Of a DNA stretch of 64,000 bases, positions 1 through 64,000 are shown piece after piece. How positions within the stretch are numbered: the stretch's first letter is position 1; the number at the start of each line of letters is the position of its first letter. This stretch comes from Sphingobium sp. Leaf26 (GTDB taxonomy: Bacteria; Pseudomonadota; Alphaproteobacteria; Sphingomonadales; Sphingomonadaceae), in contig NZ_LMKV01000028.1 in NCBI RefSeq assembly GCF_001421665.1, forward strand, positions 186,857 through 250,856, given 5' to 3'. The notes under the pieces are model-generated. The model was given only the letters and a program-made list of their open reading frames with translations. It searched no databases and was not told the origin of the DNA. The position numbers and the translations under genes are program-made.

Positions 1-1426
1 TATAGACCTGGGCGCCGGGGTAGCGCCGAAATTGAAGCGCGATGAGGCTCAGCAGCACCGACTTGCCAGCGCCCGTTGGCCCCACGACCATCATGTGCCC
101 GACATCCCCGACATGGCTGGAGAGCCGGAACGGTGTCGAGCCGGCGGTCTTCGCGACCAGCAGCGGCGGTCCGTCTAGGTGGGCATTGCGCACTGGCCCG
201 GCCCACACCGACGAAAGCGGCATCAGGTGCGCGAGGTTGAGCGTATGCACCAGCGGCTGCCGGACATTGGCGTAAGTCTGGCCCGGCAGCGAGGAGAGCC
301 AGGCCTCGACCGCGTTGACGGTCTCGCGGACGCAGGTGAAGCCAAGCCCGTTGACGATCCTCTCGACGGCGCGGACCTTGTCCTCGACCGCCATCCGACT
401 CTGGTCCGTGACCGTGATCGTCGTGGTCAGGTAGCCGAACGCGACATGGTCGCCGCCCAGCACCTGGAGGGCTTGGTCGGCATCGGCCACCTTGTTGTCG
501 GCATCGCTGTCGAGCAGTTGCGCGGGCGAATTATAGAGGACCTCGCGCAGCAGCGCGGTGATCGACTTGCGCTTGTTGAACCATTGGCGCCGGAGCGAGG
601 TGAGCGTCTTGGTCGCCAGCGTCTTGTCGAGCGCGATGAAGCGCGTGACCCAGCGATAGCCAAAATCCTGGTGATTGAGCGCATCGAGGATGCCGGGACG
701 GCTAAAGCTCGGGAAGCCCAGGATCGTCAGCGTACGCACATGCAGGTCGCCAAGGCGCGGTTCAAGCCCGCCGACCAGCGGCGTATCGGCGAGCAGCCCA
801 TCGAGATACATCGGCGTTTCGGGCGCCGCGACCCGATGGTGCCGGTCGGAGACCGCGCCATGCAGGAATGTCAGCGTCTCGCCATCGTCGAGCGGGCGCA
901 CCTGCGGCATGAAGCCAGCGAGCAGGTCGAGCACGCGGTCGGTTTCGGCAACGAAGCTTTCCAATGCGCCGCGCCAGTCACGTGTGTTTTCGCCATCGGG
1001 CCGCTCCACAAGGCTCCGGCCCGCGCGGTCGGTCGCATCTGCCGGCGGCAGCCAGGTCAGGGTCAGGTGATAGCGGCTTTCAAAATGTGTCCCTGCTGCC
1101 TCGAACGCCGCCTGCCGCTCGCCATCGACGAGCCAACTCGCCGCATCAGGAAAGGCGCTGTCGGGATAAGCCTGCGCCTCGCGCCGCTCCGCGTCGAAGA
1201 ACAGCGCCCAGCCGCTGCCCAGCCGCTTGAGCACATTGTTCGCCCGCGCGCAGGCGGCGACCAGTTCTGCCTCGGTCGCGGACTCCAAGTCGGGACCGCG
1301 AAAGGCCAGCACGCGCAGAAAGCTGCCGTCCTTGTTGAGCACCACACCGGGCGCCACCAGCGCTGCCCAGGGCAGGTGATCGGCAAGCCGTTCGGCGGAC
1401 GCGCGATATTCGCCCAAGAACATCAT
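1..1426 (-). CDS. trbE: TrbE, VirB4-type conjugation ATPase (partial, C-terminus beyond window)
   Basis: The VirB4-family ATPase energises pilus assembly and substrate transfer in trb-type type IV secretion at the inner membrane. The frame is open from a tandem ATG at 1421-1426 to the left edge (475 codons). An in-frame Walker A motif GPTGAGKS has its Lys near residue 455, preceded by the long N-terminal domain typical of TrbE. An upstream GAGG lies about 10 bases before the ATG. It follows trbD by about 10 bp in the conserved order trbB-C-D-E. The Walker B region and C-terminus lie outside the window. Family assignment is firm; completeness is unknown. Confidence 0.93.
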   Translation of the reverse strand, partial: MMFLGEYRASAERLADHLPWAALVAPGVVLNKDGSFLRVLAFRGPDLESATEAELVAACARANNVLKRLGSGWALFFDAERREAQAYPDSAFPDAASWLVDGERQAAFEAAGTHFESRYHLTLTWLPPADATDRAGRSLVERPDGENTRDWRGALESFVAETDRVLDLLAGFMPQVRPLDDGETLTFLHGAVSDRHHRVAAPETPMYLDGLLADTPLVGGLEPRLGDLHVRTLTILGFPSFSRPGILDALNHQDFGYRWVTRFIALDKTLATKTLTSLRRQWFNKRKSITALLREVLYNSPAQLLDSDADNKVADADQALQVLGGDHVAFGYLTTTITVTDQSRMAVEDKVRAVERIVNGLGFTCVRETVNAVEAWLSSLPGQTYANVRQPLVHTLNLAHLMPLSSVWAGPVRNAHLDGPPLLVAKTAGSTPFRLSSHVGDVGHMMVVGPTGAGKSVLLSLIALQFRRYPGAQVY

Positions 1427-1436
1427 TTCAGGTGCC

Positions 1437-1709
1437 TCAGCATGCGAAGTATCCCTTCTGGCGGATGTGGCGGAGGAGAACCGGGGCGAAGCTGGGGTCG
1501 CGACGTGCGGCCATCACGGCGATGCTATGGCCCACGGCCCAGAGCAGTATCCCGGCCAGCCATTGCTGGAGGCCGAGCCCGACCGCTGCGGCCAGCGTCC
1601 CGTTGACGATCGCAAGGCCCCGTGGTGCGCCGCCGAGCAGGAGCGGCGAACCCAGCGAGCCATGGATCGGCACTTCGTAGCCGTCGACATGCTGGGCCCC
1701 GAACGACAT
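1437..1709 (-). CDS. trbD: TrbD, VirB3-like inner-membrane conjugation protein
   Basis: A 90-residue protein starting MSFGAQHVDGYEVPIHGSL and carrying a hydrophobic hairpin in its centre (GLAIVNGTLAAAVGL and LAGILLWAVGHSIAV). Length and pattern match TrbD/VirB3, a small inner-membrane component that works with the TrbE ATPase in pilus biogenesis. The ATG at 1709 was chosen because it gives the usual family length. A GTG at 1721 that overlaps the trbC stop codon is an alternative and would suggest translational coupling. It lies between trbC and trbE in the standard order. Confidence 0.85.
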   Translation of the reverse strand: MSFGAQHVDGYEVPIHGSLGSPLLLGGAPRGLAIVNGTLAAAVGLGLQQWLAGILLWAVGHSIAVMAARRDPSFAPVLLRHIRQKGYFAC

Positions 1710-1717
1710 GGCGCCGG

Positions 1718-2059
1718 TCACGAGATCAATGCCCCACCGCCGAAGCTGAAGAAGGACAGGAAGAAGCTCGACGCGGCGAAGGCGATGGAGAGGCCGAAGA
1801 CGATCTGGATCAGTCGCCGGAACCCGCCCGAACTCTCGCCGAAAGCGAGCGTCAGGCCGGTCACGATAATGATGATCACCGCGACGATCTTGGCAACCGG
1901 GCCCTGCACGGATTCCAGCACCTGCTGCAGCGGCTCTTCCCAAGGCATGCCGGAGCCGGCCGCCTGGACCTGGGTGGCGAGCGTCAGCGCGATGCCGGTC
2001 GTGCCGCCGATAAGCCAAAAGCGGCTGGCGATGTGGCGGGGATTGCGGGCAAGGGTCAT
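1718..2059 (-). CDS. trbC: TrbC, VirB2-family conjugative pilin
   Basis: Major subunit of the conjugative pilus. The 113-residue product has an N-terminal signal-like segment ending near TQVQAAG, then two strongly hydrophobic helices (around VAKIVAVIIIIVTGLTLAF and LSIAFAASSFFLSFF) separated by a short basic loop, the VirB2/TrbC pilin architecture. The start codon overlaps the trbB stop by four bases (ATGA), so it is probably translated from the same message. Placement between trbB and trbD supports the call. Confidence 0.9.
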   Translation of the reverse strand: MTLARNPRHIASRFWLIGGTTGIALTLATQVQAAGSGMPWEEPLQQVLESVQGPVAKIVAVIIIIVTGLTLAFGESSGGFRRLIQIVFGLSIAFAASSFFLSFFSFGGGALIS

Positions 2060-3084
2060 GGGTCAGGTCTCCTTAGGGCTGGACTTGGGGGATTGAGCTT
2101 GGGAAGATCGGCGAGCGCGTAGGCGCTGGTCTCGGGGTCGAGTCCGGCGACACGCGCGATCGTCGAGACGCGGCGGTCGATGCCGCGCCCGGAGATGAAG
2201 ACGATGATGTCGATGGCCTCGGCGATCAGCTGGCGCGGCACAGTGACGACCGCCTCCTGCACCAACTGTTCGATGCGGTAGAGCGCGGCGATGGCGCTGT
2301 TGGCGTGGACGGTCGCGATCCCGCCGGGGTGGCCGGTGTTCCAGGCCTTGAGCATGTCGAGCGCTTCGGGGCCGCGGACCTCGCCGACCACGATGCGATC
2401 GGGACGCAGGCGCATGGTCGAGCGCACCAGGTCGGTCATTGACACGTGCGGCGGGCGGGTGCGGAGCGCGACGGTGTCTGGCAGCGGGCATTGCAGCTCG
2501 CGCGTGTCCTCGATGACGATTACGCGGCTATCCACCCATGCCATCTCGGCGAGCAGCGCGTTGGCGAGCGTCGTCTTGCCCGAGCTGGTGCCTCCGGCGA
2601 CGAGGATGTTGTAGCGCTGCGTGACAGCGGCACGCAGGGCGTCTGCCTGGACCTCCGACATCAGCCCATCGGCGACATAGTCGTCGAGCGTGTGCAGCCT
2701 TGTGGCAGGCTTGCGGATCGAGAAGCACGGCGCCGACGACACGGGAGGCAGCACGCCTTCGAAGCGCTCGCCCGCGCGGCCCTCGATATGCGGCGGGAGC
2801 TCGGCCGATATGATCGGGTGCGCGGCATGGACTTCGGCACGGGCATGGCTCGCCACCAGCCGGATGATCCGCTCGACCTGTTCGGGTTCGATGCGGACTT
2901 CGGTATCGGTACGACCTTCGCCAAGACGATCAAGCCGCAGCGCCCCGTCAGGGTTCACCATGATCTCGGTGACTTGGCTGTCGCGCATCGCAGCGGCAAT
3001 GTCGCCGCCAAGGGCCGTGATCAGCATGCGACGACGGCGCTCAGCCGAGGTTGTCGGCCCTGCGGGGGCTGGCCGGGCGCTCAT
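2056..3084 (-). CDS. trbB: TrbB, VirB11-type secretion ATPase
   Basis: A hexameric traffic ATPase at the cytoplasmic face of the type IV secretion channel, 342 residues. The N-terminal half is the VirB11 sensing domain, with a motif around VTEIMVNPDG at residues 38-47. The ATPase half carries Walker A GGTSSGKTT (Lys170), an Asp box VIVIEDTREL at about 188-197, and a Walker B/His-box stretch containing DRIVVGEVRG and TGHPGGIATVHAN. It overlaps the upstream copG-like gene and downstream trbC by four bases each, so this is a tightly coupled operon. Confidence 0.95.
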   Translation of the reverse strand: MSARPAPAGPTTSAERRRRMLITALGGDIAAAMRDSQVTEIMVNPDGALRLDRLGEGRTDTEVRIEPEQVERIIRLVASHARAEVHAAHPIISAELPPHIEGRAGERFEGVLPPVSSAPCFSIRKPATRLHTLDDYVADGLMSEVQADALRAAVTQRYNILVAGGTSSGKTTLANALLAEMAWVDSRVIVIEDTRELQCPLPDTVALRTRPPHVSMTDLVRSTMRLRPDRIVVGEVRGPEALDMLKAWNTGHPGGIATVHANSAIAALYRIEQLVQEAVVTVPRQLIAEAIDIIVFISGRGIDRRVSTIARVAGLDPETSAYALADLPKLNPPSPALRRPDP

Positions 3085-3482
3085 TCGCCATTATCCGACG
3101 AGGCTACAAGCGTGCGCCGTCCGGTCGAGACTTGCCGTCCGACTTGGGTCACGAAGGCTTCGAACCTTTTCGCGCCCAGCGCTCGGCCGGCCTGGTCGTT
3201 CTCGGCGAGCGGCGTCTGGATCGCGAGTTCGAACCGGATGAAGAGGGCGAGCGTTTCGAGGATCACATAGGCGTCGCGATCGACCCGGCCGATCGCTTGC
3301 GTGAGCCGATCAAGGCGGATCGCAAACCGATCTTCCAGCTCGGAAGCACCGCGGCGATTGAGCCAGGCGGTGACCGCATCGACGAGGATCGCCGACTTGC
3401 TGGCGCCGGGCCTGGCGGCGAGCGCCTCCAGCCGATCGGACAAAGGCTTGGGCAGGAACAGCTGATGGCGGATCTTCTCCAT
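3081..3482 (-). CDS. CopG/ribbon-helix-helix family protein of the trb locus
   Basis: A 133-residue protein whose N-terminus (KIRHQLFLPKPLSDRLEAL) resembles a ribbon-helix-helix DNA-binding fold, followed by helical sequence that probably dimerises. CopG-like genes sit between traG and trbB in many sphingomonad and proteobacterial integrative elements, where they are presumed local regulators or accessory transfer factors. Here it starts 2 bp after the traG stop and overlaps trbB by four bases. Family assignment is reasonable from sequence; the DNA target is unknown. Confidence 0.8.
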   Translation of the reverse strand: MEKIRHQLFLPKPLSDRLEALAARPGASKSAILVDAVTAWLNRRGASELEDRFAIRLDRLTQAIGRVDRDAYVILETLALFIRFELAIQTPLAENDQAGRALGAKRFEAFVTQVGRQVSTGRRTLVASSDNGE

Positions 3483-3484
3483 GA

Positions 3485-5527
3485 TCAGAACCCCAGCTGC
3501 AGGTCGTCAGGGCGACTGGAGGCGGCATCGATGCCGTAGACCGTGCGCGCCGTGCCGATTTGCTGAATCCGGTCCATCGCCCGGCGCTCGGCGGCCTGGT
3601 CTCCATCGTCCTCGCCAAGGCCCAGGGGATCAGCAATCTCTGGCTCGATGACGACCCCGGGTTCGATCTCGTGCGCGGGGTGACGGGCCTGCTCAAGGCC
3701 GCCCGCGTCGGCTCCTTCATCGGCCTCATTGCCGGTGGATAGGCGCATGTCTGCACCGCGAACTTGTCCAGCCCAGTCATCCGGGCGAGCCGCCGGAAGG
3801 TCACGATAGCGTGCGGGATCCAGTATCGGTGCCGGCGACAGGCGTTCGGTGAACCGGCGATCCTCGTAATAGCGCAGCTTCTTCACGCGGATCGGCGGAG
3901 ATCCCGAGATCAGGACCAGGCCGTCCGTGGGTGCAAGCTGCATCACCTCGCCAGGTGTCAGCAGAGCCCGCGCAGTCTCCTGGCGGCTGACCATGACGTG
4001 CGCGAGCCAGGGCGCGAGCCGATGCCCCGCATAGTTGCGCATCGCACGCTGCTCGGTCGCGGTGCCCAGCGCGTCCGAGATCCGCTTGGCGGTCCGCTCG
4101 TCATTGGTCGCAAAGGCGACGCGGACATGGCAATTGTCGAGGATGGCGTTGTGCTCGCCATAGGCCTTTTCGATCTGGTTCAAGCTCTGCGCGATCAGGA
4201 AGACGCGCACGCCGTAGCCGGCCAGGAAGGCAAGGCTCGTCTCGAAGAAGTCGAGCCGCCCCAACGCCGGAAACTCGTCAAGCATCAGCAGGAGGCGGTG
4301 ACGGCCCTTGGCTGCCTCGCCGTCCTTGCCGACACCGTGCAATTCCTCGGTCAGCCGGCGGCCGATCTGGTTGAGGATAAGGCGAACCAGCGGCTTGGTG
4401 CGGCTGATGTCGGACGGCGGCACGACGAGGTAGAGCGAGATCGGATGCGCCGCTTCCACAAGGTCGACGATGTGCCAGTCGGATGCTGCCGTCACGGCTG
4501 CGACGGTTGGGTCGCGGTAGAGCCCCAGGAATGACATCGCGGTCGAAAGGACGCCAGAGCGCTCGTTCTCGCTCTTGTTCAGGAGTTCGCGAGCAGCCGA
4601 GGCGACGACCGGATGGACAAGCGGCGCCTCCTTGGTGCCCAGATGGTTGGTCGCCATCATCCGATGCAGGGTGGCGGCGAAACTGCGCTGCGGGTCGGAG
4701 AGGAAGGTGGCGACGCGGGAGAGCGTCTTCTCTTCCTCTGCGTAGAGCACATGGAGGATCGCACCGACCAGCAGCGAATGGCTGGTCTTTTCCCAGTGGT
4801 TGCGACGCTCCAGCGCCCCTTCCGGGTCGACCAGGATATCGGCGATATTCTGCACGTCGCGCACTTCGTTCAAGCCGCGCCGGACTTCGAGCAGCGGATT
4901 GTAGCGCGCCGAGCGGGCGTCGGTCGGGTTGAACAGGAGGCAATGCGAGAAGCGCGCCCGCCAGCCGGCAGTGAGTTGCCAGTTCTCGCCCTTGATGTCG
5001 TGGACGACAGTCGAGCCTGTCCAGGAAAGCAAGGTTGGGATGACCAGCCCGACGCCCTTGCCCGATCGCGTGGGTGCGAACGCCATCACATGTTCGGGGC
5101 CGTCGTGGCGCACGTCGTCCCGACCGATCCGGCCGAGGACGACGCCGCCTGGGCCAAGGAGCCGGGCGCCCTTGATGTCCCGGCGTGTTGCCCAGCGGGC
5201 GGAGCCGTAAGTCGTCAGGTTGTTGGACTGGCGCGCGCGCCATACCGAACCGAAGATCGCAGCGCCGCAGCCTAGGAAGCCGCCAGCGGCTGCGATGGCG
5301 CCAGCCTTGTCGAATACCAGCGGCGCATAAGCGTCGAAGGAAAACCACCAGGGAAAGATCGACCAGGGATGGTAGATCGGCTGGCCCAGCAAGACGAACC
5401 AGGGGCGGCCGAGTTCGGGCTGGTACGCGAGTTGCGCCGCTGCCCACTGCGTCGCAGTCCATATGCCCGCGAGGATGATTGCGAGCACAACGAGGATCTG
5501 TCCTATAAGCAGCTTTGTCGGGGTCAT
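3485..5527 (-). CDS. traG: TraG/VirD4-type conjugation coupling protein
   Basis: The coupling ATPase delivers the relaxosome to the type IV channel. The 680-residue product has two N-terminal membrane segments (about 7-27 and 74-95), then Walker A FAPTRSGKGVG with Lys157, the IKGENW motif after it, and Walker B LLLMLDEFPALGRL. The ATG at 5527 was chosen because GGAGG lies 7 bases upstream; an in-frame ATG at 5572 lacks a good site. The last 90 residues are acidic and poorly conserved. A relaxase gene normally expected nearby is not seen. Confidence 0.94.
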   Translation of the reverse strand: MTPTKLLIGQILVVLAIILAGIWTATQWAAAQLAYQPELGRPWFVLLGQPIYHPWSIFPWWFSFDAYAPLVFDKAGAIAAAGGFLGCGAAIFGSVWRARQSNNLTTYGSARWATRRDIKGARLLGPGGVVLGRIGRDDVRHDGPEHVMAFAPTRSGKGVGLVIPTLLSWTGSTVVHDIKGENWQLTAGWRARFSHCLLFNPTDARSARYNPLLEVRRGLNEVRDVQNIADILVDPEGALERRNHWEKTSHSLLVGAILHVLYAEEEKTLSRVATFLSDPQRSFAATLHRMMATNHLGTKEAPLVHPVVASAARELLNKSENERSGVLSTAMSFLGLYRDPTVAAVTAASDWHIVDLVEAAHPISLYLVVPPSDISRTKPLVRLILNQIGRRLTEELHGVGKDGEAAKGRHRLLLMLDEFPALGRLDFFETSLAFLAGYGVRVFLIAQSLNQIEKAYGEHNAILDNCHVRVAFATNDERTAKRISDALGTATEQRAMRNYAGHRLAPWLAHVMVSRQETARALLTPGEVMQLAPTDGLVLISGSPPIRVKKLRYYEDRRFTERLSPAPILDPARYRDLPAARPDDWAGQVRGADMRLSTGNEADEGADAGGLEQARHPAHEIEPGVVIEPEIADPLGLGEDDGDQAAERRAMDRIQQIGTARTVYGIDAASSRPDDLQLGF

Positions 5528-6170
5528 GCGGGCCTCCGCCGAAGTCTGGAAGATGACTGCGGGTTCGGGCACATGGTCTCAGAAGGGCGGCTGAGGCGTC
5601 AGGGTGCCGCTGATATCGCCAGGTATCTCTTCGCGGTCTTTCGCGACCGCGTCTGGAACCGGAACCATGCCAAAGCCACGAATCGGGCTTGCGGACCTTC
5701 TGTCTCTGGACGAGGGAGGCGTTCATTCTCACGTCGCACCGGCCTATGCGCACGACCATTGCGCTGTGCAGATACGCGGTCCCGCCTTTGAGCCGGTTTG
5801 GACGGGATTGGTAGGGAAACCGATAACCGCTGCGGCGCCAAGGCGAAAGGCCGAAGCGATGCTGGTTGGCGCAAGGCGGCGATCCTCTTCCAACCTCATG
5901 CCCGGCCGTCACGGATTACGAATCGAGGTTTAAGACGCTGCCTAACCTCCTTGCGCACATTTTTCAGAACTGCGCACGAATGATGTTTGGTGCTGCTGCA
6001 CAGGGTTGCGAACCATCGCCAAGGAGGAGCCGGCGAAAATATGCGATGGGCCGCATCACGCCAGGCGCTCGTGACAAGAAACGGCCTGGGCGCAGCGGCG
6101 CAATCCTATGATTTTGATCTGCCAGGCCGAACCCTGGCAGACGGTTGACGAGCCACGACACATGCCTTAA
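5528..6170. other. Degenerate region between traG and the catabolic island
   Basis: No intact gene was recognised in these 640 bases. On the minus strand a stop-interrupted frame ending near 5592 (tail VPVPDAVAKDREEIPGDISG) looks protein-like, but upstream stops at about 5730 and before break it. It may be the residue of a gene once transcribed ahead of traG. This is where the transfer module meets the catabolic cargo, so it is a likely recombination junction. No att site or inverted repeat was identified. Confidence 0.4.
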
Positions 6171-6184
6171 ATATGTATACGTAT
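6171..6184. promoter_or_regulatory. Near-palindromic operator candidate, MarR-type motif copy 1
   Basis: ATATGTATACGTAT, a near-palindrome flanked by A/T bases, lies 49 bp before the carotenoid oxygenase start. It matches the 14-bp motif found at six other intergenic positions in this window. It is proposed as the binding site of the two MarR paralogues; this is inference. Confidence 0.6.
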
Positions 6185-6232
6185 TTTAAAGTCGCCATAT
6201 GTTGGCGTCGTTGCGAAAGGCTGACGCAATCC

Positions 6233-7612
6233 ATGACAAACATGTTTCTAAACGGTCCCTTCGTTCCTCAACGCGAAGAGTCCCAGCGCGAAAATCTGCG
6301 CGTTACCGGGACGATTCCAGCGGATTTGCAAGGAACGATGTACCGCGCGGGCTCAAGCCCATATTTCGACCCTCTTGTGCCTGAAAAATATCATTGGTTC
6401 GACGGCGATGGCATGGTCCATGCAATTGCCATAGGGGAAGGTACGGCCTCGGTTCGTAACCGGTACGTTGCGACTGCTGGCCTGAAATATGAGCAGGGCG
6501 TCGGCCATGCCGTATATGGCAGCTTCATGAATGGCGGTGTCCCCGCCGTGATGGACGGGTCGCGCCCGCTAATCAAAAATCCTGGTAATACAAACGTGTG
6601 GCAGCTCAACGAGACCGACGTCCTTGTATTTTGCGAAGGCGATGCCCCCCATCTGCTGGATGCGAGCACCCTGGAGACTAAAGGGATGTTCAATTTTGGT
6701 GGAACTCAAGGACCGGTCACGGCGCATTTCAAGATTGATCCCGCCAACGGTGATATCATCTTTTTCGGGTCAATGGGCACACATGTAAATTTCTACCATG
6801 CGAAATCCGACGGACAGTTGATTGCGAGTTATCCGTTCTCGATCGACACACCGGCATTCATGCATGACTTCGCGGCGACGGAACACTACGCCGTCTTTGC
6901 TCGGACACCGGCCCTGGTGGACTTCGAAGGCGTGATCAAAGGCAATCCAAGCACCATATGGTCACCCGAGCTTTCTAATGAGTTTGGGCTCATGAACATC
7001 GCTACCGGGGAAATCCAATGGTATCGCGTGGACCACACCTTTTCGATCACTCATTTCCTGAATGCGTTTGAGCGTGATGGGCAGGTCGTGATCGACGCTA
7101 ACTGCGCGCCTGACTTTGGCGCGAAGATCGGTGAGCGCAACCCGTTCAGCGTGGCTACGCCCTGGCGTTGGACGATTGATCTCGAAACCGGGACAGTGAC
7201 CGGGCATCAGATCGCCGACGTGAATTGTGAATTTCCGCGCCATGATCCGCGAGTGGCCGGGCGCGAACATCGTTATGGCTACTATGCCGCAACTCGGACA
7301 GGCCAATTTTGCGAAGACTGGCTTTTCGACCATCTGGCAAAAATTGACAGCGAGACTGGCAAGGTCGAATATCAAGGCGGCGTCGAAGGACTGACTTCGC
7401 CCGGCGAACCCGTCTTCGTTCCACGCGCCGACAGCGTGGCAGAAGACGATGGATATGTGCTCTGCGTCTGGTGGAACGCCCACACGGACGAGAGCGAGAT
7501 GTTGGTTCACGACGCTCGCGATTTCGAGGGAGCGCCCCTTGCGCGCATCCATATGGGCCATCGCGTTCCCATGGGCTTCCACGGCAACTGGTCGCAGGCG
7601 AAGTCGGCCTGA
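6233..7612 (+). CDS. Carotenoid cleavage oxygenase family, lignostilbene-dioxygenase-like
   Basis: A non-haem Fe(II) oxygenase predicted to split a C=C bond of a stilbene- or carotenoid-like substrate into two aldehydes. The 459-residue beta-propeller shows four spaced His ligands: His165 (VTAHFK), His211 (FMHDFA), His274 (SITHFLN) and His450 (GFHGNW). Length fits bacterial lignostilbene alpha,beta-dioxygenases. The ATG at 6233 gives the normal family N-terminus (FLNGPFVPQREE); upstream in-frame sequence looks untranslated. An operator-like palindrome lies 49 bp upstream. The aldehyde dehydrogenases in the island could take its products. Substrate is not determinable by eye. Confidence 0.9.
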   Translation: MTNMFLNGPFVPQREESQRENLRVTGTIPADLQGTMYRAGSSPYFDPLVPEKYHWFDGDGMVHAIAIGEGTASVRNRYVATAGLKYEQGVGHAVYGSFMNGGVPAVMDGSRPLIKNPGNTNVWQLNETDVLVFCEGDAPHLLDASTLETKGMFNFGGTQGPVTAHFKIDPANGDIIFFGSMGTHVNFYHAKSDGQLIASYPFSIDTPAFMHDFAATEHYAVFARTPALVDFEGVIKGNPSTIWSPELSNEFGLMNIATGEIQWYRVDHTFSITHFLNAFERDGQVVIDANCAPDFGAKIGERNPFSVATPWRWTIDLETGTVTGHQIADVNCEFPRHDPRVAGREHRYGYYAATRTGQFCEDWLFDHLAKIDSETGKVEYQGGVEGLTSPGEPVFVPRADSVAEDDGYVLCVWWNAHTDESEMLVHDARDFEGAPLARIHMGHRVPMGFHGNWSQAKSA

Positions 7613-8201
7613 CCCAGTCAGCGATGCCCGCCCCCACACGGGGGTGGGTGTTTCGCTCTTAGCTTTTTATTGATCGCCAACAAGAGCCCTTCGGATAGTC
7701 TTGTCCAGCGACACATGCGCATTCGCGCAATGAGTTCCGGCCACTCCGGTTCCCCATGACCCATGGTTGTTGCCGCCGCCGGTAGTGGCCCGCCACCCCT
7801 TCCGCTACTATCAAGATGCCAAATGGTATCGAGAGCGTGCGGGCCTACCTGGAAATGCTCCCCATGACATGGGCACGTCCGGTGCATCAGATCTGGCGCG
7901 GACACCTTTGTCATTGCAACGTACCGCGTGGCTCCGGCTTACGAAGTACCAGCTTTTCTGCTCCTTGAAGGCAGGTATCAACGAATCAACCTGCAACTAT
8001 GCACTTTGGCGCATCCTGGCAGCGTCCACTTCCCGACAATCACAAACCTCAGCGGTGCCAGGATCAACGATTAATGGATAAGTTGCCGGCGGGACGTCGT
8101 TACGGCATCAGCACGGCTTATGGTGAAAGTACCGCTTCGCTACAGGCTGGTGCGCAGCCGGTAGCGAAGCCGATATCACAAGGATCGCATTGATCCGCTG
8201 C
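7613..8201. pseudogene. Gene-free stretch with possible alpha/beta-hydrolase remnant
   Basis: No intact gene. A GC-rich hairpin (CCCCC/GGGGG) near 7633-7647, just after the carotenoid oxygenase stop, could be its terminator. On the plus strand at about 7897-7962 a short stretch reads GADTFVIATYRVAPAYEVPA, which resembles the strand-and-turn YRLAPE..PFPA of hormone-sensitive-lipase-type esterases. It is frameshifted upstream and stopped downstream, with no HGGG or GxSxG left. If real it is a decayed esterase; the resemblance is short and may be chance. Confidence 0.3.
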
Positions 8202-9428
8202 TCAGTCTCCCATCAAGCCGGGAGCATGGGCCGTTGCAGGCCGCCGGAGCAACGTCAATCCAGCGAGTATGGAGACGACTGCCGCCCACCCCGCCAGTAT
8301 CCACAGGGCGGTCGTCAAACTGGTCGTGGCCGCAGCAAGTCCAGTCACAACAACTCCGCAGGCGAACTGGCCAAGCGAGTTGCTCGACTGCACCAGTCCG
8401 GTCCCAAAACCCCGATGTTCGAAAGAAAACAGCTGCAGTGCAGCCGCGAGAAGCGACGGAACCATCATCCCTCCGCCGATCTCCGACAGGAAGGCGAAGC
8501 CAGTGATCACCGCATGGGAGCGCGAACCGGCAACACCGGCGAGCCCTATAGCCATGATAGCGAAGCCGAGCGCGATATGCACTCGGGTGTTGTAGCGGGA
8601 TAGCGCCTTGTACAGCATCGCCCCTACGGCGAGTCCGATCGTTACTCCCGCCAGCGTCAGTCCGATGACTTCCGGGGAAGTGATCCCGACATTGGTCAAG
8701 ATGAACGCAAGCTCCACTGGCATGATGAAGAAAAAGAGCGAGGTCATCAACATGAGCCCGCCCGCCATCAGCGTTGATTGCCAAGGGAACGGTTCGGCCG
8801 GCTTCCGCGCGGACGAGGCAGCTGCTCGTGTCGGACGTTGCGGCTCGCGGATCAGCGCGATTGCCAGGCAGCATACGGCAAGCGATAGAGAATGAGGAAG
8901 AATGGCGTAGCGCCAACCGAACGATCCCAACACGCCAGATGCAGCGGCGATGGTGACAGCAGAAAGGGCAGCGACTGCAATCTGGTACGCAAGCATGCGT
9001 TCCCGTTCCTCACCCTCATATTCGTCCCCGATCAACGTAGTCGCGGCGATCATCGCGCAAGCCTCCGCGATACCGACGAAAATCCTGCTCGCCAGGATAG
9101 CTGGCAGACTGGTCAGGAAAAACGGTGCCACGCCGGCGACTCCGTACAGGAAGAGGCCGAACACAAGGACGGTCTTGCGACCAAGTCGGTCGACCATGAT
9201 GCCGGCAAGGCCGGACAAGAGCGCGATGCAGACAGAGGGCAGGGTCAAGACCATTGGGACGAGATAGGCAGAGCCTGGAAAGCCAGAAAATTCCCGCTGG
9301 ACTTCGGCCAGGACCGGGCCAAGTGCAGCTGGTGCCATTCCGAGGAGCACCATCGGCGAAAGCAGTACTACGCGTTTGAGCCAGCCGGAATCGGCTCGCC
9401 CTGCTCGCGCGGCTGGATTTGGATTCAC
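8202..9428 (-). CDS. MFS transporter (drug/aromatic efflux or uptake type)
   Basis: A 408-residue inner-membrane protein with about 12 hydrophobic helices. It carries the loop 2-3 major facilitator signature (GIMVDRLGRKTVL), a second loop with basic residues, and a charged central loop (REPQRPTRAAASSARKP) splitting two six-helix halves. The GTG at 9428 was chosen because AAGGAG sits 8 bases upstream; the longer frame from 9455 has no such site. It lies 183 bp downstream of an alcohol dehydrogenase on the same strand. Transport direction and substrate cannot be read; an aromatic acid or dimer is plausible from context. Confidence 0.85.
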   Translation of the reverse strand: MNPNPAARAGRADSGWLKRVVLLSPMVLLGMAPAALGPVLAEVQREFSGFPGSAYLVPMVLTLPSVCIALLSGLAGIMVDRLGRKTVLVFGLFLYGVAGVAPFFLTSLPAILASRIFVGIAEACAMIAATTLIGDEYEGEERERMLAYQIAVAALSAVTIAAASGVLGSFGWRYAILPHSLSLAVCCLAIALIREPQRPTRAAASSARKPAEPFPWQSTLMAGGLMLMTSLFFFIMPVELAFILTNVGITSPEVIGLTLAGVTIGLAVGAMLYKALSRYNTRVHIALGFAIMAIGLAGVAGSRSHAVITGFAFLSEIGGGMMVPSLLAAALQLFSFEHRGFGTGLVQSSNSLGQFACGVVVTGLAAATTSLTTALWILAGWAAVVSILAGLTLLRRPATAHAPGLMGD

Positions 9429-9611
9429 AAATTTGACTCCTTTTTGATGGCACATGGGCTACTTCGCGACAGCGGGATGATTAGTCCGTGCGGACGCAGA
9501 CGCAGTGAGGATTTCAATTTTCGCGACGTGCGATCGCCAGGCCAGGCAGTGGCCACACCGTTGCAAGGGAGTCCACGCCCGGCGCGTGATCGATTTGGAA
9601 TGGAACATCGT

Positions 9612-10712
9612 TTACGGCATACACATGACGGCCTTGATGACCTTCCCGCGCTCGGCGTCGAGCATCGCCTGGTTGATCGACGAAAAATCGTAGCGCGTCA
9701 CGATGCGCTCAAGCGGGAAACGCCCTCGGCTGTGGAGGTGGGCAATATGCGCAATGGTGCCCCCCGCGGAACCGCCTCCTTCGATGACGCCAAGCATTCG
9801 CCTGCTTCCGAGAATCAAGTCTGCGGCGTTCACGTTCAATTGCTGCTTCGGGGGTGGAGGCGCAATCAAGGCTAGTGTCCCGCGCTGGCCGAGCGAGGCG
9901 AAAGCCTGACCGATCACTTGTATGTTGCCCGTCGTGTCGATGGCGTGGTCGACGGGACGCACGCAGCTTACGCTGGCGTCCTGCGCAGCGTTGACTGCTT
10001 GGGTAGCGCCCAGTGCCAGGGCCAGGTCGATGCGGGTCGGCAAGCGGTCTACGGCAACGATGCGCTCCGCGCCGGCCGCAGCGGCGGCCATCACGGCGGC
10101 AAGTCCGACGGCTCCAACGCCAAATACCGCCACGCTCGAACCTGCCTGGACATCCAACTCGTTCCAGATCGTGCCGGCGCCCGTCATAACGCCGCAACCA
10201 AGTGGTGCGGCCAATTCGAACGGCAGATCGGCAGGGATGTGAAAGACATTGCGTTCGTTCGCGACGGCGAGCGTGGCAAAGGAGCTTTGACCGAAAAAGC
10301 GATCGTGCAGAGCGCGGCCATTTTGCTGCTGGACGGCATGAGAGCCATCGGGGCGTCCACCCGAAAAGCAAAGTTCGGGCAGACGTGCGCAGCTGGCAGG
10401 CACGCCGACACGACATTCCCGGCATTCTCCGCACGACAGGTATGACATCACGACTCTGTCACCGGGTGCGAATGAGCGTACGGACTGTCCCACGGCCTGG
10501 ATGATCCCAGCACCCTCATGGCCAAGAACGATCGGCATCGGCACACCGAGGAGCCCGTCGCGCGCTACCATGTCCGTGTGGCATATGCCGGCAGCTTTCA
10601 CCGCCACCAAAACCTCGTCGTCCCGAAGCGGTCCCGCGACTATGTCGCCGAATTCGAACTCCCTTCCCGCATCGGATGCGATCGCCGCAGCGGCCCTCCA
10701 GCAGTCATTCAT
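9612..10712 (-). CDS. Zinc-dependent alcohol dehydrogenase (aryl-alcohol type)
   Basis: A medium-chain NAD(P)-dependent alcohol dehydrogenase, 366 residues, probably oxidising a benzylic or allylic alcohol. The catalytic zinc motif is intact (GICHTD and GHEGAG), four cysteines of the structural zinc site follow (SCGECRECRVGVPASC), and the Rossmann motif GVGAVGLAAV precedes a cofactor acidic residue in VAVDRL. The layout resembles benzyl alcohol and class III dehydrogenases. A GAGGGAG site precedes the ATG. The MFS gene follows downstream, suggesting co-transcription. Confidence 0.9.
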   Translation of the reverse strand: MNDCWRAAAAIASDAGREFEFGDIVAGPLRDDEVLVAVKAAGICHTDMVARDGLLGVPMPIVLGHEGAGIIQAVGQSVRSFAPGDRVVMSYLSCGECRECRVGVPASCARLPELCFSGGRPDGSHAVQQQNGRALHDRFFGQSSFATLAVANERNVFHIPADLPFELAAPLGCGVMTGAGTIWNELDVQAGSSVAVFGVGAVGLAAVMAAAAAGAERIVAVDRLPTRIDLALALGATQAVNAAQDASVSCVRPVDHAIDTTGNIQVIGQAFASLGQRGTLALIAPPPPKQQLNVNAADLILGSRRMLGVIEGGGSAGGTIAHIAHLHSRGRFPLERIVTRYDFSSINQAMLDAERGKVIKAVMCMP

Positions 10713-11142
10713 CGCGTAGCTCCCTCACATTTTTCTACCGACCGGCGCTTGCCGAGCATCATTCCCTTCTGGCCGGGAGAGTAAGCACGACAGTTAGCGC
10801 TTGCAGATTAGAACGGCTTAGACGCCCATGGCGTGACGCTGCGCGCCAGATCAGGTCGCTTCGAACCGCCTAGGAATGTTCAGGTTCGTCCGCCCACCAG
10901 CGTGAACCGCGATGCCCGCCATGAGCAGCCCATCTGTCGTGTACCCAGATGATCCATCGATCATCTGGGCGTGGGTCATCGCCCAAGGTGTCGGCGCCCG
11001 GACCGCGGGGTTGGTCAACAGCATTATCCTCGCCTTCGATTGCCGGAAATCTGGTTTCCGGACCAAACTGGCGGGCTGGATCGTCCTTGGACCGAAGCCT
11101 ACCGATCCACCTGAGACCGCCGAATGACGCGACGATATCATA

Positions 11143-11156
11143 ATATGTGTACTTAT
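11143..11156. promoter_or_regulatory. MarR-type motif copy 2
   Basis: ATATGTGTACTTAT, reading ATAAGTACACATAT on the other strand, an imperfect copy of the shared palindrome. It lies about 185 bp before the phyH start and 119 bp before copy 3, so the two could be bound together. Confidence 0.5.
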
Positions 11157-11261
11157 CAATAGACAGGCTGGGAGGTGCCGACGAATCCGCCAAGAAGTGC
11201 CCGGCTTAGCTTTAGCAGCCCACCAACTCGTCCCTCTGACAAATCGTTTGACGGAATATTG

Positions 11262-11275
11262 ATATGTCTACATAT
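11262..11275. promoter_or_regulatory. MarR-type motif copy 3 (perfect palindrome)
   Basis: ATATGTCTACATAT has two perfect 6-bp arms around a central CT, the best copy of the motif in the window. It lies 66 bp upstream of the phyH start codon, where a repressor would block the promoter. Confidence 0.65.
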
Positions 11276-11340
11276 TATAGAAATCTCTGGTTGCTGGCGA
11301 CTGCCTGGCAAGAGGAGCGCCAGAAGAGAGAGGAACCGCA

Positions 11341-12240
11341 ATGGCTGCAGAGCGCGAACTGGAAAAAGCTGCCCGCGATTACAGGGAGGACGGCGCTGCT
11401 GTGATACGGGGAGTGCTGTCTCGGGAAATCGTAGGCGAGCTGGGCGATGCGATCGACCGCCTCATTGCTGCTGGCGATCGAGGATTTGATGCAGCAGGGT
11501 CCGGGCGTGGTCGCTTCTTCAACGACCTTTTTACAAGCCTCGAAGATCAAGACTTTGCTGCCTTTGTCCGCAAGTCCCGGCTTGCGCGGCTTGCAGGCAA
11601 GATCATGGGGGCGCAGCATGTTCGCTTTTTCTACGACCAGCTCTTGGTCAAAGAACCCGGGACGGCGGCGCGGACCGCTTGGCACCAGGATTTGTCCTAT
11701 TGGCCGGTAAAGGGTCAGCAAATCGTTTCGATCTGGGTGCCGGTCGATTGCGCGGGTCCCGACAATGGTGTCGTGACGTATGTTCGCGGCTCCCACAATC
11801 GCGGTAGCATGTTCCCGATGCAGCCATTCACCGACGACGACGTCTTGACCGAGAGAGCGCCGCCACAGTTTGAAGTCCATACGGACGATCCAACCCATGA
11901 CGTCTATGATCGGTCGAATCTGCTTAGCGAGATCCGACAGCATCCTGAAAAATTTGAGATGCTGACATGGGAGGTGGAGCCGGGAGACGTGATCGTCCAT
12001 CATCCGCTCGTCATTCACGGTGCACCGGGCAACACCTCGACTGACCGGCGCCGACGCGCGTTGGCCACGCGATGGTTAGGCGATGACGCCGTCTGGGACG
12101 ATACCCGTCCGAATTTCATGCGGATGATGAAGGGCAAACCAGGGTTTCCTTACCCGCGACTCGAAAACGGTGCTTCGGTGGACCATCCACTATTCCCGTT
12201 GCTCTGGTCTGCAGAAGAGGGCGCGCTCGATGACGCGTGA
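11341..12240 (+). CDS. Phytanoyl-CoA dioxygenase (PhyH) family Fe(II)/2-oxoglutarate oxygenase
   Basis: Predicted to hydroxylate or oxidatively demethylate a small molecule using Fe(II), 2-oxoglutarate and O2. The 299-residue protein has the metal triad His115-x-Asp117 (WHQDLSYW) and distal His226 (VIHGAPGN), with an Arg-rich segment at 236-239 that could bind 2-oxoglutarate. The PhyH family acts on very varied substrates, so phytanoyl-CoA itself is unlikely. Upstream GAGAGAGGAA provides a ribosome site. Two operator-like palindromes precede it, and a small companion gene follows. Confidence 0.88.
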   Translation: MAAERELEKAARDYREDGAAVIRGVLSREIVGELGDAIDRLIAAGDRGFDAAGSGRGRFFNDLFTSLEDQDFAAFVRKSRLARLAGKIMGAQHVRFFYDQLLVKEPGTAARTAWHQDLSYWPVKGQQIVSIWVPVDCAGPDNGVVTYVRGSHNRGSMFPMQPFTDDDVLTERAPPQFEVHTDDPTHDVYDRSNLLSEIRQHPEKFEMLTWEVEPGDVIVHHPLVIHGAPGNTSTDRRRRALATRWLGDDAVWDDTRPNFMRMMKGKPGFPYPRLENGASVDHPLFPLLWSAEEGALDDA

Positions 12241-12466
12241 TTTTCTAACCTCTGCCGGGCTGATGGATCCACGATGTTCTCCATCATAAAAAGACGGCAC
12301 GAAGGTCGACACATCGAAGATTGCCGTTTCCCGGCATCTACTCTGAAGTTGCCACCTTACAAAAGTGAACCGGCAGCACGGGAAACTACCTAGGCACAGA
12401 CGTCATAACCATGGCTTGATCCGATTGCCGTTCAAGGCACTACAGATAACCAAGAGAAGGAAAAAT

Positions 12467-12763
12467 ATGTCGATTGACGGACATTGGAAAATCGAAACCA
12501 AGACGCCCATGGGCAAGCAATTCTCATCCCTGACATTGGAAGTGACGGGCGGCATCTTGAAAGGGATATCTGTTGTAAATGGCGTCGAACAGCACTTCAC
12601 CGGCACGACTGATGGCAGTCACGCGGAATGGGCACTAGATGTCGTGCAGCCGTTCAAAATGACGCTAGGTTTCACCGTCGACGTCGAGGGCGATGCGATG
12701 ACCGGTAAGGTCAAGACCGGCATGCTCGGATCCTTCCCGCTGACGGGATGCAGAACCGTTTGA
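12467..12763 (+). CDS. Small uncharacterised protein, beta-rich (98 aa)
   Basis: Not a family I can name. The 98-residue product begins SIDGHWKIETKTPMGKQFSS and alternates polar and hydrophobic residues, with many Gly turns (LEVTGGILKGIS, EGDAMTGKVKTG), as expected of a small beta-barrel or lipocalin-like fold. The ATG at 12467 has AGAAGGA upstream; earlier in-frame codons look untranslated. It lies 226 bp after phyH on the same strand. Similar small proteins with a TPMG motif occur beside oxygenases in sphingomonads as far as I recall, so a substrate-binding role is possible but unproven. Confidence 0.65.
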   Translation: MSIDGHWKIETKTPMGKQFSSLTLEVTGGILKGISVVNGVEQHFTGTTDGSHAEWALDVVQPFKMTLGFTVDVEGDAMTGKVKTGMLGSFPLTGCRTV

Positions 12764-12778
12764 TCTGACGGGGACAAA

Positions 12779-12819
12779 GGCTCGTGTCGCCTCAGGATCA
12801 GGCGCGAGCCGGATCCTGA
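12779..12819. terminator. Two overlapping, mutually exclusive hairpins after the small gene
   Basis: GGCTCG (12779-12784) can pair with CGAGCC (12805-12810), reinforced by inner CGCCT/AGGCG. Alternatively TCAGGATC (12792-12799) pairs perfectly with GATCCTGA (12812-12819). The two stems share bases, so only one can form. There is no T-run, so this is either a factor-dependent terminator or a structured 3' end. Confidence 0.45.
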
Positions 12820-12991
12820 TCGCCGTGCGGGGACGACGAATGCGCCTACTGTACCGATCCATGAAAGCACGCCGGCTGCAGTGCTTGAACCGTGACCACT
12901 AGCCGACTGCCAAACTACGGCCGTCTACAGGAGAGTAGCCGGTTCTCGAGGAAGGGAAACGTGGCGTGCCTTACCAAATTTCTAGCTAATC

Positions 12992-13462
12992 TCAGTCAAT
13001 ATAGTAGCTGTTGCGCACTTCAAGTACCTTGCTTAGCAGTCGCAGGAATGTAAGGCGTTCGTCTTCCTCGAGCGGCGCAAGAATGTTACCTTGCAGATCA
13101 CCCAGCATGGCGAGTTGCTGTTTTCCCATCAATTTTCCTATTGGTGTGGCCTTGACGAGCCAGCCGCGGCGTGAACGGCCGCTTCGACAACGAGTAATCA
13201 AGCCCCGCTTCTCCAGTGCTCCAAGAACGACACCAGTCGTGGCTTTGTCGTAGCCGACAATCTGCGCAAGTTCGGCCTGCTCAAGATCAGGTATGAGTAT
13301 AGCGGTAGAAAAAATTGCCAGTTGAGCGCGAGTGAGCTTTAGGGCGGCGGCCGTCGCTTCATGTTCCTGGAAAATGCGCTGTTCCAACCTTCGGGTCAGA
13401 TACCCCAGCGCATCGTATATTGGCATCATTTGCCGGCGAACCGCCTCATCAAGTAGCGGCAT
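12992..13462 (-). CDS. MarR-family transcriptional regulator, paralogue 1
   Basis: A 156-residue winged-helix regulator. The dimerisation helices precede an HTH (LEQAELAQIVGYDKATTGVVLGALEKRGLI) and a wing (RSGRSRRGWLVKATPIG). It is a clear paralogue of the protein at 41615-42130: the region from IPDLEQAELAQIVGYD to the wing is nearly identical, so the two probably recognise the same DNA. MarR proteins usually repress and release DNA on binding an aromatic ligand. It is transcribed divergently from the aldehyde dehydrogenase. The ribosome site (GGGG, 12 bases before the ATG) is modest. Confidence 0.92.
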   Translation of the reverse strand: MPLLDEAVRRQMMPIYDALGYLTRRLEQRIFQEHEATAAALKLTRAQLAIFSTAILIPDLEQAELAQIVGYDKATTGVVLGALEKRGLITRCRSGRSRRGWLVKATPIGKLMGKQQLAMLGDLQGNILAPLEEDERLTFLRLLSKVLEVRNSYYID

Positions 13463-13811
13463 GGTGGTGTCATCCCCTAGCTATTATGTTTACGGCAGAG
13501 CAGATCGACCTGAACAATAGTCGTCTTGATCTCGAAGACTTAAGGAATAACAGTAGCGCAATCTCCGAAAAAGCAGGAACCGCGGGACTTGCGGAAAAAT
13601 CCGTCGAGACTTACGAAATTTTCGGGCGGCAGGTCAGTGGCCGCATCGATCCGACCGTCGTCACAGGTCGACGTCGCGACGCAATGCATCTGAGCCAGTT
13701 TTTTCCGTGACATTGACGATACCGTGCAATAATAGACAAAGTAGTCATTTAGAAAGTGATGGCGACGCCACGTCATCGTGTCGGCCGCGACCGACGCACG
13801 GGAGGGATTGG
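13463..13811. other. Divergent promoter region between marR1 and aldehyde dehydrogenase
   Basis: No gene recognised. Frames crossing it on both strands give low-complexity or unconvincing products. It must contain both divergent promoters. No good copy of the 14-bp ATATGTA palindrome was found here, so this marR gene may not autoregulate through that motif. Confidence 0.5.
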
Positions 13812-15212
13812 ATGGAATTCAACCGTATTGGACCATTGACCGCTATGGTCGCCTCGACATCCCATGCGATGCAAGAAAGCGATGTCGTCGAGATCGCGCG
13901 GAACGCTGCGAAAGCAGCGCCCGCATGGGCCAGATTAGGCCCCAACGCGCGGCGCGCTATCCTGATGAAGGCCGCTGAGGAGCTGGAGAGTCGTTCGGAG
14001 ACTTTCGTCGAGGCAATGATGGGTGAAATCGGCGCGACCAAGGGTTGGGCGTTGTTTAACGTTGCTCTTGCCGCCTCAATGGTTCGAGAAGCCGCTGCCT
14101 TGACGACGCAAATCGTCGGCGAGGTCATTCCCTCCGACAAGCCCGGTTGCATCGCCATGGCTGTTCGGGAACCAGTCGGTGTCATCTTGGGCATTGCTCC
14201 ATGGAATGCGCCGATTATCCTTGGGGTTCGCGCGATTGCGGTACCATTGGCTTGCGGAAACGCCGTTATCTTGAAAGCTTCAGAACAGTGTCCGCGCACG
14301 CATTCATTGATCATCGAGGCTTTTGCGCAGGCGGGCTTCCCGCAAGGCGTCGTCAGCATCGTAACTAATGCACCAACTGATGCCGCGACCATCGTCGGCG
14401 CTCTCATCGACGCGCCGGAGGTGAAGCGCATCAACTTCACCGGATCCACCAATGTCGGGCGCGTCATCGCCAAGCGAGCAGCCGAAAACTTGAAGCCCTG
14501 CTTGCTCGAACTGGGCGGTAAGGCGCCGTTGATCGTGTTGGAGGATGCGGAGGTCGAGGAAGCCGTCAAGGCAGCAGCATTCGGCGCTTTCATGAACCAA
14601 GGTCAGATCTGCATGTCGACAGAGCGGATAATCGTCGTGGATGCGATCGCCGAAAGCTTCATAAAGCAGTTCAAAGCCAAGGTTTCCACCATGGCGGTCG
14701 GCGACCCGCGGGTGGGGAGTACGCCTCTGGGCGCCGTGGTCGACGTCAAGACGGTCACACATTGCCAAGATCTAGTAGCGGATGCATTGGAGCAAGGCGG
14801 AAGCCTATTGGTTGGGGGCGATACACTGCAGGGCGTGCTCATGCCGGCTCATGTCGTGGATAACGTAACCCCGCAGATGCGATTGTTTCGTGAAGAAAGC
14901 TTCGGACCGGTCGTGGGGATCGTCCGTGCCAGGGACGAGGATCATGCTATCGAACTTGCCAATGATACCGAATATGGCTTGTCCGCCGCGGTGTTCACGC
15001 GTGATGCTGCCCGTGGCTTGCGCGTAGCCCGGCAGATCAGGTCCGGCATCTGTCACGTTAACGGGCCAACTGTCCACGACGAGGCGCAGATGCCCTTCGG
15101 TGGTGTCGGAGCCTCGGGCTATGGCCGCTTCGGCGGCAAGGCCGGCATCGACAGCTTCACGGAACAGCGGTGGATCACCATGGAAACACAGCCAGGGCAT
15201 TTCCCCATATAA
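13812..15212 (+). CDS. Aldehyde dehydrogenase (vanillin/salicylaldehyde dehydrogenase-like)
   Basis: NAD(P)-dependent oxidation of an aldehyde, probably aromatic, to the acid. The 466-residue protein has the oxyanion Asn132 (APWNAP), cofactor Lys155, Rossmann GSTNVG at 211-216, general base Glu233 (LELGGKAP) and catalytic Cys267 (GQICMS). It closes with the FGG motif at MPFGGVGASG. The shorter N-terminus resembles vanillin and salicylaldehyde dehydrogenases. The ATG at 13812 follows GGAGGG at 13801. It could oxidise the aldehydes released by the carotenoid oxygenase. Confidence 0.93.
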   Translation: MEFNRIGPLTAMVASTSHAMQESDVVEIARNAAKAAPAWARLGPNARRAILMKAAEELESRSETFVEAMMGEIGATKGWALFNVALAASMVREAAALTTQIVGEVIPSDKPGCIAMAVREPVGVILGIAPWNAPIILGVRAIAVPLACGNAVILKASEQCPRTHSLIIEAFAQAGFPQGVVSIVTNAPTDAATIVGALIDAPEVKRINFTGSTNVGRVIAKRAAENLKPCLLELGGKAPLIVLEDAEVEEAVKAAAFGAFMNQGQICMSTERIIVVDAIAESFIKQFKAKVSTMAVGDPRVGSTPLGAVVDVKTVTHCQDLVADALEQGGSLLVGGDTLQGVLMPAHVVDNVTPQMRLFREESFGPVVGIVRARDEDHAIELANDTEYGLSAAVFTRDAARGLRVARQIRSGICHVNGPTVHDEAQMPFGGVGASGYGRFGGKAGIDSFTEQRWITMETQPGHFPI

Positions 15213-15410
15213 TCAATCCGAGGGTTGCATCGTCGCGGCCACGCTCTGTGGGCAACTGGAAGATGCTGGTCGCGGCGACAGTATCTTACCGTATCGGGAT
15301 GGGGGCAACGCTCGCCTGCCGCGCTGCGGCCACCTCGAGCTTTAATTCCTGGCGGTCGTGGTGTTCGGGGCGCACACGATCAAGCAGTCCGTCCTTTGCT
15401 TTGCTGGCCG

Positions 15411-15866
15411 CTACAGCAGTTCGTGAACATCGATGGAGACCGCACTACTGTTCTTTGGGTGCAGCGTCCCGACGAAGGCCCGTTCGTTCAAGAAGGCATA
15501 GCGCTCACCAGTGACCTCGAAGACGGGGCGGGTCCTTGCATACCAGTTTGTCATGTCGATGGATTCACCCGTCAGGATCTTCTCCATGACATCGGGTGCC
15601 CCCGGTTGATATCCGTCGTTCGTAATCATGATCAATGTGCCATCATCGCATTTGAGGGTATAGCGGGCCCACAAATAGACTGTCCCATCCGGGCGAACCA
15701 GATTCCAGTCCGCGCCGCCTGGGCAGATTGTACCAGATAGGCGTTCGCCCGCAAACGTCCCTCCCACGATTGGTATGACGCGGCGATGTCCTCCAGGAAC
15801 GGCCCCAACGTCCAATGTGGGACCCAACGCGACGTCGAGCCGCATCAAATGTTTGCTCGCTACCAT
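15411..15866 (-). CDS. DUF3237 domain protein
   Basis: A 151-residue protein that spans a complete DUF3237 domain: LDVALGPTLDVGAVPGGHRRVIPIVGG, then the GTICPGGADW core, VYLWARYTLKCDDGTLIMITNDGY, and the closing FVGTLHP. The function of this beta-barrel family is not established; members often sit in aromatic and terpenoid catabolic clusters. The ATG at 15866 follows AAAGGGGGAAGG; a longer frame upstream lacks a ribosome site. A plausible promoter (TTGACC, 16 bp, TATCGT) is seen on the minus strand around 16022-16049. Confidence 0.8.
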   Translation of the reverse strand: MVASKHLMRLDVALGPTLDVGAVPGGHRRVIPIVGGTFAGERLSGTICPGGADWNLVRPDGTVYLWARYTLKCDDGTLIMITNDGYQPGAPDVMEKILTGESIDMTNWYARTRPVFEVTGERYAFLNERAFVGTLHPKNSSAVSIDVHELL

Positions 15867-16281
15867 CCTTCCCCCTTTCAGCCACCAAAACTCATGTCGC
15901 GCCGCATGCCTGACGTCGAACGGCCTCGCATGAAGCCGCAGGACCGCGGCACCTGATCCGGACCGATCTATCGGACCGCCGGATGCAAACCGTGCTCGAG
16001 ATCGCTTCTGGAGCATTACAAAACACGATATGAAAGTGACTACAATGGTCAAAAACGACTTATTACGTCATTTTGGCTGTTTGCGATGCTGATCAAGCAG
16101 CGCGCTGTCACATCTCTCCACCTGAAATCGGCCCAGTGTTGCCCCTGTAGTTACTGGCATTGTCACGATCGGGGCTGCACACCCTGCAGTTGGCGAGTGT
16201 CCAACCGAAAACGATTCCGCCGAGGGGAGTTGCGACGGGTTCGTCAAGGATGCCGACGAGAGCGAAGCGCCAAGCAGGTTG
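15867..16281. other. Intergenic region upstream of the DUF3237 gene
   Basis: No gene is supported. It separates the DUF3237 gene from the tetR gene, both on the minus strand. A TGACCATTGTAGTCA imperfect palindrome (read on the minus strand near 16036-16051) overlaps the proposed -35 hexamer and could be a regulator site, perhaps for the neighbouring TetR protein. Confidence 0.4.
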
Positions 16282-16947
16282 TCAGCACCGCGCGCCAGAA
16301 GCGACGATTGCGCTCGCCGACTCTATGCCAAGGATGGTGGCTTCATCGGCCGGAATGCCCAGAACTCGGAGCAGGGCCGCCGACATCGCCGATGCCAGTT
16401 CCACAGGATCTGGCAATGGTGCGTCGGACAAGACATGGCGCACCGTTACCGCGATCAATCCGACGACGGAAAGGATCGCGCATTCTGACCCGACCTGGGA
16501 GAATCGCTTTGTAGACAGCCCGGCGCCCACATCTGCGGAAAGCCCATCGTTAAGTGGTGAAACGGGGCTGGCTCGACGATCGCCAAGGCTCAGGAGCGCC
16601 TGGGTGCGGTCGGGATTTTCACGAGCATATTGCAATACCGTGCACAGGGCCCGGCTAACCCTTAAGGCAGGATCGCCAACTGCTTCATTATTCTGCGCGA
16701 TGAGCAGTTCAAGCTCACGACCAATGTCTTCGAATATCTCGTCCGCAAAAGCATTCTTGTCATCAAAATGATTGTAGAAGCTGCCCTTGGCGACGTCCGC
16801 TTTTGCCACGATATCGTCGACGGTCACTCCCTCCACGGCCCTCTGGGCGAATAGATGCTGGCCAGCCTCGAGCAAAGCCGATCTGGTTTTACGGCGCTGT
16901 CGATTTGGCTGCCTTTGGGATTGCCCCGTCTCGCTACGGTTTTTCAT
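16282..16947 (-). CDS. TetR-family transcriptional regulator
   Basis: A 221-residue repressor. The N-terminal HTH is classic: RSALLEAGQHLFAQRAVEGVTVDDIVAKADVAKGSFYNHFDDKNAF, roughly residues 22-67 in the protein, preceded by a basic stretch. The C-terminal helices form a ligand-binding domain of no recognised subclass. It is divergent from the first extradiol dioxygenase gene across a 527-bp gap, so that operon is its most likely target. The ligand is unknown. Confidence 0.9.
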   Translation of the reverse strand: MKNRSETGQSQRQPNRQRRKTRSALLEAGQHLFAQRAVEGVTVDDIVAKADVAKGSFYNHFDDKNAFADEIFEDIGRELELLIAQNNEAVGDPALRVSRALCTVLQYARENPDRTQALLSLGDRRASPVSPLNDGLSADVGAGLSTKRFSQVGSECAILSVVGLIAVTVRHVLSDAPLPDPVELASAMSAALLRVLGIPADEATILGIESASAIVASGARC

Positions 16948-17474
16948 AAAAAGCTGGTTATCGGGCCTCTATCGAAGATTGAACCCTGTTGCGCCAAGTG
17001 CGCCCCTAAACCAACGGATTTTTGTGCCGTCACGATGACAAACTGCTGCCAGCACGAGCAGGGAGCAATGCGGCCCTCAGCCCAGGCAAACGCCCGTTGT
17101 CAAGCAGGCGTTCCTCGCTGTCTCATGTTCGCCTGTTTGGCCAAATCCCGCAAGGGCATCGAGCCAGCACAGCTTCCCTGAAATTATATTGACCGAATCG
17201 TACAAACATGTCCAATATGGTCACTAATCGGGAGGATATGTCGATGATCGGCACGATGGTGCGATCTGGATTGAAGGGGCAATGTGAACGGGGATGCGTG
17301 CCTTGCTGCATGCAGGCGATGCCTTCGTGGCCGGGCGCCTGCTCGCCAGCGCTGGCGTCGATAACATCGTACCTCGCTGCTGCGACCCGTGTGTCATCTT
17401 GGCACGCCACCGGGGCGCTTCCTCGTGTCCCATCTGACATGCTGCAGCCAGCGATATTCTAAGAAGGAATCTAA
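16948..17474. other. Divergent regulatory region, tetR / extradiol dioxygenase
   Basis: No gene recognised in 527 bases. At 17189-17223 TTGACC and GGTCA form the ends of a spaced inverted repeat around an AT-rich centre, a candidate promoter/operator for the plus-strand operon or for TetR. The stretch 17250-17450 is GC-rich with only chance open frames. Confidence 0.4.
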
Positions 17475-18416
17475 GTGAGCATTACGCGCGCCCTTGACGT
17501 CGCCTTCGTGCGCTTCTGTGCACCCGACATAGCTAAGATGCACCGCTTCCTTACGGATTTTGGAATGCGCGATGTCGAAGTCAGCCAAGACAAACTGTTC
17601 ATGCGGGGCTATGGTACATCTCCTTTCGTGCACGCCACGCAGGAGGGAGAGCCGGGCTTTGCCGGGTTTGGCATCTGGGTGCCAGACGAATGCGGTTTGG
17701 AACGCCTTGCGGCGCATGATGGGGCGGTGATCGAGCCTTTGGATGCGCCAGGAGGCGGGCGAGTCGTGAGGTTGACGGATCCGGACGGCTTCTCGGTGGA
17801 AGCCGTTTCTGGCCAGCGTAGCGCAGAACCTTTGGACATGCCTGCCCTCCTACCCTGGAACCAAGGGGAGGCTTATCCGCGGCAAAGCAAGCCACGGCGG
17901 GTGGAGCGCGGCGCATCTCACGTCCGTAGGCTAGGTCATGTCGTCTTGGGCGTTTCCAACTTCGAGCGATCGGAGGCCTGGTACAAAGAGCGTTTCGGCT
18001 TCGTCACGTCAGACGCCATTGAAGTGGCGCCAGGTATCGCCATAGGTGCCTTCCTCCGCTGTAATCGCAGCGACCAACCTTGCGATCACCATACACTTTT
18101 CCTCCTGCAGCGTCCTACGCCGCCCGGCTTCATGCATGCGGCCTTCGAGGTCGCCGATCTTGATGACCTCATGGCTGGCCACGATCATCTGGTCAGCCAG
18201 GATCATGAGCATTTTTGGGGCGTTGGCCGGCATCTTCTTGGCAGCCAGGTCTTCGACTACTGGAAAGATCCCTGGGGTCACGAAATCGAGCACTGGACCG
18301 ATGGCGACCAGCTCGTCGCCGCTGACGGGGGAGGCGTCGGGTCGATCTCTGAGCTGATGGAGGTGCAATGGGGTATGAACATGCCTGCTATGGCTGGCAA
18401 GGGAGCCGCATCATGA
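17475..18416 (+). CDS. Two-domain type I extradiol dioxygenase (VOC fold), copy 1
   Basis: Meta-cleavage of a catechol-type ring using Fe(II). The 313-residue protein has two VOC repeats; the C-terminal one holds the metal triad His155 (RLGHVVLG), His221 (FMHAAFEV) and Glu272 (GHEIEHWTDG). A conserved HHTLF stretch precedes the second His, as in enzymes acting on bicyclic catechols. The GTG start is preceded by AAGAAGGAA. The stop overlaps the start of the FAD monooxygenase (ATGA), so hydroxylation and ring cleavage are translationally coupled. It is paralogous to the protein at 23773. Confidence 0.92.
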   Translation: MSITRALDVAFVRFCAPDIAKMHRFLTDFGMRDVEVSQDKLFMRGYGTSPFVHATQEGEPGFAGFGIWVPDECGLERLAAHDGAVIEPLDAPGGGRVVRLTDPDGFSVEAVSGQRSAEPLDMPALLPWNQGEAYPRQSKPRRVERGASHVRRLGHVVLGVSNFERSEAWYKERFGFVTSDAIEVAPGIAIGAFLRCNRSDQPCDHHTLFLLQRPTPPGFMHAAFEVADLDDLMAGHDHLVSQDHEHFWGVGRHLLGSQVFDYWKDPWGHEIEHWTDGDQLVAADGGGVGSISELMEVQWGMNMPAMAGKGAAS

Positions 18417-19888
18417 ACACGCATGATTGTGACTTACTCGTGGTGGGCCTCGGTCCGGTGGGCGCGGTTCTGGCTGCACTCGCACAGGCCCACGGCCTGT
18501 CGGTCGTTGCGATCGACAAGTCGCCGACGCATTTCCAACTCCCGCGCGCCGCCGTGTTCGATCATGAGATCATGCGCATCTTCCAGACACTAGGGGTGGC
18601 AGAGCGCATCGAACCTTTGTGCCGAGTGCCGGAGAACTACAAGTTCATCACGGCCTCCGGGGAAACCTTGCTTGAGTTTCCCGTAGCGGCAGTCGGACCT
18701 TATGGCTGGGCGGAAACCTATGCCCTACATCAACCTGCGGTCGAGCAAGTCTTGAGGACACGACTTGACGAATTGGGCGTGAGGACGGAGCTGGGGGTAA
18801 CGTTCCTCGACCTTTCCCAGGACGAGGAGGGGGTCACTGCCACGCTCGCCGACGAGGACGGGATTCGTGGCATCCGCTCGAAATATCTGGTCGGATGTGA
18901 CGGCTCATGGAGCCCAGTGCGCGAAGCGCTCGGAATCAGTCTCGACGATTACGAGTTCGACGAGCCCTGGCTAGTGCTCGACACAATCGTCGATGAGCCG
19001 GGCGATCTACCGATCGTCTGCCACCAAATCTGCGATCCCGAGCGGCCGGTGACATATATGGCGATGAGCGGAAAGCGCTTCCGCTGGGAATTCATGCTCA
19101 AGCCAGGCGAGACCCCTGACGAGATGCTCTCGGATCGTCGTATCGCCCAATTGCTCGACCCGTGGGATTGCAGCGAGCGTATCACGCTTGAGCGCAAGGC
19201 CGTCTACCGATTTCACGGTTTGGTCGCTGATCGCTGGCGGGCCGGGCGTGTCTTGATAGCAGGCGATGCCGCCCATCAGATGCCCCCCTTTGCTGGCCAA
19301 GGCATGTGTTCAGGCATACGTGATGCAGCCAATCTTGCGTGGAAACTGGCAGCTGTGATGCGGGGTGAAGCGCAGGCGGAACTGCTCGACAGCTATCAGG
19401 CTGAGCGTGAACCCCATGTTCGAGCCATCATTGCTACTGCCATTGCAATGGGGAAGGTCGTTTGCATGCTGGACAAAGGTGCTGCTGACGGTCGTAACGC
19501 CGAGATGTTGGCGCGCAAGGCAGCAGGCGCACAGGATGTCTCCATCGCCTACCCGGATCTGGTCGGTGGATTTCTAACGCAATCCAAGGGGGCCGGGAGC
19601 CTTTTTCCCCAGCCAATCTCGGCAGACGGAACCAGATTCGACACATTGCTGGGCCATGGCCCAGCCCTGATCACGCGCTCGTTTGAAAGCGATGTGCCGG
19701 ATGGGATGCCTCAGCTTGCCTTGGACACGCCAAAACTGGCGCCCTTCGCGCCAGCAATCAGCGCGTGGCTTGACGGCATGGAGGCCCAGGCGGTGCTCGT
19801 CCGAGCGGATCGCCATGTCTTCGGCACCGGAGAGACCGGTCAGCTGATGCGAGCCTGGGCAGGCGAAGCGCGCGCGTTTGTGGCGTGA
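18413..19888 (+). CDS. FAD-dependent aromatic hydroxylase (MhpA/PheA-type), copy 1
   Basis: Class A flavin monooxygenase that ortho-hydroxylates a phenol to give the catechol used by the adjacent extradiol enzyme. The 491-residue protein has the ADP-binding [12 protein letters not shown], the DG motif GCDGSWSPVR and the GD motif [20 protein letters not shown]. The C-terminal thioredoxin-like domain is short. The ATG at 18413 overlaps the previous stop. It is a close paralogue of the enzyme at 36971 and a more distant one of that at 45342. The substrate is unknown; the family includes hydroxylases of phenylpropanoids and flavonoids. Confidence 0.92.
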   Translation: MNTHDCDLLVVGLGPVGAVLAALAQAHGLSVVAIDKSPTHFQLPRAAVFDHEIMRIFQTLGVAERIEPLCRVPENYKFITASGETLLEFPVAAVGPYGWAETYALHQPAVEQVLRTRLDELGVRTELGVTFLDLSQDEEGVTATLADEDGIRGIRSKYLVGCDGSWSPVREALGISLDDYEFDEPWLVLDTIVDEPGDLPIVCHQICDPERPVTYMAMSGKRFRWEFMLKPGETPDEMLSDRRIAQLLDPWDCSERITLERKAVYRFHGLVADRWRAGRVLIAGDAAHQMPPFAGQGMCSGIRDAANLAWKLAAVMRGEAQAELLDSYQAEREPHVRAIIATAIAMGKVVCMLDKGAADGRNAEMLARKAAGAQDVSIAYPDLVGGFLTQSKGAGSLFPQPISADGTRFDTLLGHGPALITRSFESDVPDGMPQLALDTPKLAPFAPAISAWLDGMEAQAVLVRADRHVFGTGETGQLMRAWAGEARAFVA

Positions 19889-20137
19889 CGCAAGACTGCT
19901 GCGGCTACGCAATGGTCGGGGGGGAAATGACGCACATGCCGGGATCCAGCGGCTCTTTCCCACCAAGAGCTGGTGGCTGCGGCGTTCATCCACAAGTGCG
20001 AAGGAGGGGCCATGATTTCCGGCAAGTTCGTTCGGCTCGTTCCGACAATCCTTCGAAATCCGGCGCACGCGTCCGAACAGAAGGTTGGGATCACATGCGC
20101 ATTGGGCTGTTCAATTCTAGAGTGAAGGAATGACTAG

Positions 20138-21031
20138 ATGACTTTTATCCCCGATCCCGCCTCTCGATATCGGATGCCAATCATGTTCGGCCCTGCGCCA
20201 GGGCCTCGGCAACATCCCGACGGCCGGATGTGGACACCGGCAGAGGCTGGACGCATGACCGCGCAGTGGATGAAGGTGGGTTATCGGACTGAAGCAGCGA
20301 AGCTAGAAGCCTTGTTGCCTCCTGGCTTTTCGCTGCGTGGCGAGCCAATCGTGTCCATAAGCTGTGCATGGTTCAAGGACCTCTATTGGCTCGCCGGGCG
20401 TGGATACGGGATATTGTCGGTGGATTTTCCTGTTACCTACGAAGGCAAGACAGAAAAGCTCGATGGTGCGCTCTGTCCTATCATCTGGGAAGGGTCTCCC
20501 GATGCGATCATGACGGGACGCGAAGAACTCGGTTTCCCGAAAATGTTTGCTCGCTTCAGCGATTTCCACTGGGACGAAGCTGCAGGGCGCGCTGCATGCG
20601 ACGCTTCATGGTTCGAGCATCGGTTCTTCGATGTCGAGTTGACGAACCTCGTCGAAGAAGAAAATCCAATCAAGCAACTGCCGGGATCGGGCGGCGGCGC
20701 GCAGATGTACTACAAATATATGCCGCGCACGAGCCCGGGTGGGCGCGATGGCTCGGATATCGCATATGTAACGACCTCGGCCGCGCCTGCGGGAAGCGGG
20801 GGCTCGGTCGCGAACATCAATTTCGACGACTTTGAATTCCGCCGCTGGGTAGGGACCGGCCGGCTGAACTGGCATCGTGCCACGTTCGAGCAGCTTCCCT
20901 TGTCCTTCCATATCGTCAACGGCATGGCTGGCCTCGACATTCTAGAAGTGACGGATGCCGAGATGGTGCACTTCACGGGGCCGGGCATCGGCATCGCTAT
21001 GAACAGCCAACGGGTCGTCGAGCCGGCCTGA
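20138..21031 (+). CDS. Acetoacetate decarboxylase-family protein
   Basis: A 297-residue member of the acetoacetate decarboxylase superfamily, which uses a Schiff-base lysine for decarboxylation or aldol/hydratase chemistry. The active-site motif is visible as GREELGFPKMFA: Lys135 aligns with the Schiff-base lysine, but the second lysine that lowers its pKa in the classical enzyme is Met136. The role is therefore probably not acetoacetate decarboxylation; processing of a ring-cleavage product fits the position between a monooxygenase and a P450. A GTGAAGGAA site precedes the ATG by 9 bases. Confidence 0.82.
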   Translation: MTFIPDPASRYRMPIMFGPAPGPRQHPDGRMWTPAEAGRMTAQWMKVGYRTEAAKLEALLPPGFSLRGEPIVSISCAWFKDLYWLAGRGYGILSVDFPVTYEGKTEKLDGALCPIIWEGSPDAIMTGREELGFPKMFARFSDFHWDEAAGRAACDASWFEHRFFDVELTNLVEEENPIKQLPGSGGGAQMYYKYMPRTSPGGRDGSDIAYVTTSAAPAGSGGSVANINFDDFEFRRWVGTGRLNWHRATFEQLPLSFHIVNGMAGLDILEVTDAEMVHFTGPGIGIAMNSQRVVEPA

Positions 21032-21363
21032 ACACCGCTGTGCCTGGAGGAAGCCTACAGTTGTCGGCGGTTGTGGCTGATGAGACACGGCGGCGAAATA
21101 TGCAAAGGCGGACGTCCAGGCATAGTCTGAACATATGGGTAATGGGGACGTTGCGCGCCGTGTTGCGCGATAGATATCCAGATTACTCGATACAGATCGC
21201 TGCGCACCATCCGGAAGTTAGCAAGGCCAAAGGCTCTGGGCTTCGCCTGTCAGATCAGGGATCGGTCTCGCTGTGCTGAATGACAACGTCGCGCGGGGCG
21301 TCGGGCTAGGCTGAAACTGCCACTCGATTGACTGCGGCCGTTCAAGATAAAGGTATAGAAATC
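21032..21363. other. Intergenic region before the P450 gene
   Basis: No gene is supported. The 330 bases are less GC-rich in places (AATATGCAAAGG, GATAGATATCC) and may contain a promoter for the P450. No copy of either shared operator motif was found. Confidence 0.45.
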
Positions 21364-22569
21364 GTGCCGGAAAAATCTGAGTTGGCGGAAAAATATCCCA
21401 CATTTTCCGAGGATATCTACGGTGAAGCATCGATCGCCGCGCCCTACGGGCATTACCGTGCGTTGCGAGCTCTGGGCCCGGTCGTCTACCTGCCTGCCCA
21501 GGATGTCCTGGTGGTGAGCCGCTACAAGGACGTAAAGGCCGCGTTGCTTGACCACCGGACATTTACATCTGGCGAGGGGATAGCGTTGAACGGGATTGCT
21601 AACGCAATCGGGCGCGGGACCATGATAGCGAGCGACCCACCCATTCATTCGACACTGCGCGGAATCATGGGAGCGCCCTTGTTGCCGAAAGCGGTGGCCG
21701 AGCTCAAATCCCAGGTAGCCACGGCCGCGCAAGACTTGGTCCGGCGCCTCGCAAGCCGGGGCAATTTTGATGGCGTCGCCGACTTCGCACGCTATTTGCC
21801 TGTCTCGATCGTTTCGACGCTTGTGGGTCTCCCCGAAGCAGGGCGCGAAAACATGCTGGACTGGGCAGCGGCGGCCTTTGACTCGCTTGGGCCTGAAAAT
21901 GGCCGGTTCTCCCGCGCCATGCCCAAATTGCAGCAGATGCTGGATTATATCCTGCATTCGGCAGGGCCGACCGATGTCACCCCTGGGAGTTGGGCCGCCC
22001 GGATCTATGAAGCAGCAGAAGCGGGTATGATCGCCCGCGAGCAGGTCCCAGCACTGCTGCTGGACTATCTCGCACCAAGCCTCGACACCACCATCTTTGC
22101 CACTGCGCACCTGCTCCACCAACTCGGTTGCCAGCCGGAACAATGGCGGTTGCTCAAGAATGACCGCTCTCTGATCGCGAATGCCATCGAGGAAGTAATT
22201 CGGTTCGAACCGGCGTTGCGCGGCTTTGCACGCGTGACCAGCGATGCCATCGTCATCGATGGCACGATTGTGCCCGCCAGCTCGAGGGTTTTGTTGCTCT
22301 ACGCCTCAGCCAATCGCGACGAGGACAAGTTCGACGATCCCGACGTCTTTGACGTTACACGAGCAGATGCAAAGGATCATCTGGGTTTTGGCAAGGGTCG
22401 GCACGCCTGCGCAGGTCAGCATCTTGCCCGCCTCGAGATGCAATGCCTGCTCGAAGCACTGGTAGAGGAGATCGCAGAGATAAACGTTGGCGACCCCACG
22501 ATCCAAAGCAACAATATCTTGCGCGGATTTGCCAGTCTTCCGGTCGAAGTCAGACGGCATGCGGCGTGA
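21364..22569 (+). CDS. Cytochrome P450 monooxygenase
   Basis: A soluble bacterial class I P450 of 401 residues. The I-helix reads LAPSLDTTIF (Asp241-Thr242-Thr243 for O2 activation), the ExxR is Glu277-Arg280, and the haem loop FGKGRHACAG places the Cys ligand at 349. The GTG at 21364 with AAAGG upstream was chosen; a TTG at 21328 in frame is an alternative giving 413 residues. No ferredoxin or ferredoxin reductase gene is adjacent, so electrons must come from elsewhere. Hydroxylation or O-demethylation of an aromatic is plausible. Confidence 0.92.
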   Translation: MPEKSELAEKYPTFSEDIYGEASIAAPYGHYRALRALGPVVYLPAQDVLVVSRYKDVKAALLDHRTFTSGEGIALNGIANAIGRGTMIASDPPIHSTLRGIMGAPLLPKAVAELKSQVATAAQDLVRRLASRGNFDGVADFARYLPVSIVSTLVGLPEAGRENMLDWAAAAFDSLGPENGRFSRAMPKLQQMLDYILHSAGPTDVTPGSWAARIYEAAEAGMIAREQVPALLLDYLAPSLDTTIFATAHLLHQLGCQPEQWRLLKNDRSLIANAIEEVIRFEPALRGFARVTSDAIVIDGTIVPASSRVLLLYASANRDEDKFDDPDVFDVTRADAKDHLGFGKGRHACAGQHLARLEMQCLLEALVEEIAEINVGDPTIQSNNILRGFASLPVEVRRHAA

Positions 22570-22714
22570 CGGGTCGGTGCGCTTGCGCCACCAGTCGCAT
22601 GCTTCAGCGAAATCGTCCGGATGGCCGGCGAAACTTTCATGATCCCGCTAGGCGTCGGGGTTCACGCAGCACCCCCGGGACCGACCAAGGTCCCGAATAT
22701 GCCTCGCCGAAACC

Positions 22715-23710
22715 TTATGACCCGACGGTCCGAGGCCAGACGCTGACGCGTTGCCTGAGCGAACCACAAGGGCGGCTGCCATCAGGACAGACGAGGGTCA
22801 TGGCAACTATTTCACCATCATGGAGAAACTCCGTTGACGGCCTGCCATGCTCGATCATTTCGATAGCCCGGCGCTCGGCGATGCACGAAGAACCAACATT
22901 CGCATAGTCGCTGTTGGACACTGTGCCCGATCCGATGATCGTTCCTGCACAAAGATCTCTGGTTCGCGCTGCATGCGCGATGAGTTCATGAAATCCGTAG
23001 GCCATCGGGGCGCACGCTGCCCGCCCGAACTCGGCACCATCCCGGTCGACTTCGAGCGTGGCCTGCACCCGGCCGTTTGCCCACGCCTCACCCAGATACT
23101 CTGGCGATATCGCGAACGGCGCCACGCTGCATGCGGGCTTGGCCTGCACCCAGCCAAAACCCGTCTTCATCTCCTCGGCACCTAGTTTCCTCAGCGACCA
23201 GTCATTGATCTGGACAATCAGCCGGATGTGGCCAAGTGCGTCGGCCGCCGACGTACCCATGGGTACGTAATCCACGATGACGCCGACCTCTCCTTCAAAA
23301 TCGATGCCATGCTCTTCGTCGACGAAGACGATGTCCTCGGTCGGGCTGCAGAAATGATGGGACATGCCCTGGTACATTAAGGGGCGACCGAGGTCGACAG
23401 TAGCGATGCCATAGGCTCGGTCCATCAAGGCTGCGTGCGTCGTGTAGGCTGATCCGTCAAGCCACTGCCATGCCCTCGGCAAGGGCGCCAAAAGCATGGC
23501 GTCCTCGAGCTGGCGGACTTCGATCGCCCCGTTATCCCGTTCCATCGCCTCGGCTATATGAGCAAATTCGATAAGGGCTTTTTCCCAGCGATCGAGCGCG
23601 GATTGTAACGTTAGGAACTGCTCGGAGAAGGCGGCTCGGTTGCCGCATCTGGACACGAGGGCGAGCCGGCCGTCAGGAGACTGGTCGGAAATCGTAGCTA
23701 GTCTGAACAT
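22715..23710 (-). CDS. Fumarylacetoacetate hydrolase (FAH) family protein, copy 1
   Basis: Predicted C-C hydrolase, isomerase or decarboxylase acting on a ring-cleavage product. The 331-residue protein is longer than the 280-residue type and has FAH landmarks: a metal-binding acidic segment (DFEGEVGVIVDYV), the QINDWSLR stretch, the GTIIGSGTVSNSDY loop, and a C-terminal FLHDGEIVAM. The ATG at 23710 matches the family N-terminus (FRLATISDQSPDGRLALV), but no ribosome site is evident; ATG at 23719 is an alternative. It is divergent from the second extradiol gene across an operator-like repeat. Confidence 0.88.
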   Translation of the reverse strand: MFRLATISDQSPDGRLALVSRCGNRAAFSEQFLTLQSALDRWEKALIEFAHIAEAMERDNGAIEVRQLEDAMLLAPLPRAWQWLDGSAYTTHAALMDRAYGIATVDLGRPLMYQGMSHHFCSPTEDIVFVDEEHGIDFEGEVGVIVDYVPMGTSAADALGHIRLIVQINDWSLRKLGAEEMKTGFGWVQAKPACSVAPFAISPEYLGEAWANGRVQATLEVDRDGAEFGRAACAPMAYGFHELIAHAARTRDLCAGTIIGSGTVSNSDYANVGSSCIAERRAIEMIEHGRPSTEFLHDGEIVAMTLVCPDGSRPCGSLRQRVSVWPRTVGS

Positions 23711-23712
23711 GG

Positions 23713-23739
23713 TTGACATAATATCGATAATAATGACAA
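23713..23739. promoter_or_regulatory. Divergent operator candidate with TATCGATAAT core (GntR-type motif)
   Basis: A 27-bp imperfect inverted repeat (TTGnCATnAT...ATnATGnCAA) overlaps the core TATCGATAAT, which is shared with sites around the gntR gene and before the TonB receptor. It lies between divergent FAH and extradiol genes and could control both. Confidence 0.5.
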
Positions 23740-23772
23740 ATGCCATGGGAAAAACGATATTAGGAGACCATG

Positions 23773-24702
23773 ATGGCTTTAGCGCGGGCTCGGGATGTTG
23801 CTTTTGTCAGATTTCGGGTTCCGGACTTGGAGGTGATGCGGTCTTTCCTGGAGGATTTCGGGATGGTCGTTGCAGGCCAGGATGAGAACGCGCTGTTCAT
23901 GCGCGGTCATGGCACTGCACCATTTCTTCACGTCTCGGAGCGAGGCGAGGCGGGCTTTATCGGATTCGGGATATGGATTGATGACGAGGGTGAGTTCGAG
24001 CAGCTCGCCCGGTCGGAGGGATTGAGCCCGGAGCAGTCTATAGAACCAGGCGGGGGACGCATCCTGCGCCTTACAGATCCTGACGGGTACCAAGTCGAGG
24101 TGCTATGTGGGCAACGAGCCGTCGATCCGTTGCCAGTGCCCGAACACGTCCCCTGGAACCAGGGCAGTACCTATCCGCGTACCGCCTTTCCAAGAAGAGT
24201 GGGCAGGCGGCCTTCTCATGTTCTGCGTCTCGGGCATGTCGTGGTCGCCGTCACCAGCTTCGCGACGTCGGAGGCATGGTACAAGGACCGGTTCGGCTTT
24301 CTGACGTCCGACGAAATCAGGCCGACGCCGCAAGCCCCTGCGATGGGCGCGTTCATGCGCTGTGATCGGGGCGAGGATACGTGCGACCATCATACTCTCT
24401 TTCTTGTGGAGCGGCCCGGTGGGCCCGGCTTCATCCATTCGGCGTTCGAGGTGGCCGACCTCGACGACCTGATGGCGGGCCATGAGCATCTCAAGGCGAC
24501 AGGTCGCGATCATTTCTGGGGCGTGGGGCGTCACCTCCTGGGCAGCCAGGTCTTCGACTATTGGAAGGATCCTTGGGGCCACGAGATCGAACATTGGACC
24601 GATGGCGACCAACTGCCGGCCGTCCACGAGGCGGGCGCCGGATCGATCGAAGACCTGCTCGGTGTCCAATGGGGCATGAAGATGCCCGGCGGCCTTGGCT
24701 AA
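23773..24702 (+). CDS. Two-domain type I extradiol dioxygenase (VOC fold), copy 2
   Basis: Fe(II) meta-cleavage enzyme, 309 residues, paralogous to the protein at 17475 along its whole length. Metal ligands are conserved: His155 (RLGHVVVAV), His222 (FIHSAFEV) and Glu273 (HEIEHWTDG). The segment HFWGVGRHLLGSQVFDYWKD is identical in both paralogues, pointing to similar substrates. AGGAG lies 6 bases before the second of two adjacent ATGs (23773), which is preferred over 23770. It starts a plus-strand operon with the dehydrogenase and two GSTs. Confidence 0.92.
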   Translation: MALARARDVAFVRFRVPDLEVMRSFLEDFGMVVAGQDENALFMRGHGTAPFLHVSERGEAGFIGFGIWIDDEGEFEQLARSEGLSPEQSIEPGGGRILRLTDPDGYQVEVLCGQRAVDPLPVPEHVPWNQGSTYPRTAFPRRVGRRPSHVLRLGHVVVAVTSFATSEAWYKDRFGFLTSDEIRPTPQAPAMGAFMRCDRGEDTCDHHTLFLVERPGGPGFIHSAFEVADLDDLMAGHEHLKATGRDHFWGVGRHLLGSQVFDYWKDPWGHEIEHWTDGDQLPAVHEAGAGSIEDLLGVQWGMKMPGGLG

Positions 24703-24738
24703 TGCCCGGAACAACTTTTTTACTAGGGATTGGAGCAC

Positions 24739-25713
24739 ATGCAGGACTTTAAGGGACGTACCGCGTTCATAACCGGGGGCGCGAGTGGCATGGGCCTGGG
24801 GATGGCGCATGCCTTCGGTAAGGCGGGCATGAACATCATGCTTGCGGATATCACGCCCCATCGCCTGAACGAGGCGTTGGCGGGACTGACCGCCGCAGGC
24901 ATCGTGGCGGACGCGATATGCCTCGATGTCGCTGATCGCACCGCCATGGCGAATGCCGCTGCACGGACGATCGAAAGGTTCGGTGAGGTTCACGTCGTGA
25001 TAGCGAACGCCGGCGTTGGCATTATGGGCAGGGTCCGAGATGCCAGCTATGAAGACTGGGACTGGAGCAACGGTGTAAATTTCGGCGGGGTAGTAAACGC
25101 GATCCAGGAATTCCTGCCGCTCCTGCGCCGACAGGGACGCGGACACTTTGTCGCTAATGCGTCGATGGCAGGTTTGACGCCGGTCGCCCATGGCGGGCTC
25201 TATTCCGTACAAAAGGCCGCTGTGGTGGCGATGTCCGAAGCGCTCTATACCGAGGTTGCCGGCGAGGGCATTGGCGTATCTGTAATTTGCCCCGGCATGG
25301 TGCGCACCAACATCCACGAGACAACGGCTCTTCGTCCCGGCAATCTTCCACAAAGCGCCCGACCTGCCGCTCCCCCGCTAAAACTGCCGGTAGACCCAAC
25401 GCTTTTCATGGATCCCATGGAAGTCGGTGACAGGGTGCTCCGGGGCGTGCAGTCGAAAGACCTGTACATCCTCACCCATAATGAATTCGCCCCTGCGATT
25501 GCAGAGCGTTTCGAGCCCATCTTGTCGGCCATGGCTGACAGCCCGATGGCCGGCCCACCGCCGGGTTTCGAGGGGCCGCCTCCAGGGGGGGCGCCGTCGA
25601 GCGCACCCGATGGACCTCCGAGAGGAGCTGGCGGCGTCGGCGGGGCCGCCCCGCCGCCCGGCTTCAGCGTCTATGGCCGCGTCCTGTCGGCTCGCCAAGC
25701 GGCAGGCGCATGA
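24739..25713 (+). CDS. Short-chain dehydrogenase, LigD/LigL/LigN (C-alpha dehydrogenase)-like, with Pro/Gly-rich tail
   Basis: An NAD(P)-dependent dehydrogenase resembling, from memory of the family, the C-alpha dehydrogenases that oxidise the benzylic alcohol of lignin beta-aryl ethers. Of 324 residues it shows TGGASGMGLG (12-21), NAG (90-92), and the Ser142, Tyr155, Lys159 catalytic set; DWDWSNGVNFGGVVNAI is typical. Residues 271-310 form a Pro/Gly-rich low-complexity tail (PPPGFEGPPPGGAPSSAP and onward) that is unusual for this fold. The ATG overlaps no gene but GGAG precedes it closely. The stop overlaps the next GST start. Confidence 0.88.
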   Translation: MQDFKGRTAFITGGASGMGLGMAHAFGKAGMNIMLADITPHRLNEALAGLTAAGIVADAICLDVADRTAMANAAARTIERFGEVHVVIANAGVGIMGRVRDASYEDWDWSNGVNFGGVVNAIQEFLPLLRRQGRGHFVANASMAGLTPVAHGGLYSVQKAAVVAMSEALYTEVAGEGIGVSVICPGMVRTNIHETTALRPGNLPQSARPAAPPLKLPVDPTLFMDPMEVGDRVLRGVQSKDLYILTHNEFAPAIAERFEPILSAMADSPMAGPPPGFEGPPPGGAPSSAPDGPPRGAGGVGGAAPPPGFSVYGRVLSARQAAGA

Positions 25714-26447
25714 CAGTTGAACTCTATCATTTCGAGCCCAATGCGAACGGCGGAAAGCCGCTGATCGCATTGTTCGAGAAAGGCGTGGCGTTCGAAAGTC
25801 GCTGGGTCGACCTCCTCAACTGGGAGCAACATCAGCCGCCCTATCTGGCGATCAATCCCAAGGGCCAGGTTCCCGCGCTGGTGCATGACGGGACGACGAT
25901 CACTGAATCCACGATCATGGGTGAATATATCGACGAGGTATTCATTGGTCCCTCGTTGAGGCCAGGGGATGCCGCTGGGCGCGAGCGAATGCGTCGCTGG
26001 AGCCGTTTCGGTGACGAATTCCTCGGCCCTTCTCTTTCCATGATTGCCTGGAGCCAGTTCATCGCGCCGATGATGAAGCAACGGCCGCAAGCCGAACTTA
26101 AGAAGGCGCTGGAGGGCGTACCGACCGCCGAGCGCCGCAGCGCCTGGTCCAAAACCATTCACAACGACTTCCATCCGGAGGAACTTGAAGAGTCCCGGCG
26201 GCGCCTCGAGGCGTCCATCGTGCGTCTGGAACAGCAACTGGCCAGGACCGAGTGGCTGGTCGGCACCCAATATACCCTGGCAGACATCAACCTGTTCAAT
26301 ATGGCTGCGCCGCTTCCGATCTTCTGTCCACTCGAAGCAAATATCGAACGGACCCCACATCTCCTTTCATGGATCACTCGGATGCGGGAGCGTCCTGCTG
26401 TGGTGCAGGCCCTTGCCTATTCACGAGACTCGCTGAGGACGCTTTGA
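25710..26447 (+). CDS. Glutathione S-transferase, LigF-type beta-etherase-like
   Basis: A 245-residue two-domain GST. The N-terminal thioredoxin domain (YHFEPNANGGKPLIALFEKG, then QVPALVHDGTTITESTIMGEY) closely follows the pattern I recall for LigF, the beta-etherase that cleaves the ether of lignin dimers with glutathione. LigF-type proteins usually read ANS where this one reads ANG (Asn13, Gly14), so a residue close to the glutathione sulfur has changed. It overlaps the LigD-like dehydrogenase stop by four bases, matching the pathway order oxidation then ether cleavage. Specificity is inferred. Confidence 0.85.
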   Translation: MTVELYHFEPNANGGKPLIALFEKGVAFESRWVDLLNWEQHQPPYLAINPKGQVPALVHDGTTITESTIMGEYIDEVFIGPSLRPGDAAGRERMRRWSRFGDEFLGPSLSMIAWSQFIAPMMKQRPQAELKKALEGVPTAERRSAWSKTIHNDFHPEELEESRRRLEASIVRLEQQLARTEWLVGTQYTLADINLFNMAAPLPIFCPLEANIERTPHLLSWITRMRERPAVVQALAYSRDSLRTL

Positions 26448-26449
26448 CG

Positions 26450-27208
26450 ATGCCTGTTCTCTATCATCAGTCTTTAGTCGGGACCTCTGCGGCCGCGCAC
26501 ATCCTCCTTGCGGAAAAAGATATCGCCTGCGAATATAAAAGGGTCGATCCGCTGGCCGACCCTGCCCAGGACGATCATTTTCTGACATCCCAGGATATGT
26601 GGGAGTTGCCGCTATTCGTCGACGACGATGGGGTGAAAGTATCGGATGCCGGCGCGCTTCTGGAATTTATCGACGAACGATATCCGCTAAAGCCGTTCAT
26701 GCCGCGCTACCCAAAGGGGCGTTGGCAGGCCAGAATCTGGTTGCAGATGATGAACCAGGATCTCGCTTCTGCAACGACGATCCTTGCATGGTCCGAATGG
26801 GGCCGTTTGCATCGTGATGCCGGCAAAATCGACATTCTAGCCAGGGATTTGGCTCCAGGCACGGGGCACGAGCGTCGACGGTTCTGGGTAGAAGCCCTGA
26901 AGGGATTCGACAAAGCTCGCTTGCAAGCCGCCAAGCAAAAGGCCGTGGATAAGGTGCAGGCCATAGAGGACCAGCTTGGCCGCACGAGATGGCTTGCAGG
27001 GTCGACCTATTCGATCGCCGATATTTGCGTCTGGCCCTTTGCCAAAGAGCTGCCGCGCCTCCTCCCATCGCACGCATCGGTCGCCCAAGCGTCGTTGATG
27101 CACGAATGGATTGATCGCATTGCTACCCGTGATGCCGTGATCACCGCCATGAGCGGGGCTGATAACAGCGAGTGGATGCCCGGTGCAGAGCCCATCCGAT
27201 GGGGATAG
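26450..27208 (+). CDS. Glutathione S-transferase family protein, divergent
   Basis: A 252-residue GST-like protein. The N-terminal domain includes MWELPLFVDDDGVKVSDAGALLEFID, covering the cis-proline and the glutathione gamma-glutamyl contact (Ser/Asp), followed by an all-helical C-terminal domain with the folding motif SIADICVW. The first strand lacks the usual catalytic Ser/Tyr/Cys pattern (LYHQSLVGTSAAAHILLAEK). It begins 3 bp after the previous GST stop, so the pair is co-translated and could form a heterodimer. A glutathione lyase or etherase role is plausible by context only. Confidence 0.8.
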   Translation: MPVLYHQSLVGTSAAAHILLAEKDIACEYKRVDPLADPAQDDHFLTSQDMWELPLFVDDDGVKVSDAGALLEFIDERYPLKPFMPRYPKGRWQARIWLQMMNQDLASATTILAWSEWGRLHRDAGKIDILARDLAPGTGHERRRFWVEALKGFDKARLQAAKQKAVDKVQAIEDQLGRTRWLAGSTYSIADICVWPFAKELPRLLPSHASVAQASLMHEWIDRIATRDAVITAMSGADNSEWMPGAEPIRWG

Positions 27209-27400
27209 CAATGCATGTCTCGATTAGAAATATCCAGTTTTGATAATTGGAAATCATAAATATCATTACGTTTAACACTTGTTCCAGAATTAAATAGAAA
27301 TAAGAAATTCGGCTAATTCAATAATATTTGTTCTGATAAATCGATATTGGAACATGTTTTGTTTTGGTGCGGTCAAGATGATTACAAGGATATTACTATT
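27209..27400 (+). promoter_or_regulatory. Strongly AT-rich promoter region with ATCGAT motif
   Basis: About 190 bases of very AT-rich DNA in an otherwise GC-rich window. It holds AATCGATATT at 27339-27348, a variant of the ATCGAT motif seen near gntR, about 55 bp before the dehydrogenase start. It is a likely promoter and regulator-binding region for the second LigD-like gene. Confidence 0.55.
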
Positions 27401-28282
27401 ATGACAGATATCAAGAACAGGACCGCTTTTGTGACGGGGGGAGCTAGTGGCATGGGCCTCGGCATCGCCAAGGCCTTGGCGCATGCCGGTGCACGGGTCG
27501 CGATCGCCGATATCCGCGATGATCATCTAGAAGCAGCGGTGGCAACCGGCCAGGGGGAGGGCGTCAACCTGACCCCATACCGTCTCGACGTCACTGACAG
27601 GGCCGCGCACTCGGACGTCGCAGATGCCGTAGAACGGGATCTAGGAGCAGCCTCCATCATCATCCTCAATGCGGGCATCGGTGTGCTCGGGCATATCAAG
27701 GATGCTAGCTATGCGGATTGGGACTGGATCATGGGGGTCAATCTTGGAGGCGTGCTAAACGGCGTTCGTACGTTCGTGCCCCGTCTGCGAGCCTTGAATG
27801 GAGGCGGGCACGTGCTAGCCACTTCGTCGATGGGTGGACTGGTCGTCGCCGACAGCGGGGGAATTTACTCCGCTGCAAAATTCGGTGTCACAGCCATGAT
27901 GGAATGTCTGCGGGAAGATTTGGCAGGTGATAACATTGGTGTTTCCGTCCTTTGTCCTGCTGCCGTGAACACAAATATCCACCAGCACCACGGCATGAGA
28001 CCCGCTGCCTTTGCCGATGGCAAATATACGCAGTCGGAAGAGGAAGCGGCGCAGCTCAAGCGCATGCTGTCGCATGGCATGGATCCCGATGACGTCGGCG
28101 CGTTGGTCGTAGAAGCCATCGTCGCCAATAAGCCTTTCATCTTTACCGACGGCGGACTTGCTCCTGTCGTGCGCGCGCGCCGGGACGCGTTGATCGCCTC
28201 TTTGCCGGACGAGCCGCGCAACGAAGCGCGATGGCAACAGGATCTCGCGATGCGGCAAGCCATGCGCGATCAGGCATTATGA
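27401..28282 (+). CDS. Short-chain dehydrogenase, LigD/LigL/LigN-like, second copy
   Basis: A 293-residue NAD(P)-dependent dehydrogenase paralogous to the one at 24739 but without its proline-rich tail. The nucleotide motif TGGASGMGLG, NAG at 90-92, Ser142/143, Tyr156 and Lys160 are present, and DWDWIMGVNLGGVLNG matches C-alpha dehydrogenases of sphingomonad lignin-dimer pathways as I recall them. In those strains different paralogues handle the two enantiomers of the benzylic alcohol, which would explain two copies here. The ATG at 27401 has AAGGA about 10 bases upstream. Confidence 0.88.
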   Translation: MTDIKNRTAFVTGGASGMGLGIAKALAHAGARVAIADIRDDHLEAAVATGQGEGVNLTPYRLDVTDRAAHSDVADAVERDLGAASIIILNAGIGVLGHIKDASYADWDWIMGVNLGGVLNGVRTFVPRLRALNGGGHVLATSSMGGLVVADSGGIYSAAKFGVTAMMECLREDLAGDNIGVSVLCPAAVNTNIHQHHGMRPAAFADGKYTQSEEEAAQLKRMLSHGMDPDDVGALVVEAIVANKPFIFTDGGLAPVVRARRDALIASLPDEPRNEARWQQDLAMRQAMRDQAL

Positions 28283-28414
28283 CATTGATGGTGGGGCGAC
28301 GTACGCAAGGCACAAGTGCTTGCCGAAGAGGCGTCGATCCGCACGATGCTTAGCAATTGGACTGTATAAAGGTAGAAGACCGCAGCGCTTATGCAAACCG
28401 AGCATGGAACGCCG

Positions 28415-28861
28415 ATGAACAGACAGGCGCTTGAGGAATATCTACACAGGCAGATTCCACTGGCAGCAGCAGTCGCGGCGAAGGTGGTTCATGCCGACGC
28501 ACACTCGTTGACCCTCTCTGCTCCGCTCGCGCCGAACCTCAACCACAAAAGCACCGCATTTGGAGGTAGTATCTCCGTGCTAGGCATCCTTGCTGCCTGG
28601 GCGATTGTCCATACACGGCTCGAAAGCGAGGGTGTCGCCTGCGAGGTAGTCATCCAGTCCAGCCAGATGGACTATCTCAGGCCTATAACCGGAATTTTTA
28701 CCGCAAAGTCTAGTTTGGTTCGTACCTCGGACTGGCCGATTTTCATGAAAATGCTCGCGCGAAGAAAACGGGCAAGGATTGAGGTCGGGGTGACGCTGTT
28801 CGCAGACGATCTGCCTGCCGCGACGATGACAGGACGCTTCGTTGCCTTTCGTCGAGAATAG
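28415..28861 (+). CDS. YiiD C-terminal-domain-like hotdog thioesterase
   Basis: A 148-residue protein matching the thioesterase-like domain found at the C-terminus of YiiD: LEEYLHRQIPLAAAV, then NHKSTAFGGSISVLGILAAWA, the AFGG motif on the central hotdog helix, and a closing TGRFVAF strand. These proteins are thought to hydrolyse acyl thioesters, possibly CoA or glutathione thioesters, but few are characterised. An in-frame ATG at 28391 is an alternative start; neither has a strong ribosome site. It follows the second LigD-like gene on the same strand. Confidence 0.78.
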   Translation: MNRQALEEYLHRQIPLAAAVAAKVVHADAHSLTLSAPLAPNLNHKSTAFGGSISVLGILAAWAIVHTRLESEGVACEVVIQSSQMDYLRPITGIFTAKSSLVRTSDWPIFMKMLARRKRARIEVGVTLFADDLPAATMTGRFVAFRRE

Positions 28862-29332
28862 TGTCGACCGCTGATATCGCTCCCATGTCCCTCGCCGGCG
28901 CGGCCTGAGAGCGGGTCCACCGCCCCTTCGTAGCCATAACCGCGGTGCGTGAGAATCGGGCAAACGGCAGTTTGGCAAAGGCGTGACAAAGAACGTGCAC
29001 GAGCAGATCGCCGGTACGCAGGGACGGCGATCGAGGGGCCGTACCGGAAAAATGGCCGAGCGAGTTCAGGCGCATGGGGAGCCGGTATCGACTGTACCAG
29101 CGGCCGATCCTCGACGGCAATCACCGCCATGCTCTCCGGGAGGCGGGGCAGTAAAGCCACAACCCATTGCCTGTTCCCCCCGCGTCCCGCTATGCGAAAA
29201 CAGCGCAGGGCTATCACCTCGTGTCGTAAGGGCCGCATCTTCCACTTCTGGCCCAAAAATGATCGGCCAGGGATGCTGACTGGCGTGTATGACCCGGGAC
29301 CGCAGCGAGCAGGCCCCGGATCATAATGTGTA
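28862..29332. other. Region between convergent genes, no gene recognised
   Basis: This 470-bp stretch separates the hotdog gene from a minus-strand GST. Long open frames cross it on the minus strand but their products are Arg/Pro-rich and unlike any family I know, so none is called. It may contain decayed coding sequence. Confidence 0.45.
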
Positions 29333-30082
29333 TCAAAGGCCGGCCGCCCGCAGGGTTTCGCCGATCTTGTTGGGCATGCCAAGGGCCTTTTGGACTGCGG
29401 GCCGAGCATTCATGGCCTCTAGCCAGCGCATGATGTTGGGGGTCTGCTCCAGGCTGACGAGATGGGGTGTCATGCGAGGCAAGCCAGGCGCCACGCAGTA
29501 GGTTGCTATATCCGACAGGCTGTAATCATCACCCGCGGTCCATGCATTCCTCTCCAGGATACGCTCTAGGCGGGTCACGCCTTCCGCGACCCATCGGCCC
29601 GCCTCTGCAAGCTCCGCTTCGCTGAAGCCGTCGCCAGCAATCGTCGCCCACTTCTTCTGACGGTCTCCCATCGGAACCTGGGCGATGCGGTTCGCCATCT
29701 GGTCAGGGCCAAGCTTCTGGGCGAGCGGGCGAAGCAGCATTTGCCATCCGATCCTGCTGGAATAAGGCCCGAAATAGTCATCGACCCATTTGGTCCACGT
29801 CCGCATGCGCGCGCGCCCCAGGGCACTGTCAGGCTTGAGGGAAGGGGAGGGATAGCGGTCATCAAGATATTCATTGATGACCGAGGATTCCGTGACCACC
29901 ACGCCGTCATCGCGCAAGGCGGGGACGATACCGTCAGGATGTATTGCAAGATACTCTGGTCGATGTTGCTCGAAGTTCAGCAGGTTGACGTAGTGGCTCT
30001 CGAACTCCAGCCCTTTTTCGAAGAGGCATATCAGCACCTTCACGGAGTTGGCGATCGGTTCGGCGTGGTACAGTTCCAGCAT
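29333..30082 (-). CDS. Glutathione S-transferase, LigF-type beta-etherase-like, second copy
   Basis: A 249-residue GST that I recognise as close to LigF: YHAEPIANSVKVLICLFEKG at the N-terminus with Ser13 in the ANS motif, then VPALRDDGVVVTESSVINEY, and RMRTWTKWVDDYF in the helical domain. LigF-type enzymes cleave the beta-aryl ether of lignin model dimers with inversion, adding glutathione. Compared with the copy at 25710 it keeps the ANS serine, so it is the better etherase candidate. AAAGGA precedes the ATG. It stands alone on the minus strand downstream of the TonB/MFS pair. Confidence 0.87.
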   Translation of the reverse strand: MLELYHAEPIANSVKVLICLFEKGLEFESHYVNLLNFEQHRPEYLAIHPDGIVPALRDDGVVVTESSVINEYLDDRYPSPSLKPDSALGRARMRTWTKWVDDYFGPYSSRIGWQMLLRPLAQKLGPDQMANRIAQVPMGDRQKKWATIAGDGFSEAELAEAGRWVAEGVTRLERILERNAWTAGDDYSLSDIATYCVAPGLPRMTPHLVSLEQTPNIMRWLEAMNARPAVQKALGMPNKIGETLRAAGL

Positions 30083-30236
30083 TCACGGTCCTTTCGGTGT
30101 TAGAAGAAGGGCGGCGCGACCTTGGCCGCATAGTGGTTGCATCATCTGTGCTCCCAACAGTTCCGACATGCTGATTGGCCCCAATGCCCATGCGAAGGGA
30201 GCCGCATTAGGACTGGTAGCCTCATCGGCGCGAGCA

Positions 30237-30270
30237 TGCCGGCACATCCTCGCGGGAAGATGTGCCGGCA
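30237..30270. terminator. Perfect 12-bp stem-loop downstream of MFS gene
   Basis: TGCCGGCACATC (30237-30248) pairs perfectly with GATGTGCCGGCA (30259-30270) around a 10-base loop. It lies 70 bp beyond the MFS stop codon on the minus strand and could end the tonB-MFS transcript, although no T-run follows. Confidence 0.55.
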
Positions 30271-30340
30271 CGCCATCCCAGCTAGACCAGCAACCTGACC
30301 GGGGATGTTCGTTTGATGTCGAGCGCGCGCCATGGGTCCG

Positions 30341-31705
30341 TCACGCCGTCGTCCGTATGCGGGCGACCTCCTCGCCGTACGGCTTGAGGCCCAGCGTCAG
30401 CAGGATCGCGGATCCGGCTGGAAGTACCAGGGCTGTGCAGAGCAAAGCCCACCGCAAAAGTGCCTCGCGGCCGAACACGAAATCGGTGAGCACGGCGACC
30501 ACAGTCGGGCCCGCCCCGAAGCCGATGACATTGTACATGGCCAGGAAGAGTGCAGTCATCTGGCCCCGCATGCGATTGGGCGTCACCATCATCATCGCGG
30601 CATTCTGGGAGCCGATTGCCGATACTCCGATGGCACCAGAGATGGCGATCATACCGACGGCCAGATAAGGATTGGGCATTAGCGGCATGGCGATGTGGAA
30701 TGGCAAGGCGAGCCACGTCGCCCATACCACGAGCCGAAGGCTGGCGTCGTCATAGCCCTTGCGAATGAAGCTCTCGGTGATGCGGAAGCCGATCATCAGG
30801 CCGATCGGGCTTGCCACCAGTCCGACAATGCCGGCTACGGACCCATAATGGGCCGGAGACCAGCCATGGGTACGGCTGAAGAATGCGGGGCTCCATGCTA
30901 GGGTACCGAAAAACGCGACGCTGTGCAGCGCGAGGCCGATGAACATAGGCCCGAAAACGCTGGCATTCTTGCGGATGTATCGCAAGACTTCGACAAGCGT
31001 TGGCGTATCCTTCCCGGCCGTGGCGTGGCCGCCACGACGTACTGGATCAGGGACCGTCAGGTAAAGCAGCGCAGCAAACAGCCCTGGCAAGCCGACCGCA
31101 AGGAAGGTCAGTTGCCAGGGCTTGAGCGGCCCCATGCCCAGAATGGTCAGGGGGCCGCTGGTCGAGAGGCTTCCAAGGACGAAGCCCCCCAACAGGAGCG
31201 CAAGGGCATTGCCCCCGATGAAGGCGAACGCCAACATCGACATGGCGCGCGGCAGCTTGTGCGGCGGAAACAAGTCCGACACCATCGAGGAGATTGCCGG
31301 TGCGACCCCGGCTTCGCCCGCGCCGACGCCGACGCGAAACAGAGCCAGTTGGAAGAACGACTGCGCAAGGCCGCAAAGGCCAGTCGCAACGCTCCAGATG
31401 GTGACGCAAGTTCCCAGGATGGCGCGCCGCGGTCCCCCATCTATCACCCGTGCCAAGGGCAAGCCGAGGATGAGGTAGAAGGTGATGAATGCGAAACCCA
31501 TTACGAGGCTGATTTGGGTGTCACTCAGATGCAGGTCGGCTTTGATAGGCTCGACAAGCAGGTTGACGACACCCCGATCGACATAACTGATCGTCAAGGT
31601 CACGCCGAAGACAAAAAGAGCCCACCACGCGCGGCCAGCCGGGGGCCATTCTCCTTCAGGCGGATGGGATACGGAATCGACTCCGCCTGTTTCACTGGCA
31701 AGCAT
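30341..31705 (-). CDS. MFS transporter (Spinster-like / aromatic acid type)
   Basis: A 454-residue inner-membrane permease with 12 predicted helices. It opens with WWALFVFGVTLTISYVDRGVV, has the loop 2-3 motif in the form LARVIDGGPRRAIL, and GVGAGEAGVAPAISSMVSDLFP in helix 4-5, a pattern common in Spinster-like carriers of sphingomonad catabolic clusters. It starts 25 bp after the TonB receptor stop, so outer- and inner-membrane uptake are encoded together. Substrate import is the likely role. Confidence 0.88.
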   Translation of the reverse strand: MLASETGGVDSVSHPPEGEWPPAGRAWWALFVFGVTLTISYVDRGVVNLLVEPIKADLHLSDTQISLVMGFAFITFYLILGLPLARVIDGGPRRAILGTCVTIWSVATGLCGLAQSFFQLALFRVGVGAGEAGVAPAISSMVSDLFPPHKLPRAMSMLAFAFIGGNALALLLGGFVLGSLSTSGPLTILGMGPLKPWQLTFLAVGLPGLFAALLYLTVPDPVRRGGHATAGKDTPTLVEVLRYIRKNASVFGPMFIGLALHSVAFFGTLAWSPAFFSRTHGWSPAHYGSVAGIVGLVASPIGLMIGFRITESFIRKGYDDASLRLVVWATWLALPFHIAMPLMPNPYLAVGMIAISGAIGVSAIGSQNAAMMMVTPNRMRGQMTALFLAMYNVIGFGAGPTVVAVLTDFVFGREALLRWALLCTALVLPAGSAILLTLGLKPYGEEVARIRTTA

Positions 31706-31729
31706 GCGGTGGTGCTCCTCGAGTATGAT

Positions 31730-34165
31730 TTAGAAGCGATGGCGCACGACGAGTTGCCATTCGCGCGGTCGGCCGGGTTGGCCCAGCGCGGTGCCGCTCG
31801 CTGCCACCGTCTCGAACTTGTTGAGATAATAATATTTGTTGAAGAGGTTGCTGACGGCGAGACTGACATCGATGTCCCGCTCAGGTGACTTCCAGGTGAG
31901 CTGGGCATTGGCCAGTGTATAGTCGGAAATGGAATTGAATTCGCTCGAGACCGACCCAGTATAGATATCGTCCTGGAACAGCACGTCGAACCGCGGGGTC
32001 AGGGAACCGTGGTCGCCAAGGTCGAATTCATATTGGACGCCAATGTTCCACTTCCACTTCGGCATGAATTCGCGCCGGGAGTCGAGCGTAATGCCGCCGC
32101 TGGCCGCGGCTGCGCTGATGGAGGTATATTTGAAATCGAGATAGCTGAGCGAGGCATCGATATCGAGGCCGGCCAGCGGCTTAATCCGCGTTTCGATTTC
32201 GAAGCCCTTGAGATCCGCTGTGCCGCCATTCGCGATCACATAGGCCGGTGCCGTGCCTGCCGACGGATTATAGGTTGGCGAGAAAGGATTCTCATCGATC
32301 GGAATGTTCGGATTGACGTAGGGATTGCGGTTCTGAATCAGAATATTTCGATATTTGTTCAGGAATACCGATGCGTTCAAGGTCAATGCCCGGTCGAACA
32401 ACTCGGACTTGACCCCGAGTTCGTAGGCATCGAGGGCTTCAGGGTCGAACGATACGACCTGGTTGCTGTAGAAGGGGCGAGGATTAATGCCACCGCTACG
32501 GAACCCGGTCGACCATTGCGCATAGACCATGACGTCGTCGTTCAGATGATAATCCGCGTTGATCTTGTAATCCACGCGCTTGTTCTTGGCCTCGCCGGTG
32601 ACACCATCAATCGCTGCGAGTGCGGGCGGTGGCGCACCGGTTGCCGGGTCTTCCCGATTGAATGTATAGGTCTTGCGTTCATTGGAATAGCGGATGCCCG
32701 CCGTGACGTTGAGACGATCGGTCACATGGAGGGTTCCATGGGCAAACACCGACTGGCTGCGGGAATGGGCAGGGTCGTACAGGAGCGTGTCGAAGTTGCT
32801 GGGGAAAAACACACGCCCGCCCGTGATGTCCCGCGATTTGAAGTAAAACCCACCCACGGTCCATTCGAGATGCCGGTCGAAACTGGCACCGGACAGACGC
32901 AATTCCTGGCTGAACTGCCGATGCCGGAAGTCATTGCTGACCAACTGCATACCAAAAGGTGTTTCATCGGCATCATTGTTAAAGATGCCGTGATATTCAC
33001 GATAGGCTGTAATCGACTTCAGGGACAAGCCATCGGTGATCGTCCAGTCGACCACGCCCGACAGACCCCAGTCGACCAGATCGTTGTTGCGCTGAAGCGA
33101 AATACCACCGGCCGGGAGCGTTAGCACTTGGCCCGTGCGCGTGACATAGTTGCCGCCGGAATTGTCGTATGTCGCGTAATTGCGGTAGGTGCCTGCAGTG
33201 ACAAACCGCGAATCGAAGGGGGTACCGCTCAAGAAGGAGCGACCGCGACTCTCGATGTGGGTCACAACCGAAGCCGCTGGCTCCGACTTGTCGTTGCTGA
33301 CGTCGCCTGTCAACGTGACCGATACATCACTCGACGGCGTCCAGCGCAGCGAACCACGCAAGCCGTAATATTCCTGGCCACCCTCGCTGCCGATCTTGCA
33401 GCTCTTGGACGTGCGAACCGAGGGCACGCCCGATCCGGGATTGAGGCAGCCATAGTCGTAGCTCGTGACATAGCCATCGCTGTAGCGTGCAACGCCGGCG
33501 AGCCTAACGGCCAGCTTGTCCTCGATGATCGGCAGGTTGAGGCTGCCACGAATGCCCTTGCGGTCGAAGCTGCCCAGATTGGCTTCGATCGAGCCGCTCA
33601 TCTCGTTGTCGGGCTTGCGCGAGAACAGCTTCAGCGATCCGCCAATAGAATTCTTTCCCGCCAGGGTACCTTGCGGTCCGCGCAGGATCTCGATGCGATC
33701 GACATCGACCAAGTCGAACACCGAACCGAACACCGTCGAGTAATAAACGTCATCGATATAGACGCCTACGCCAGGTTCGAGGGCGAAGTTCGTGTCGGCC
33801 TGCCCGATGCCGCGGATGAAGATCTGAGTGGCCGGACCATAAGCCGAGCCCGCGGGCTTAATCACGACGTTCGGCGCCTGCTCGCCGATGTCGCTGAGCT
33901 TGTTCAAATTGCGCGCCTGCAGCAACTGCGCATCGAGCGCCGTAATGGCAAGCGGCGTATCCTGCAGCTTCTGACTGCGGAATTGGGCGGTCACGATGAT
34001 TTCGCTGTTGGTCACTGGCGCTTGTGCACGCCCGCTCGCGGCGTCGGTCTGCGCCTGGGTTGTCTGCTTCTGGCTGGCTTGCGCGAGTGCCGGCTGGGCA
34101 ATCACCGTAGAGGCCAATAACGCAATTCGCGTGACGTGATGGTTCCGAAGCTTTGCACGCAACAT
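31730..34165 (-). CDS. TonB-dependent outer-membrane receptor
   Basis: An 811-residue receptor. The N-terminus has a signal peptide (about 1-28, ending QPALAQAS), a Gln/Ala linker, a TonB box-like SEIIVTAQFRSQ, a plug with DTPLAITALDA and GSAYGPATQIFIRGIGQ, and a 22-strand barrel region ending in an aromatic residue (VRHRF). Sphingomonads use such receptors to take up bulky aromatics, including lignin-derived dimers. GGGAGGA lies just before the ATG. The upstream gap has a GntR-type ATCGAT motif 81-100 bp from the start. It heads an operon with the MFS gene. Confidence 0.94.
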   Translation of the reverse strand: MLRAKLRNHHVTRIALLASTVIAQPALAQASQKQTTQAQTDAASGRAQAPVTNSEIIVTAQFRSQKLQDTPLAITALDAQLLQARNLNKLSDIGEQAPNVVIKPAGSAYGPATQIFIRGIGQADTNFALEPGVGVYIDDVYYSTVFGSVFDLVDVDRIEILRGPQGTLAGKNSIGGSLKLFSRKPDNEMSGSIEANLGSFDRKGIRGSLNLPIIEDKLAVRLAGVARYSDGYVTSYDYGCLNPGSGVPSVRTSKSCKIGSEGGQEYYGLRGSLRWTPSSDVSVTLTGDVSNDKSEPAASVVTHIESRGRSFLSGTPFDSRFVTAGTYRNYATYDNSGGNYVTRTGQVLTLPAGGISLQRNNDLVDWGLSGVVDWTITDGLSLKSITAYREYHGIFNNDADETPFGMQLVSNDFRHRQFSQELRLSGASFDRHLEWTVGGFYFKSRDITGGRVFFPSNFDTLLYDPAHSRSQSVFAHGTLHVTDRLNVTAGIRYSNERKTYTFNREDPATGAPPPALAAIDGVTGEAKNKRVDYKINADYHLNDDVMVYAQWSTGFRSGGINPRPFYSNQVVSFDPEALDAYELGVKSELFDRALTLNASVFLNKYRNILIQNRNPYVNPNIPIDENPFSPTYNPSAGTAPAYVIANGGTADLKGFEIETRIKPLAGLDIDASLSYLDFKYTSISAAAASGGITLDSRREFMPKWKWNIGVQYEFDLGDHGSLTPRFDVLFQDDIYTGSVSSEFNSISDYTLANAQLTWKSPERDIDVSLAVSNLFNKYYYLNKFETVAASGTALGQPGRPREWQLVVRHRF

Positions 34166-34245
34166 CTTATCCTCCCTCTATGCCCCAGGCTTTGCCTGGC
34201 GATTATCAATCAAGAACTGCGATATAAAAGATGATTCGGCTTTAG

Positions 34246-34265
34246 GTCAAATTTAATCGATAATT
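34246..34265. promoter_or_regulatory. GntR-type motif before the TonB receptor
   Basis: GTCAAATTTAATCGATAATT, a 20-base sequence that matches 36122-36141 at 19 of 20 positions. It lies 81 bp upstream of the TonB receptor start in AT-rich DNA, placing it in the promoter. Proposed binding site for the GntR regulator at 36130. Confidence 0.6.
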
Positions 34266-34389
34266 TCCGTGATAGTGCTGGAAAGAGGATGACCACTCAC
34301 GGTAGCGACCTGCCATGATGGTCGACCAAGGATGGCAAAAGCACCCGATCTGGGATCCGACGGACGACAGCATCACGGCGTCGGCGACC

Positions 34390-35808
34390 TTATCTGAGCA
34401 GCACAAGTTCCTCGGCCATGCTCGGATGGAGTGCCATGGTGGCGTCGAAATCGCGTTTCGTGAGGCCGGCTTTCACCGCGATCGCCGCGGCCTGCAGGAT
34501 CTCGGGCGCATCGGGGCCGATCATATGGAGACCCAGCACCCTGTCGCTCGTCCCATCCACCACCATCTTGTACAGCGCCCGCTCCGTCCGTCCGGTCAGG
34601 GTATTTTTCATGGGTCTGAAGTCACTACGGAATATCTTGATGACAGGGTGGATCAGGCGGGCGGCAGCCTCGGTCAATCCAACCGACGCAAGGGGCGGCT
34701 GGCTGAAACAGGCGCTGGGGATCGCTTCATAATCGACAGGCGCTTTGTGGTCGCCGAAGAACGCATCGGCAAAAGCCTGTCCTTCGCGAATGGCAACCGG
34801 CGTGAGTTGAACGCGGTTGGTGACGTCGCCGACGGCAAAGATGCTTTTGCAGGTCGTGGCACCGTACTCGCCCACGATGATGGCGCCCGCCGCGTCAGTG
34901 GCAACGCCTGCGGTTTCGAGACCGAGCCCGCCGGTATAGGGCTGTCGTCCCATCGCGTAGACGAGGCGGTCGCATCGGACGGCCTCGCCTTTTGAAAGTC
35001 CAATCAGCAGCGACCCATCGGGTTGGCGTTCGACGCTGCGAAGGTCGGTGCCGGTTCTAAAGCTTATGCCCTTGTCAGCGCTTGCCTGTACGAGACGATC
35101 GACCAGTTCCTGGTCATAGCCCCTGAGCATTGTCTCTGACCGGACGACGACTGAGACGGAGGAACCAAGGGCATTGAACAGGCCTGCAAACTCCTGTGCG
35201 ATATATCCACCCCCCAGGATCACGACGCGTCGAGGCAGTTCAGCCAGGCCAAAGACCTCATTGGACGTGATGCCCAGGTCAGCGCCAGGCAGCGCATCGA
35301 CCGTTGGCATGATCGGCCAGGCTCCCACGGCAAGAAGTATCCGGCGGGCGGTCATGGTCCGGCCATTGGCCAGTTGCACGATATGCGGGCCTGCCAGGCG
35401 AGCCCGTTCCAGATGGATCGAGACATTATGTTTGCGCAGGGTCGCCTCGTATAGGCCGTTGAGACGGCTGACCTCGGCCTGTACGTTGTCCCGCAGGATC
35501 TGCCAGTCGAACTGTCGGGCAGGCAGATGCCACCCCAGCGATTCCGCGCCGGCAAGATCTTCGGCGAAACTCGCTCCATACAGGAGGAGCTTCTTGGGTA
35601 CGCAGCCGCGGATCACGCACGTCCCGCCAACACGATGCTCTTCTGCCAGTCCGACGCGCGCGCCGTGGGCAGCCGCGACCCTTGCCGCACGTACCCCTCC
35701 CGAGCCGGCGCCTATGACGAAAAGATCGTAGTCAAATCGCTCCCCGTCCTTGGTCAGTCCGTCTTGCGCACCCAAGGATTTTTCAACGCCTGCTTCACCT
35801 GCTGTCAT
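34390..35808 (-). CDS. gor: Glutathione-disulfide reductase
   Basis: NADPH-dependent flavoprotein that regenerates GSH from GSSG. The 472-residue protein has FAD motif GAGSGGVRAA, redox cysteines Cys64 and Cys69 (GTCVIRGCVPKK), the NADPH motif GGGYIAQEFA, FAVGD for FAD, and C-terminal base His461-Glu466 (HPSMAEE). The VIRGCVPKK form is characteristic of glutathione reductases. Beta-etherase pathways consume GSH, so its place among four GST genes is logical. The N-terminus is about 20 residues longer than usual and the ribosome site is weak, so the start is uncertain. Confidence 0.9.
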   Translation of the reverse strand: MTAGEAGVEKSLGAQDGLTKDGERFDYDLFVIGAGSGGVRAARVAAAHGARVGLAEEHRVGGTCVIRGCVPKKLLLYGASFAEDLAGAESLGWHLPARQFDWQILRDNVQAEVSRLNGLYEATLRKHNVSIHLERARLAGPHIVQLANGRTMTARRILLAVGAWPIMPTVDALPGADLGITSNEVFGLAELPRRVVILGGGYIAQEFAGLFNALGSSVSVVVRSETMLRGYDQELVDRLVQASADKGISFRTGTDLRSVERQPDGSLLIGLSKGEAVRCDRLVYAMGRQPYTGGLGLETAGVATDAAGAIIVGEYGATTCKSIFAVGDVTNRVQLTPVAIREGQAFADAFFGDHKAPVDYEAIPSACFSQPPLASVGLTEAAARLIHPVIKIFRSDFRPMKNTLTGRTERALYKMVVDGTSDRVLGLHMIGPDAPEILQAAAIAVKAGLTKRDFDATMALHPSMAEELVLLR

Positions 35809-36129
35809 GCCCGCTTACACCTGCACACCGGACGTGCTGCCCGGTCAGTTCGAAGGAACCACGCCTCCAAGGTCATGCGCCGACCAAGGCAGCGTGGATG
35901 CGATGCTGGCGCTTGGCATCAGGTTTGGGCTTGACGGCAGTCCCGCCGGTCGGTTGGTCGACCGGACCACACGCTCTGCGCCGCGATCGCGAAGGGCGCA
36001 GGACGGCAGTCGCCCTGCACGACCAGCCGCTTAACAAAGGCGCACCGCAACGGAGTTCCGCAAGCCGCTTTACCATATCAAGCGGCAACGCCACGGCGCA
36101 TAAACGATAAATTTTGATTAAGTCAAATT
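35809..36129. promoter_or_regulatory. Region between gntR and gor with long AT-rich inverted repeat
   Basis: No gene is supported in the GC-rich part (35809-36090). At 36105-36135 a 31-bp inverted repeat pairs 12 of 13 arm positions (CGATAAATTTTGA against TCAAATTTTATCG). Its right arm joins the ATCGATAAT motif and overlaps the end of gntR. It may be a regulator-binding site serving gor or a downstream promoter. Confidence 0.5.
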
Positions 36130-36141
36130 TTATCGATAATT
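36122..36141. promoter_or_regulatory. GntR-type motif at the 3' end of gntR
   Basis: GTCAAATTTTATCGATAATT differs at one base from the site before the TonB receptor. Its core TTATCGATAA is a perfect 10-bp palindrome and includes the last codons and stop of gntR. Confidence 0.55.
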
Positions 36142-36852
36142 ACTACCAGGGAGTCCTTGCTCTTCAAATAGTCGGTCGACCAGGGCCGCCGTTCGGCGCA
36201 CATGGGTTTGGCAAAGTTCAAGCACATCATTGGTCCGGCGATTGATCGCGGCGTCCGCCATTTCTGCATGTTCGTTCGACGTCGGGCGATGCGGCGCTTC
36301 ACGGTTTTGCTGGGCAAGCAGCCGGTAGCGCTCGGAAAAATCGAAGAGAGTGTCCATGAAATCCACCAATGGAGGTGAGCCGGCCGCTGCAATGATCGAA
36401 CGATGAAAGTCTCGATGTGCCATCCTCGCTGCCGGATTTAGCCGCGCAGGGTCGCCCACCAGCCACTGGGCGCGATTGAGCCGGTGGAGACAGATGACGA
36501 TATTCTCCTCCCACTGGGTATCGCCTTGTTCAAGCGATCGGGGGATCAAGATGCCGTATAAGGAGCAACGGGCGTCGGTCAGCTCATGCAAATCCTCTTG
36601 CGACACTGGAGCAACGACGAAGCCTCGCTGATCGAATTGCACGACCAGCTTTTCCATCGAGAGACGGTTCAGTGCCTCTCGAATCGGTGATGTTCCCAGA
36701 TCATAGCGCTGCTTGAGCTGTTCGATGCGCAATTTCTCACCGGGAGCCAGAGCTCCGGTGACGATCTCGTCGCGGATTTGCTCGTAGATCGAGGACGCAA
36801 GCGTTGCCCTTCCGTTTGCCTCGTCACCCAGATTCCGCCGGCCCATTGTCAC
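36130..36852 (-). CDS. GntR-family (FCD domain) transcriptional regulator
   Basis: A 240-residue regulator. The N-terminal winged helix reads ASSIYEQIRDEIVTGALAPG, then LGTSPIREALNRLSMEKLVV, the standard GntR recognition region. The C-terminal FCD ligand domain includes AHRDFHRSIIAAAGS with metal-binding histidines. It is divergent from the FAD monooxygenase operon, with an ATCGATAAT motif between them, so autoregulation and control of that operon are likely. FCD regulators commonly respond to small organic acids, which would suit a lower-pathway intermediate. Confidence 0.92.
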   Translation of the reverse strand: MTMGRRNLGDEANGRATLASSIYEQIRDEIVTGALAPGEKLRIEQLKQRYDLGTSPIREALNRLSMEKLVVQFDQRGFVVAPVSQEDLHELTDARCSLYGILIPRSLEQGDTQWEENIVICLHRLNRAQWLVGDPARLNPAARMAHRDFHRSIIAAAGSPPLVDFMDTLFDFSERYRLLAQQNREAPHRPTSNEHAEMADAAINRRTNDVLELCQTHVRRTAALVDRLFEEQGLPGSNYR

Positions 36853-36902
36853 TCCTTATAGATTTTGGCCGTTCTGCCACATTTTCCGTTGCTGCGCGAA
36901 AA

Positions 36903-36922
36903 ATTTTGAATTAATCGATAAT
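36903..36922. promoter_or_regulatory. GntR-type motif in the gntR / FAD monooxygenase divergent promoter
   Basis: ATTAATCGATAAT (36910-36922) lies in an AT-rich stretch between gntR (start 36852) and the FAD monooxygenase (start 36971). A second partial copy TTGTCGATAAAC follows at 36941. It shares the core with the sites at 34246, 36122 and 23713. Confidence 0.6.
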
Positions 36923-36970
36923 ATGATTCAACAATAAAAGTTGTCGATAAACGAGATGGAAGGGGGCATA

Positions 36971-38476
36971 GTGGCAATCCAGCCAAAATCCTATGATGTC
37001 TGCATTGCCGGATTTGGTCCGGTAGGCGCAGTTCTGGCAGCACTGCTCGGCGCGCAAGGGCGATCGGTCGTTGTCCTGGAGCGCGATCAGGGCCCCTTCC
37101 CCCTCCCGCGCGCAGCGCACATCGATGGCGAAACCATGCGCACGTTCCAAGCACTTGGGATTGTCGAAGATGTCGAGCCCCATGTGCGGCCCGCCCCCGC
37201 CTATCAGTTCGTGAGTGCGAATGCAGACATATTGATCGACGTTCCGGCTGGTGAAGTGGGTGCGGACGGATGGTTCACCCATTATATGATCTACCAGCCA
37301 GGCATCGAAAAGGCCCTGCGCCAACGCTGCGCTGCGCTGCCTAATGTCGAGTTGCGGCTTGGCTCCCGCCTGTCTGGCCTGATGGATGACGGCGACGGCG
37401 TGACCGTGACCTACAATGGTCCCGGCGGCGCCGAAGAGAGCTTGCATGCAGCACTGCTGGTCGGTTGCGATGGTGCTTCCAGCTTGGTGCGTTCGCTCGT
37501 CAACATCGAGCTGGACGATTATGGGTTCGACGAGCCCTGGCTGGTGCTTGACGTGGCGGTCGATGACGACAGCCGTGTCCCGGCGCAATGCTACCAATAT
37601 TGCGATCCTCGTCGGCCTGTGACCTACACCCCCATGGGACCAGGACGCAATCGCTGGGAATTCATGATCCTTCCTCACGAAACACCCGAGGCAATGATGG
37701 AGGAGGCGGCGGTCGCTCGGCTGCTGGCCCCATGGGGCGGCCTCGATGGCCTTCACGTCGAGCGCCGTGCCGTCTATCATTTTCACGGGTTGATTGCCCG
37801 CGAATGGCGCAGAGGGCGGGTTCTACTCGCTGGTGATTCCGCGCATCAGATGCCGCCTTTCGCGGGGCAGGGGATGTGCTCAGGCATCCGCGACGCCGCC
37901 AACCTGGCTTGGAAGATTGCCGCGGCCCTTAATGGGGGTCCATTCGACATCTTGCTCGAAAGCTATGAGCAGGAGCGCGCACCGCATGCCCGCGGGATCG
38001 TGGAGATGGCAATTGCTGCAGGGCGGGCCGTCTGCACGCTGGACTTTGATGCGGCGCGGGCGCGCGACGAACGCGCACGGCAGGATCGACTGAACGGCGT
38101 CGCACCGCCCGCCTTGCAGTTGCCTCCGCTTGGAAAGAGCCCCCTCCTTGGCAGTGGTCATTCGGCCGGCCAGCATTTCCCCCAGTTCATTGGTCCCGAC
38201 GGTAGCCGCCTCGATGATGTCCTGGGCCAAGGGCCATGGCTGATCGAACATCGCGGCACCGGCGAACCGAAAGTCTGCGTGGGCCAGATCGGCATCGATC
38301 ACCCGGCGCTCGCGCCGTTCGCAGACGACTTGAGCGCATGGTTCGACCAAAACAGGGCGTCGGGCGCGGTACTCGTGCGGCCCGACCGCGTCATTTTCGA
38401 CACTGGTACGCCGGGGGCGTTGTGGTCCGCCTGGACCGAGCGTGTCGAATCCCCCGCCCGACATGAGGTATCATGA
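36971..38476 (+). CDS. FAD-dependent aromatic hydroxylase (MhpA/PheA-type), copy 2
   Basis: Class A flavin monooxygenase, 501 residues, predicted to hydroxylate a phenolic ring. Motifs: [13 protein letters not shown] for ADP binding, [10 protein letters not shown] (DG motif) and [20 protein letters not shown] (GD motif). Paralogous to the copy at 18413; [12 protein letters not shown] and RFHG/HFHGL segments are shared. The GTG at 36971 was chosen for the AAGGGGG four bases upstream; ATG at 36956 and TTG at 36941 are alternatives. It begins an operon with a GST and an FAH gene and is divergent from gntR. Confidence 0.92.
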
Positions 38477-39153
38477 TGATTGAATTCTACACCGCCTCGA
38501 CCCCAAATGGCTGGAAGGTCGCCATCACCCTTGAGGAACTCGCGCTACCTTACGAGGTCCACGCGCTCGATCTATCGGCGAACGACCAGAAGCAACCGGA
38601 CTATCTGCGCATCAACCCCAACGGTCGCATTCCCGCCATCGTGGATGTAGATGCCGAAGGGGGACCGTTCGCTGTTTTCGAATCCGGCGCGATCCTCATG
38701 TACCTTGCGCATAAGGCGGGGCGCCTCCTGCCCTTGGACGCACGAGGGCAATCCGAAGCGCTGCAATGGGTCATGTTCCAGGCTTCGGGGCTGGGACCCA
38801 TGATGGGCCAGGCGGGGGTGTTCCTGCGCTACGCGAAGGAGAAGATTCCCTTTGCGATCGACCGGTACCAACGCGAGACACGGCGCCTGCTGGAGGTTCT
38901 CGACCGTCGCCTGGCGAGCCGCGAATGGCTGGTGGGCGACGCCTATTCGGTTGCGGATATCGCACATTGGAGCTGGGCCCATACCCATGGCTTCGTCGGC
39001 GTCGAAGCACAGGGGCTCGATCATTTCGCGGCGTGGCTAGCGCGCGTCGCGGCGCGTCCGGCGGTCCAACGTGGCCTGTCCGTGCCCAAGCGTATCGATC
39101 TCAATACGATCGACGAGGCAGAAATCGAGCGCCGGCGGGGCAACCTCGCCTGA
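38473..39153 (+). CDS. Nu-class glutathione S-transferase
   Basis: A 226-residue GST of the YfcG/YghU (Nu) type, recognisable by [14 protein letters not shown], the [11 protein letters not shown] loop and [11 protein letters not shown]. Nu-class enzymes can bind two glutathiones and have disulfide reductase or glutathione-lyase activity; in sphingomonads members release glutathione from the thioether formed by beta-etherases (known for Novosphingobium, from memory). The ATG overlaps the monooxygenase stop, and GAGG precedes it. Such a glutathione-removing step would complete the etherase pathway; this is inference. Confidence 0.88.
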
Positions 39154-39183
39154 TCTTACCTTAATCTTGAAATGGAAAATGCC

Positions 39184-40041
39184 ATGAAACTTGCACGATT
39201 TACAGCCAACGGGACAACGCGTATCGGGAAGGTGGTCGATGACCAGATCGTGGACCTGTCGCAGGTGCCCGGCGTAACCGGCTCGATGCGCCAACTTCTC
39301 GAGGACCTGCCTCGCCTTCGTGATAGTTTGGAGAGGGCCACCGATCCCGCGCTGCCGTTGGCCTCGGTTCGCCTTGAAGCACCGATCGCCGACCCGCAGA
39401 AGTTCCTTGCCATCGGCATGAACTACAAGGCCCATGCGGAGGAGGCGGCAGCCGCCGGAATTTCCACGCCCAAAAGCCAGCTTTGGTTCAACAAGCAGGT
39501 AAGCTGCATTGCCGGTCCGAGCGACGCCATCGTCCGGCCTCAAGTCTCGGACAAGCTCGACTATGAAGCCGAGCTGGCCTATGTGATCGGCAAGCGTTGC
39601 CGCCATGTCGATGCCAAGGATGCGCTTGACGTGGTTGCGGGATATATGGTCGCGAACGATGTTTCGGTACGTGACTGGCAGCATCGTTCGCCGACCTACA
39701 CGTTGGGCAAGTCGTTCGACACCCATGGTCCGATTGGGCCTTGGATCACGACTGCGGATGAAGTCGCCGATGCGCAGGATCTGTCGATACGCCTGACTGT
39801 CGATGGGGTGGAGCGCCAACAAGCGCGCACGAATGATCTTATCTACGGTATCGCCGAGCAGATCGCTTATCTGACAACGGTCATGACCCTTTACCCGGGC
39901 GACGTCATCGCGACCGGCACGCCATCGGGCGTGGCCGCGGTCGATGAAAATTGGTTGAAGCCAGGGCAGGTCGTGCGGGTCGAGATCGAAAAGCTCGGGG
40001 CTATCGAAAACACGGTCGAGGCAGAGGTCGTCGCTGCATAG
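39184..40041 (+). CDS. FAH-family hydrolase / isomerase, copy 2
   Basis: A 285-residue fumarylacetoacetate hydrolase-fold enzyme of the fumarylpyruvate-hydrolase or 2-hydroxyhepta-diene-dioate-isomerase type. Visible landmarks: FLAIGMNYKAHAEEA, the metal-binding LDYEAELAYVIGK, NDVSVRDWQ, and the GDVIATGTPSGV motif near the C-terminus. It probably hydrolyses or isomerises the product of meta- or gentisate-type cleavage. The ATG at 39184 with GGAAA upstream is preferred over 39172. A hairpin (TTGCCGGT/ACCGGCAA, about 40178-40220) after the gene may end the operon. Confidence 0.9.
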   Translation: MKLARFTANGTTRIGKVVDDQIVDLSQVPGVTGSMRQLLEDLPRLRDSLERATDPALPLASVRLEAPIADPQKFLAIGMNYKAHAEEAAAAGISTPKSQLWFNKQVSCIAGPSDAIVRPQVSDKLDYEAELAYVIGKRCRHVDAKDALDVVAGYMVANDVSVRDWQHRSPTYTLGKSFDTHGPIGPWITTADEVADAQDLSIRLTVDGVERQQARTNDLIYGIAEQIAYLTTVMTLYPGDVIATGTPSGVAAVDENWLKPGQVVRVEIEKLGAIENTVEAEVVAA

Positions 40042-40306
40042 TTCGGTGCAGGTTTGATGACCGCCGCGATCGTACGGCTGGCGGCTTCGTAAAGTTGCGC
40101 TTGGTCAGGTCCGTAGCGTCGTCTCTCGTCGCTGTACGACGGGACCAGGACAAGTGCAGCTTTACCACCGCCCGCTTGCCGGTTCCAGTGCCTCGGGGGA
40201 CGGCGCCGGGACCGGCAAAAGTCAGTTATTCGCTGCGAATGCACGTTGGTAAGAGAATTGGGTTACCTGAGCCGACGCCGCAGCGACCATAGTCGCGAGC
40301 GTCCCG

Positions 40307-41098
40307 ATGTCACTTCCGGTCGACATGACGAGGTCCTTCATCGACGCTGTACGAGCGGTCGATACGGTCGGTGGTCTACAGTCACTCATGAGCGAAGTGG
40401 CGACTGTCATGGGGTGCCGCTACTATGCGCTGGTTCATCATGACCGGTTGCCCGATCACTATGACCCGCGCCTCATACGATATCCCCCAGCCGTGATCGA
40501 CTATCTCAGCGGCCGTCAGGCGTGCCGGCGCGATCCTGTCCTGCGCGGATGCATCTTTGCGGATTCGGCCTTCTTATGGTCGGAGCTCGGTTCCATCATC
40601 ACCCTCGACGGTAAGGATCGCGCCGCTTTCGCATTCGGTGCCAGCGAGGGCCTGAATGAAGGGATCACGGTTCCCTGTTCCCGTCTGGGCGAGAGCCTGG
40701 GCTCATGCACCTTTGCCGGCATACGGCGGGCCGAAGATGCCCATCGGCTGCTGGGCGCAGTCCAGATGATCGGTGTATTTGCGTTTCAGGCGGCCCGGCG
40801 CGTGCTGGGCTACCCTCAACGCCTCGTGATGCCCCCTGCGCGATTGCATCCTCGTCCGAGGGATTGTGTGGTGCTGGCTGGGCGCGGCTATTCCAACAAG
40901 GAGATCGCTCGCTGCCTGCATCTCGCACCGCGTACGGTCGATGGTTATCTCACGGAGGCGCGCCGCCTTTTCGATGCGCACGATCGAACGGAACTGGTCG
41001 TCAGCGCCGTCCTGGCAGGCGAGGTGGGGCTCCATGAGTTGAGGCGCGATCGTTCCGGGTTCCCGCCTCCCAGGGCACGGAAGCCTGGCCAAGAATGA
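40307..41098 (+). CDS. LuxR-type regulator with autoinducer-binding-like domain (solo)
   Basis: A 263-residue regulator. The N-terminal half aligns with autoinducer-binding domains (CRYYALVHHD, RRDPVLRGC, FLWSELG) and the C-terminal half is a LuxR HTH (PRPRDCVVLAGRGYSNKEIARCL, then APRTVDGYLTEARRLF). Asp76 and Trp91 of the ligand pocket are kept, but the Trp57 equivalent of TraR is Val63 and the Tyr61 equivalent is Leu67. No luxI-type synthase is present in the window. It may sense a plant- or lignin-derived compound. It stands alone downstream of the FAH gene. Confidence 0.87.
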   Translation: MSLPVDMTRSFIDAVRAVDTVGGLQSLMSEVATVMGCRYYALVHHDRLPDHYDPRLIRYPPAVIDYLSGRQACRRDPVLRGCIFADSAFLWSELGSIITLDGKDRAAFAFGASEGLNEGITVPCSRLGESLGSCTFAGIRRAEDAHRLLGAVQMIGVFAFQAARRVLGYPQRLVMPPARLHPRPRDCVVLAGRGYSNKEIARCLHLAPRTVDGYLTEARRLFDAHDRTELVVSAVLAGEVGLHELRRDRSGFPPPRARKPGQE

Positions 41099-41614
41099 GC
41101 CCCACACTACCGTCTTTGACAAGAGGCGTGCGCGTCACGCGGCGAATGGCATGGTATCCGACCAAGACCATCGCACCCTCGTTTAGTCTGAGCGCGCGCG
41201 GGACCTGTGGCCTGATCACCGACAGGCAAGCCGGTAGTGCGGGCACGCCGGCAGCCCATGCAGATCCATGATGGCCATGACCGGACGGGGCACCGATGCG
41301 CTTGAGCGTAAGAAACGGTAACGTAACAGCGCGAAGCGGGTGTGGCCCGCTCGATCCCAACCGCCCAGGCACTGTCCTGCGCGAAGGCAGCAGGCGTAAG
41401 TTCACGCCGACAGCTATGCATCTCGTGGGATCGAGAAGCGGATCAAAGCGAGCTGTCCATCCACCTTGTCGAGGATTGCGGTTACCGCGCTGCGCTTGCA
41501 GCGGCCAGCCCAGCCTGCGACAACGAGCCCTGCTGACGGATATCTCCCTGGATCGGACATTTGAAAGAGCCGGCGGCATCGCTCCTCACAATTCTGGCCC
41601 TTTTCCGAGGTCCC
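41099..41614. other. Region between convergent luxR-type and marR genes, no gene recognised
   Basis: About 515 bases with only chance open frames on both strands, none resembling a known family. No repeat or operator motif was seen. It simply separates two regulator genes that point towards each other. Confidence 0.45.
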
Positions 41615-42130
41615 TCAACCCATGTTGTAGCTGTTACGCACGCCAAGCAGCTTGCTGAGCAAGCGAAGGAGAGTCAGGCGTTCCTCGTCGTCGAGCGCGA
41701 CCAGGATTTTCGACTGCAATTGTTCAAGGACAATCAACTGCCCTTCGGCAATTTCCTTGCCAAGCGGGGTGGCGGTCACGAGGTAGCCACGCCGTGAGCG
41801 GCTGCTGCGGGATCGGGTTATATAGCCTATGGCCTCCAGCTTACCGATCACGACCCCTGCGGTCGCGCGGTCGTAGCCAACGATCTGGGCCAACTCGGCC
41901 TGCTCCAAATCCGGTATGAGAGTGGCCACGGTAAGAACGACGAATTGGGCGCGCGTGAGTTTGGTTCCGCCTGTATCGATCTCGAATTCCTGGGTGATGC
42001 GCTGCTCCAGGCGTCGGGTGAGATAACCAATCGAGTTGTAGATCGGCATCATGCGGCGGCGCACCACATCCTCCCTGACGGGCGGACCGGCAGTCTGCAG
42101 ATTGGCTGTGGCGTCCTTCTTTTTCCCCAT
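41615..42130 (-). CDS. MarR-family transcriptional regulator, paralogue 2
   Basis: A 171-residue winged-helix regulator. The HTH (LEQAELAQIVGYDRATAGVVIGKLEAIGYI) and wing (RSSRSRRGYLVTATPLGK) are almost the same as in the protein at 12992, and both end in a LLSKxLxVRNSY segment. The ATG at 42130 follows GGGAAGAGAAT; the longer frame upstream has no ribosome site. A copy of the 14-bp palindrome lies 218 bp upstream, in the region shared with the divergent MFS gene. Two near-identical DNA-binding helices suggest overlapping target sets with different ligands. Confidence 0.93.
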   Translation of the reverse strand: MGKKKDATANLQTAGPPVREDVVRRRMMPIYNSIGYLTRRLEQRITQEFEIDTGGTKLTRAQFVVLTVATLIPDLEQAELAQIVGYDRATAGVVIGKLEAIGYITRSRSSRSRRGYLVTATPLGKEIAEGQLIVLEQLQSKILVALDDEERLTLLRLLSKLLGVRNSYNMG

Positions 42131-42827
42131 ATTCTCTTCCCGTCGTGACCAATCTAAGTGGAGAGCCCGAGGGCTTCTATGCGCCGGTGAACCCATAGTG
42201 CAATGCTGCAGCACGCCGGCCGCACCGAAGCATGGCCCTGAATGCCATGGTGACGTGGATGAAGACAGCCCTTGGCGCTGTCATTCATTTACGGTGCGTT
42301 AAGCGCGATGTGCTTGGGCACTCTTGCATCTACCGTCATTCCCATTAATATGAATACATACTATGAGAATTTTGCGGGCGCGTGGAAGCCCTCTTGAAAG
42401 ACAGGGGAGGATGTTATCGCTTGCTTTGCAGCGAACAACGTAAGGGATGCCGGCAAACCGGCGTTGGCTTTCCATAGAAAGTCCAGAGCATTGAAATGGC
42501 CTGGGTTCCCGCGCCTTCTGTGGTGACCTTGGTCCACAGCCCTTCCACGCCAAGCATGAACTTGGATGACTGGTCAGCATCTCCCGGGGACAAAGGCGCA
42601 AGAGCGACGCGTGCCACGGAACGGTGGACCAGCATCACCCCAAGCCAGCCACTTCATGCTCACGGTCGGTGTCATTGCCAATGCGATGACAGAAGAGAAA
42701 GCATGGAATGGACCATCCGCGGTCAGACCAGTCTCACCGCAAACTATATGGAATATTAGCGTCGCCTTTCCTGCGGCATGCTCGCCGCACTTCGCCAACT
42801 TCAAGCCCAAGCCCGTGGGAGAGAAAA
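42131..42827. promoter_or_regulatory. Divergent region marR2 / MFS with palindrome copy 4
   Basis: About 700 bases without a supportable gene. ATATGAATACATAC at 42348-42361 (GTATGTATTCATAT on the other strand) is copy 4 of the shared motif. The stretch 42380-42800 has weak open frames on both strands that look like decayed coding sequence but match no family I know. Confidence 0.5.
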
Positions 42828-44132
42828 ATGCGCCAGCCTGCCGCGATATCTGGAGAGACGATCCGACCGGTCTTTTATGGCTGGAGGGTCGTCGCGGTCC
42901 TCTGGCTCCTTTTGTTCGTCAACCTGGGCTTTACGACCTACGGGTCAGGGATCCTTAATACCGCCATGGCGGAGTCGATGTTGTTCGATGGCAGGAGCCT
43001 AGGACTCTCCTTTTCCGCCTTTTTGCTCTTCCTGGGACTTCCCGCCCCGTTGGTCGCCTGGTGCATCGGACGCCTGGGCCTGCGGTCGGTCATCCTTATC
43101 GGCACGGCCCTAGTTTTTACAGGTGCACTGAGCATGGCAACGATCGTTAAGACGCCGATTGGGTCGGCCCTGGCCTTCGGGGTCATTCTAGGGTCAGGTG
43201 TTGCGTTCGGCGGGACATTGGTAGGACAGGTGGCGATCGGCCGATGGTTCGTCAGGCGCCGCGCCCTCGCGCTCTCCATCATGTTCTCAGCCAATGGTGT
43301 AGGGGGACTTGTCGCAGCACCTTTGCTGAACCACGCGGTCGAGGAAATGGGTGGTTGGCGGTCGGGCTGGCAAATTCTCGCTGCATCCAGTCTTGTCGTT
43401 GGGGTTATCGCCGCGATCGTGATGCGCGAATCTCCGGCACAACTGGGACAGGCTCCCGATGGGGATCCCGCCGGTGTTGCGCTGCCGGCGGCGCGCGTCC
43501 ACATCACCAACCATCAATTTACCGCCGGCCAGGCCATCCGGACATTCAGTTTCTGGATGATTGGGGTGGCCTCGATCACGAACTGCGCCGCCCTGTCCCT
43601 GGTTTTGTCCCATGGCGTGGCAAGCCTGCGAAGTCTGGGCCATAGCAGTTACGAAGCCGCGCTGGGGGTATCGCTGCTTTCCGCCAGCACGCTGGTCGGC
43701 AAGATGCTGCTCGGTGCAATGGGGGACAGGGTTGAACCGCGCAAGCTGTGGATGTTGGCGAGCCTTTTGATGGTCGGGGGGCTGAGCGCGATGCCTTATG
43801 CGTCCTCTACGGTCGGGCTGGTCGCCTATGCCATCATGTTCGGACTGGGTTTTGGTGGGGCTATCGTCCTGCAAAGTGCCGTCCTCCTCAATCATTTCGG
43901 CGTCAAGGCGTTCGCTCCGCTGATCGCGCTCATCCTCCTGCTTCAGACGTTGGTAGGTGCTCTCGTTCCCGTAGCCGCCGGTCATTTTGAAACGATCCTT
44001 GGCGGATACACGCTTGTGTTCTGGGCCACCGCATTGCTGGCAGCTATTGCGGTTCCCGCGCTCGGCTTCGCCAAGCCTTCCCGTGCGCCTGACAGCGTCG
44101 GCGGCGCTTCGCCGGCTTTGAGCGAAGCCTAG
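42828..44132 (+). CDS. MFS transporter (monocarboxylate/oxalate-type)
   Basis: A 434-residue permease with 12 helices of the oxalate:formate / monocarboxylate branch of the MFS: FYGWRVVAVLWLLLFVNLGF in helix 1, VAWCIGRLGLRSVILIG as the 2-3 loop signature, and VGQVAIGRWFVRRRALALSIMFSANGVGG in helices 4-5. The ATG at 42828 with GGGAGA upstream is preferred to a longer frame. It is 78 bp from the isochorismatase-like gene, so they probably form an operon. Carriers of this type often move aromatic or short organic acids. Confidence 0.88.
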   Translation: MRQPAAISGETIRPVFYGWRVVAVLWLLLFVNLGFTTYGSGILNTAMAESMLFDGRSLGLSFSAFLLFLGLPAPLVAWCIGRLGLRSVILIGTALVFTGALSMATIVKTPIGSALAFGVILGSGVAFGGTLVGQVAIGRWFVRRRALALSIMFSANGVGGLVAAPLLNHAVEEMGGWRSGWQILAASSLVVGVIAAIVMRESPAQLGQAPDGDPAGVALPAARVHITNHQFTAGQAIRTFSFWMIGVASITNCAALSLVLSHGVASLRSLGHSSYEAALGVSLLSASTLVGKMLLGAMGDRVEPRKLWMLASLLMVGGLSAMPYASSTVGLVAYAIMFGLGFGGAIVLQSAVLLNHFGVKAFAPLIALILLLQTLVGALVPVAAGHFETILGGYTLVFWATALLAAIAVPALGFAKPSRAPDSVGGASPALSEA

Positions 44133-44210
44133 ATTAAGATCGTTTTGTCGCACTGTCTGGCGGACGCCTGGCGCATACGATGCGCGTGAGCAGCAAGAAG
44201 AGGAGAGATA

Positions 44211-44903
44211 ATGCACAAGGTCCGCTTGAGCGCTGCTGTCGAGGCACGTTTGCTCGATCGAGGCGAAGGGCGCCTGTTTCGCTTCGAGCGAATTGATGCC
44301 CGGCGAACGGCGCATATCGTCATAGACCTGCAAAACGGCTTCCTCGCGCCTGGGGCCCTCCTGGAAATCCCTGAAGCACGCGATATCATTCCCAATGTGA
44401 ACGCCATCAGCGCGACCGTCCGCGAGAATGGTGCGCTCAATGTCTTCATTCGCTTCGCCACCTCCTTCACCGACGTGCGCGAGTGGTCGACCTTCTACGA
44501 GACCTTCCCCAATGGTGCGGGAGCTGCGCACCGGGAAGCGTTCGCACCCGGCGCGATGCCCTGGAGATTATGGCCAGCTCTCGACGTCGTTGAGCCAATC
44601 GACACCATCGTCGACAAACGGCGCTTTAGTGCATTTGTACCCGGCACCTGTGATCTCGACGGCATCCTGCGTACCCGTGGGATAGATACACTCATCGTGA
44701 CCGGAACGCTTACCAATTGCTGTTGCGAGGCCACGGCGCGGGATGCCATGCAGAGGAACTACCGCGTCATCGTTGCGAGCGATGCGACCGCCGCCATGAG
44801 CGATGCGGAGCATAATGCCAGCCTGGATTCGATGCGCGACGTGTTCGCAGATGTTCGATCGACAGCAGATATCATCACGCTGCTCGAGGGAGGATCAGTT
44901 TAG
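44211..44903 (+). CDS. Isochorismatase-like cysteine hydrolase
   Basis: A 230-residue alpha/beta hydrolase of the isochorismatase superfamily, which splits C-N or vinyl-ether bonds. The triad is visible: Asp39 (VIDLQNGF), Lys136 (VDKRRFSAF) and Cys171 (TGTLTNCCCEATARDAM). Many members hydrolyse amides (N-carbamoylsarcosine, nicotinamide, maleamate); the substrate here is not apparent. AAGAGGAGAGATA precedes the ATG. The gene follows an MFS transporter and may process the imported compound. Confidence 0.88.
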   Translation: MHKVRLSAAVEARLLDRGEGRLFRFERIDARRTAHIVIDLQNGFLAPGALLEIPEARDIIPNVNAISATVRENGALNVFIRFATSFTDVREWSTFYETFPNGAGAAHREAFAPGAMPWRLWPALDVVEPIDTIVDKRRFSAFVPGTCDLDGILRTRGIDTLIVTGTLTNCCCEATARDAMQRNYRVIVASDATAAMSDAEHNASLDSMRDVFADVRSTADIITLLEGGSV

Positions 44904-44976
44904 GATCGACAGTGTAGGTGGAGAAGCGAAGGCCTGGGCATTGGTCATCGATAAAGGATGCTTCGACCGGCGAGGC

Positions 44977-45327
44977 TCAACCGCCGAGCACCCATTGCAG
45001 TGCGTCTGCCTCCGTTTGGAATGCCCTGCAGGTATCGCTGTCTGGAAAGGCGCGCAGACCCTGAAGTCGTGCCAGGCCTGTCGGCATGATCAACGCGGCA
45101 CGGTGCGGGGCGTCAATATCGTCGAGTGCATCCTGCAGCATGGCGACCACGCGGGCTGTCTGTACCAGCATCGCCCGTGCATCGATGATGGCGCCGTCGA
45201 ACTCGTTCGAACATGAGCAAGCGTTGCGCAAATCCGTACGAAATGCGTGCGCAGTCGCTTCTGTCCAAAAGTCACGCAAATGAATCCGCAGGCAGCGGAC
45301 GTCCTTGTCGCAGGAGATGGTGTACAT
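44977..45327 (-). CDS. STAS/SpoIIAA-like small protein
   Basis: A 116-residue protein with a STAS-like pattern: alternating strand MYTISCDKDVRCLRIHL, helix, then FDGAIIDARAMLVQTARVVAMLQDAL and HRAALIMPTGLARLQGLRAF, ending FQTEADALQWVLG. Similar SpoIIAA-like proteins in sphingomonads are uncharacterised; the usual phosphorylatable Ser is not evident, so anti-sigma antagonism cannot be assumed. It lies 14 bp downstream of the FAD monooxygenase on the same strand and is the last gene of that series. Start codon ATG with GGA upstream. Confidence 0.7.
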   Translation of the reverse strand: MYTISCDKDVRCLRIHLRDFWTEATAHAFRTDLRNACSCSNEFDGAIIDARAMLVQTARVVAMLQDALDDIDAPHRAALIMPTGLARLQGLRAFPDSDTCRAFQTEADALQWVLGG

Positions 45328-45341
45328 CGAACATCCAAGTC

Positions 45342-47000
45342 CTAGAGTTTGGGCTCGCCGCCAACGGGATGCGCAGGCACATGGGCGGTTGCGGGCTTGG
45401 TCGCCGCCGGATCGGGACTGTGCACAGGATCTCCCAGAAGAGCGCACAAGGTCGCTGCGAAGGCGTCCGCCTCCTCGGGATGGAAGGAACCCAGCACGTA
45501 TCGATCAGGACGTATGACGAAGATACGGCCATCCGGCCGATCCAGTCCGGCATGCAATGCGCCGGTGTGATCGACCACCTGTACACAGTCACCACGCCCC
45601 TCTCGACCGGCCTCGCGCGTGACATGGACGCGGCGCGCCTCGATCAATCCGAACAGGGGATTGCTGGTAGCGCGCATGAATGTTTCAAGCGTGTCGGTAA
45701 AGCCTAACAGGCCGAAGCCCTCGCCAAGGACATAGTCGAGTTTGCACGCCACCGCTGTCGTTCGTACATCTGGTTGAGGAAGCAGGCGTCCAACGGATGT
45801 ACGTCTCGCGGGGCGACCATCGGGAATGAGAAGTCCCTGGGAAAAACGCGGTTTCGGCTTATACTTCATCTGGCCGAAATAATCGCGCACGGAGGGCCAA
45901 AAGCCCAGGAGGCGGAAGCCTGTCTGGGTCAGGAACCCCGTCAACCAGTTGCGCGGTCCCATGATACGACCCATGCGTCGAGCCAGGGTGATCATCTCGC
46001 GAACATGGCCTCGGCGCTCCTGCTCGTAGCTCTCCAATATCTTGGGATCGAACCCGAGTTGCACGACACCGGCGATCTTCCACGCAATATTATGTGCATC
46101 CCGGATGCCACTATTCATCCCTTGTCCCGCGAATGGAGGGGTCAGATGGCAGGCATCGCCGGCAAGGAAGACGCGCCCAAGGGACCATGTTTGTGCCAAT
46201 CGGGCATGGAAGGTGTAGATCGTCTTGCGACTGATGCGACTGTCCGGGGCAGCGCCATGGGTGCTCAGCAACTCGCCGACCACCGCATCCTGCGTCATTG
46301 TCGCAGGATCGTCGGTGGGTATGAGTTTGAATTCGAAGCGACGGGTGAGGTCTGGGCCGGGAAGGGCGATGCACGGTCGGCGCACATCGCAGAATACGAG
46401 CGTTTCCCGGCTCGGCGCAGGAGAGTTCTCCAAGTCTACGATCAGCCATTTCTCGGCAAATGTCTCCCCGTCCAGGGACAGGCCCAGCATCGAGCGTAGG
46501 GGGCTGCTGGCACCGTCCGCCGCCACGACATATTGGCAACTGACGCTTCTGGTTTCCCCTTCGGTGCTTTCCAGGCTCAGAACAACATGATCACCTTCCT
46601 GAACGACTCCCGTCGCTGTCCATCCGAACAGCGTCTCGACATCTGGCCATCCATCAAGATGGTGTCGAAGCTGTGCTTCGAGGACGGGTTGTCGGAAGGC
46701 ATTGCGACGGGGATAGCCATAGGGAATGCCCGTTGGCTCGACCAGCAGGAAGGGGTGGCCCCCTGGTGTAAGATATCTGGAGCCATAGCCTGCGACGACC
46801 CGTTCCAGCACGGTATCGACGGCGCCGATGGCCTGCATGGTGCGCAGGGATTCATCGTCGATCGACACGGCCCTGGGCTCGTGGACGGTAGCCGCGTTGC
46901 GCTCGACGATGAGCGTGCGCACCCCATAGCAACCCAATAGATTGGCGGTGGCGAGGCCGGTAGGACCCGCACCGACGACTATCACATCATAATCGTACAT
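45342..47000 (-). CDS. FAD-dependent aromatic hydroxylase (MhpA-type), copy 3
   Basis: Class A flavin monooxygenase of 552 residues, nearer the length of MhpA (3-(3-hydroxyphenyl)propionate hydroxylase) than the other two copies. Motifs: GAGPTGLATANLLG, the DG motif AADGASSPLRSML, and the GD motif [20 protein letters not shown]. The C-terminal thioredoxin-like domain is intact (RPDGRIFVIRPDRYVLG). The ATG at 47000 follows GGGGGCGAC; the longer frame from 47033 overlaps the FAH gene. It is immediately downstream of an FAH gene and a VOC dioxygenase, forming a hydroxylation-cleavage-hydrolysis set. Confidence 0.92.
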   Translation of the reverse strand: MYDYDVIVVGAGPTGLATANLLGCYGVRTLIVERNAATVHEPRAVSIDDESLRTMQAIGAVDTVLERVVAGYGSRYLTPGGHPFLLVEPTGIPYGYPRRNAFRQPVLEAQLRHHLDGWPDVETLFGWTATGVVQEGDHVVLSLESTEGETRSVSCQYVVAADGASSPLRSMLGLSLDGETFAEKWLIVDLENSPAPSRETLVFCDVRRPCIALPGPDLTRRFEFKLIPTDDPATMTQDAVVGELLSTHGAAPDSRISRKTIYTFHARLAQTWSLGRVFLAGDACHLTPPFAGQGMNSGIRDAHNIAWKIAGVVQLGFDPKILESYEQERRGHVREMITLARRMGRIMGPRNWLTGFLTQTGFRLLGFWPSVRDYFGQMKYKPKPRFSQGLLIPDGRPARRTSVGRLLPQPDVRTTAVACKLDYVLGEGFGLLGFTDTLETFMRATSNPLFGLIEARRVHVTREAGREGRGDCVQVVDHTGALHAGLDRPDGRIFVIRPDRYVLGSFHPEEADAFAATLCALLGDPVHSPDPAATKPATAHVPAHPVGGEPKL

Positions 47001-47013
47001 GTCGCCCCCGGGG

Positions 47014-47859
47014 TCAGCCTTGATCAGCGACATGGTTGATCAGGATACCGACACCGGGGATGTCGACTTCGACCTGGTCGCCTGCTTTCAGCCAAAGCGG
47101 CGGTTGACGCTTGGCGCCGACCCCTCCTGGTGTCCCGGTGACGATGACGTCGCCTGGAGACAGCGGCGTGAAAGTGGAGATATAGTGGATGAGCACCGGG
47201 ATGGGGAAAAGCATGTCCGATACCGGCTGCGACTGGACGATATCACCGTTCAGTCGCGTCGTGACCGAGCTATGGGAGGGATCGGGCAGTTCGTCCTTGG
47301 TCACCAGATAGGGGCCAAAGCCCCCGGTGCCCGGGAAGGTTTTGCCGGGTAGGAACTGCCGCGTATGCCATTGCCAGTCGCGGACCGAGGCATCCATGTA
47401 GCAGCTATAGCCCACCACATGATCGAATGCGTCAGCCTCGGGGATGTCGCGCCCGCCACGACCGATGATGACGGCAAGCTCGCCTTCATAGTCCAGCATC
47501 GTGGACACGCGCGGCCGGATCAGATCGCTGCGATGCCCTATCTGGCTGTCTGCGAAACGACAGAAAATAGACGGATGGTCGGTCGGGTCTCGCTGAGTCT
47601 CCTGTCGGTGACTCTCGTAATTATGCCCGACGCACAGAATCTTGCCGGGATCTGGGATCACCGGCAGGTAGAGGATATCGGCGAGCGGCACAGCCGGCGC
47701 ATCTTCAGCGCTGGCTGCCAATGCTTCAAGACGACCGCTGGCGATCGCCGACCGGAGGTCGGCAAAGCCGCCGGGACCTGCGCCCAAGTCGAGGACCCGG
47801 TCTTCCGCGACCAGCCCCCAACTGCGGCGGCCGCGATATGCAAAGGTGACGAATTTCAT
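47014..47859 (-). CDS. FAH-family hydrolase / isomerase, copy 3
   Basis: A 281-residue FAH-fold enzyme. Landmarks are ILCVGHNYESHRQE, the metal-binding LDYEGELAVIIGR, MDASVRDWQW, and GDVIVTGTPGGVGA near the end. It probably hydrolyses or isomerises the ring-fission product of the neighbouring VOC dioxygenase. ATG at 47859 with AAAGGA six bases upstream is clearly preferred to the ATG-like codon at 47883. It sits 24 bp after the VOC gene and 13 bp before the monooxygenase, in one transcription unit. Confidence 0.91.
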   Translation of the reverse strand: MKFVTFAYRGRRSWGLVAEDRVLDLGAGPGGFADLRSAIASGRLEALAASAEDAPAVPLADILYLPVIPDPGKILCVGHNYESHRQETQRDPTDHPSIFCRFADSQIGHRSDLIRPRVSTMLDYEGELAVIIGRGGRDIPEADAFDHVVGYSCYMDASVRDWQWHTRQFLPGKTFPGTGGFGPYLVTKDELPDPSHSSVTTRLNGDIVQSQPVSDMLFPIPVLIHYISTFTPLSPGDVIVTGTPGGVGAKRQPPLWLKAGDQVEVDIPGVGILINHVADQG

Positions 47860-47883
47860 GAGATTTCCTTTGTGATCCAGCAA

Positions 47884-48750
47884 TCAGCTGCGCAGCAGCC
47901 CCTGTCCCCAACTGTTGAGTGTCCGCTCCGCATGCGGCCACTCACCGACCGGCCGGTCATGGGTCACGACCTCGAGTTCGGCTGAGATTTCTACCCAGTT
48001 GCCGTCGGGATCATGAATGAAAATGAAAAGGTTATTCCCTGGTCCATGCCGACCAGGTCCCCACTGCAGGCGAATATGGCGTTCCGCCAGATGGTCCGAC
48101 CAGTCGCGGATCGCGTTCCAGTCCGTAGCTTCATAGCAGTGATGATCCAGTCGGTTGTCGGGTGCCTTGAACAGGGCGAAGCTGTGATGCTCCCTGCTGC
48201 AGCGCAGGAAGGAGGTGCGCACATCGCCATCTGGTGCCAGCACGTTGTCGGAGAGGGTGAAGCCAAGCACGTCGAGGAAAAAGGAAAGAATGCGGCGCGG
48301 ATTCTGACTGCCCATGACCACATGTTGAATCCGCGCAGGTCGCGAGGCATCCTTTGTGCGCGGCGGATCGGCGTCTGCGACGATACCGAACCGAAATTCG
48401 TTGCCGTCCGGGTCGCAGACCGTGACGCAGTCTGTGAAATGCGGCCGCGGGCCATCGTTGCGCGGCCAACCCGCAGCATCGATCCGGGCGCGAAGCCGTG
48501 CAAGCTCGTCGGCGTCGGGCACGGCGTAACCTGCCCAGGCGAGCGTCTTGGCTTTGCCCTCCACGAATAGCAGCGCGCGATCCTGTGCGGTGCCGCCCAG
48601 GATACCCTCGGTCGCAGCGATGTCATACCCCAATGCGTCTTGGTAGAAGGCCGCCAGGGTCGTCGGATCGGGCGTTCCCAGAGCCAGATGATGCAATGTC
48701 GCGGTCAGCGTGTCGCTTGGCCGGTCGGTCTTGAAGAGGCTTCGATCCAC
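47884..48750 (-). CDS. Two-domain type I extradiol dioxygenase (VOC fold), copy 3
   Basis: A 288-residue VOC protein. The C-terminal repeat carries the metal triad His143 (IQHVVMGS), His203 or 204 (LDHHCYEA) and Glu254 (WVEISAELE). It is more distant from the two copies at 17475 and 23773, which are close to each other, so it probably cleaves a different catechol. A GGGAGA site precedes the ATG at some distance (about 16 bases), so initiation may be weak. It is followed by FAH and monooxygenase genes. Confidence 0.88.
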   Translation of the reverse strand: MDRSLFKTDRPSDTLTATLHHLALGTPDPTTLAAFYQDALGYDIAATEGILGGTAQDRALLFVEGKAKTLAWAGYAVPDADELARLRARIDAAGWPRNDGPRPHFTDCVTVCDPDGNEFRFGIVADADPPRTKDASRPARIQHVVMGSQNPRRILSFFLDVLGFTLSDNVLAPDGDVRTSFLRCSREHHSFALFKAPDNRLDHHCYEATDWNAIRDWSDHLAERHIRLQWGPGRHGPGNNLFIFIHDPDGNWVEISAELEVVTHDRPVGEWPHAERTLNSWGQGLLRS

Positions 48751-48910
48751 GACGCACGTCTCCCGATGGCAGTGATGGGTTATGGCTCGGCCGGACCAGG
48801 ATTGGCGATCAGTCTCGCAACCCTCGCAAGCCTTCGGCCGAGCCGGCGTCCCGGGGCTGGAAGCGGCGATGCAAACTGCAAGCGTGCATCAGTCCACCCC
48901 CGAAATGGCG

Positions 48911-49258
48911 CTACCAGGCCTCCGAGACGCCTATCAATTTGATCCGTTCGATCGGATGAACCTCATCGAACTGCACCTTTTTCCATTTGAAATCGATCGG
49001 ATGCGCGGTTTCCGCGAACGTTGCCGCCAGATTGAACAGCGTTTGTTCTGCTGGCGGCATGGCGTCGATATCGTATCGATTGAGATGGGCGATGACGGCA
49101 TCCATGCGGGGCATCATCGCGTCGTAGAACGTACGCAGCTGGTCGATGCCCGCACGCAGCATCTGGTCATAGCGCGCGGTTTGGCCGCGAAGCGCCCACT
49201 CGTCCACATAGGGTTGCAGATCGGTGAACTCGGACGGAAGCTGGGTGGTGGTCATCAT
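48911..49258 (-). CDS. Small helical companion protein of the Rieske oxygenase (115 aa)
   Basis: Not a family I can name with certainty. The 115-residue product is predicted all-helical: DEWALRGQTARYDQMLRAGI, then LRTFYDAMMPRMDAVIAHLN and TLFNLAATFAETAHPI. The tandem ATG at 49258 overlaps the Rieske oxygenase stop codon, so it is translationally coupled and likely expressed with it in fixed ratio. It is too short for the usual beta subunit of ring-hydroxylating dioxygenases. A structural or maturation partner of the oxygenase is the simplest idea. Confidence 0.7.
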   Translation of the reverse strand: MMTTTQLPSEFTDLQPYVDEWALRGQTARYDQMLRAGIDQLRTFYDAMMPRMDAVIAHLNRYDIDAMPPAEQTLFNLAATFAETAHPIDFKWKKVQFDEVHPIERIKLIGVSEAW

Positions 49259-50454
49259 GCTTTCTCCAGCATCGAGTTGATCAGGGCGTAGCGCTTCTGG
49301 ATGACGAATTCCTGTCGCGAGACATAGAGGTCGTCGATAGCGCCCGACTCCAGTCCGGCCTGCACCTCCTCGAGCGCGGCCAGATCTTCTCGCGTCACGG
49401 ATACGAGGAGACCGCGCGTGTAGGCCTGCGCGAGGCGATCCCCCGCATGCCGTGCCTTCTTGGCATAATGGTCGGTGACGAGCCTCGTGCGGTCCTTGGC
49501 GATCGGCCAGATGGTTAGCGTGCTTACCCAATGCGGGCCGTTGAGGATCGCCATGTTCGGGAACAGCCAGATCACATCGAAGAACCAGGGCTGGCTTCGC
49601 GTGCGGTTCACGCCCTGCGGGAGGGAAGACAGATCCGTTTCCACGGCCGGCGACAGCTTGCGCCCCTGGGCGTACAGCAGTCGCTCCGCCGGTGGCCCCA
49701 GATAATCGGGGTTGGCTGCATTGCTGGAGCGGACATGTTTTTCGTAGATATCGACCACGGGCTGGTGGCGCATCGGATTGTCTTTGCCGGCCAGTTCGGG
49801 TTGTGTGTTACGGTGCAGGAACACGGTGTGATAGCCTTCCGAGAAGCCGTCCATCGCAAAGTTCCAGTTGGCGTCGACATCGGCAACGAACGTGCCGATC
49901 TTCTCCATCTCGGAATAATAGCCCTCGAAGCCCTCCGAAAGTTCGCCGAGCCACTCCCGCAACGGCTGGGGCTCGTCTTCCGAGAAGTTGACGAAGATGA
50001 GGTTCGACCATATTTCGCTGCGAACCGGAACGAGGCCGAGCTTGGCCTTGTCCAGATCGACGAAGGCGCGCTCGTCCGGAACCACCAACAGACGCCCGTC
50101 CTGTCCGTAGGTCCAGCCATGGAACCAGCAGGTCAGTCGGCTACCTTGCCCGCTACCCCAACCGCACTTCGTGCTGACCACCTTTTTCCCACGGTGCCGG
50201 CAGACATTGTGGAAGGCCCGCACGGATCCGTCCTTGCCTCGGGTCAGGATGACGGAGGTCTTGAACGTGGGCACATCATAGGCGATGTACCCATCGACGG
50301 GAATATCATTGACGTTCGCAAGCAAGAACCAACTGCGCGCGAATATTTTCTCCATGACTTCGTCATGATATTCCTGGCTCAGCTTGTCTTTGACAGAAAT
50401 GATGTCCTTGAGACGGGCGTCGTGCCCGAAGAATTTCGTTTGCGTCTCGCTCAT
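49255..50454 (-). CDS. Rieske non-haem iron oxygenase, large subunit (ring-hydroxylating type)
   Basis: A 399-residue oxygenase component. The Rieske cluster ligands are Cys85-x-His87 (CRHRG) and Cys109-x2-His112 (CWFHGW); the 21-residue spacer between the pairs is longer than the usual 15-17 and includes an extra Cys97. The mononuclear iron site is visible as EGYHTVFLHRN (His208, His213). It resembles alpha subunits acting on aromatic acids or amines. ATG start with a weak upstream site. It is transcribed after another Rieske gene (90 bp away) and overlaps the 115-residue gene. Confidence 0.9.
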   Translation of the reverse strand: MSETQTKFFGHDARLKDIISVKDKLSQEYHDEVMEKIFARSWFLLANVNDIPVDGYIAYDVPTFKTSVILTRGKDGSVRAFHNVCRHRGKKVVSTKCGWGSGQGSRLTCWFHGWTYGQDGRLLVVPDERAFVDLDKAKLGLVPVRSEIWSNLIFVNFSEDEPQPLREWLGELSEGFEGYYSEMEKIGTFVADVDANWNFAMDGFSEGYHTVFLHRNTQPELAGKDNPMRHQPVVDIYEKHVRSSNAANPDYLGPPAERLLYAQGRKLSPAVETDLSSLPQGVNRTRSQPWFFDVIWLFPNMAILNGPHWVSTLTIWPIAKDRTRLVTDHYAKKARHAGDRLAQAYTRGLLVSVTREDLAALEEVQAGLESGAIDDLYVSRQEFVIQKRYALINSMLEKA

Positions 50455-50543
50455 GGGTTTTTTTCTCCCCCTGTGAACTGATGAAAATTGTGTGATCGCG
50501 GCGCGCCGGTGCTACCGAGCTGTGCAGGGCAGTCGTTGACTGC

Positions 50544-51914
50544 TCAGGCTGGTAGCTTTTGGGACGTCCTTGGCCCGGGACCCAGGCGCCTTCCCTCGAT
50601 CTTCGGCTCTGGAAGGCCCAGTCTCTTGATGGCGTCGCGATAAAGGTTCAGCCAGTCATCGGACGGGCTTTCCCCTCGAACACCGCCGGCGAAGGCACCC
50701 AGATAGATGTGAGGATTGTCGAGCACCTCCGGCACCTTGCCCTCCTCCAGATCGCGCACGGCCTCTATCAGCCGACGCCGGACCGTAGCGATCATCAGAT
50801 CTGCGGGCGTCAAGGTCTCGAACGAGCGGTCGACGACGGGACCCATGCTTTCGGTAATGGCCTTGTCCTGCACCTGAACACCTTCGATCCCGGTGAAGCT
50901 GTCATGCCGCTGGACGTCGCGGTCCATGAAAAAGTCGTTCGCCAGGGCCGGCGAGATGTTCCATCGACCAAGCCAGTCGGTCGTATTGGGGACGAGGAAG
51001 TCACGCGACCGCTTTCTTACTCCAGGCAGCTGCGCAAGCTTGTTGGCGAAAAATTGTGGCTGGCCGCCTTCCGCGAACCCACTGGGCAGCATGAACTGGA
51101 TGTTCATGCTGTGCTCGTCGTCCATCGGCAGCCAGAAACGAACTACCGGATGCTCCCGATCCATCTCGTCCTGGCCTGGCATCGTCCAGGTGGGAAAGAG
51201 ATGCTGGGAATAATGCCAGTAATTGGGCGCTATCCCATTGGGTCGCACATGCGCCTCCATCGTACCCCAACCGGTCTCCACCACATTGGTGCGGACGCGC
51301 GCATCGCTGATGAGCCATTCGCCTACGAAATGCCCCTCGACATCCTCGGCCTTGTGCTTGCCATGGTGCAGGAAACCCAGGTGCGAGGGGTCGATGTCGC
51401 CCTCGAGAGCCTGCAGCCAGTTACAGTCTCTGGCGGTCATATCAATGATCAGGTCATGCGGTTCGTCATTGACGATGCCGATGTTGGGCAGGGGCGGCGG
51501 AACGTCTCGTTCACCCATGTAGAGCCAAATCATGCCGTTGCGTTCACGGGCTTTATAGGCCTTTGCCTTCACCCTGCGCGAGAACTCCTGCTCGGACAGC
51601 ACGTTCGGCATGTCCGTGCAGTTGCCGTCGACGTCGAACTTCCAGCCATGATAGCTGCAGCGAATGCCGCCTTCCTCGTTAAGCCCGAAGAACAGTGAAG
51701 CGCATCTATGGGGACACCGATGATCGAGGACACCGACCTGCCCCGCCGTGTCGCGAAAGGCGATGAGCTTTTCGCCGAGAATGAGAAGCCGCAGTGGTGG
51801 TCCGTCCGGCTCCAACTCGCTCGCCTTGGCGACCGGGAACCAGAACTCCCTCATAAACTTGCCCATTGCTGTGCCTGGGCCCACTTTTGTCAGAACGTCC
51901 ACGCCATAGGCCAT
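50544..51914 (-). CDS. Rieske oxygenase, phthalate-dioxygenase / O-demethylase type
   Basis: A 456-residue single-type oxygenase. Rieske ligands Cys67-x-His69 (HRCPHRCASL) and Cys86-x2-His89 (CSYHGWKF) and the iron motif Asp174-x2-His177-x4-His182 (DIDPSHLGFLHH) fit the phthalate dioxygenase, dicamba/vanillate O-demethylase group, which pair with an FMN/2Fe-2S reductase. The plausible partner reductase is at 54426. A palindromic operator copy lies 59 bp upstream. O-demethylation of a methoxylated (lignin-like) aromatic fits the cluster; other hydroxylations are possible. Confidence 0.91.
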   Translation of the reverse strand: MAYGVDVLTKVGPGTAMGKFMREFWFPVAKASELEPDGPPLRLLILGEKLIAFRDTAGQVGVLDHRCPHRCASLFFGLNEEGGIRCSYHGWKFDVDGNCTDMPNVLSEQEFSRRVKAKAYKARERNGMIWLYMGERDVPPPLPNIGIVNDEPHDLIIDMTARDCNWLQALEGDIDPSHLGFLHHGKHKAEDVEGHFVGEWLISDARVRTNVVETGWGTMEAHVRPNGIAPNYWHYSQHLFPTWTMPGQDEMDREHPVVRFWLPMDDEHSMNIQFMLPSGFAEGGQPQFFANKLAQLPGVRKRSRDFLVPNTTDWLGRWNISPALANDFFMDRDVQRHDSFTGIEGVQVQDKAITESMGPVVDRSFETLTPADLMIATVRRRLIEAVRDLEEGKVPEVLDNPHIYLGAFAGGVRGESPSDDWLNLYRDAIKRLGLPEPKIEGRRLGPGPRTSQKLPA

Positions 51915-51972
51915 GGGAATACCTACCCTTTCATTCTCTCTCGATCTGTTCTTGACGCTGGAAACGCTATAA

Positions 51973-51986
51973 ATATGTACTCATAT
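51973..51986. promoter_or_regulatory. MarR-type motif copy 5
   Basis: ATATGTACTCATAT within the longer AAATATG...CATATTT, giving 7-bp perfect outer arms. It lies 59 bp upstream of the Rieske oxygenase start at 51914 and in the gap after the M24-fold gene. Confidence 0.65.
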
Positions 51987-52026
51987 TTTAGCAAGTCTAT
52001 TCGACGATATCTGGCTGGTGCGAGAC

Positions 52027-52051
52027 GCCCTAGCTGCCCTAGCTGCCCTAG
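52027..52051. repeat. Short tandem repeat, 9-bp unit GCCCTAGCT, 2.8 copies
   Basis: Three consecutive copies of GCCCTAG(CT) lie at the end of the M24-fold gene; its TAG stop codon falls within the last unit. Such repeats change length by slippage, but here a change would mostly affect sequence beyond the stop. Confidence 0.7.
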
Positions 52052-53301
52052 CCCTTGATCTGCATGCGCGTAGGCAACTGGTTCAGCTCTTCCCCACCCT
52101 GATCAGTGACCAGAACCGTGCCGCCGATATTAACGCGATGCGGTCCGCGGCAGACATTCGGTTCGAAAGCGAGCACCATGTTTCGGGTTAAAACGATATC
52201 GTTCAGGCCCGCTATGGTGCGCGCCTCAGGCATGCGCGGGAAGAAGGGCGAGCGTTCGATATTGATGCCGATCCTGCTCGCGACTGCAATCGGACTGACG
52301 CTGTGAACCATCGGCGTGACCGTCCAGTTTTCGGCATGGGCCGAAATTGGCGCCTCCATTTCCTTCGCAAGGTCCTGGAACTGGTTTCCCACGCGGGCGT
52401 GGCGCAGCCCGATCTCGTAAGACGTGCGGGCGAGGCCTGACAGTTCCCGAATGATCGCAGGTACAGGCTCGAGCGCCACCGACATCTGCATCTGGGTTTC
52501 CATGCCGCCGTAGGACGGAAATATCTCGGCCTGAACCAGGTCTCCTTCCTGGATGATGCGGGATTCGCCACCGGCATAATTCCAGTAGGGCGGGGCCCAT
52601 CCCACATCGTCGGTGCCGACGCTGATGATCAATTGCGGGGGTACTGAGACCGCTCCGCCGCGATAAATGACATCCATGATCGCCGCGTAGACATCGCGCT
52701 CGCGCACACCGGGCCGGACAGCCTCGAGCATGGCTTCGCAGGCACGCTCGCCAAGGGTAGCCGCATAGCGGAAAAGCGTGATCTCCTCGTCACTTTTGAC
52801 CAGCATCATCATCGAGAATTCCGTCGAAATGTCGACGAATTCAGCCCGGGGCAAGCCGGCCAGGACGGCCTCCCACGTCCGATAGGGGACGATGCCGTGC
52901 ATTTCGCCGGGACCCTTGCTGTCAAGTCCTACGACGCCGATGCGGCCACCGGCCAGACCAAGTCGGTCCAGGATCGCGACAAGGGTCGGGCCGGTCGGGC
53001 CGATGCGAACATCGTCGATCCAGAACTGCGTGTCACGCATATTGGCCGCAAATCGCCGCGTCAGCCGGTGGTGGGTCCACGATACGTAGATGGGCTTGGC
53101 GCTGCGGGAAAAGACCACGACGCCTTCTATGGCTTCATTCGAAAGATAGCCTTCGTATCGTTCGCGCCCGCGCTGACCAAAGACCAGCACGGCATCCAGG
53201 CCCATCTCATCAAGCAGGCTGCGCGTCCGCCCATATCGGCGATCGCGTTCGGCAAGCGAAAGGAGGGGGCTCGGCCCCGCAGGTCCGGGATTCAACTCCA
53301 T
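52048..53301 (-). CDS. M24 (aminopeptidase P / creatinase-fold) protein with altered metal site
   Basis: A 417-residue protein with the creatinase N-terminal domain and a pita-bread C-terminal domain. The usual Asp-x-Gly...Asp metal pair is replaced by AEIFPSYGGMETQ (Glu259, Gln270), and the last Glu by Gly (NIGGTVLVTD, about 393); His333 (MVHSVSP) and Glu380 (FEPNV) remain. Creatinase itself uses this fold without a metal, so a C-N or other hydrolase or lyase without a dinuclear centre is possible. AAAGGAG precedes the ATG. The start overlaps the alpha/beta hydrolase gene by 10 bp. Confidence 0.85.
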   Translation of the reverse strand: MELNPGPAGPSPLLSLAERDRRYGRTRSLLDEMGLDAVLVFGQRGRERYEGYLSNEAIEGVVVFSRSAKPIYVSWTHHRLTRRFAANMRDTQFWIDDVRIGPTGPTLVAILDRLGLAGGRIGVVGLDSKGPGEMHGIVPYRTWEAVLAGLPRAEFVDISTEFSMMMLVKSDEEITLFRYAATLGERACEAMLEAVRPGVRERDVYAAIMDVIYRGGAVSVPPQLIISVGTDDVGWAPPYWNYAGGESRIIQEGDLVQAEIFPSYGGMETQMQMSVALEPVPAIIRELSGLARTSYEIGLRHARVGNQFQDLAKEMEAPISAHAENWTVTPMVHSVSPIAVASRIGINIERSPFFPRMPEARTIAGLNDIVLTRNMVLAFEPNVCRGPHRVNIGGTVLVTDQGGEELNQLPTRMQIKG

Positions 53302-54281
53302 GGTCGTTCTCCTTTGGTAAGATTGTCGGCTGTTTTGGCTACGGGCAGCTGCTCGGTGAGGAATCGCGCGATATCCGCTGTGCACTGACGTGCCGCCGAA
53401 AGCGTCCGGGAGTAATTGAAGAAGAGATGCGTTACGCCAGGATAAACAAGGTGTCGGACTGGCTGGCCGGAGAGGGAGAGGTGACGGGCAAACGCCTCCG
53501 CGCCGCTTTGGAAGATGTCGATTTCTGCGGCGGCGATCAGGATCGGCGGCAGGAGCCTGGGGTCGGTCTTGAGCAGGTTGCAGCGCGGATCGGCGCCGAC
53601 ATCGGACGTGCCGGTGTAGGCCAGCCATGTCTCGGCGGCCATGGCACGGCTCGGGAACCAGGGGCCCTCACCATGCGATGTCATTGAGGCCGTGCCTAAG
53701 TCCCCGTTGACCACCGGGCATATCAGCACGCCGGCCGCCAGCCGCAGGCCATTGGCTTCCGCTTCGACCGCTGCGCCCGCAGCGATGCTCGCTCCGGCCG
53801 AAGCGCCGCCCCATGCCATGCGTGCGCCGTCCACACCGATGCGCTCACCTTGTCGACGAAGTTGCTCAAAGGCCTTCGCAATGGTTTCGACCGCGACCGG
53901 AAAGGCCGCGCCGGGCAAGTGAGGATAATCGAGCGACAGGATATTGCCGCCCCACAGCGACGCAATTTCCCGTAACTGTCGGCCATTCGTCTCGATTCCG
54001 CCGAATCGAAATCCGCCCCCGTGGCAATAAATCCATACTGGCCCATCCTCACCGCCTTGCGGACGGTACAGTCTGGCCGCCAGGACGTGTCCATCAGCCT
54101 CTACTTGGATGTCCTGCTCCGTCACGGTTGCGGGTCCGCCTTCGTTCCACCAAGCGCCCGCTGATCTCAGGAAGTCGCGCATTGCAGCCGGGTCGGCTGG
54201 TGGACCGCCCAGCGATCCTGCAATCTCGCGTACCCGATCTTCCGCAGCCAACATCTCGGCGCTCGGCCTGGATATGGTCAT
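53292..54281 (-). CDS. Alpha/beta hydrolase, hormone-sensitive-lipase family esterase
   Basis: A 329-residue carboxylesterase. The oxyanion motif YCHGGGFRFG, nucleophile elbow GGASAGAS (Ser of GxSxG), Asp in AAAEIDIFQ and His in GVTHLFF give a full catalytic triad. The HGGG motif places it in the HSL family. ATG at 54281 was chosen for GGAGTCGGGAC directly upstream. An operator-like palindrome lies 37 bp before the start, and the gene overlaps the M24-fold gene, so both are likely under the same control. It may remove an acyl or ester group from the substrate. Confidence 0.9.
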   Translation of the reverse strand: MTISRPSAEMLAAEDRVREIAGSLGGPPADPAAMRDFLRSAGAWWNEGGPATVTEQDIQVEADGHVLAARLYRPQGGEDGPVWIYCHGGGFRFGGIETNGRQLREIASLWGGNILSLDYPHLPGAAFPVAVETIAKAFEQLRRQGERIGVDGARMAWGGASAGASIAAGAAVEAEANGLRLAAGVLICPVVNGDLGTASMTSHGEGPWFPSRAMAAETWLAYTGTSDVGADPRCNLLKTDPRLLPPILIAAAEIDIFQSGAEAFARHLSLSGQPVRHLVYPGVTHLFFNYSRTLSAARQCTADIARFLTEQLPVAKTADNLTKGERPWS

Positions 54282-54317
54282 GTCCCGACTCCTGTTCCAT
54301 CGATCCTTGCGTTTATA

Positions 54318-54331
54318 ATAAGAGTACATAT
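54318..54331. promoter_or_regulatory. MarR-type motif copy 6
   Basis: ATAAGAGTACATAT, or ATATGTACTCTTAT on the minus strand, 37 bp upstream of the hydrolase start and 95 bp before the plus-strand reductase. It could therefore control both divergent genes. Confidence 0.6.
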
Positions 54332-54425
54332 TTATAATAGGCAAGCGCTTAGCGAAGCGCTGGTCGGAATTGAGGTCGAAAGGAGAGAGCCATTGTGAGC
54401 ATCATCGGCTCGAAAAGGTCGCAAC

Positions 54426-55454
54426 ATGTCCGGAAGCGGGCTGTTCGGAGCGCGCATGAATGCCCCGCCGAAGCGGTACAGGGCGTCAGGCCGAATCGTG
54501 GTTCCGCTCATGACTGAATGGATCACCGCTCGTGTCGCGCGGATCACCGCCGACGGCGACCGCGTCAGGATCATTGGTCTTGAACATGCAGAAGGCCAAG
54601 CGTTGCCTGCCTATACCGCAGGTGCGCACATCGACGTCCATGCCGGTGGTCATGTGCGTCAATATTCGCTGACCCGTCCGTCGGGCATCGATGGATATGA
54701 GATCGGCGTGCTCCTGGATGAAGGTTCACGCGGCGGTTCGGCCTTCATGCATCAAGCCTGTGTCGGCGATCTTTTGCGCATTTCAGGCCCCAGGAATCTG
54801 TTTCCGCTCGCCCAAGATACCGGTCGGTCGCTATTGATTGGCGGCGGCATCGGTATCACACCCTTGCTCGCGATGGCTGGCACCCTTTTCGATGAAGGTC
54901 GCAGTTTCGAGCTGCACTATTGTGCGCGATCTCGATCTGCAGCGGCGTTTCTCGATCGCCTGGAACGAGCGCCGTGGGCCGATCATGTGCATCTTCATTT
55001 TGACGATGGGGCGGACGGGCAACGTCTTTCGCTCGAAACCGTCTTGGTTCGAAGCGGCGCACGCCATCTCTATGTTTGCGGTCCATCGGGACTGAACAAC
55101 GCCGTCCTGGATGCCGCCCGCGGCGCGGGCTGGGCCGAGGCATCGCTTCATTGGGAGGCGTTCGCCGCAAGTCCCCCGGCAAGATCGGCTGTGGAACCGT
55201 TCGAGGTCCAGATCGCCAGTACAGGAAGGATCATCACTGTTGGCCGTGATGAGAGCGTCGCCGATGCGTTGGCGCGCCACGGCATCGGCGTAGACCTATC
55301 GTGCGGGCAAGGCATTTGTGGTGCATGCGTCACGGGGGTGATCTCCGGAACACCCGAGCATAACGACTATATTCTGACAGACGAGGAGCGCAGCCGGTGC
55401 TTCACCCCCTGTTGTTCGCGCGCGCGCACTCCACGCCTCGTCCTCGATCTCTAG
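54426..55454 (+). CDS. Rieske oxygenase reductase (VanB/PDR-type: flavin, NAD, 2Fe-2S)
   Basis: Electron-transfer partner for a phthalate-dioxygenase-type Rieske oxygenase. The 342-residue protein has the flavin-binding RQYSLTRP (79-85), the NAD domain GGGIGITPLLAM (139-150) and a C-terminal plant-type ferredoxin with Cys293, Cys298, Cys301 (SCGQGICGACVTG) and Cys329/330. Domain order is that of VanB and phthalate dioxygenase reductase. Possible starts are 54426 (AAAAGG upstream), 54456 (GGAG upstream) and 54510; the longest is listed. It is divergent from the esterase and close to the Rieske genes. Confidence 0.9.
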   Translation: MSGSGLFGARMNAPPKRYRASGRIVVPLMTEWITARVARITADGDRVRIIGLEHAEGQALPAYTAGAHIDVHAGGHVRQYSLTRPSGIDGYEIGVLLDEGSRGGSAFMHQACVGDLLRISGPRNLFPLAQDTGRSLLIGGGIGITPLLAMAGTLFDEGRSFELHYCARSRSAAAFLDRLERAPWADHVHLHFDDGADGQRLSLETVLVRSGARHLYVCGPSGLNNAVLDAARGAGWAEASLHWEAFAASPPARSAVEPFEVQIASTGRIITVGRDESVADALARHGIGVDLSCGQGICGACVTGVISGTPEHNDYILTDEERSRCFTPCCSRARTPRLVLDL

Positions 55455-55720
55455 CGCCGGCGCGTGAAACATGGACGATGACGGTCGGTTTCATCGGTGC
55501 AGCGAGAAGGCGGACGCGCCCGGTCATCAGGCATCAAGCGATTGAAATGGCCGCGCTGCGCCAATGCGGTTACGATTGCGATGCTATCATGGGGTTCACA
55601 CAGGCTGTCGCCGCAACGGCGGCCATGGTCCCTGCACGAAGAGACGTGCCCCACGCGTCTGTAAACACGCGCACCCATCGCGGCCGCGGCGGACCGGACG
55701 TCCGCCGCGGGTACGCCTCA

Positions 55721-57184
55721 CTACATCGGCAGCGAAGGTTCGATGCTGAGGGTCTGCGCTTCCATATAGGCTTCCACACCCATCGGGCCGAAGCTCCGAC
55801 CAAGCCCGGATTCCTTTGTGCCGCCAAAAGGTGCAGCCGGATCTGGAAGGCCGTGCGCGTTGATCCAGACGGTCCCGACATCCAGCCGCTTGCTCATATC
55901 TTGCGCCTTCTCGAGATCGCGGGTCCATATCGAGGCCGACAAGCCGAACCTTGTCGCATTGGCGCGCGCGATGACTTCGTCTTCGGTCCGCCACGACAGG
56001 ATGGGCAGGGCCGGGCCGAACTGCTCTTCGCGAACAAGCCTGGCATCGTCGTCCAGTCCGACAACCAGCGTCGGGGGGTAGAAGAAGCCAGGCCCATCCA
56101 ATGGTTTGCCACCGGCCAGGATTTGGGCGCCAGGCATTCGACCTGCGTCTTCGACGAGTTCGATCACTCGGTCGAACTGAGCGCGGTTCTGAATGGGTCC
56201 CATCGCCGTCCCCGGCTCGAAGCCCGACCCGACCACATGGTCGCGGGCGAGGACGGCCAGTCGCGCTGCGACCTCGTCATGAATGTCCTCATGCACGAAA
56301 AGACGCTTGATCGCCATGCAGACCTGTCCTGCATTGCCGAAAGCGCCGATCATCAGCGCAGGCACGATGCGATCGAGATCGGCATCAGGCAATATGATTG
56401 CGGGATCGTTGCCGCCCAGTTCAAGTGTCACCCGCTTCATTGTCCGCGACGCGCTTTCCACGACACGCTTGCCTGTCTCGGTCGAGCCGGTGAAGCTGAT
56501 CTTGTCGATGCCCTCGTGATCGGTCATCGCCTGCCCGAGTGCGTCTCCACCGCTCACGACGTTCAACACGCCGGGCGGAAGAATGCCCCGCGAAAGCGCA
56601 CCTACAAGCAAGGTGCTGAGGGGGGTGAAGGGGGAGGGTTTGAGAACAATCGTGCAGCCGGCAATGAGCGCCTGCGCGACTTTCATGAAGCCCAGGAAAA
56701 CGGGCACGTTCCAGGGGGCGATGGCGCCAACGACCCCGACGGGTCGGTGCCTCACGACGAGGCCGTCGCGGCCCACCGGTCGGATGACCGCCTCCGGGAT
56801 CTCGATGGTCGAAAATTGCTTCATCCAAGCAACGGTCCCGAAGATTTCGAAAGTGGCGCTTGCCAGTTCCTTCCCTTGCTCGAGCGTGAGTACTGCGGCA
56901 ACGTCGTGCGCGCGCCGCTGAATGGCGTCGGCAAACGCGCCGAGTCTTTCCGCCCGCGCCGCGTGGGTCATGCCGCTCCAGCGAGGGAGTGCCGCCCGTG
57001 CTGCTGCAACAGCCCGGTCGAGATCGGCCGTCCCAGCGTCAGGTGCGCGGCCGGCCGGTTCGCCAGTGGCCGGATTGATGACGACAAGCGCGGGGGCGGC
57101 GCCAACGGGCTCGCCATCAATGGTCATTTGCAATTCGCCCGCAGCAACCGCAGCGTCAATATTGCTTGGAAAGCTTAGCAGCAT
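55721..57184 (-). CDS. Aldehyde dehydrogenase family protein, second copy
   Basis: A 487-residue NAD(P)-dependent aldehyde dehydrogenase. Conserved residues: Asn159 (APWNVP), Lys182 (LKPSPFTPLS), Glu255 (LELGGND) and Cys289 (GQVCMA), with EEQFGPALPIL and FGGTKESGLGR near the end. It differs from the copy at 13812 in length and motifs, so it belongs to another subfamily (succinate-semialdehyde / aromatic aldehyde type). The ATG at 57184 follows GAGG. A palindrome copy lies 155 bp upstream. It has no close neighbour on its strand. Confidence 0.92.
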   Translation of the reverse strand: MLLSFPSNIDAAVAAGELQMTIDGEPVGAAPALVVINPATGEPAGRAPDAGTADLDRAVAAARAALPRWSGMTHAARAERLGAFADAIQRRAHDVAAVLTLEQGKELASATFEIFGTVAWMKQFSTIEIPEAVIRPVGRDGLVVRHRPVGVVGAIAPWNVPVFLGFMKVAQALIAGCTIVLKPSPFTPLSTLLVGALSRGILPPGVLNVVSGGDALGQAMTDHEGIDKISFTGSTETGKRVVESASRTMKRVTLELGGNDPAIILPDADLDRIVPALMIGAFGNAGQVCMAIKRLFVHEDIHDEVAARLAVLARDHVVGSGFEPGTAMGPIQNRAQFDRVIELVEDAGRMPGAQILAGGKPLDGPGFFYPPTLVVGLDDDARLVREEQFGPALPILSWRTEDEVIARANATRFGLSASIWTRDLEKAQDMSKRLDVGTVWINAHGLPDPAAPFGGTKESGLGRSFGPMGVEAYMEAQTLSIEPSLPM

Positions 57185-57625
57185 GATCCTCGTCCATTCG
57201 TTCAAGATTTTGCCGGCATCGCTGCGCCGGGCCGCTGTCGCCCGTGCGGCCCCATGCCGGCACAAGGGCGCCTGCGTGGCTACAGCGGCAGGCCGATGTC
57301 GGGGCCTGCGACGTTGCAGACGAGACGGTCTAACTTTGATACGAGTACATATCAATCGGTTTCAATGCGGAGTGTACCAAATGGGTGGGGGTGTCGGTCC
57401 TAGCGCTGCAAGCGTCGCACGCCGTCGTCCATAAGCGCCCTCGACACATATGCGATCCTTCGCCGTTTCTGCCGTCGTCAAAGGCGAACGGTGGCTCTCG
57501 TCGTCAGGCCATGTTCAAGAAAATCCCGGCTTTTCCGCCAGGGCGGGGTCTGCGTTCAGGCCGATCGTTTGCGATGCCATCGCCGTTACGCTGTCCTGTG
57601 GGGCACTGCCTCATATCCCTTGCCG
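57185..57625. promoter_or_regulatory. Upstream region of aldehyde dehydrogenase with motif copy 7
   Basis: No gene supported. ATACGAGTACATAT at 57339-57352 (ATATGTACTCGTAT on the minus strand) is copy 7 of the shared palindrome, 155 bp before the aldehyde dehydrogenase. The part from 57420 to 57625 is GC-rich with chance frames only and marks the right end of the catabolic island. Confidence 0.6.
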
Positions 57626-58906
57626 CTACTCGAAAGCGCAAGCGGCGGAAGGGAGCCTGGGCAGATTGATCGTGACGGTCAACCCCGGCACATGATCGCC
57701 GACAGACGCGCGGATCGTACCCTCATGCGCTTCGACGGCGTGCTTGGCGATTGCCAGTCCCAGCCCAAAGCCCCGGCTGGATTGCTCGATTTCCTCAATT
57801 CTCCTGAACGGCTCGAAGATCATCTCGATCGTATCGGCAGGAACCCCTGGACCCTGGTCGACAACAGCGATTTCCAGCCCATTTGCATCCGTGCGTGAAT
57901 GCACCGTGACGACGCTGCCGGCGGGCGCATGCCGGACGGCGTTGCGGATCACATTTTCGAAGGCACGGTATAGAAGCTCGCCATGGACTTTCATGACATA
58001 GGGACTGTCGGCGAGCAATCGAACGGCACAACCGATGGATTGAGCTTCGAAATGGGCGTCCTCTACGATGGCGCCGAGCAAGTCCACCACATCGAGCCGC
58101 TCGGCAGGCGCGCCCATGACGCCCGACCTGAGTCGCGCCAAGGTTAGCAGTTCCTCGATGAGGCAATCCAGTCGCCCGATCTCGTGGGTGATCCGCGGCA
58201 GCATCGAGCCGAGGCTCTCGGGTGACTGGCGCAGCAGGCCTACGACCACCTCGAGCCGAGCCAATGGCGAGCGCAGCTCGTGCGAAATGTCGTGAAAGAA
58301 GCGCTGATGCGTATCTGCCAGGCGCTGCAGCTGCTCGGCCATCTTGTCAAAATCTGCGGCGAGCCGATGAATCTCATCTGGCGGTCCCCGCGATGCCAGA
58401 TACAGCCGCGTGCCCAACTTACCTTCGCCAAGAGATCGGAAGCCCTCGCTCAGGCGCGTAAGCGGTCGAGCCAGTCGCCAGGCTATGGCGAGGCTGAACA
58501 GGAGGCTGACAACCGCGCCGGCCAGAAACGGCACCCCCAGGAAGAATTGGAATGGCCTGTGGGCCGTGCCAACAAGCCGATAGACTTGGTCTCCCGAACG
58601 AACGAGGACCGTGGAAGTGTCGTCGGTCAGCTCCCGATTGCCTGCGATCCAGTGGCCTCGCCTGTCATATAGCGCCAGGACGCCAGTCCGAGCGGATTGC
58701 TGTCGTAGCAATGGCAAAACGGCATCTAGCCCGTCGCTACGCAGGATCTGCCGGGTGGCCTCGAACAACGCATGGTCGGCAATCCCCGACGGCCCATGCA
58801 TCCCACGCTGGTTCGAACCTACGATCGCCGCGCCGATTGCGAACGAGGCGATCGTTGCCAGGAAAAAACTGAAGAAGAGCTTTCGAAAAAGTCGACTCGA
58901 GATCAT
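57626..58906 (-). CDS. CpxA-like sensor histidine kinase
   Basis: A 426-residue membrane kinase. Two membrane helices (about 9-30 and 122-143) bracket a short periplasmic domain of roughly 90 residues, then a HAMP segment, an H-box with His209 (FFHDISHELRSPLARL), N-box (ENVIRNAVRHAP) and ATP lid motifs DQGPGVP and GFGLGLAIAK. It overlaps the response-regulator stop by four bases (ATGA at 58903). It is divergent from the RND efflux genes, which are the likely target. The signal is probably envelope stress or a toxic aromatic. Confidence 0.93.
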   Translation of the reverse strand: MISSRLFRKLFFSFFLATIASFAIGAAIVGSNQRGMHGPSGIADHALFEATRQILRSDGLDAVLPLLRQQSARTGVLALYDRRGHWIAGNRELTDDTSTVLVRSGDQVYRLVGTAHRPFQFFLGVPFLAGAVVSLLFSLAIAWRLARPLTRLSEGFRSLGEGKLGTRLYLASRGPPDEIHRLAADFDKMAEQLQRLADTHQRFFHDISHELRSPLARLEVVVGLLRQSPESLGSMLPRITHEIGRLDCLIEELLTLARLRSGVMGAPAERLDVVDLLGAIVEDAHFEAQSIGCAVRLLADSPYVMKVHGELLYRAFENVIRNAVRHAPAGSVVTVHSRTDANGLEIAVVDQGPGVPADTIEMIFEPFRRIEEIEQSSRGFGLGLAIAKHAVEAHEGTIRASVGDHVPGLTVTINLPRLPSAACAFE

Positions 58907-59592
58907 GTACACGCCAGCTGATAGCCTTTGCCGCGCACGCTCAATATCCAGGACTGGCCATCGGATCGCTGCCCGAGCTTCTGCCTAATGCTGCTCAAGT
59001 GCACGTCAATGCGGCGATCATAGGCAGTGAGGGGACGGCCAAGCGCATTCAGCGACAGCTGATCCTTGGCGACCAACTGTCCGGCGTGGCGAGCGAGCTC
59101 CTCGAGCAAATTAAATTCTATTCCCGTCAGGTCCAGCGGTTCGCCCCGCCATTCCGCCCTGCGGCTTCCCGGCCAGAGGCACAGGTCGCCGCTTTCGATG
59201 GCCTGGGCGGGGTTGTCTTGTCGCCTGTCTCGGCTGGTACGTCGCAATATGGCGCGGATCCGGGCCACTAGTTCCCCTGGCGAACATGGCTTGGGAACAT
59301 AATCGTCCGCACCAAGGTCGAGGCCCGCGATTCGGTCGATATCGTCCCCTCGGGCCGTGAGAAGAAGAATGGGCACCTCGCTGGTGCGCCGGATACGCCG
59401 CAGAACCTCGATTCCAGAGAGCCGGGGCATCATCACGTCGAGGATGATGATGTCATAAGTGCTCGAAAGCGCCTCTTTGGCGCCGTTTTCGCCATCATGG
59501 ACAGCGCTCGCCACCAAGCCCTCCCGCGCCAGATACTCGCACAGCATGGCCGAGAGTTCCCGATCGTCGTCGATCAGCAGGACGGTCGACAT
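58903..59592 (-). CDS. CpxR-like OmpR-family response regulator
   Basis: A 229-residue regulator. The receiver domain has the acidic pocket IDDD, phosphoacceptor Asp52 (IILDVMMPRLSG) and a Lys in DYVPKPC. The C-terminal winged helix includes LTGIEFNLLEELARHAGQLV and LTAYDRRIDVHLSSIRQKLG, the latter a CpxR-like pattern. ATG at 59592 gives a normal N-terminus. It is transcribed with the kinase and divergent from the efflux operon; the 172-bp gap between must contain both promoters. No operator could be identified by eye. Confidence 0.94.
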   Translation of the reverse strand: MSTVLLIDDDRELSAMLCEYLAREGLVASAVHDGENGAKEALSSTYDIIILDVMMPRLSGIEVLRRIRRTSEVPILLLTARGDDIDRIAGLDLGADDYVPKPCSPGELVARIRAILRRTSRDRRQDNPAQAIESGDLCLWPGSRRAEWRGEPLDLTGIEFNLLEELARHAGQLVAKDQLSLNALGRPLTAYDRRIDVHLSSIRQKLGQRSDGQSWILSVRGKGYQLACT

Positions 59593-59764
59593 GATCTTAC
59601 AGGCGCTCCTTGATCCGACGATGACAGCATCCTTGCCTCCCTGCGCCAACATTTACATTTCTTAACGTGGGTTTTGCGCAACTTTACCTCGGCGGCACAC
59701 AAGTGAACATCTTTTGCGGATAGGTGGTCTGCGGGCGCCGCTCGCCCGCGATGGAATCCAAAAA

Positions 59765-61183
59765 GTGCCAGTCCGACGCCTTATCCCCTTGAGCCTTATA
59801 GCGGCCAGCGCCGCCTGCACGCTCGGTCCGCAGTACCAGCATCCGACCGATCGCTTGGAAAATCGATGGATCGCGCAGGTCCCGGGGCAGGCTGTCGCTG
59901 TCGGCTTGAAGGTGGGCTGGGAAAGTCTGCACGATCCGATTTTGCTGGAACTGCAGTCACGCGCGGCAAGGAACAGTCCAAGCGTCGATCAGGCCGTCGC
60001 CCGGATATTGCAGGCGCGTGCGACGCTCTCGTCGGATCGATCGTCAATGGCTCCCGCGCTCAACGGCGCGATCGCCTATTCGCAAGCGGGACAGACGGTC
60101 GCCGGCTCTGTTTTCGGCGCGCAGACGGCGACCGGGGGTAAGCAGGGGAGCCTGGACGCGAGTTGGGAGGTCGACCTCTTCGGCAAGTATCGCCGCACGG
60201 TGCAGGGCGCGAAAGCGAAGGTGGAAGCCAGGGCTGCGGACCTCGCCGACGCCCATCTATCGCTCACGGCGGAAGTTGCCGATCTCTACATACAGTATCG
60301 AGGATGCGAGATCCTCGAAGAAATCTATGTGGGTCAGGCGCGTTCGCAGCAGGATACCGCTAGGTTCACACGCGCAAGCGCGTCCGCCGGTTTCACTGCG
60401 CCGGCCGAAGCCGATCTGGCCGATGCGGCCGCCGCCAGCATGCGATCGTCGCTTCTCGACCAGCAGGGCCAATGCGACGTGCTGTTGAAGAGCCTTGTTT
60501 CGCTCACAGCCAGCGGCGAGCCTGAATTGCGTCGGTTGCTGCGCGGGCGCACGCGGCAGCTTCCGCGTCCCGGGCTCATGGACTTGGCCAAGGTTCCAGC
60601 CGACCTTTTGCGTCGACGTCCCGACATCGTCTCCCAGGAACGCGAACTGGCTGCCGCGAGTGCCGGGATCGGCGTCGCGGTCGCCGACTTGTATCCCAGT
60701 CTTTCGCTATCCGGCTCCGTGTCGGCGAGCGACGCTATTCGACAATGGTCATTCGGGCCCTCGCTGTCTCTTCCCTTGTTCGACGCCGGTCGTCGGCGGG
60801 CCAATCTCCGCAGCGCGCATGCGGCCTTCGACCTGCAGCTCGCGACCTACCGCCAGACTGTTCGCGAAGCGGTGCTGGACGTGGAGCAGGCATTGGTCCG
60901 GCTGGCAGTTGCGCGGGACCGAGAGCAAGACGCCGCGCGGGCAGCGGCAGGCTATGCCGCCAATTTCCAAGCCGCCATCCGCCAGTTCGAGGCGGGAAGC
61001 ACGAACATGCTTGATCGCGAGACGGCCCGCCGCAACGCGCTCGACGCCCAGATCAGCCTCGCGTCTCTGCGGACCATGAGCGTCCGTTACTGGATTGCAC
61101 TCTACAAAGCGGCCGGCGGGGGCTGGAGCGAGAACGCCGGCCCCGAAAGCTCCCTTCCCGCATCGAGATCTCCTGCACCATGA
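59765..61183 (+). CDS. RND efflux outer-membrane factor (OprM/NodT-type lipoprotein)
   Basis: TolC-family outer-membrane channel of a tripartite pump, 472 residues. The GTG at 59765 gives a lipoprotein signal peptide MPVRRLIPLSLIAASAAC with the lipidated Cys at 18; an upstream TTG at 59714 would add 17 odd residues. The two repeated OEP domains include SLDASWEVDLFGKYRR and VPADLLRRRPDIVSQERELA, typical for NodT-type factors. It overlaps the next gene by four bases. Gene order outer factor, adaptor, pump is unusual but seen in some proteobacteria. Confidence 0.92.
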   Translation: MPVRRLIPLSLIAASAACTLGPQYQHPTDRLENRWIAQVPGQAVAVGLKVGWESLHDPILLELQSRAARNSPSVDQAVARILQARATLSSDRSSMAPALNGAIAYSQAGQTVAGSVFGAQTATGGKQGSLDASWEVDLFGKYRRTVQGAKAKVEARAADLADAHLSLTAEVADLYIQYRGCEILEEIYVGQARSQQDTARFTRASASAGFTAPAEADLADAAAASMRSSLLDQQGQCDVLLKSLVSLTASGEPELRRLLRGRTRQLPRPGLMDLAKVPADLLRRRPDIVSQERELAAASAGIGVAVADLYPSLSLSGSVSASDAIRQWSFGPSLSLPLFDAGRRRANLRSAHAAFDLQLATYRQTVREAVLDVEQALVRLAVARDREQDAARAAAGYAANFQAAIRQFEAGSTNMLDRETARRNALDAQISLASLRTMSVRYWIALYKAAGGGWSENAGPESSLPASRSPAP

Positions 61184-62277
61184 TCTACCGTTCCTTGGGC
61201 CATGCCTGCAAGCTGTCCGCGTTCGGCTGCCTGGCGGCTCTTTCTGCCTGCCATGGCTCGAACGGCACCTCTGAAAAGCAGGCGGCCAGCAGCCTGACCG
61301 TCCGGACGGTTTTTCCGCAGCAGGCCGACTGGCCATCGACCGTCTCGGCGAGCGGTGCGATCAAGCCTTGGCAGGAAGCCGTCGTAAGCGCGGAAACGGG
61401 TCCCTATCGGATTGCCGCGGTCGAGCGCGACGTGGGCGCCAGCGTCCAGCGCGGCGACGTGCTGGCCCGGCTGGCGTCACAAAGCGTGGAGGCCAATGTC
61501 GCCCGCCTGAAAGCGCAAGTAGCAGAAGCACGCGCCAATCTGGGGCAAGCCGCCTCCGATGTTCGCCGTGCCTCGCTAATCGGCGCAGGGGGGGCACTTT
61601 CCAGCCAGCAGATCGAAAAATATGAGGTTGCCCGTCTGACGGCTCAAGCCACGCTCGCGTCAGCCAAGGCCCAACTCGAAGCTGCGAAAATCGAATTGTC
61701 GCAGACGAGCATCGTCGCCCCGGACGCCGGGATCATCGCGTCTCGAACAGCGTTGCTTGGCAAAGTCGTCAATGCCGGTGACGAACTGTTCCGCATCATC
61801 CGGAAGGGGCGTCTCGAATGGCAGGCGGAGCTCGATGCGCGTCAGCTGCTCCAGCTTCAGCCGGGCGCGCCAGCCCATATCAGCCTGGCTGGGGGTGGCA
61901 CGGTAGATGGGCGCGTCCGCCTGCTTGCTCCGACCGTGGACGGCGACACCAGCCGCGGCCTGGTGTTTGTTGCCCTGCCGCCAAACGCGAGCGTGCGATC
62001 GGGTGTCTTCGCGAGCGGGACGCTGATGACCGGTCTGGTGCGCGTAATGACTGTGCCAGATTGTGCGCTCGTCCTGCGCGATGGGCGGGCTTTTGTCTTT
62101 TCGGTCGAGAAGCACGGGCGTGTCCGCCAACGCGAAGTCATCCCTGGAGCAAGGCGGGACGGCCGCGTTGCCGTCACCGGCATCAGCGGCAGAGTCCTTG
62201 TCGTGGAGAGCGGTGCCGCCTTCCTGAGCGACGGTGTGCATGTGCGCACGACCGCCATCGGGAACGCGGGGCGATGA
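61180..62277 (+). CDS. RND efflux periplasmic adaptor (membrane fusion protein)
   Basis: AcrA/MexA-type adaptor that joins the inner-membrane pump to the outer-membrane channel. The 365-residue protein begins with a lipobox (LAALSAC, Cys24), then a lipoyl half-motif (AETGPYRIAAVERDVGASVQRGDVLARL), a helical hairpin (about 100-170) and the second lipoyl half (SIVAPDAGIIASRTALLGKVVNAGDELF). A beta-barrel domain follows. Four-base overlaps on both sides show translational coupling with the channel and pump genes. Confidence 0.93.
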   Translation: MIYRSLGHACKLSAFGCLAALSACHGSNGTSEKQAASSLTVRTVFPQQADWPSTVSASGAIKPWQEAVVSAETGPYRIAAVERDVGASVQRGDVLARLASQSVEANVARLKAQVAEARANLGQAASDVRRASLIGAGGALSSQQIEKYEVARLTAQATLASAKAQLEAAKIELSQTSIVAPDAGIIASRTALLGKVVNAGDELFRIIRKGRLEWQAELDARQLLQLQPGAPAHISLAGGGTVDGRVRLLAPTVDGDTSRGLVFVALPPNASVRSGVFASGTLMTGLVRVMTVPDCALVLRDGRAFVFSVEKHGRVRQREVIPGARRDGRVAVTGISGRVLVVESGAAFLSDGVHVRTTAIGNAGR

Positions 62278-64000
62278 ATATTTCCGCACTCTCGATCCGG
62301 CATCCGGTCCCCGCGATCCTCCTGTTTGTCCTCCTGTCGATCTTCGGCATTTTCGGCTTCAGCCAGCTTGAGGTGCAACAGTTCCCCGACATGGACCAGC
62401 CGACCGTGACGATCACGGCCTCGCTCGAAGGCGCTGCGCCGGAGCAGCTGGAAACGGAGGTGGCGCGCAAGATCGAAGATAAGCTGACCTCCCTGCGGTA
62501 TCTCGACCATGTTTCGACGACGATCACCGAAGGGAATGTTTCGATCCAAGTGCTGTTCAAGATCGACAAGGACCCCAACGAAGCGGTCCAGGAGGTCAGG
62601 AACGCGGTAGACAGTGCGCGGCAATCCCTGCCGTCAGCCGTGCAAACGCCCACCGTATCGAGGGTTACCGCCAATGGCTCGGCAACCCTCACCTATCTGG
62701 TCTCGGGTGGTCGCATGGGGGAGGAGGCGCTGTCCTGGTTTGTTGACAACGACATTACCAAGGCGCTGCAATCCGTCAGGGGGGTGGCTGGCGTCAAGCG
62801 GATCGGCGGTGTGACCCGCGAGGTCGAGATCGATCTGGATCCTGCGCTCATGGCTGGGCTGGGCGTAAGCGTGTCGGATGTCAGCGCGAAGCTCAAGGCG
62901 ATGCAATCGGATGAATCCGGTGGGCAGGCTGATATAGGCAGGCAGCGGCAGTCGTTCAGGACCCAGGCTGCCCTGCATGTCCCGCGCGCGCTGTCGCAAA
63001 TCAGCATCCCTACGGCGGATGGTCGGATGATCAGGCTCGAGCAGGTCGCCGTGATCCGGGATGGTCATGCGCAGCGCAGCACGCTTGCCTTCAGAGACGG
63101 CAAGCCCATCATGGCTTTTACGGTCACCCGGTCACTCGGCTTCGGCGATGTGGCCGTCGCTTCACGCGTGCGTCAGGCCATCGACACTTTCAAAAGCGCT
63201 CATCCGCAAATCCGTATCGAGGAAATCAGCGATACCGTTCGTCCGATCGAGGAAAATTATGAGAGCTCGCTGCACCTGCTTTTCGAGGGTGCCATCCTGG
63301 CGGTCATCGTCGTCTGGTGGTTCCTGCGCGATGCGCGCGCCACCATCATCTCTGCAACGGCCCTGCCTCTGTCGATCGTCCCGACCTTTGGAGTGATCTA
63401 TCTGTGCGGCTTTTCGCTCAACGTGGTCTCCCTCCTGTCGATCGCCCTGGTCATAGGGATACTTGTCGACGACGCCATTGTCGAAATCGAGAATATCGAG
63501 CGTCATCTACGCATGGGGAAGACGCCCTATGAGGCGGCGATGGAGGCGGCCGACGAGATCGGCCTGGCGGTGATCGCGACGACGTTCACACTCGTGGCCG
63601 TGTTCCTGCCAACTGCGTTCATGGGGGGCATTCCGGGAAAACTGTTTCGTGAGTTCGGCATCACCGCCTCCGTCGCGGTCCTCGTGTCACTACTGGTTGC
63701 CCGCTTGCTCACGCCGATGATGGCGGCTTACTTTCTAAGGCCTGGTGTCGAAGGTGAAGAAGATGGTGCGGTGATGAAGCGCTATCTGGAGTGGGTCGCC
63801 AAGGCCTTGGCCCGTCGTCGCACCACCGCTACGCTGGCAGCGCTTTTTCTCGTTGGGTCATGTGCGCTCATCCCCCTGCTGCCGTCGGGCTTCATACCTG
63901 CGCAGGATGATGCGCAAACCATCGTCAATCTGACACTGCCTCCAGGCAGCACGCTCGAGGAAACAGCCGCTGCCTCCCGCGATGCCGAGATGATCATAGC
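62274..64000 (+). CDS. RND efflux inner-membrane pump (partial, C-terminus beyond window)
   Basis: Proton-driven HAE1-type pump; the first 575 residues are present. The N-terminal helix reads ISALSIRHPVPAILLFVLL, followed by a periplasmic porter domain. Helix 4 has the proton-relay pair in LVIGILVDDAIVEIENIERH, and AVFLPTAFMGGIPGKLFREF matches helices 5-6. The ATG overlaps the adaptor stop codon. The second half lies outside the window. Control by the adjacent CpxAR-like pair is probable, and it may protect against toxic phenolics from the island or serve a general role. Confidence 0.93.
   Translation, partial: MNISALSIRHPVPAILLFVLLSIFGIFGFSQLEVQQFPDMDQPTVTITASLEGAAPEQLETEVARKIEDKLTSLRYLDHVSTTITEGNVSIQVLFKIDKDPNEAVQEVRNAVDSARQSLPSAVQTPTVSRVTANGSATLTYLVSGGRMGEEALSWFVDNDITKALQSVRGVAGVKRIGGVTREVEIDLDPALMAGLGVSVSDVSAKLKAMQSDESGGQADIGRQRQSFRTQAALHVPRALSQISIPTADGRMIRLEQVAVIRDGHAQRSTLAFRDGKPIMAFTVTRSLGFGDVAVASRVRQAIDTFKSAHPQIRIEEISDTVRPIEENYESSLHLLFEGAILAVIVVWWFLRDARATIISATALPLSIVPTFGVIYLCGFSLNVVSLLSIALVIGILVDDAIVEIENIERHLRMGKTPYEAAMEAADEIGLAVIATTFTLVAVFLPTAFMGGIPGKLFREFGITASVAVLVSLLVARLLTPMMAAYFLRPGVEGEEDGAVMKRYLEWVAKALARRRTTATLAALFLVGSCALIPLLPSGFIPAQDDAQTIVNLTLPPGSTLEETAAASRDAEMII

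Follow-up and report, generated by a model that had tools for sequence, protein, structure and literature searches.

Gene content of the block

The window analysed here, a 64,000-nucleotide stretch of the Sphingobium sp. Leaf26 genome, carries a beta-ether gene set together with ring-opening genes between 23.77 and 40.04 kb, which confirms the central observation of a first-pass annotation of this DNA. On the forward strand, a two-domain VOC-type extradiol dioxygenase-like gene (ED2, 23770–24702; PF00903, 48 bits) opens an operon that continues with a C-alpha-dehydrogenase-like SDR with a Pro/Gly-rich tail (SDR1, 24730–25713, ATG at 24739; adh_short, 148.5 bits), a predicted BaeA-like beta-etherase subunit (GSTA, 25710–26447) and its predicted BaeB-like partner (GSTB, 26450–27208). 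Divergent from ED2, across a gap of 23 bp, lies a fumarylacetoacetate-hydrolase-family gene on the reverse strand (FAH1, 22715–23746; PF01557, 99 bits). A second C-alpha-dehydrogenase-like SDR (SDR2, 27347–28282, first ATG at 27401; adh_short, 146.6 bits) and a YiiD_C-type thioesterase (28391–28861; PF09500, 138 bits) follow on the forward strand. Then come, on the reverse strand, a LigF-type GST (GSTF, 29333–30082), an MFS transporter (30341–31705; PF07690, 137 bits), a TonB-dependent receptor (31730–34165; PF00593, 137 bits, and PF07715), a glutathione reductase (34390–35808) and a GntR/FCD regulator (36130–36852; PF00392, PF07729). The block closes on the forward strand with an MhpA-type flavin hydroxylase (FMO2, 36941–38476; NF004829, 503 bits, cut-off 390), a Nu-class GST and candidate glutathione lyase (GSTNu, 38473–39153) and a second fumarylacetoacetate-hydrolase-family gene (FAH2, 39172–40041; PF01557, 239 bits).

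Spacing is tight in both mixed gene runs: 27, −4 and 2 bp along ED2-SDR1-GSTA-GSTB, where SDR1 and GSTA overlap by 4 bp, and −4 and 18 bp along FMO2-GSTNu-FAH2, where FMO2 and GSTNu do the same. Each operon therefore mixes GST and ring-opening genes. The clustering of GSTs in the block exceeds chance, with four inside 13.4 kb in a 4.82-Mb genome with 20 GST_N matches (Poisson P = 3.9e-7, or about 8e-6 over 20 possible starts). Further ring-opening genes flank the block: ED1-FMO1 on the forward strand (17475–19888; ED1, extradiol-type, 17475–18416; FMO1, MhpA-type, 18368–19888), paralogues of ED2 (61–62%) and FMO2 (48%), and an FMO3-FAH3-ED3 meta-cleavage cassette on the reverse strand (45342–48750; FMO 45342–47033, FAH 47014–47883, ED 47884–48750).

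The two C-alpha-dehydrogenase-like SDRs, the Nu-class GST with a glutathione reductase, and the neighbouring TonB/MFS uptake genes that the first-pass annotation had named are all present. The lignostilbene-type oxygenase that it had placed alongside is encoded 17 kb away (6173–7612; PF03055, 387 bits). Its remark that gene order and ring-opening partners are unlike published lig clusters also holds, and the association is shared with a genome from another class (below). A classical ligD-F-E-G operon was not found in the block: the gene order differs, and the genome has no LigE-type match above cut-off to the NCBIfam beta-etherase model NF042997 (best 31.9 bits against 440), which we take to describe the LigE type.

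GSTA and GSTB as a putative BaeAB-like pair

Three GSTs of the block had been described as two of LigF type and one divergent; the genes stand, but two of the three are better taken as a BaeAB-like pair and the remaining one as a LigF-type GST. BaeAB is a heterodimeric beta-etherase that cleaves beta(R)-MPHPV, known from N. aromaticivorans (Saro_2873/2872) and S. xenophagum (SxeBaeAB; Kontur et al., PMC6369299). GSTA and GSTB are best read as one pair belonging to a putative deep lineage of this enzyme. As in BaeAB, the A gene lies directly upstream of the B gene on the same strand, A and B proteins form separate clades, GSTA has the catalytic Asn and GSTB lacks it, and GSTB ends in RWG. In the alignment all 15 A rows have the Asn; all 15 B rows lack it (GSTB has T) and carry the RWG tail. 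A downstream partner with this tail occurs at 71 of 73 BaeA loci, compared with 0 of 80 A proteins. GSTA falls inside the BaeA clade (98, starred, in one tree; 94/96, not starred, in another) and GSTB, on a long branch, inside the BaeB clade (95 and 99/95, both starred); the internal branching of the two clades is similar, not identical.

Pairwise similarity is more modest. GSTA finds LigF (4XT0) as its best PDB match (E 1.9e-47; second-best E 7.2e-17) and is 48–49% identical to BaeA-type proteins, including N. subterraneum and S. xenophagum stand-ins (48%, 240–246 bits). GSTB reaches 28–29% identity and 58–66 bits to the BaeB stand-ins of these species, scores better in BLAST to BaeA and one LigF-type row than to BaeB, and has a predicted model whose best PDB match is LigF (TM 0.79/0.82). 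Both fall short of the level at which BaeA and BaeB homologues were called in PMC6369299 (>50% identity together with >200 bits to the N. aromaticivorans proteins), as judged against the stand-ins rather than the Saro proteins. Among the matches listed from 199 family and 94 genus genomes, no GSTB orthologue exceeds 33% over most of its length. The pair also departs from BaeAB in the Gly that replaces the Ser of BaeA, in the extradiol gene at the head of its operon, and in its 2-bp gap, where baeA and baeB overlap in all cases except one according to the same paper. If the assignment holds, the BaeAB family would gain a deep lineage and a usable signature, namely a partner without the Asn and with an RWG tail.

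GSTF and the LigF-type lineages

GSTF also matches LigF best in the PDB (4XT0, E 6.2e-51; next match E 7.8e-22). Like SYK-6 LigF it has the Asn-Ser pair corresponding to Asn13/Ser14, and it is 43% identical to 4XT0, 42% to the LigF encoded elsewhere in its own genome and 39.2% to the presumed LigF2 of locus L118, a label that rests on that gene's position about 9 kb from baeA. Its identity to LigF thus lies above the 39% found among known LigF homologues. In the tree, unlike LigF and LigF2/DesD, it groups with an orthologue (72%) from a bog MAG (100/100, starred) outside both the LigF (4XT0) and the presumed LigF2/DesD clades, in neither the LigF1 nor the LigF2 subclade. By this placement GSTF is a predicted third LigF-type lineage. 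An isoprene-epoxide GST identity was rejected (IsoI, 23 bits against a cut-off of 300).

Saro_2865 has been named both NaLigF2 and DesD; for DesC/DesD, conversion of the ring-opened product CHMOD has been proposed. We take Saro_2865 as representative of GSTF's sister lineage; since evidence points to that protein acting on a ring-opened product, GSTF itself may have a function other than ether cleavage in vivo. The GSTs and SDRs would then serve ring opening itself, with GSTF, and perhaps GSTA/GSTB, isomerising or conjugating ring-opened products and no beta-ether cleavage taking place; the presence of GST genes in operons with ED2, FMO2 and FAH2 speaks for this. We consider it quite improbable: GSTF lies outside the presumed DesD clade, and the four loci around its nearest relatives (L183–L186) have Nu-class GST, SDR, ALDH, DUF3237 or lignostilbene-type genes as neighbours and no match to the ED, FMO or FAH proteins of the window. 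No GST was found in five plasmid neighbourhoods of ED2 relatives, for which PLSDB annotation is incomplete. Two such SDRs, a lyase and a glutathione reductase would moreover be unneeded in a DesD-like role.

GSTNu and the glutathione reductase

The best PDB matches of GSTNu are 4eci (270 bits) and 6tah (267 bits), the latter titled a Nu-class GST. It is 57% identical to the Nu-class GST adjoining the genome's own LigF and 57–61% identical to Nu-class GSTs near LigF- or BaeA-type genes; relatives of at least 50% identity occur at 13 of 80 BaeA loci, and others lie near the GSTF relatives in L183 and L186. A TPN close to the N terminus fits the T-x-N site, its equivalence to Thr51/Asn53 being judged by eye. 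The FMO-GST-FAH operon resembles the gentisate route; identity as a maleylacetoacetate/maleylpyruvate isomerase was nevertheless rejected for GSTNu (maiA, 42 bits against a cut-off of 171), YfcG-type models scoring higher (173–185 bits) though likewise below their cut-offs. GSTNu shares the Nu class with NaGSTNu, NmGST3 and LigQ, lyases that remove GSH from GS-HPV, but, unlike them, sits in an FMO-FAH operon. The genome's other Nu-class GST is encoded next to LigF and divergently from it, an arrangement also seen for NmGST3 and its LigF homologue (PMC7691349).

The glutathione reductase scores 538.8 bits to NF004776 (cut-off 480) and is the second copy in the genome above this threshold, the other being on C2 (586 bits); to the narrower TIGR01424 it scores 560 bits, below the cut-off of 606.

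SDR1 and SDR2 relative to known C-alpha-dehydrogenases

Solved C-alpha-dehydrogenases are among the best PDB matches of both SDRs (for SDR2, 4YA6 at E 1.4e-61). The nearest solved SDRs, at 35–41% identity, are LigD/L/N/O together with 3IOY, with PDB entries assigned to individual Lig proteins on our own presumption. In a quick tree with weak deep branches and without LigN, SDR1 and SDR2 join neither the LigD/O clade nor the LigL clade and therefore cannot be called lignin-clade enzymes. The phylogenetic check suggested in the first-pass annotation is thus divided: three GSTs fall inside BaeA, BaeB and LigF-type clades with largely retained active-site patterns, and the SDRs fall outside theirs. 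Likewise, its proposal of lignin-dimer enzyme logic finds support in the GSTs, the Nu-class GST and the second glutathione reductase, but not in the SDRs as lignin-clade enzymes.

Ring-opening genes and their relatives

ED2 has candidate His/His/Glu residues, spotted by eye, and its relatives on five plasmids occupy mixed contexts that do not point to a substrate. On two of the five they adjoin an MhpA-type FMO and an FAH gene, one of these plasmids being from a legume-nodule Microvirga. By enzyme type the block is comparable with such FMO-VOC-FAH cassettes and with the fde/ifc pathways for naringenin and isoflavones, whose FMO and glyoxalase-fold dioxygenase have the A-ring as their target; here, unlike there, these genes are interleaved with SDRs and GSTs. 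The whole could be a polyphenol island, a possibility raised in the first-pass annotation, with the FMO-extradiol-FAH genes acting on flavonoids and the GSTs cleaving a flavonolignan ether. We give this little probability, as no cupin was detected among 48 window proteins scanned with Pfam and the accessible fde/ifc accounts do not name such an SDR/GST set. Among the papers listed by a literature search, mostly outside subscription journals, none was recognised as describing an etherase-extradiol operon.

Conservation in a gammaproteobacterial bog MAG

A gammaproteobacterial bog MAG keeps ED-SDR-GST-GST-GST-SDR-MFS together with two neighbours swapped, SDR2 and GSTF (PLAH01000181.1; ED2 67%, SDR1 59%, GSTA 66%, GSTB 43%, GSTF 72%, SDR2 73%, MFS 63%), and its ED2 orthologue immediately precedes SDR1. 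The contig with this GST block also carries relatives of FMO3, FAH3 and ED3 (65, 54 and 63%). Contig C181, whose end nearly matches that of the first contig, holds MFS, GntR (63%), FAH2 (47%) and FMO2 (60%, cut by the contig end), with FMO2 and FAH2 swapped relative to the window; the MFS relative (63–67%) is in two halves at the two contig ends. On another contig, a 79-residue GSTNu fragment adjoins an FAH1 relative (59%). The TonB receptor reaches only 33%, and the parts of the MAG that were read showed no relative of the glutathione reductase or the thioesterase. Among 80 BaeA loci, this MAG alone has an ED-type relative, and a pattern-limited search found no other genome with the block. 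The presence of most of it in another class suggests a still uncharacterised route for breaking down ether-linked plant aromatics.

A second set and its proposed pathway

Elsewhere in the genome, C3 carries LigF, BaeAB, a Nu-class GST and SDRs, with LigF 66% identical to that of SYK-6 and BaeB 84% identical to that of S. xenophagum. Since an ordinary lignin-dimer set exists there, the island represents a second set. It could be a spare of the ordinary kind, acting on the same guaiacyl/syringyl beta-ethers as C3, with the ring-opening genes mere neighbours: its proteins belong to lignin-pathway families, and the island holds many further catabolic genes and adjoins conjugation genes. This is unlikely, however, given that ED2 lies within the GST-pair operon and GSTNu within an FMO-FAH operon, that the ED2 linkage recurs in another class, and that C3 already carries LigF, BaeAB, a Nu-class GST and SDRs.

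The genes present, the layout of the operons, the placement of the proteins within their families, the residues at the active sites and the retention of most of the block in the MAG instead make it probable that the 23.8–40.0 kb block specifies a second, divergent pathway for glutathione-dependent cleavage of beta-ethers, linked to a ring-opening route of its own. In this predicted order of reactions, substrate would enter through the TonB receptor and MFS transporter, and SDR1/SDR2 would turn a beta-ether dimer into its ketone by oxidising the benzylic alcohol. GSTA/GSTB, as a putative heterodimer with GSTA catalytic and GSTB mainly structural, would direct glutathione to the beta-carbon and release a phenol, with GSTF doing the same for the opposite enantiomer. 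GSTNu would remove the glutathione as GSSG, to be recycled by the island's reductase. FMO2 could then hydroxylate the aromatic product to a catechol, for extradiol cleavage by ED2 and completion of the route by FAH1/FAH2. The doubt expressed in the first-pass annotation, that the substrate may be another ether or a polyphenol, is justified.

More tentatively, this may be a self-contained beta-ether pathway that has moved from one class of proteobacteria to another, its deep LigF- and BaeAB-type etherases supplying a dedicated FMO-extradiol route. One block would then break and ring-open catechol-type or non-methoxylated ether-linked aromatics, for example from demethylated lignin (brown-rot or bog settings) or flavonolignans, bypassing vanillate/protocatechuate. 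Work on lignin-related dimers has concentrated on those with two guaiacyl moieties, according to a 2026 review (PMC12997858); the block supplies concrete enzymes that may act on other ethers, and offers a connection, at the level of the operon, from ether cleavage to extradiol ring opening, which a few purified proteins would suffice to test.

No known plasmid bearing the block turned up in a megablast against 72,556 plasmid records, which gave zero matches for positions 25001–49999. For positions 1–25000, the best 10 of 62 matching records align solely within 21–5528, in conjugation genes. Several GST_N matches are also found at the lig locus on C3.

A BaeAB-like glutathione S-transferase pair

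Among solved proteins, GSTA (25710-26447) matched LigF first (E 1.9e-47; second match 7.2e-17), and its closest characterised kin is BaeA of S. xenophagum (48% identity, against 41% to LigF), one half of the heterodimeric beta-etherase BaeAB. The BaeAB of strain NBRC 107872 was assayed (PMC6369299); our reference pair is that of locus L155 from this strain, assumed identical to the assayed enzyme. The neighbouring GSTB (26450-27208) gave weak matches (SspA, 4e-10; LigF, 2e-8), and its predicted structure (pLDDT 81) matched LigF best in the PDB (TM 0.79/0.82).

In the published system, baeA lies immediately 5' of baeB, and a catalysis-critical Asn in A is Ala at that site in B (PMC6369299). This Asn is present in all 15 A-type and all 13 LigF-type rows of our alignment and absent from all 15 B-type rows, including GSTB, which has Thr. 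All 15 B rows also end in RWG, a C-terminus that none of the A or LigF-type rows shares (the row of 4XT0, the solved SYK-6 LigF, stops before its end) and that the main text of PMC6369299 does not mention. This tail of BaeB-type proteins (L081-L160) is a low-confidence end in the GSTB model. Pattern-based scanning of 84,980 species genomes gave 409 pattern matches and 308 relatives, of which the best 80 were retained; none of these 80 A proteins ends in RWG, and a same-strand RWG-ending partner lies downstream of the A gene at 71 of the 73 loci with at least 850 bases there (exceptions L122 and L144).

In trees, the rows of which were all picked by hand, GSTA falls within the A clade (starred 98 in the quick tree; unstarred 94/96 in the careful one) and GSTB within the B clade (starred 95 and starred 99/95, respectively), each joining first its counterpart from a gammaproteobacterial bog MAG. 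GSTB has a long branch, BaeB gives it a lower BLAST score than do BaeA and a LigF-type row, and the pair falls short of the >50% identity criterion of PMC6369299; the two proteins are therefore best described as a BaeAB-like deep lineage and not as BaeAB orthologues. At a position that is Ser in the other 13 A rows, GSTA and its bog MAG orthologue carry Gly; replacing the Ser by Ala in BaeAB chiefly raised Km (PMC6369299). A further deep BaeAB-like pair occurs in two related genomes beside TonB/MFS genes (L075:6704-8253 and L077:8512-10010), and L075 also carries a LigF-type GST.

A separate LigF-type lineage

GSTF (29333-30082), a LigF-type GST retaining Asn-Ser in the alignment, shares 43% identity with LigF and 41-42% with BaeA-type proteins. 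With its bog MAG orthologue (72%) it forms a lineage (starred 100/100) outside both the 4XT0 clade and a presumed LigF2 clade, whose label derives from its L118 (N. subterraneum) member, encoded ~9 kb from baeA. Saro_2865 has been named both NaLigF2 (PMC6369299) and desD (PMC12997858), and DesC/DesD are proposed to convert CHMOD, which arises by ring opening in the syringate route (PMC8091115). LigF-type GSTs encoded next to ring-opening genes may therefore do something other than ether cleavage in vivo. The four loci around the nearest GSTF relatives (L183-L186; L187 was left out, as it belongs on the presumed LigF2 side) contain Nu-class GST, SDR, ALDH, DUF3237 or lignostilbene-type genes and no match to the extradiol-type (ED), MhpA-type flavin hydroxylase (FMO) or fumarylacetoacetate-hydrolase-family (FAH) proteins of the window, which favours GSTF as a candidate etherase.

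Dehydrogenase-like SDRs, Nu-class GST and a second set in the genome

SDR1 (24730-25713) and SDR2 are 35-37% and 40-41% identical, respectively, to the PDB entries that we take to be LigD, LigL and LigO. Each pairs with its bog MAG orthologue (starred 100 and 99) outside the LigD/O and LigL clades, in a quick tree without bootstrap that omits LigN and does not settle deep branches. The first-pass annotation had read the SDR and GST genes as a Lig-type beta-aryl-ether enzyme set; phylogeny supports this for GSTA, GSTB and GSTF, in the BaeA, BaeB and LigF-type clades, and not for the two C-alpha-dehydrogenase-like SDRs. SDR1 also carries a Pro/Gly-rich low-complexity tail ~50 residues past the part aligning with solved C-alpha-dehydrogenases.

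The nearest solved chains place GSTNu in the Nu class. It is 57% identical to a GST on contig C3 of the same genome, whose divergent placement beside LigF resembles the layout of NmGST3, a Nu-class lyase encoded next to LigF-E-G in MBES04 (PMC7691349), and 59-61% identical to Nu-class GSTs encoded close to further relatives of BaeA or GSTF. Nu-class GSTs at least 50% identical to GSTNu occur at 13 of the 80 BaeA loci (best 80 of 308 relatives). Such lyases yield HPV and GSSG, and a GSSG reductase is needed afterwards (PMC7691349); two glutathione reductases in the genome score above the NF004776 cut-off, one on contig C2 and one (GR) in the block.

Besides its Nu-class GST, C3 (L071) encodes a LigF 66% identical to that of SYK-6, a BaeB 84% identical to that of S. 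xenophagum, and SDRs 58% identical to LigO and 46% to LigL. C3 holds an ordinary lignin-dimer set, and the window block is a second set in one genome. No genome protein matched the NCBIfam beta-etherase model, taken as LigE-type, above cut-off.

Gene layout and conservation in a bog MAG

Gene calls and family matches in the window (G000:C28:186857-250856, within a 4.82 Mb draft genome) give the order FAH1 (reverse); ED2, SDR1, GSTA, GSTB, SDR2 and a YiiD_C-type thioesterase (forward); GSTF, MFS, TonB, GR and GntR (reverse); and FMO2, GSTNu and FAH2 (forward). Two runs are tight: ED2-SDR1-GSTA-GSTB (spacings 27, -4 and 2 bp, with SDR2 138 bp further on) and FMO2-GSTNu-FAH2 (-4 and 18 bp). Outside this core lie an FMO3-FAH3-ED3 cassette (45.3-48.8 kb) and ED1-FMO1, paralogues of ED2 (61%) and FMO2 (48%). 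An acetoacetate-decarboxylase-fold protein (20138-21031) separates ED1-FMO1 from a P450 (21328-22569) that is closest, among solved proteins, to CYP199 enzymes; p-methoxybenzoate is a substrate of CYP199A4, and the P450 is possibly an aromatic O-demethylase. A further possible O-demethylase set, at 49255-55454, comprises a Fer2/NAD reductase and two Rieske oxygenase proteins, of which one has a LigXa_C domain.

Four of the 20 GST_N matches genome-wide fall inside 13.4 kb (Poisson P 3.9e-7; ~8e-6 over 20 possible starts), and the sharing of the block with a distant genome is the stronger argument for clustering beyond chance. The top scan match was bog MAG contig PLAH01000181.1 (66%; the rest of the best 80 of 308 relatives, at most 54%), which encodes relatives of ED2 (67%), SDR1 (59%), GSTA (66%) and GSTB (43%) forward, GSTF (72%) reverse, SDR2 (73%) forward and MFS (63%) reverse, the SDR2/GSTF order being reversed relative to the window; FAH3-ED3-FMO3 relatives (54, 63 and 65%) lie ~20 kb away on the same contig. 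MAG contig C181 (3,715 bases) ends in MFS residues 13-209, and PLAH01000181.1 holds residues 198-449; since the contig ends are almost, not fully, identical, we infer that the two are probably one locus. C181 adds GntR (63%), FAH2 (47%) and a cut FMO2 (60%), the latter two swapped relative to the window, and contig C143 holds a 79-residue GSTNu fragment (75%) adjoining an FAH1 relative (59%). Thioesterase and GR relatives were not seen in the MAG stretches examined, and the MAG TonB receptor is just 33% identical to that of the window.

Among the 80 BaeA loci (best 80 of 308 relatives), the bog MAG alone has ED or GSTB relatives. For GSTB, the matches listed from 199 family and 94 genus genomes include none above 33% that spans most of the protein; the best match to GSTA in the family sample, own genome excluded, was 51%, and for GSTF, 200 genomes from the family of the MAG, itself excluded, gave 52% at best. 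The bog MAG contig also encodes a GMC oxidoreductase (L182:8520-10232), an ALDH (L182:7024-8520) and a beta-keto acid cleavage enzyme (L081:1522-2406), which could fit HpvZ/ValA-type later steps.

Proposed pathway

The known scheme proceeds from C-alpha oxidation through GSH attack at the beta carbon and deglutathionylation to GSSG recycling (PMC6369299, PMC7691349). In the block, these steps would fall to the SDRs, to GSTA/GSTB and GSTF, to the lyase-type GSTNu and to GR, respectively. Unusually, the extradiol gene ED2 comes first in the etherase operon, and GSTNu stands between the hydroxylase FMO2 and an FAH gene. This interleaving in both directions, with the ED2 linkage recurring in another class, argues for ether-cleavage and ring-opening genes serving one pathway. 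Of the five plasmids with ED2 relatives that were examined, two have the relative next to genes for an FAH protein and an MhpA-type FMO, which makes it plausible that FMO2, ED2 and FAH would hydroxylate and meta-cleave an ether-cleavage product. We infer the functions of all block proteins from sequence, which cannot name the substrate.

Mobility and neighbouring genes

Genes for TrbC (TrbC/VirB2), a T2SSE-family TrbB-like ATPase and a TraG-type coupling protein at 1.7-5.6 kb (1718-5572) match plasmid conjugation genes. GC content is 0.659 at 1-6000 versus 0.597 at 6001-59700. The block has probably been transferred between lineages, and the 43-73% identities indicate that transfer between those of Leaf26 and the bog MAG was not recent. 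The high-GC conjugation genes directly adjoin the lower-GC catabolic island, within which lies a LuxR-type regulator with an autoinducer-binding domain (40307-41098). A histidine kinase and response regulator, then an outer-membrane efflux protein and a HlyD-type adaptor, are encoded at 57626-62277.
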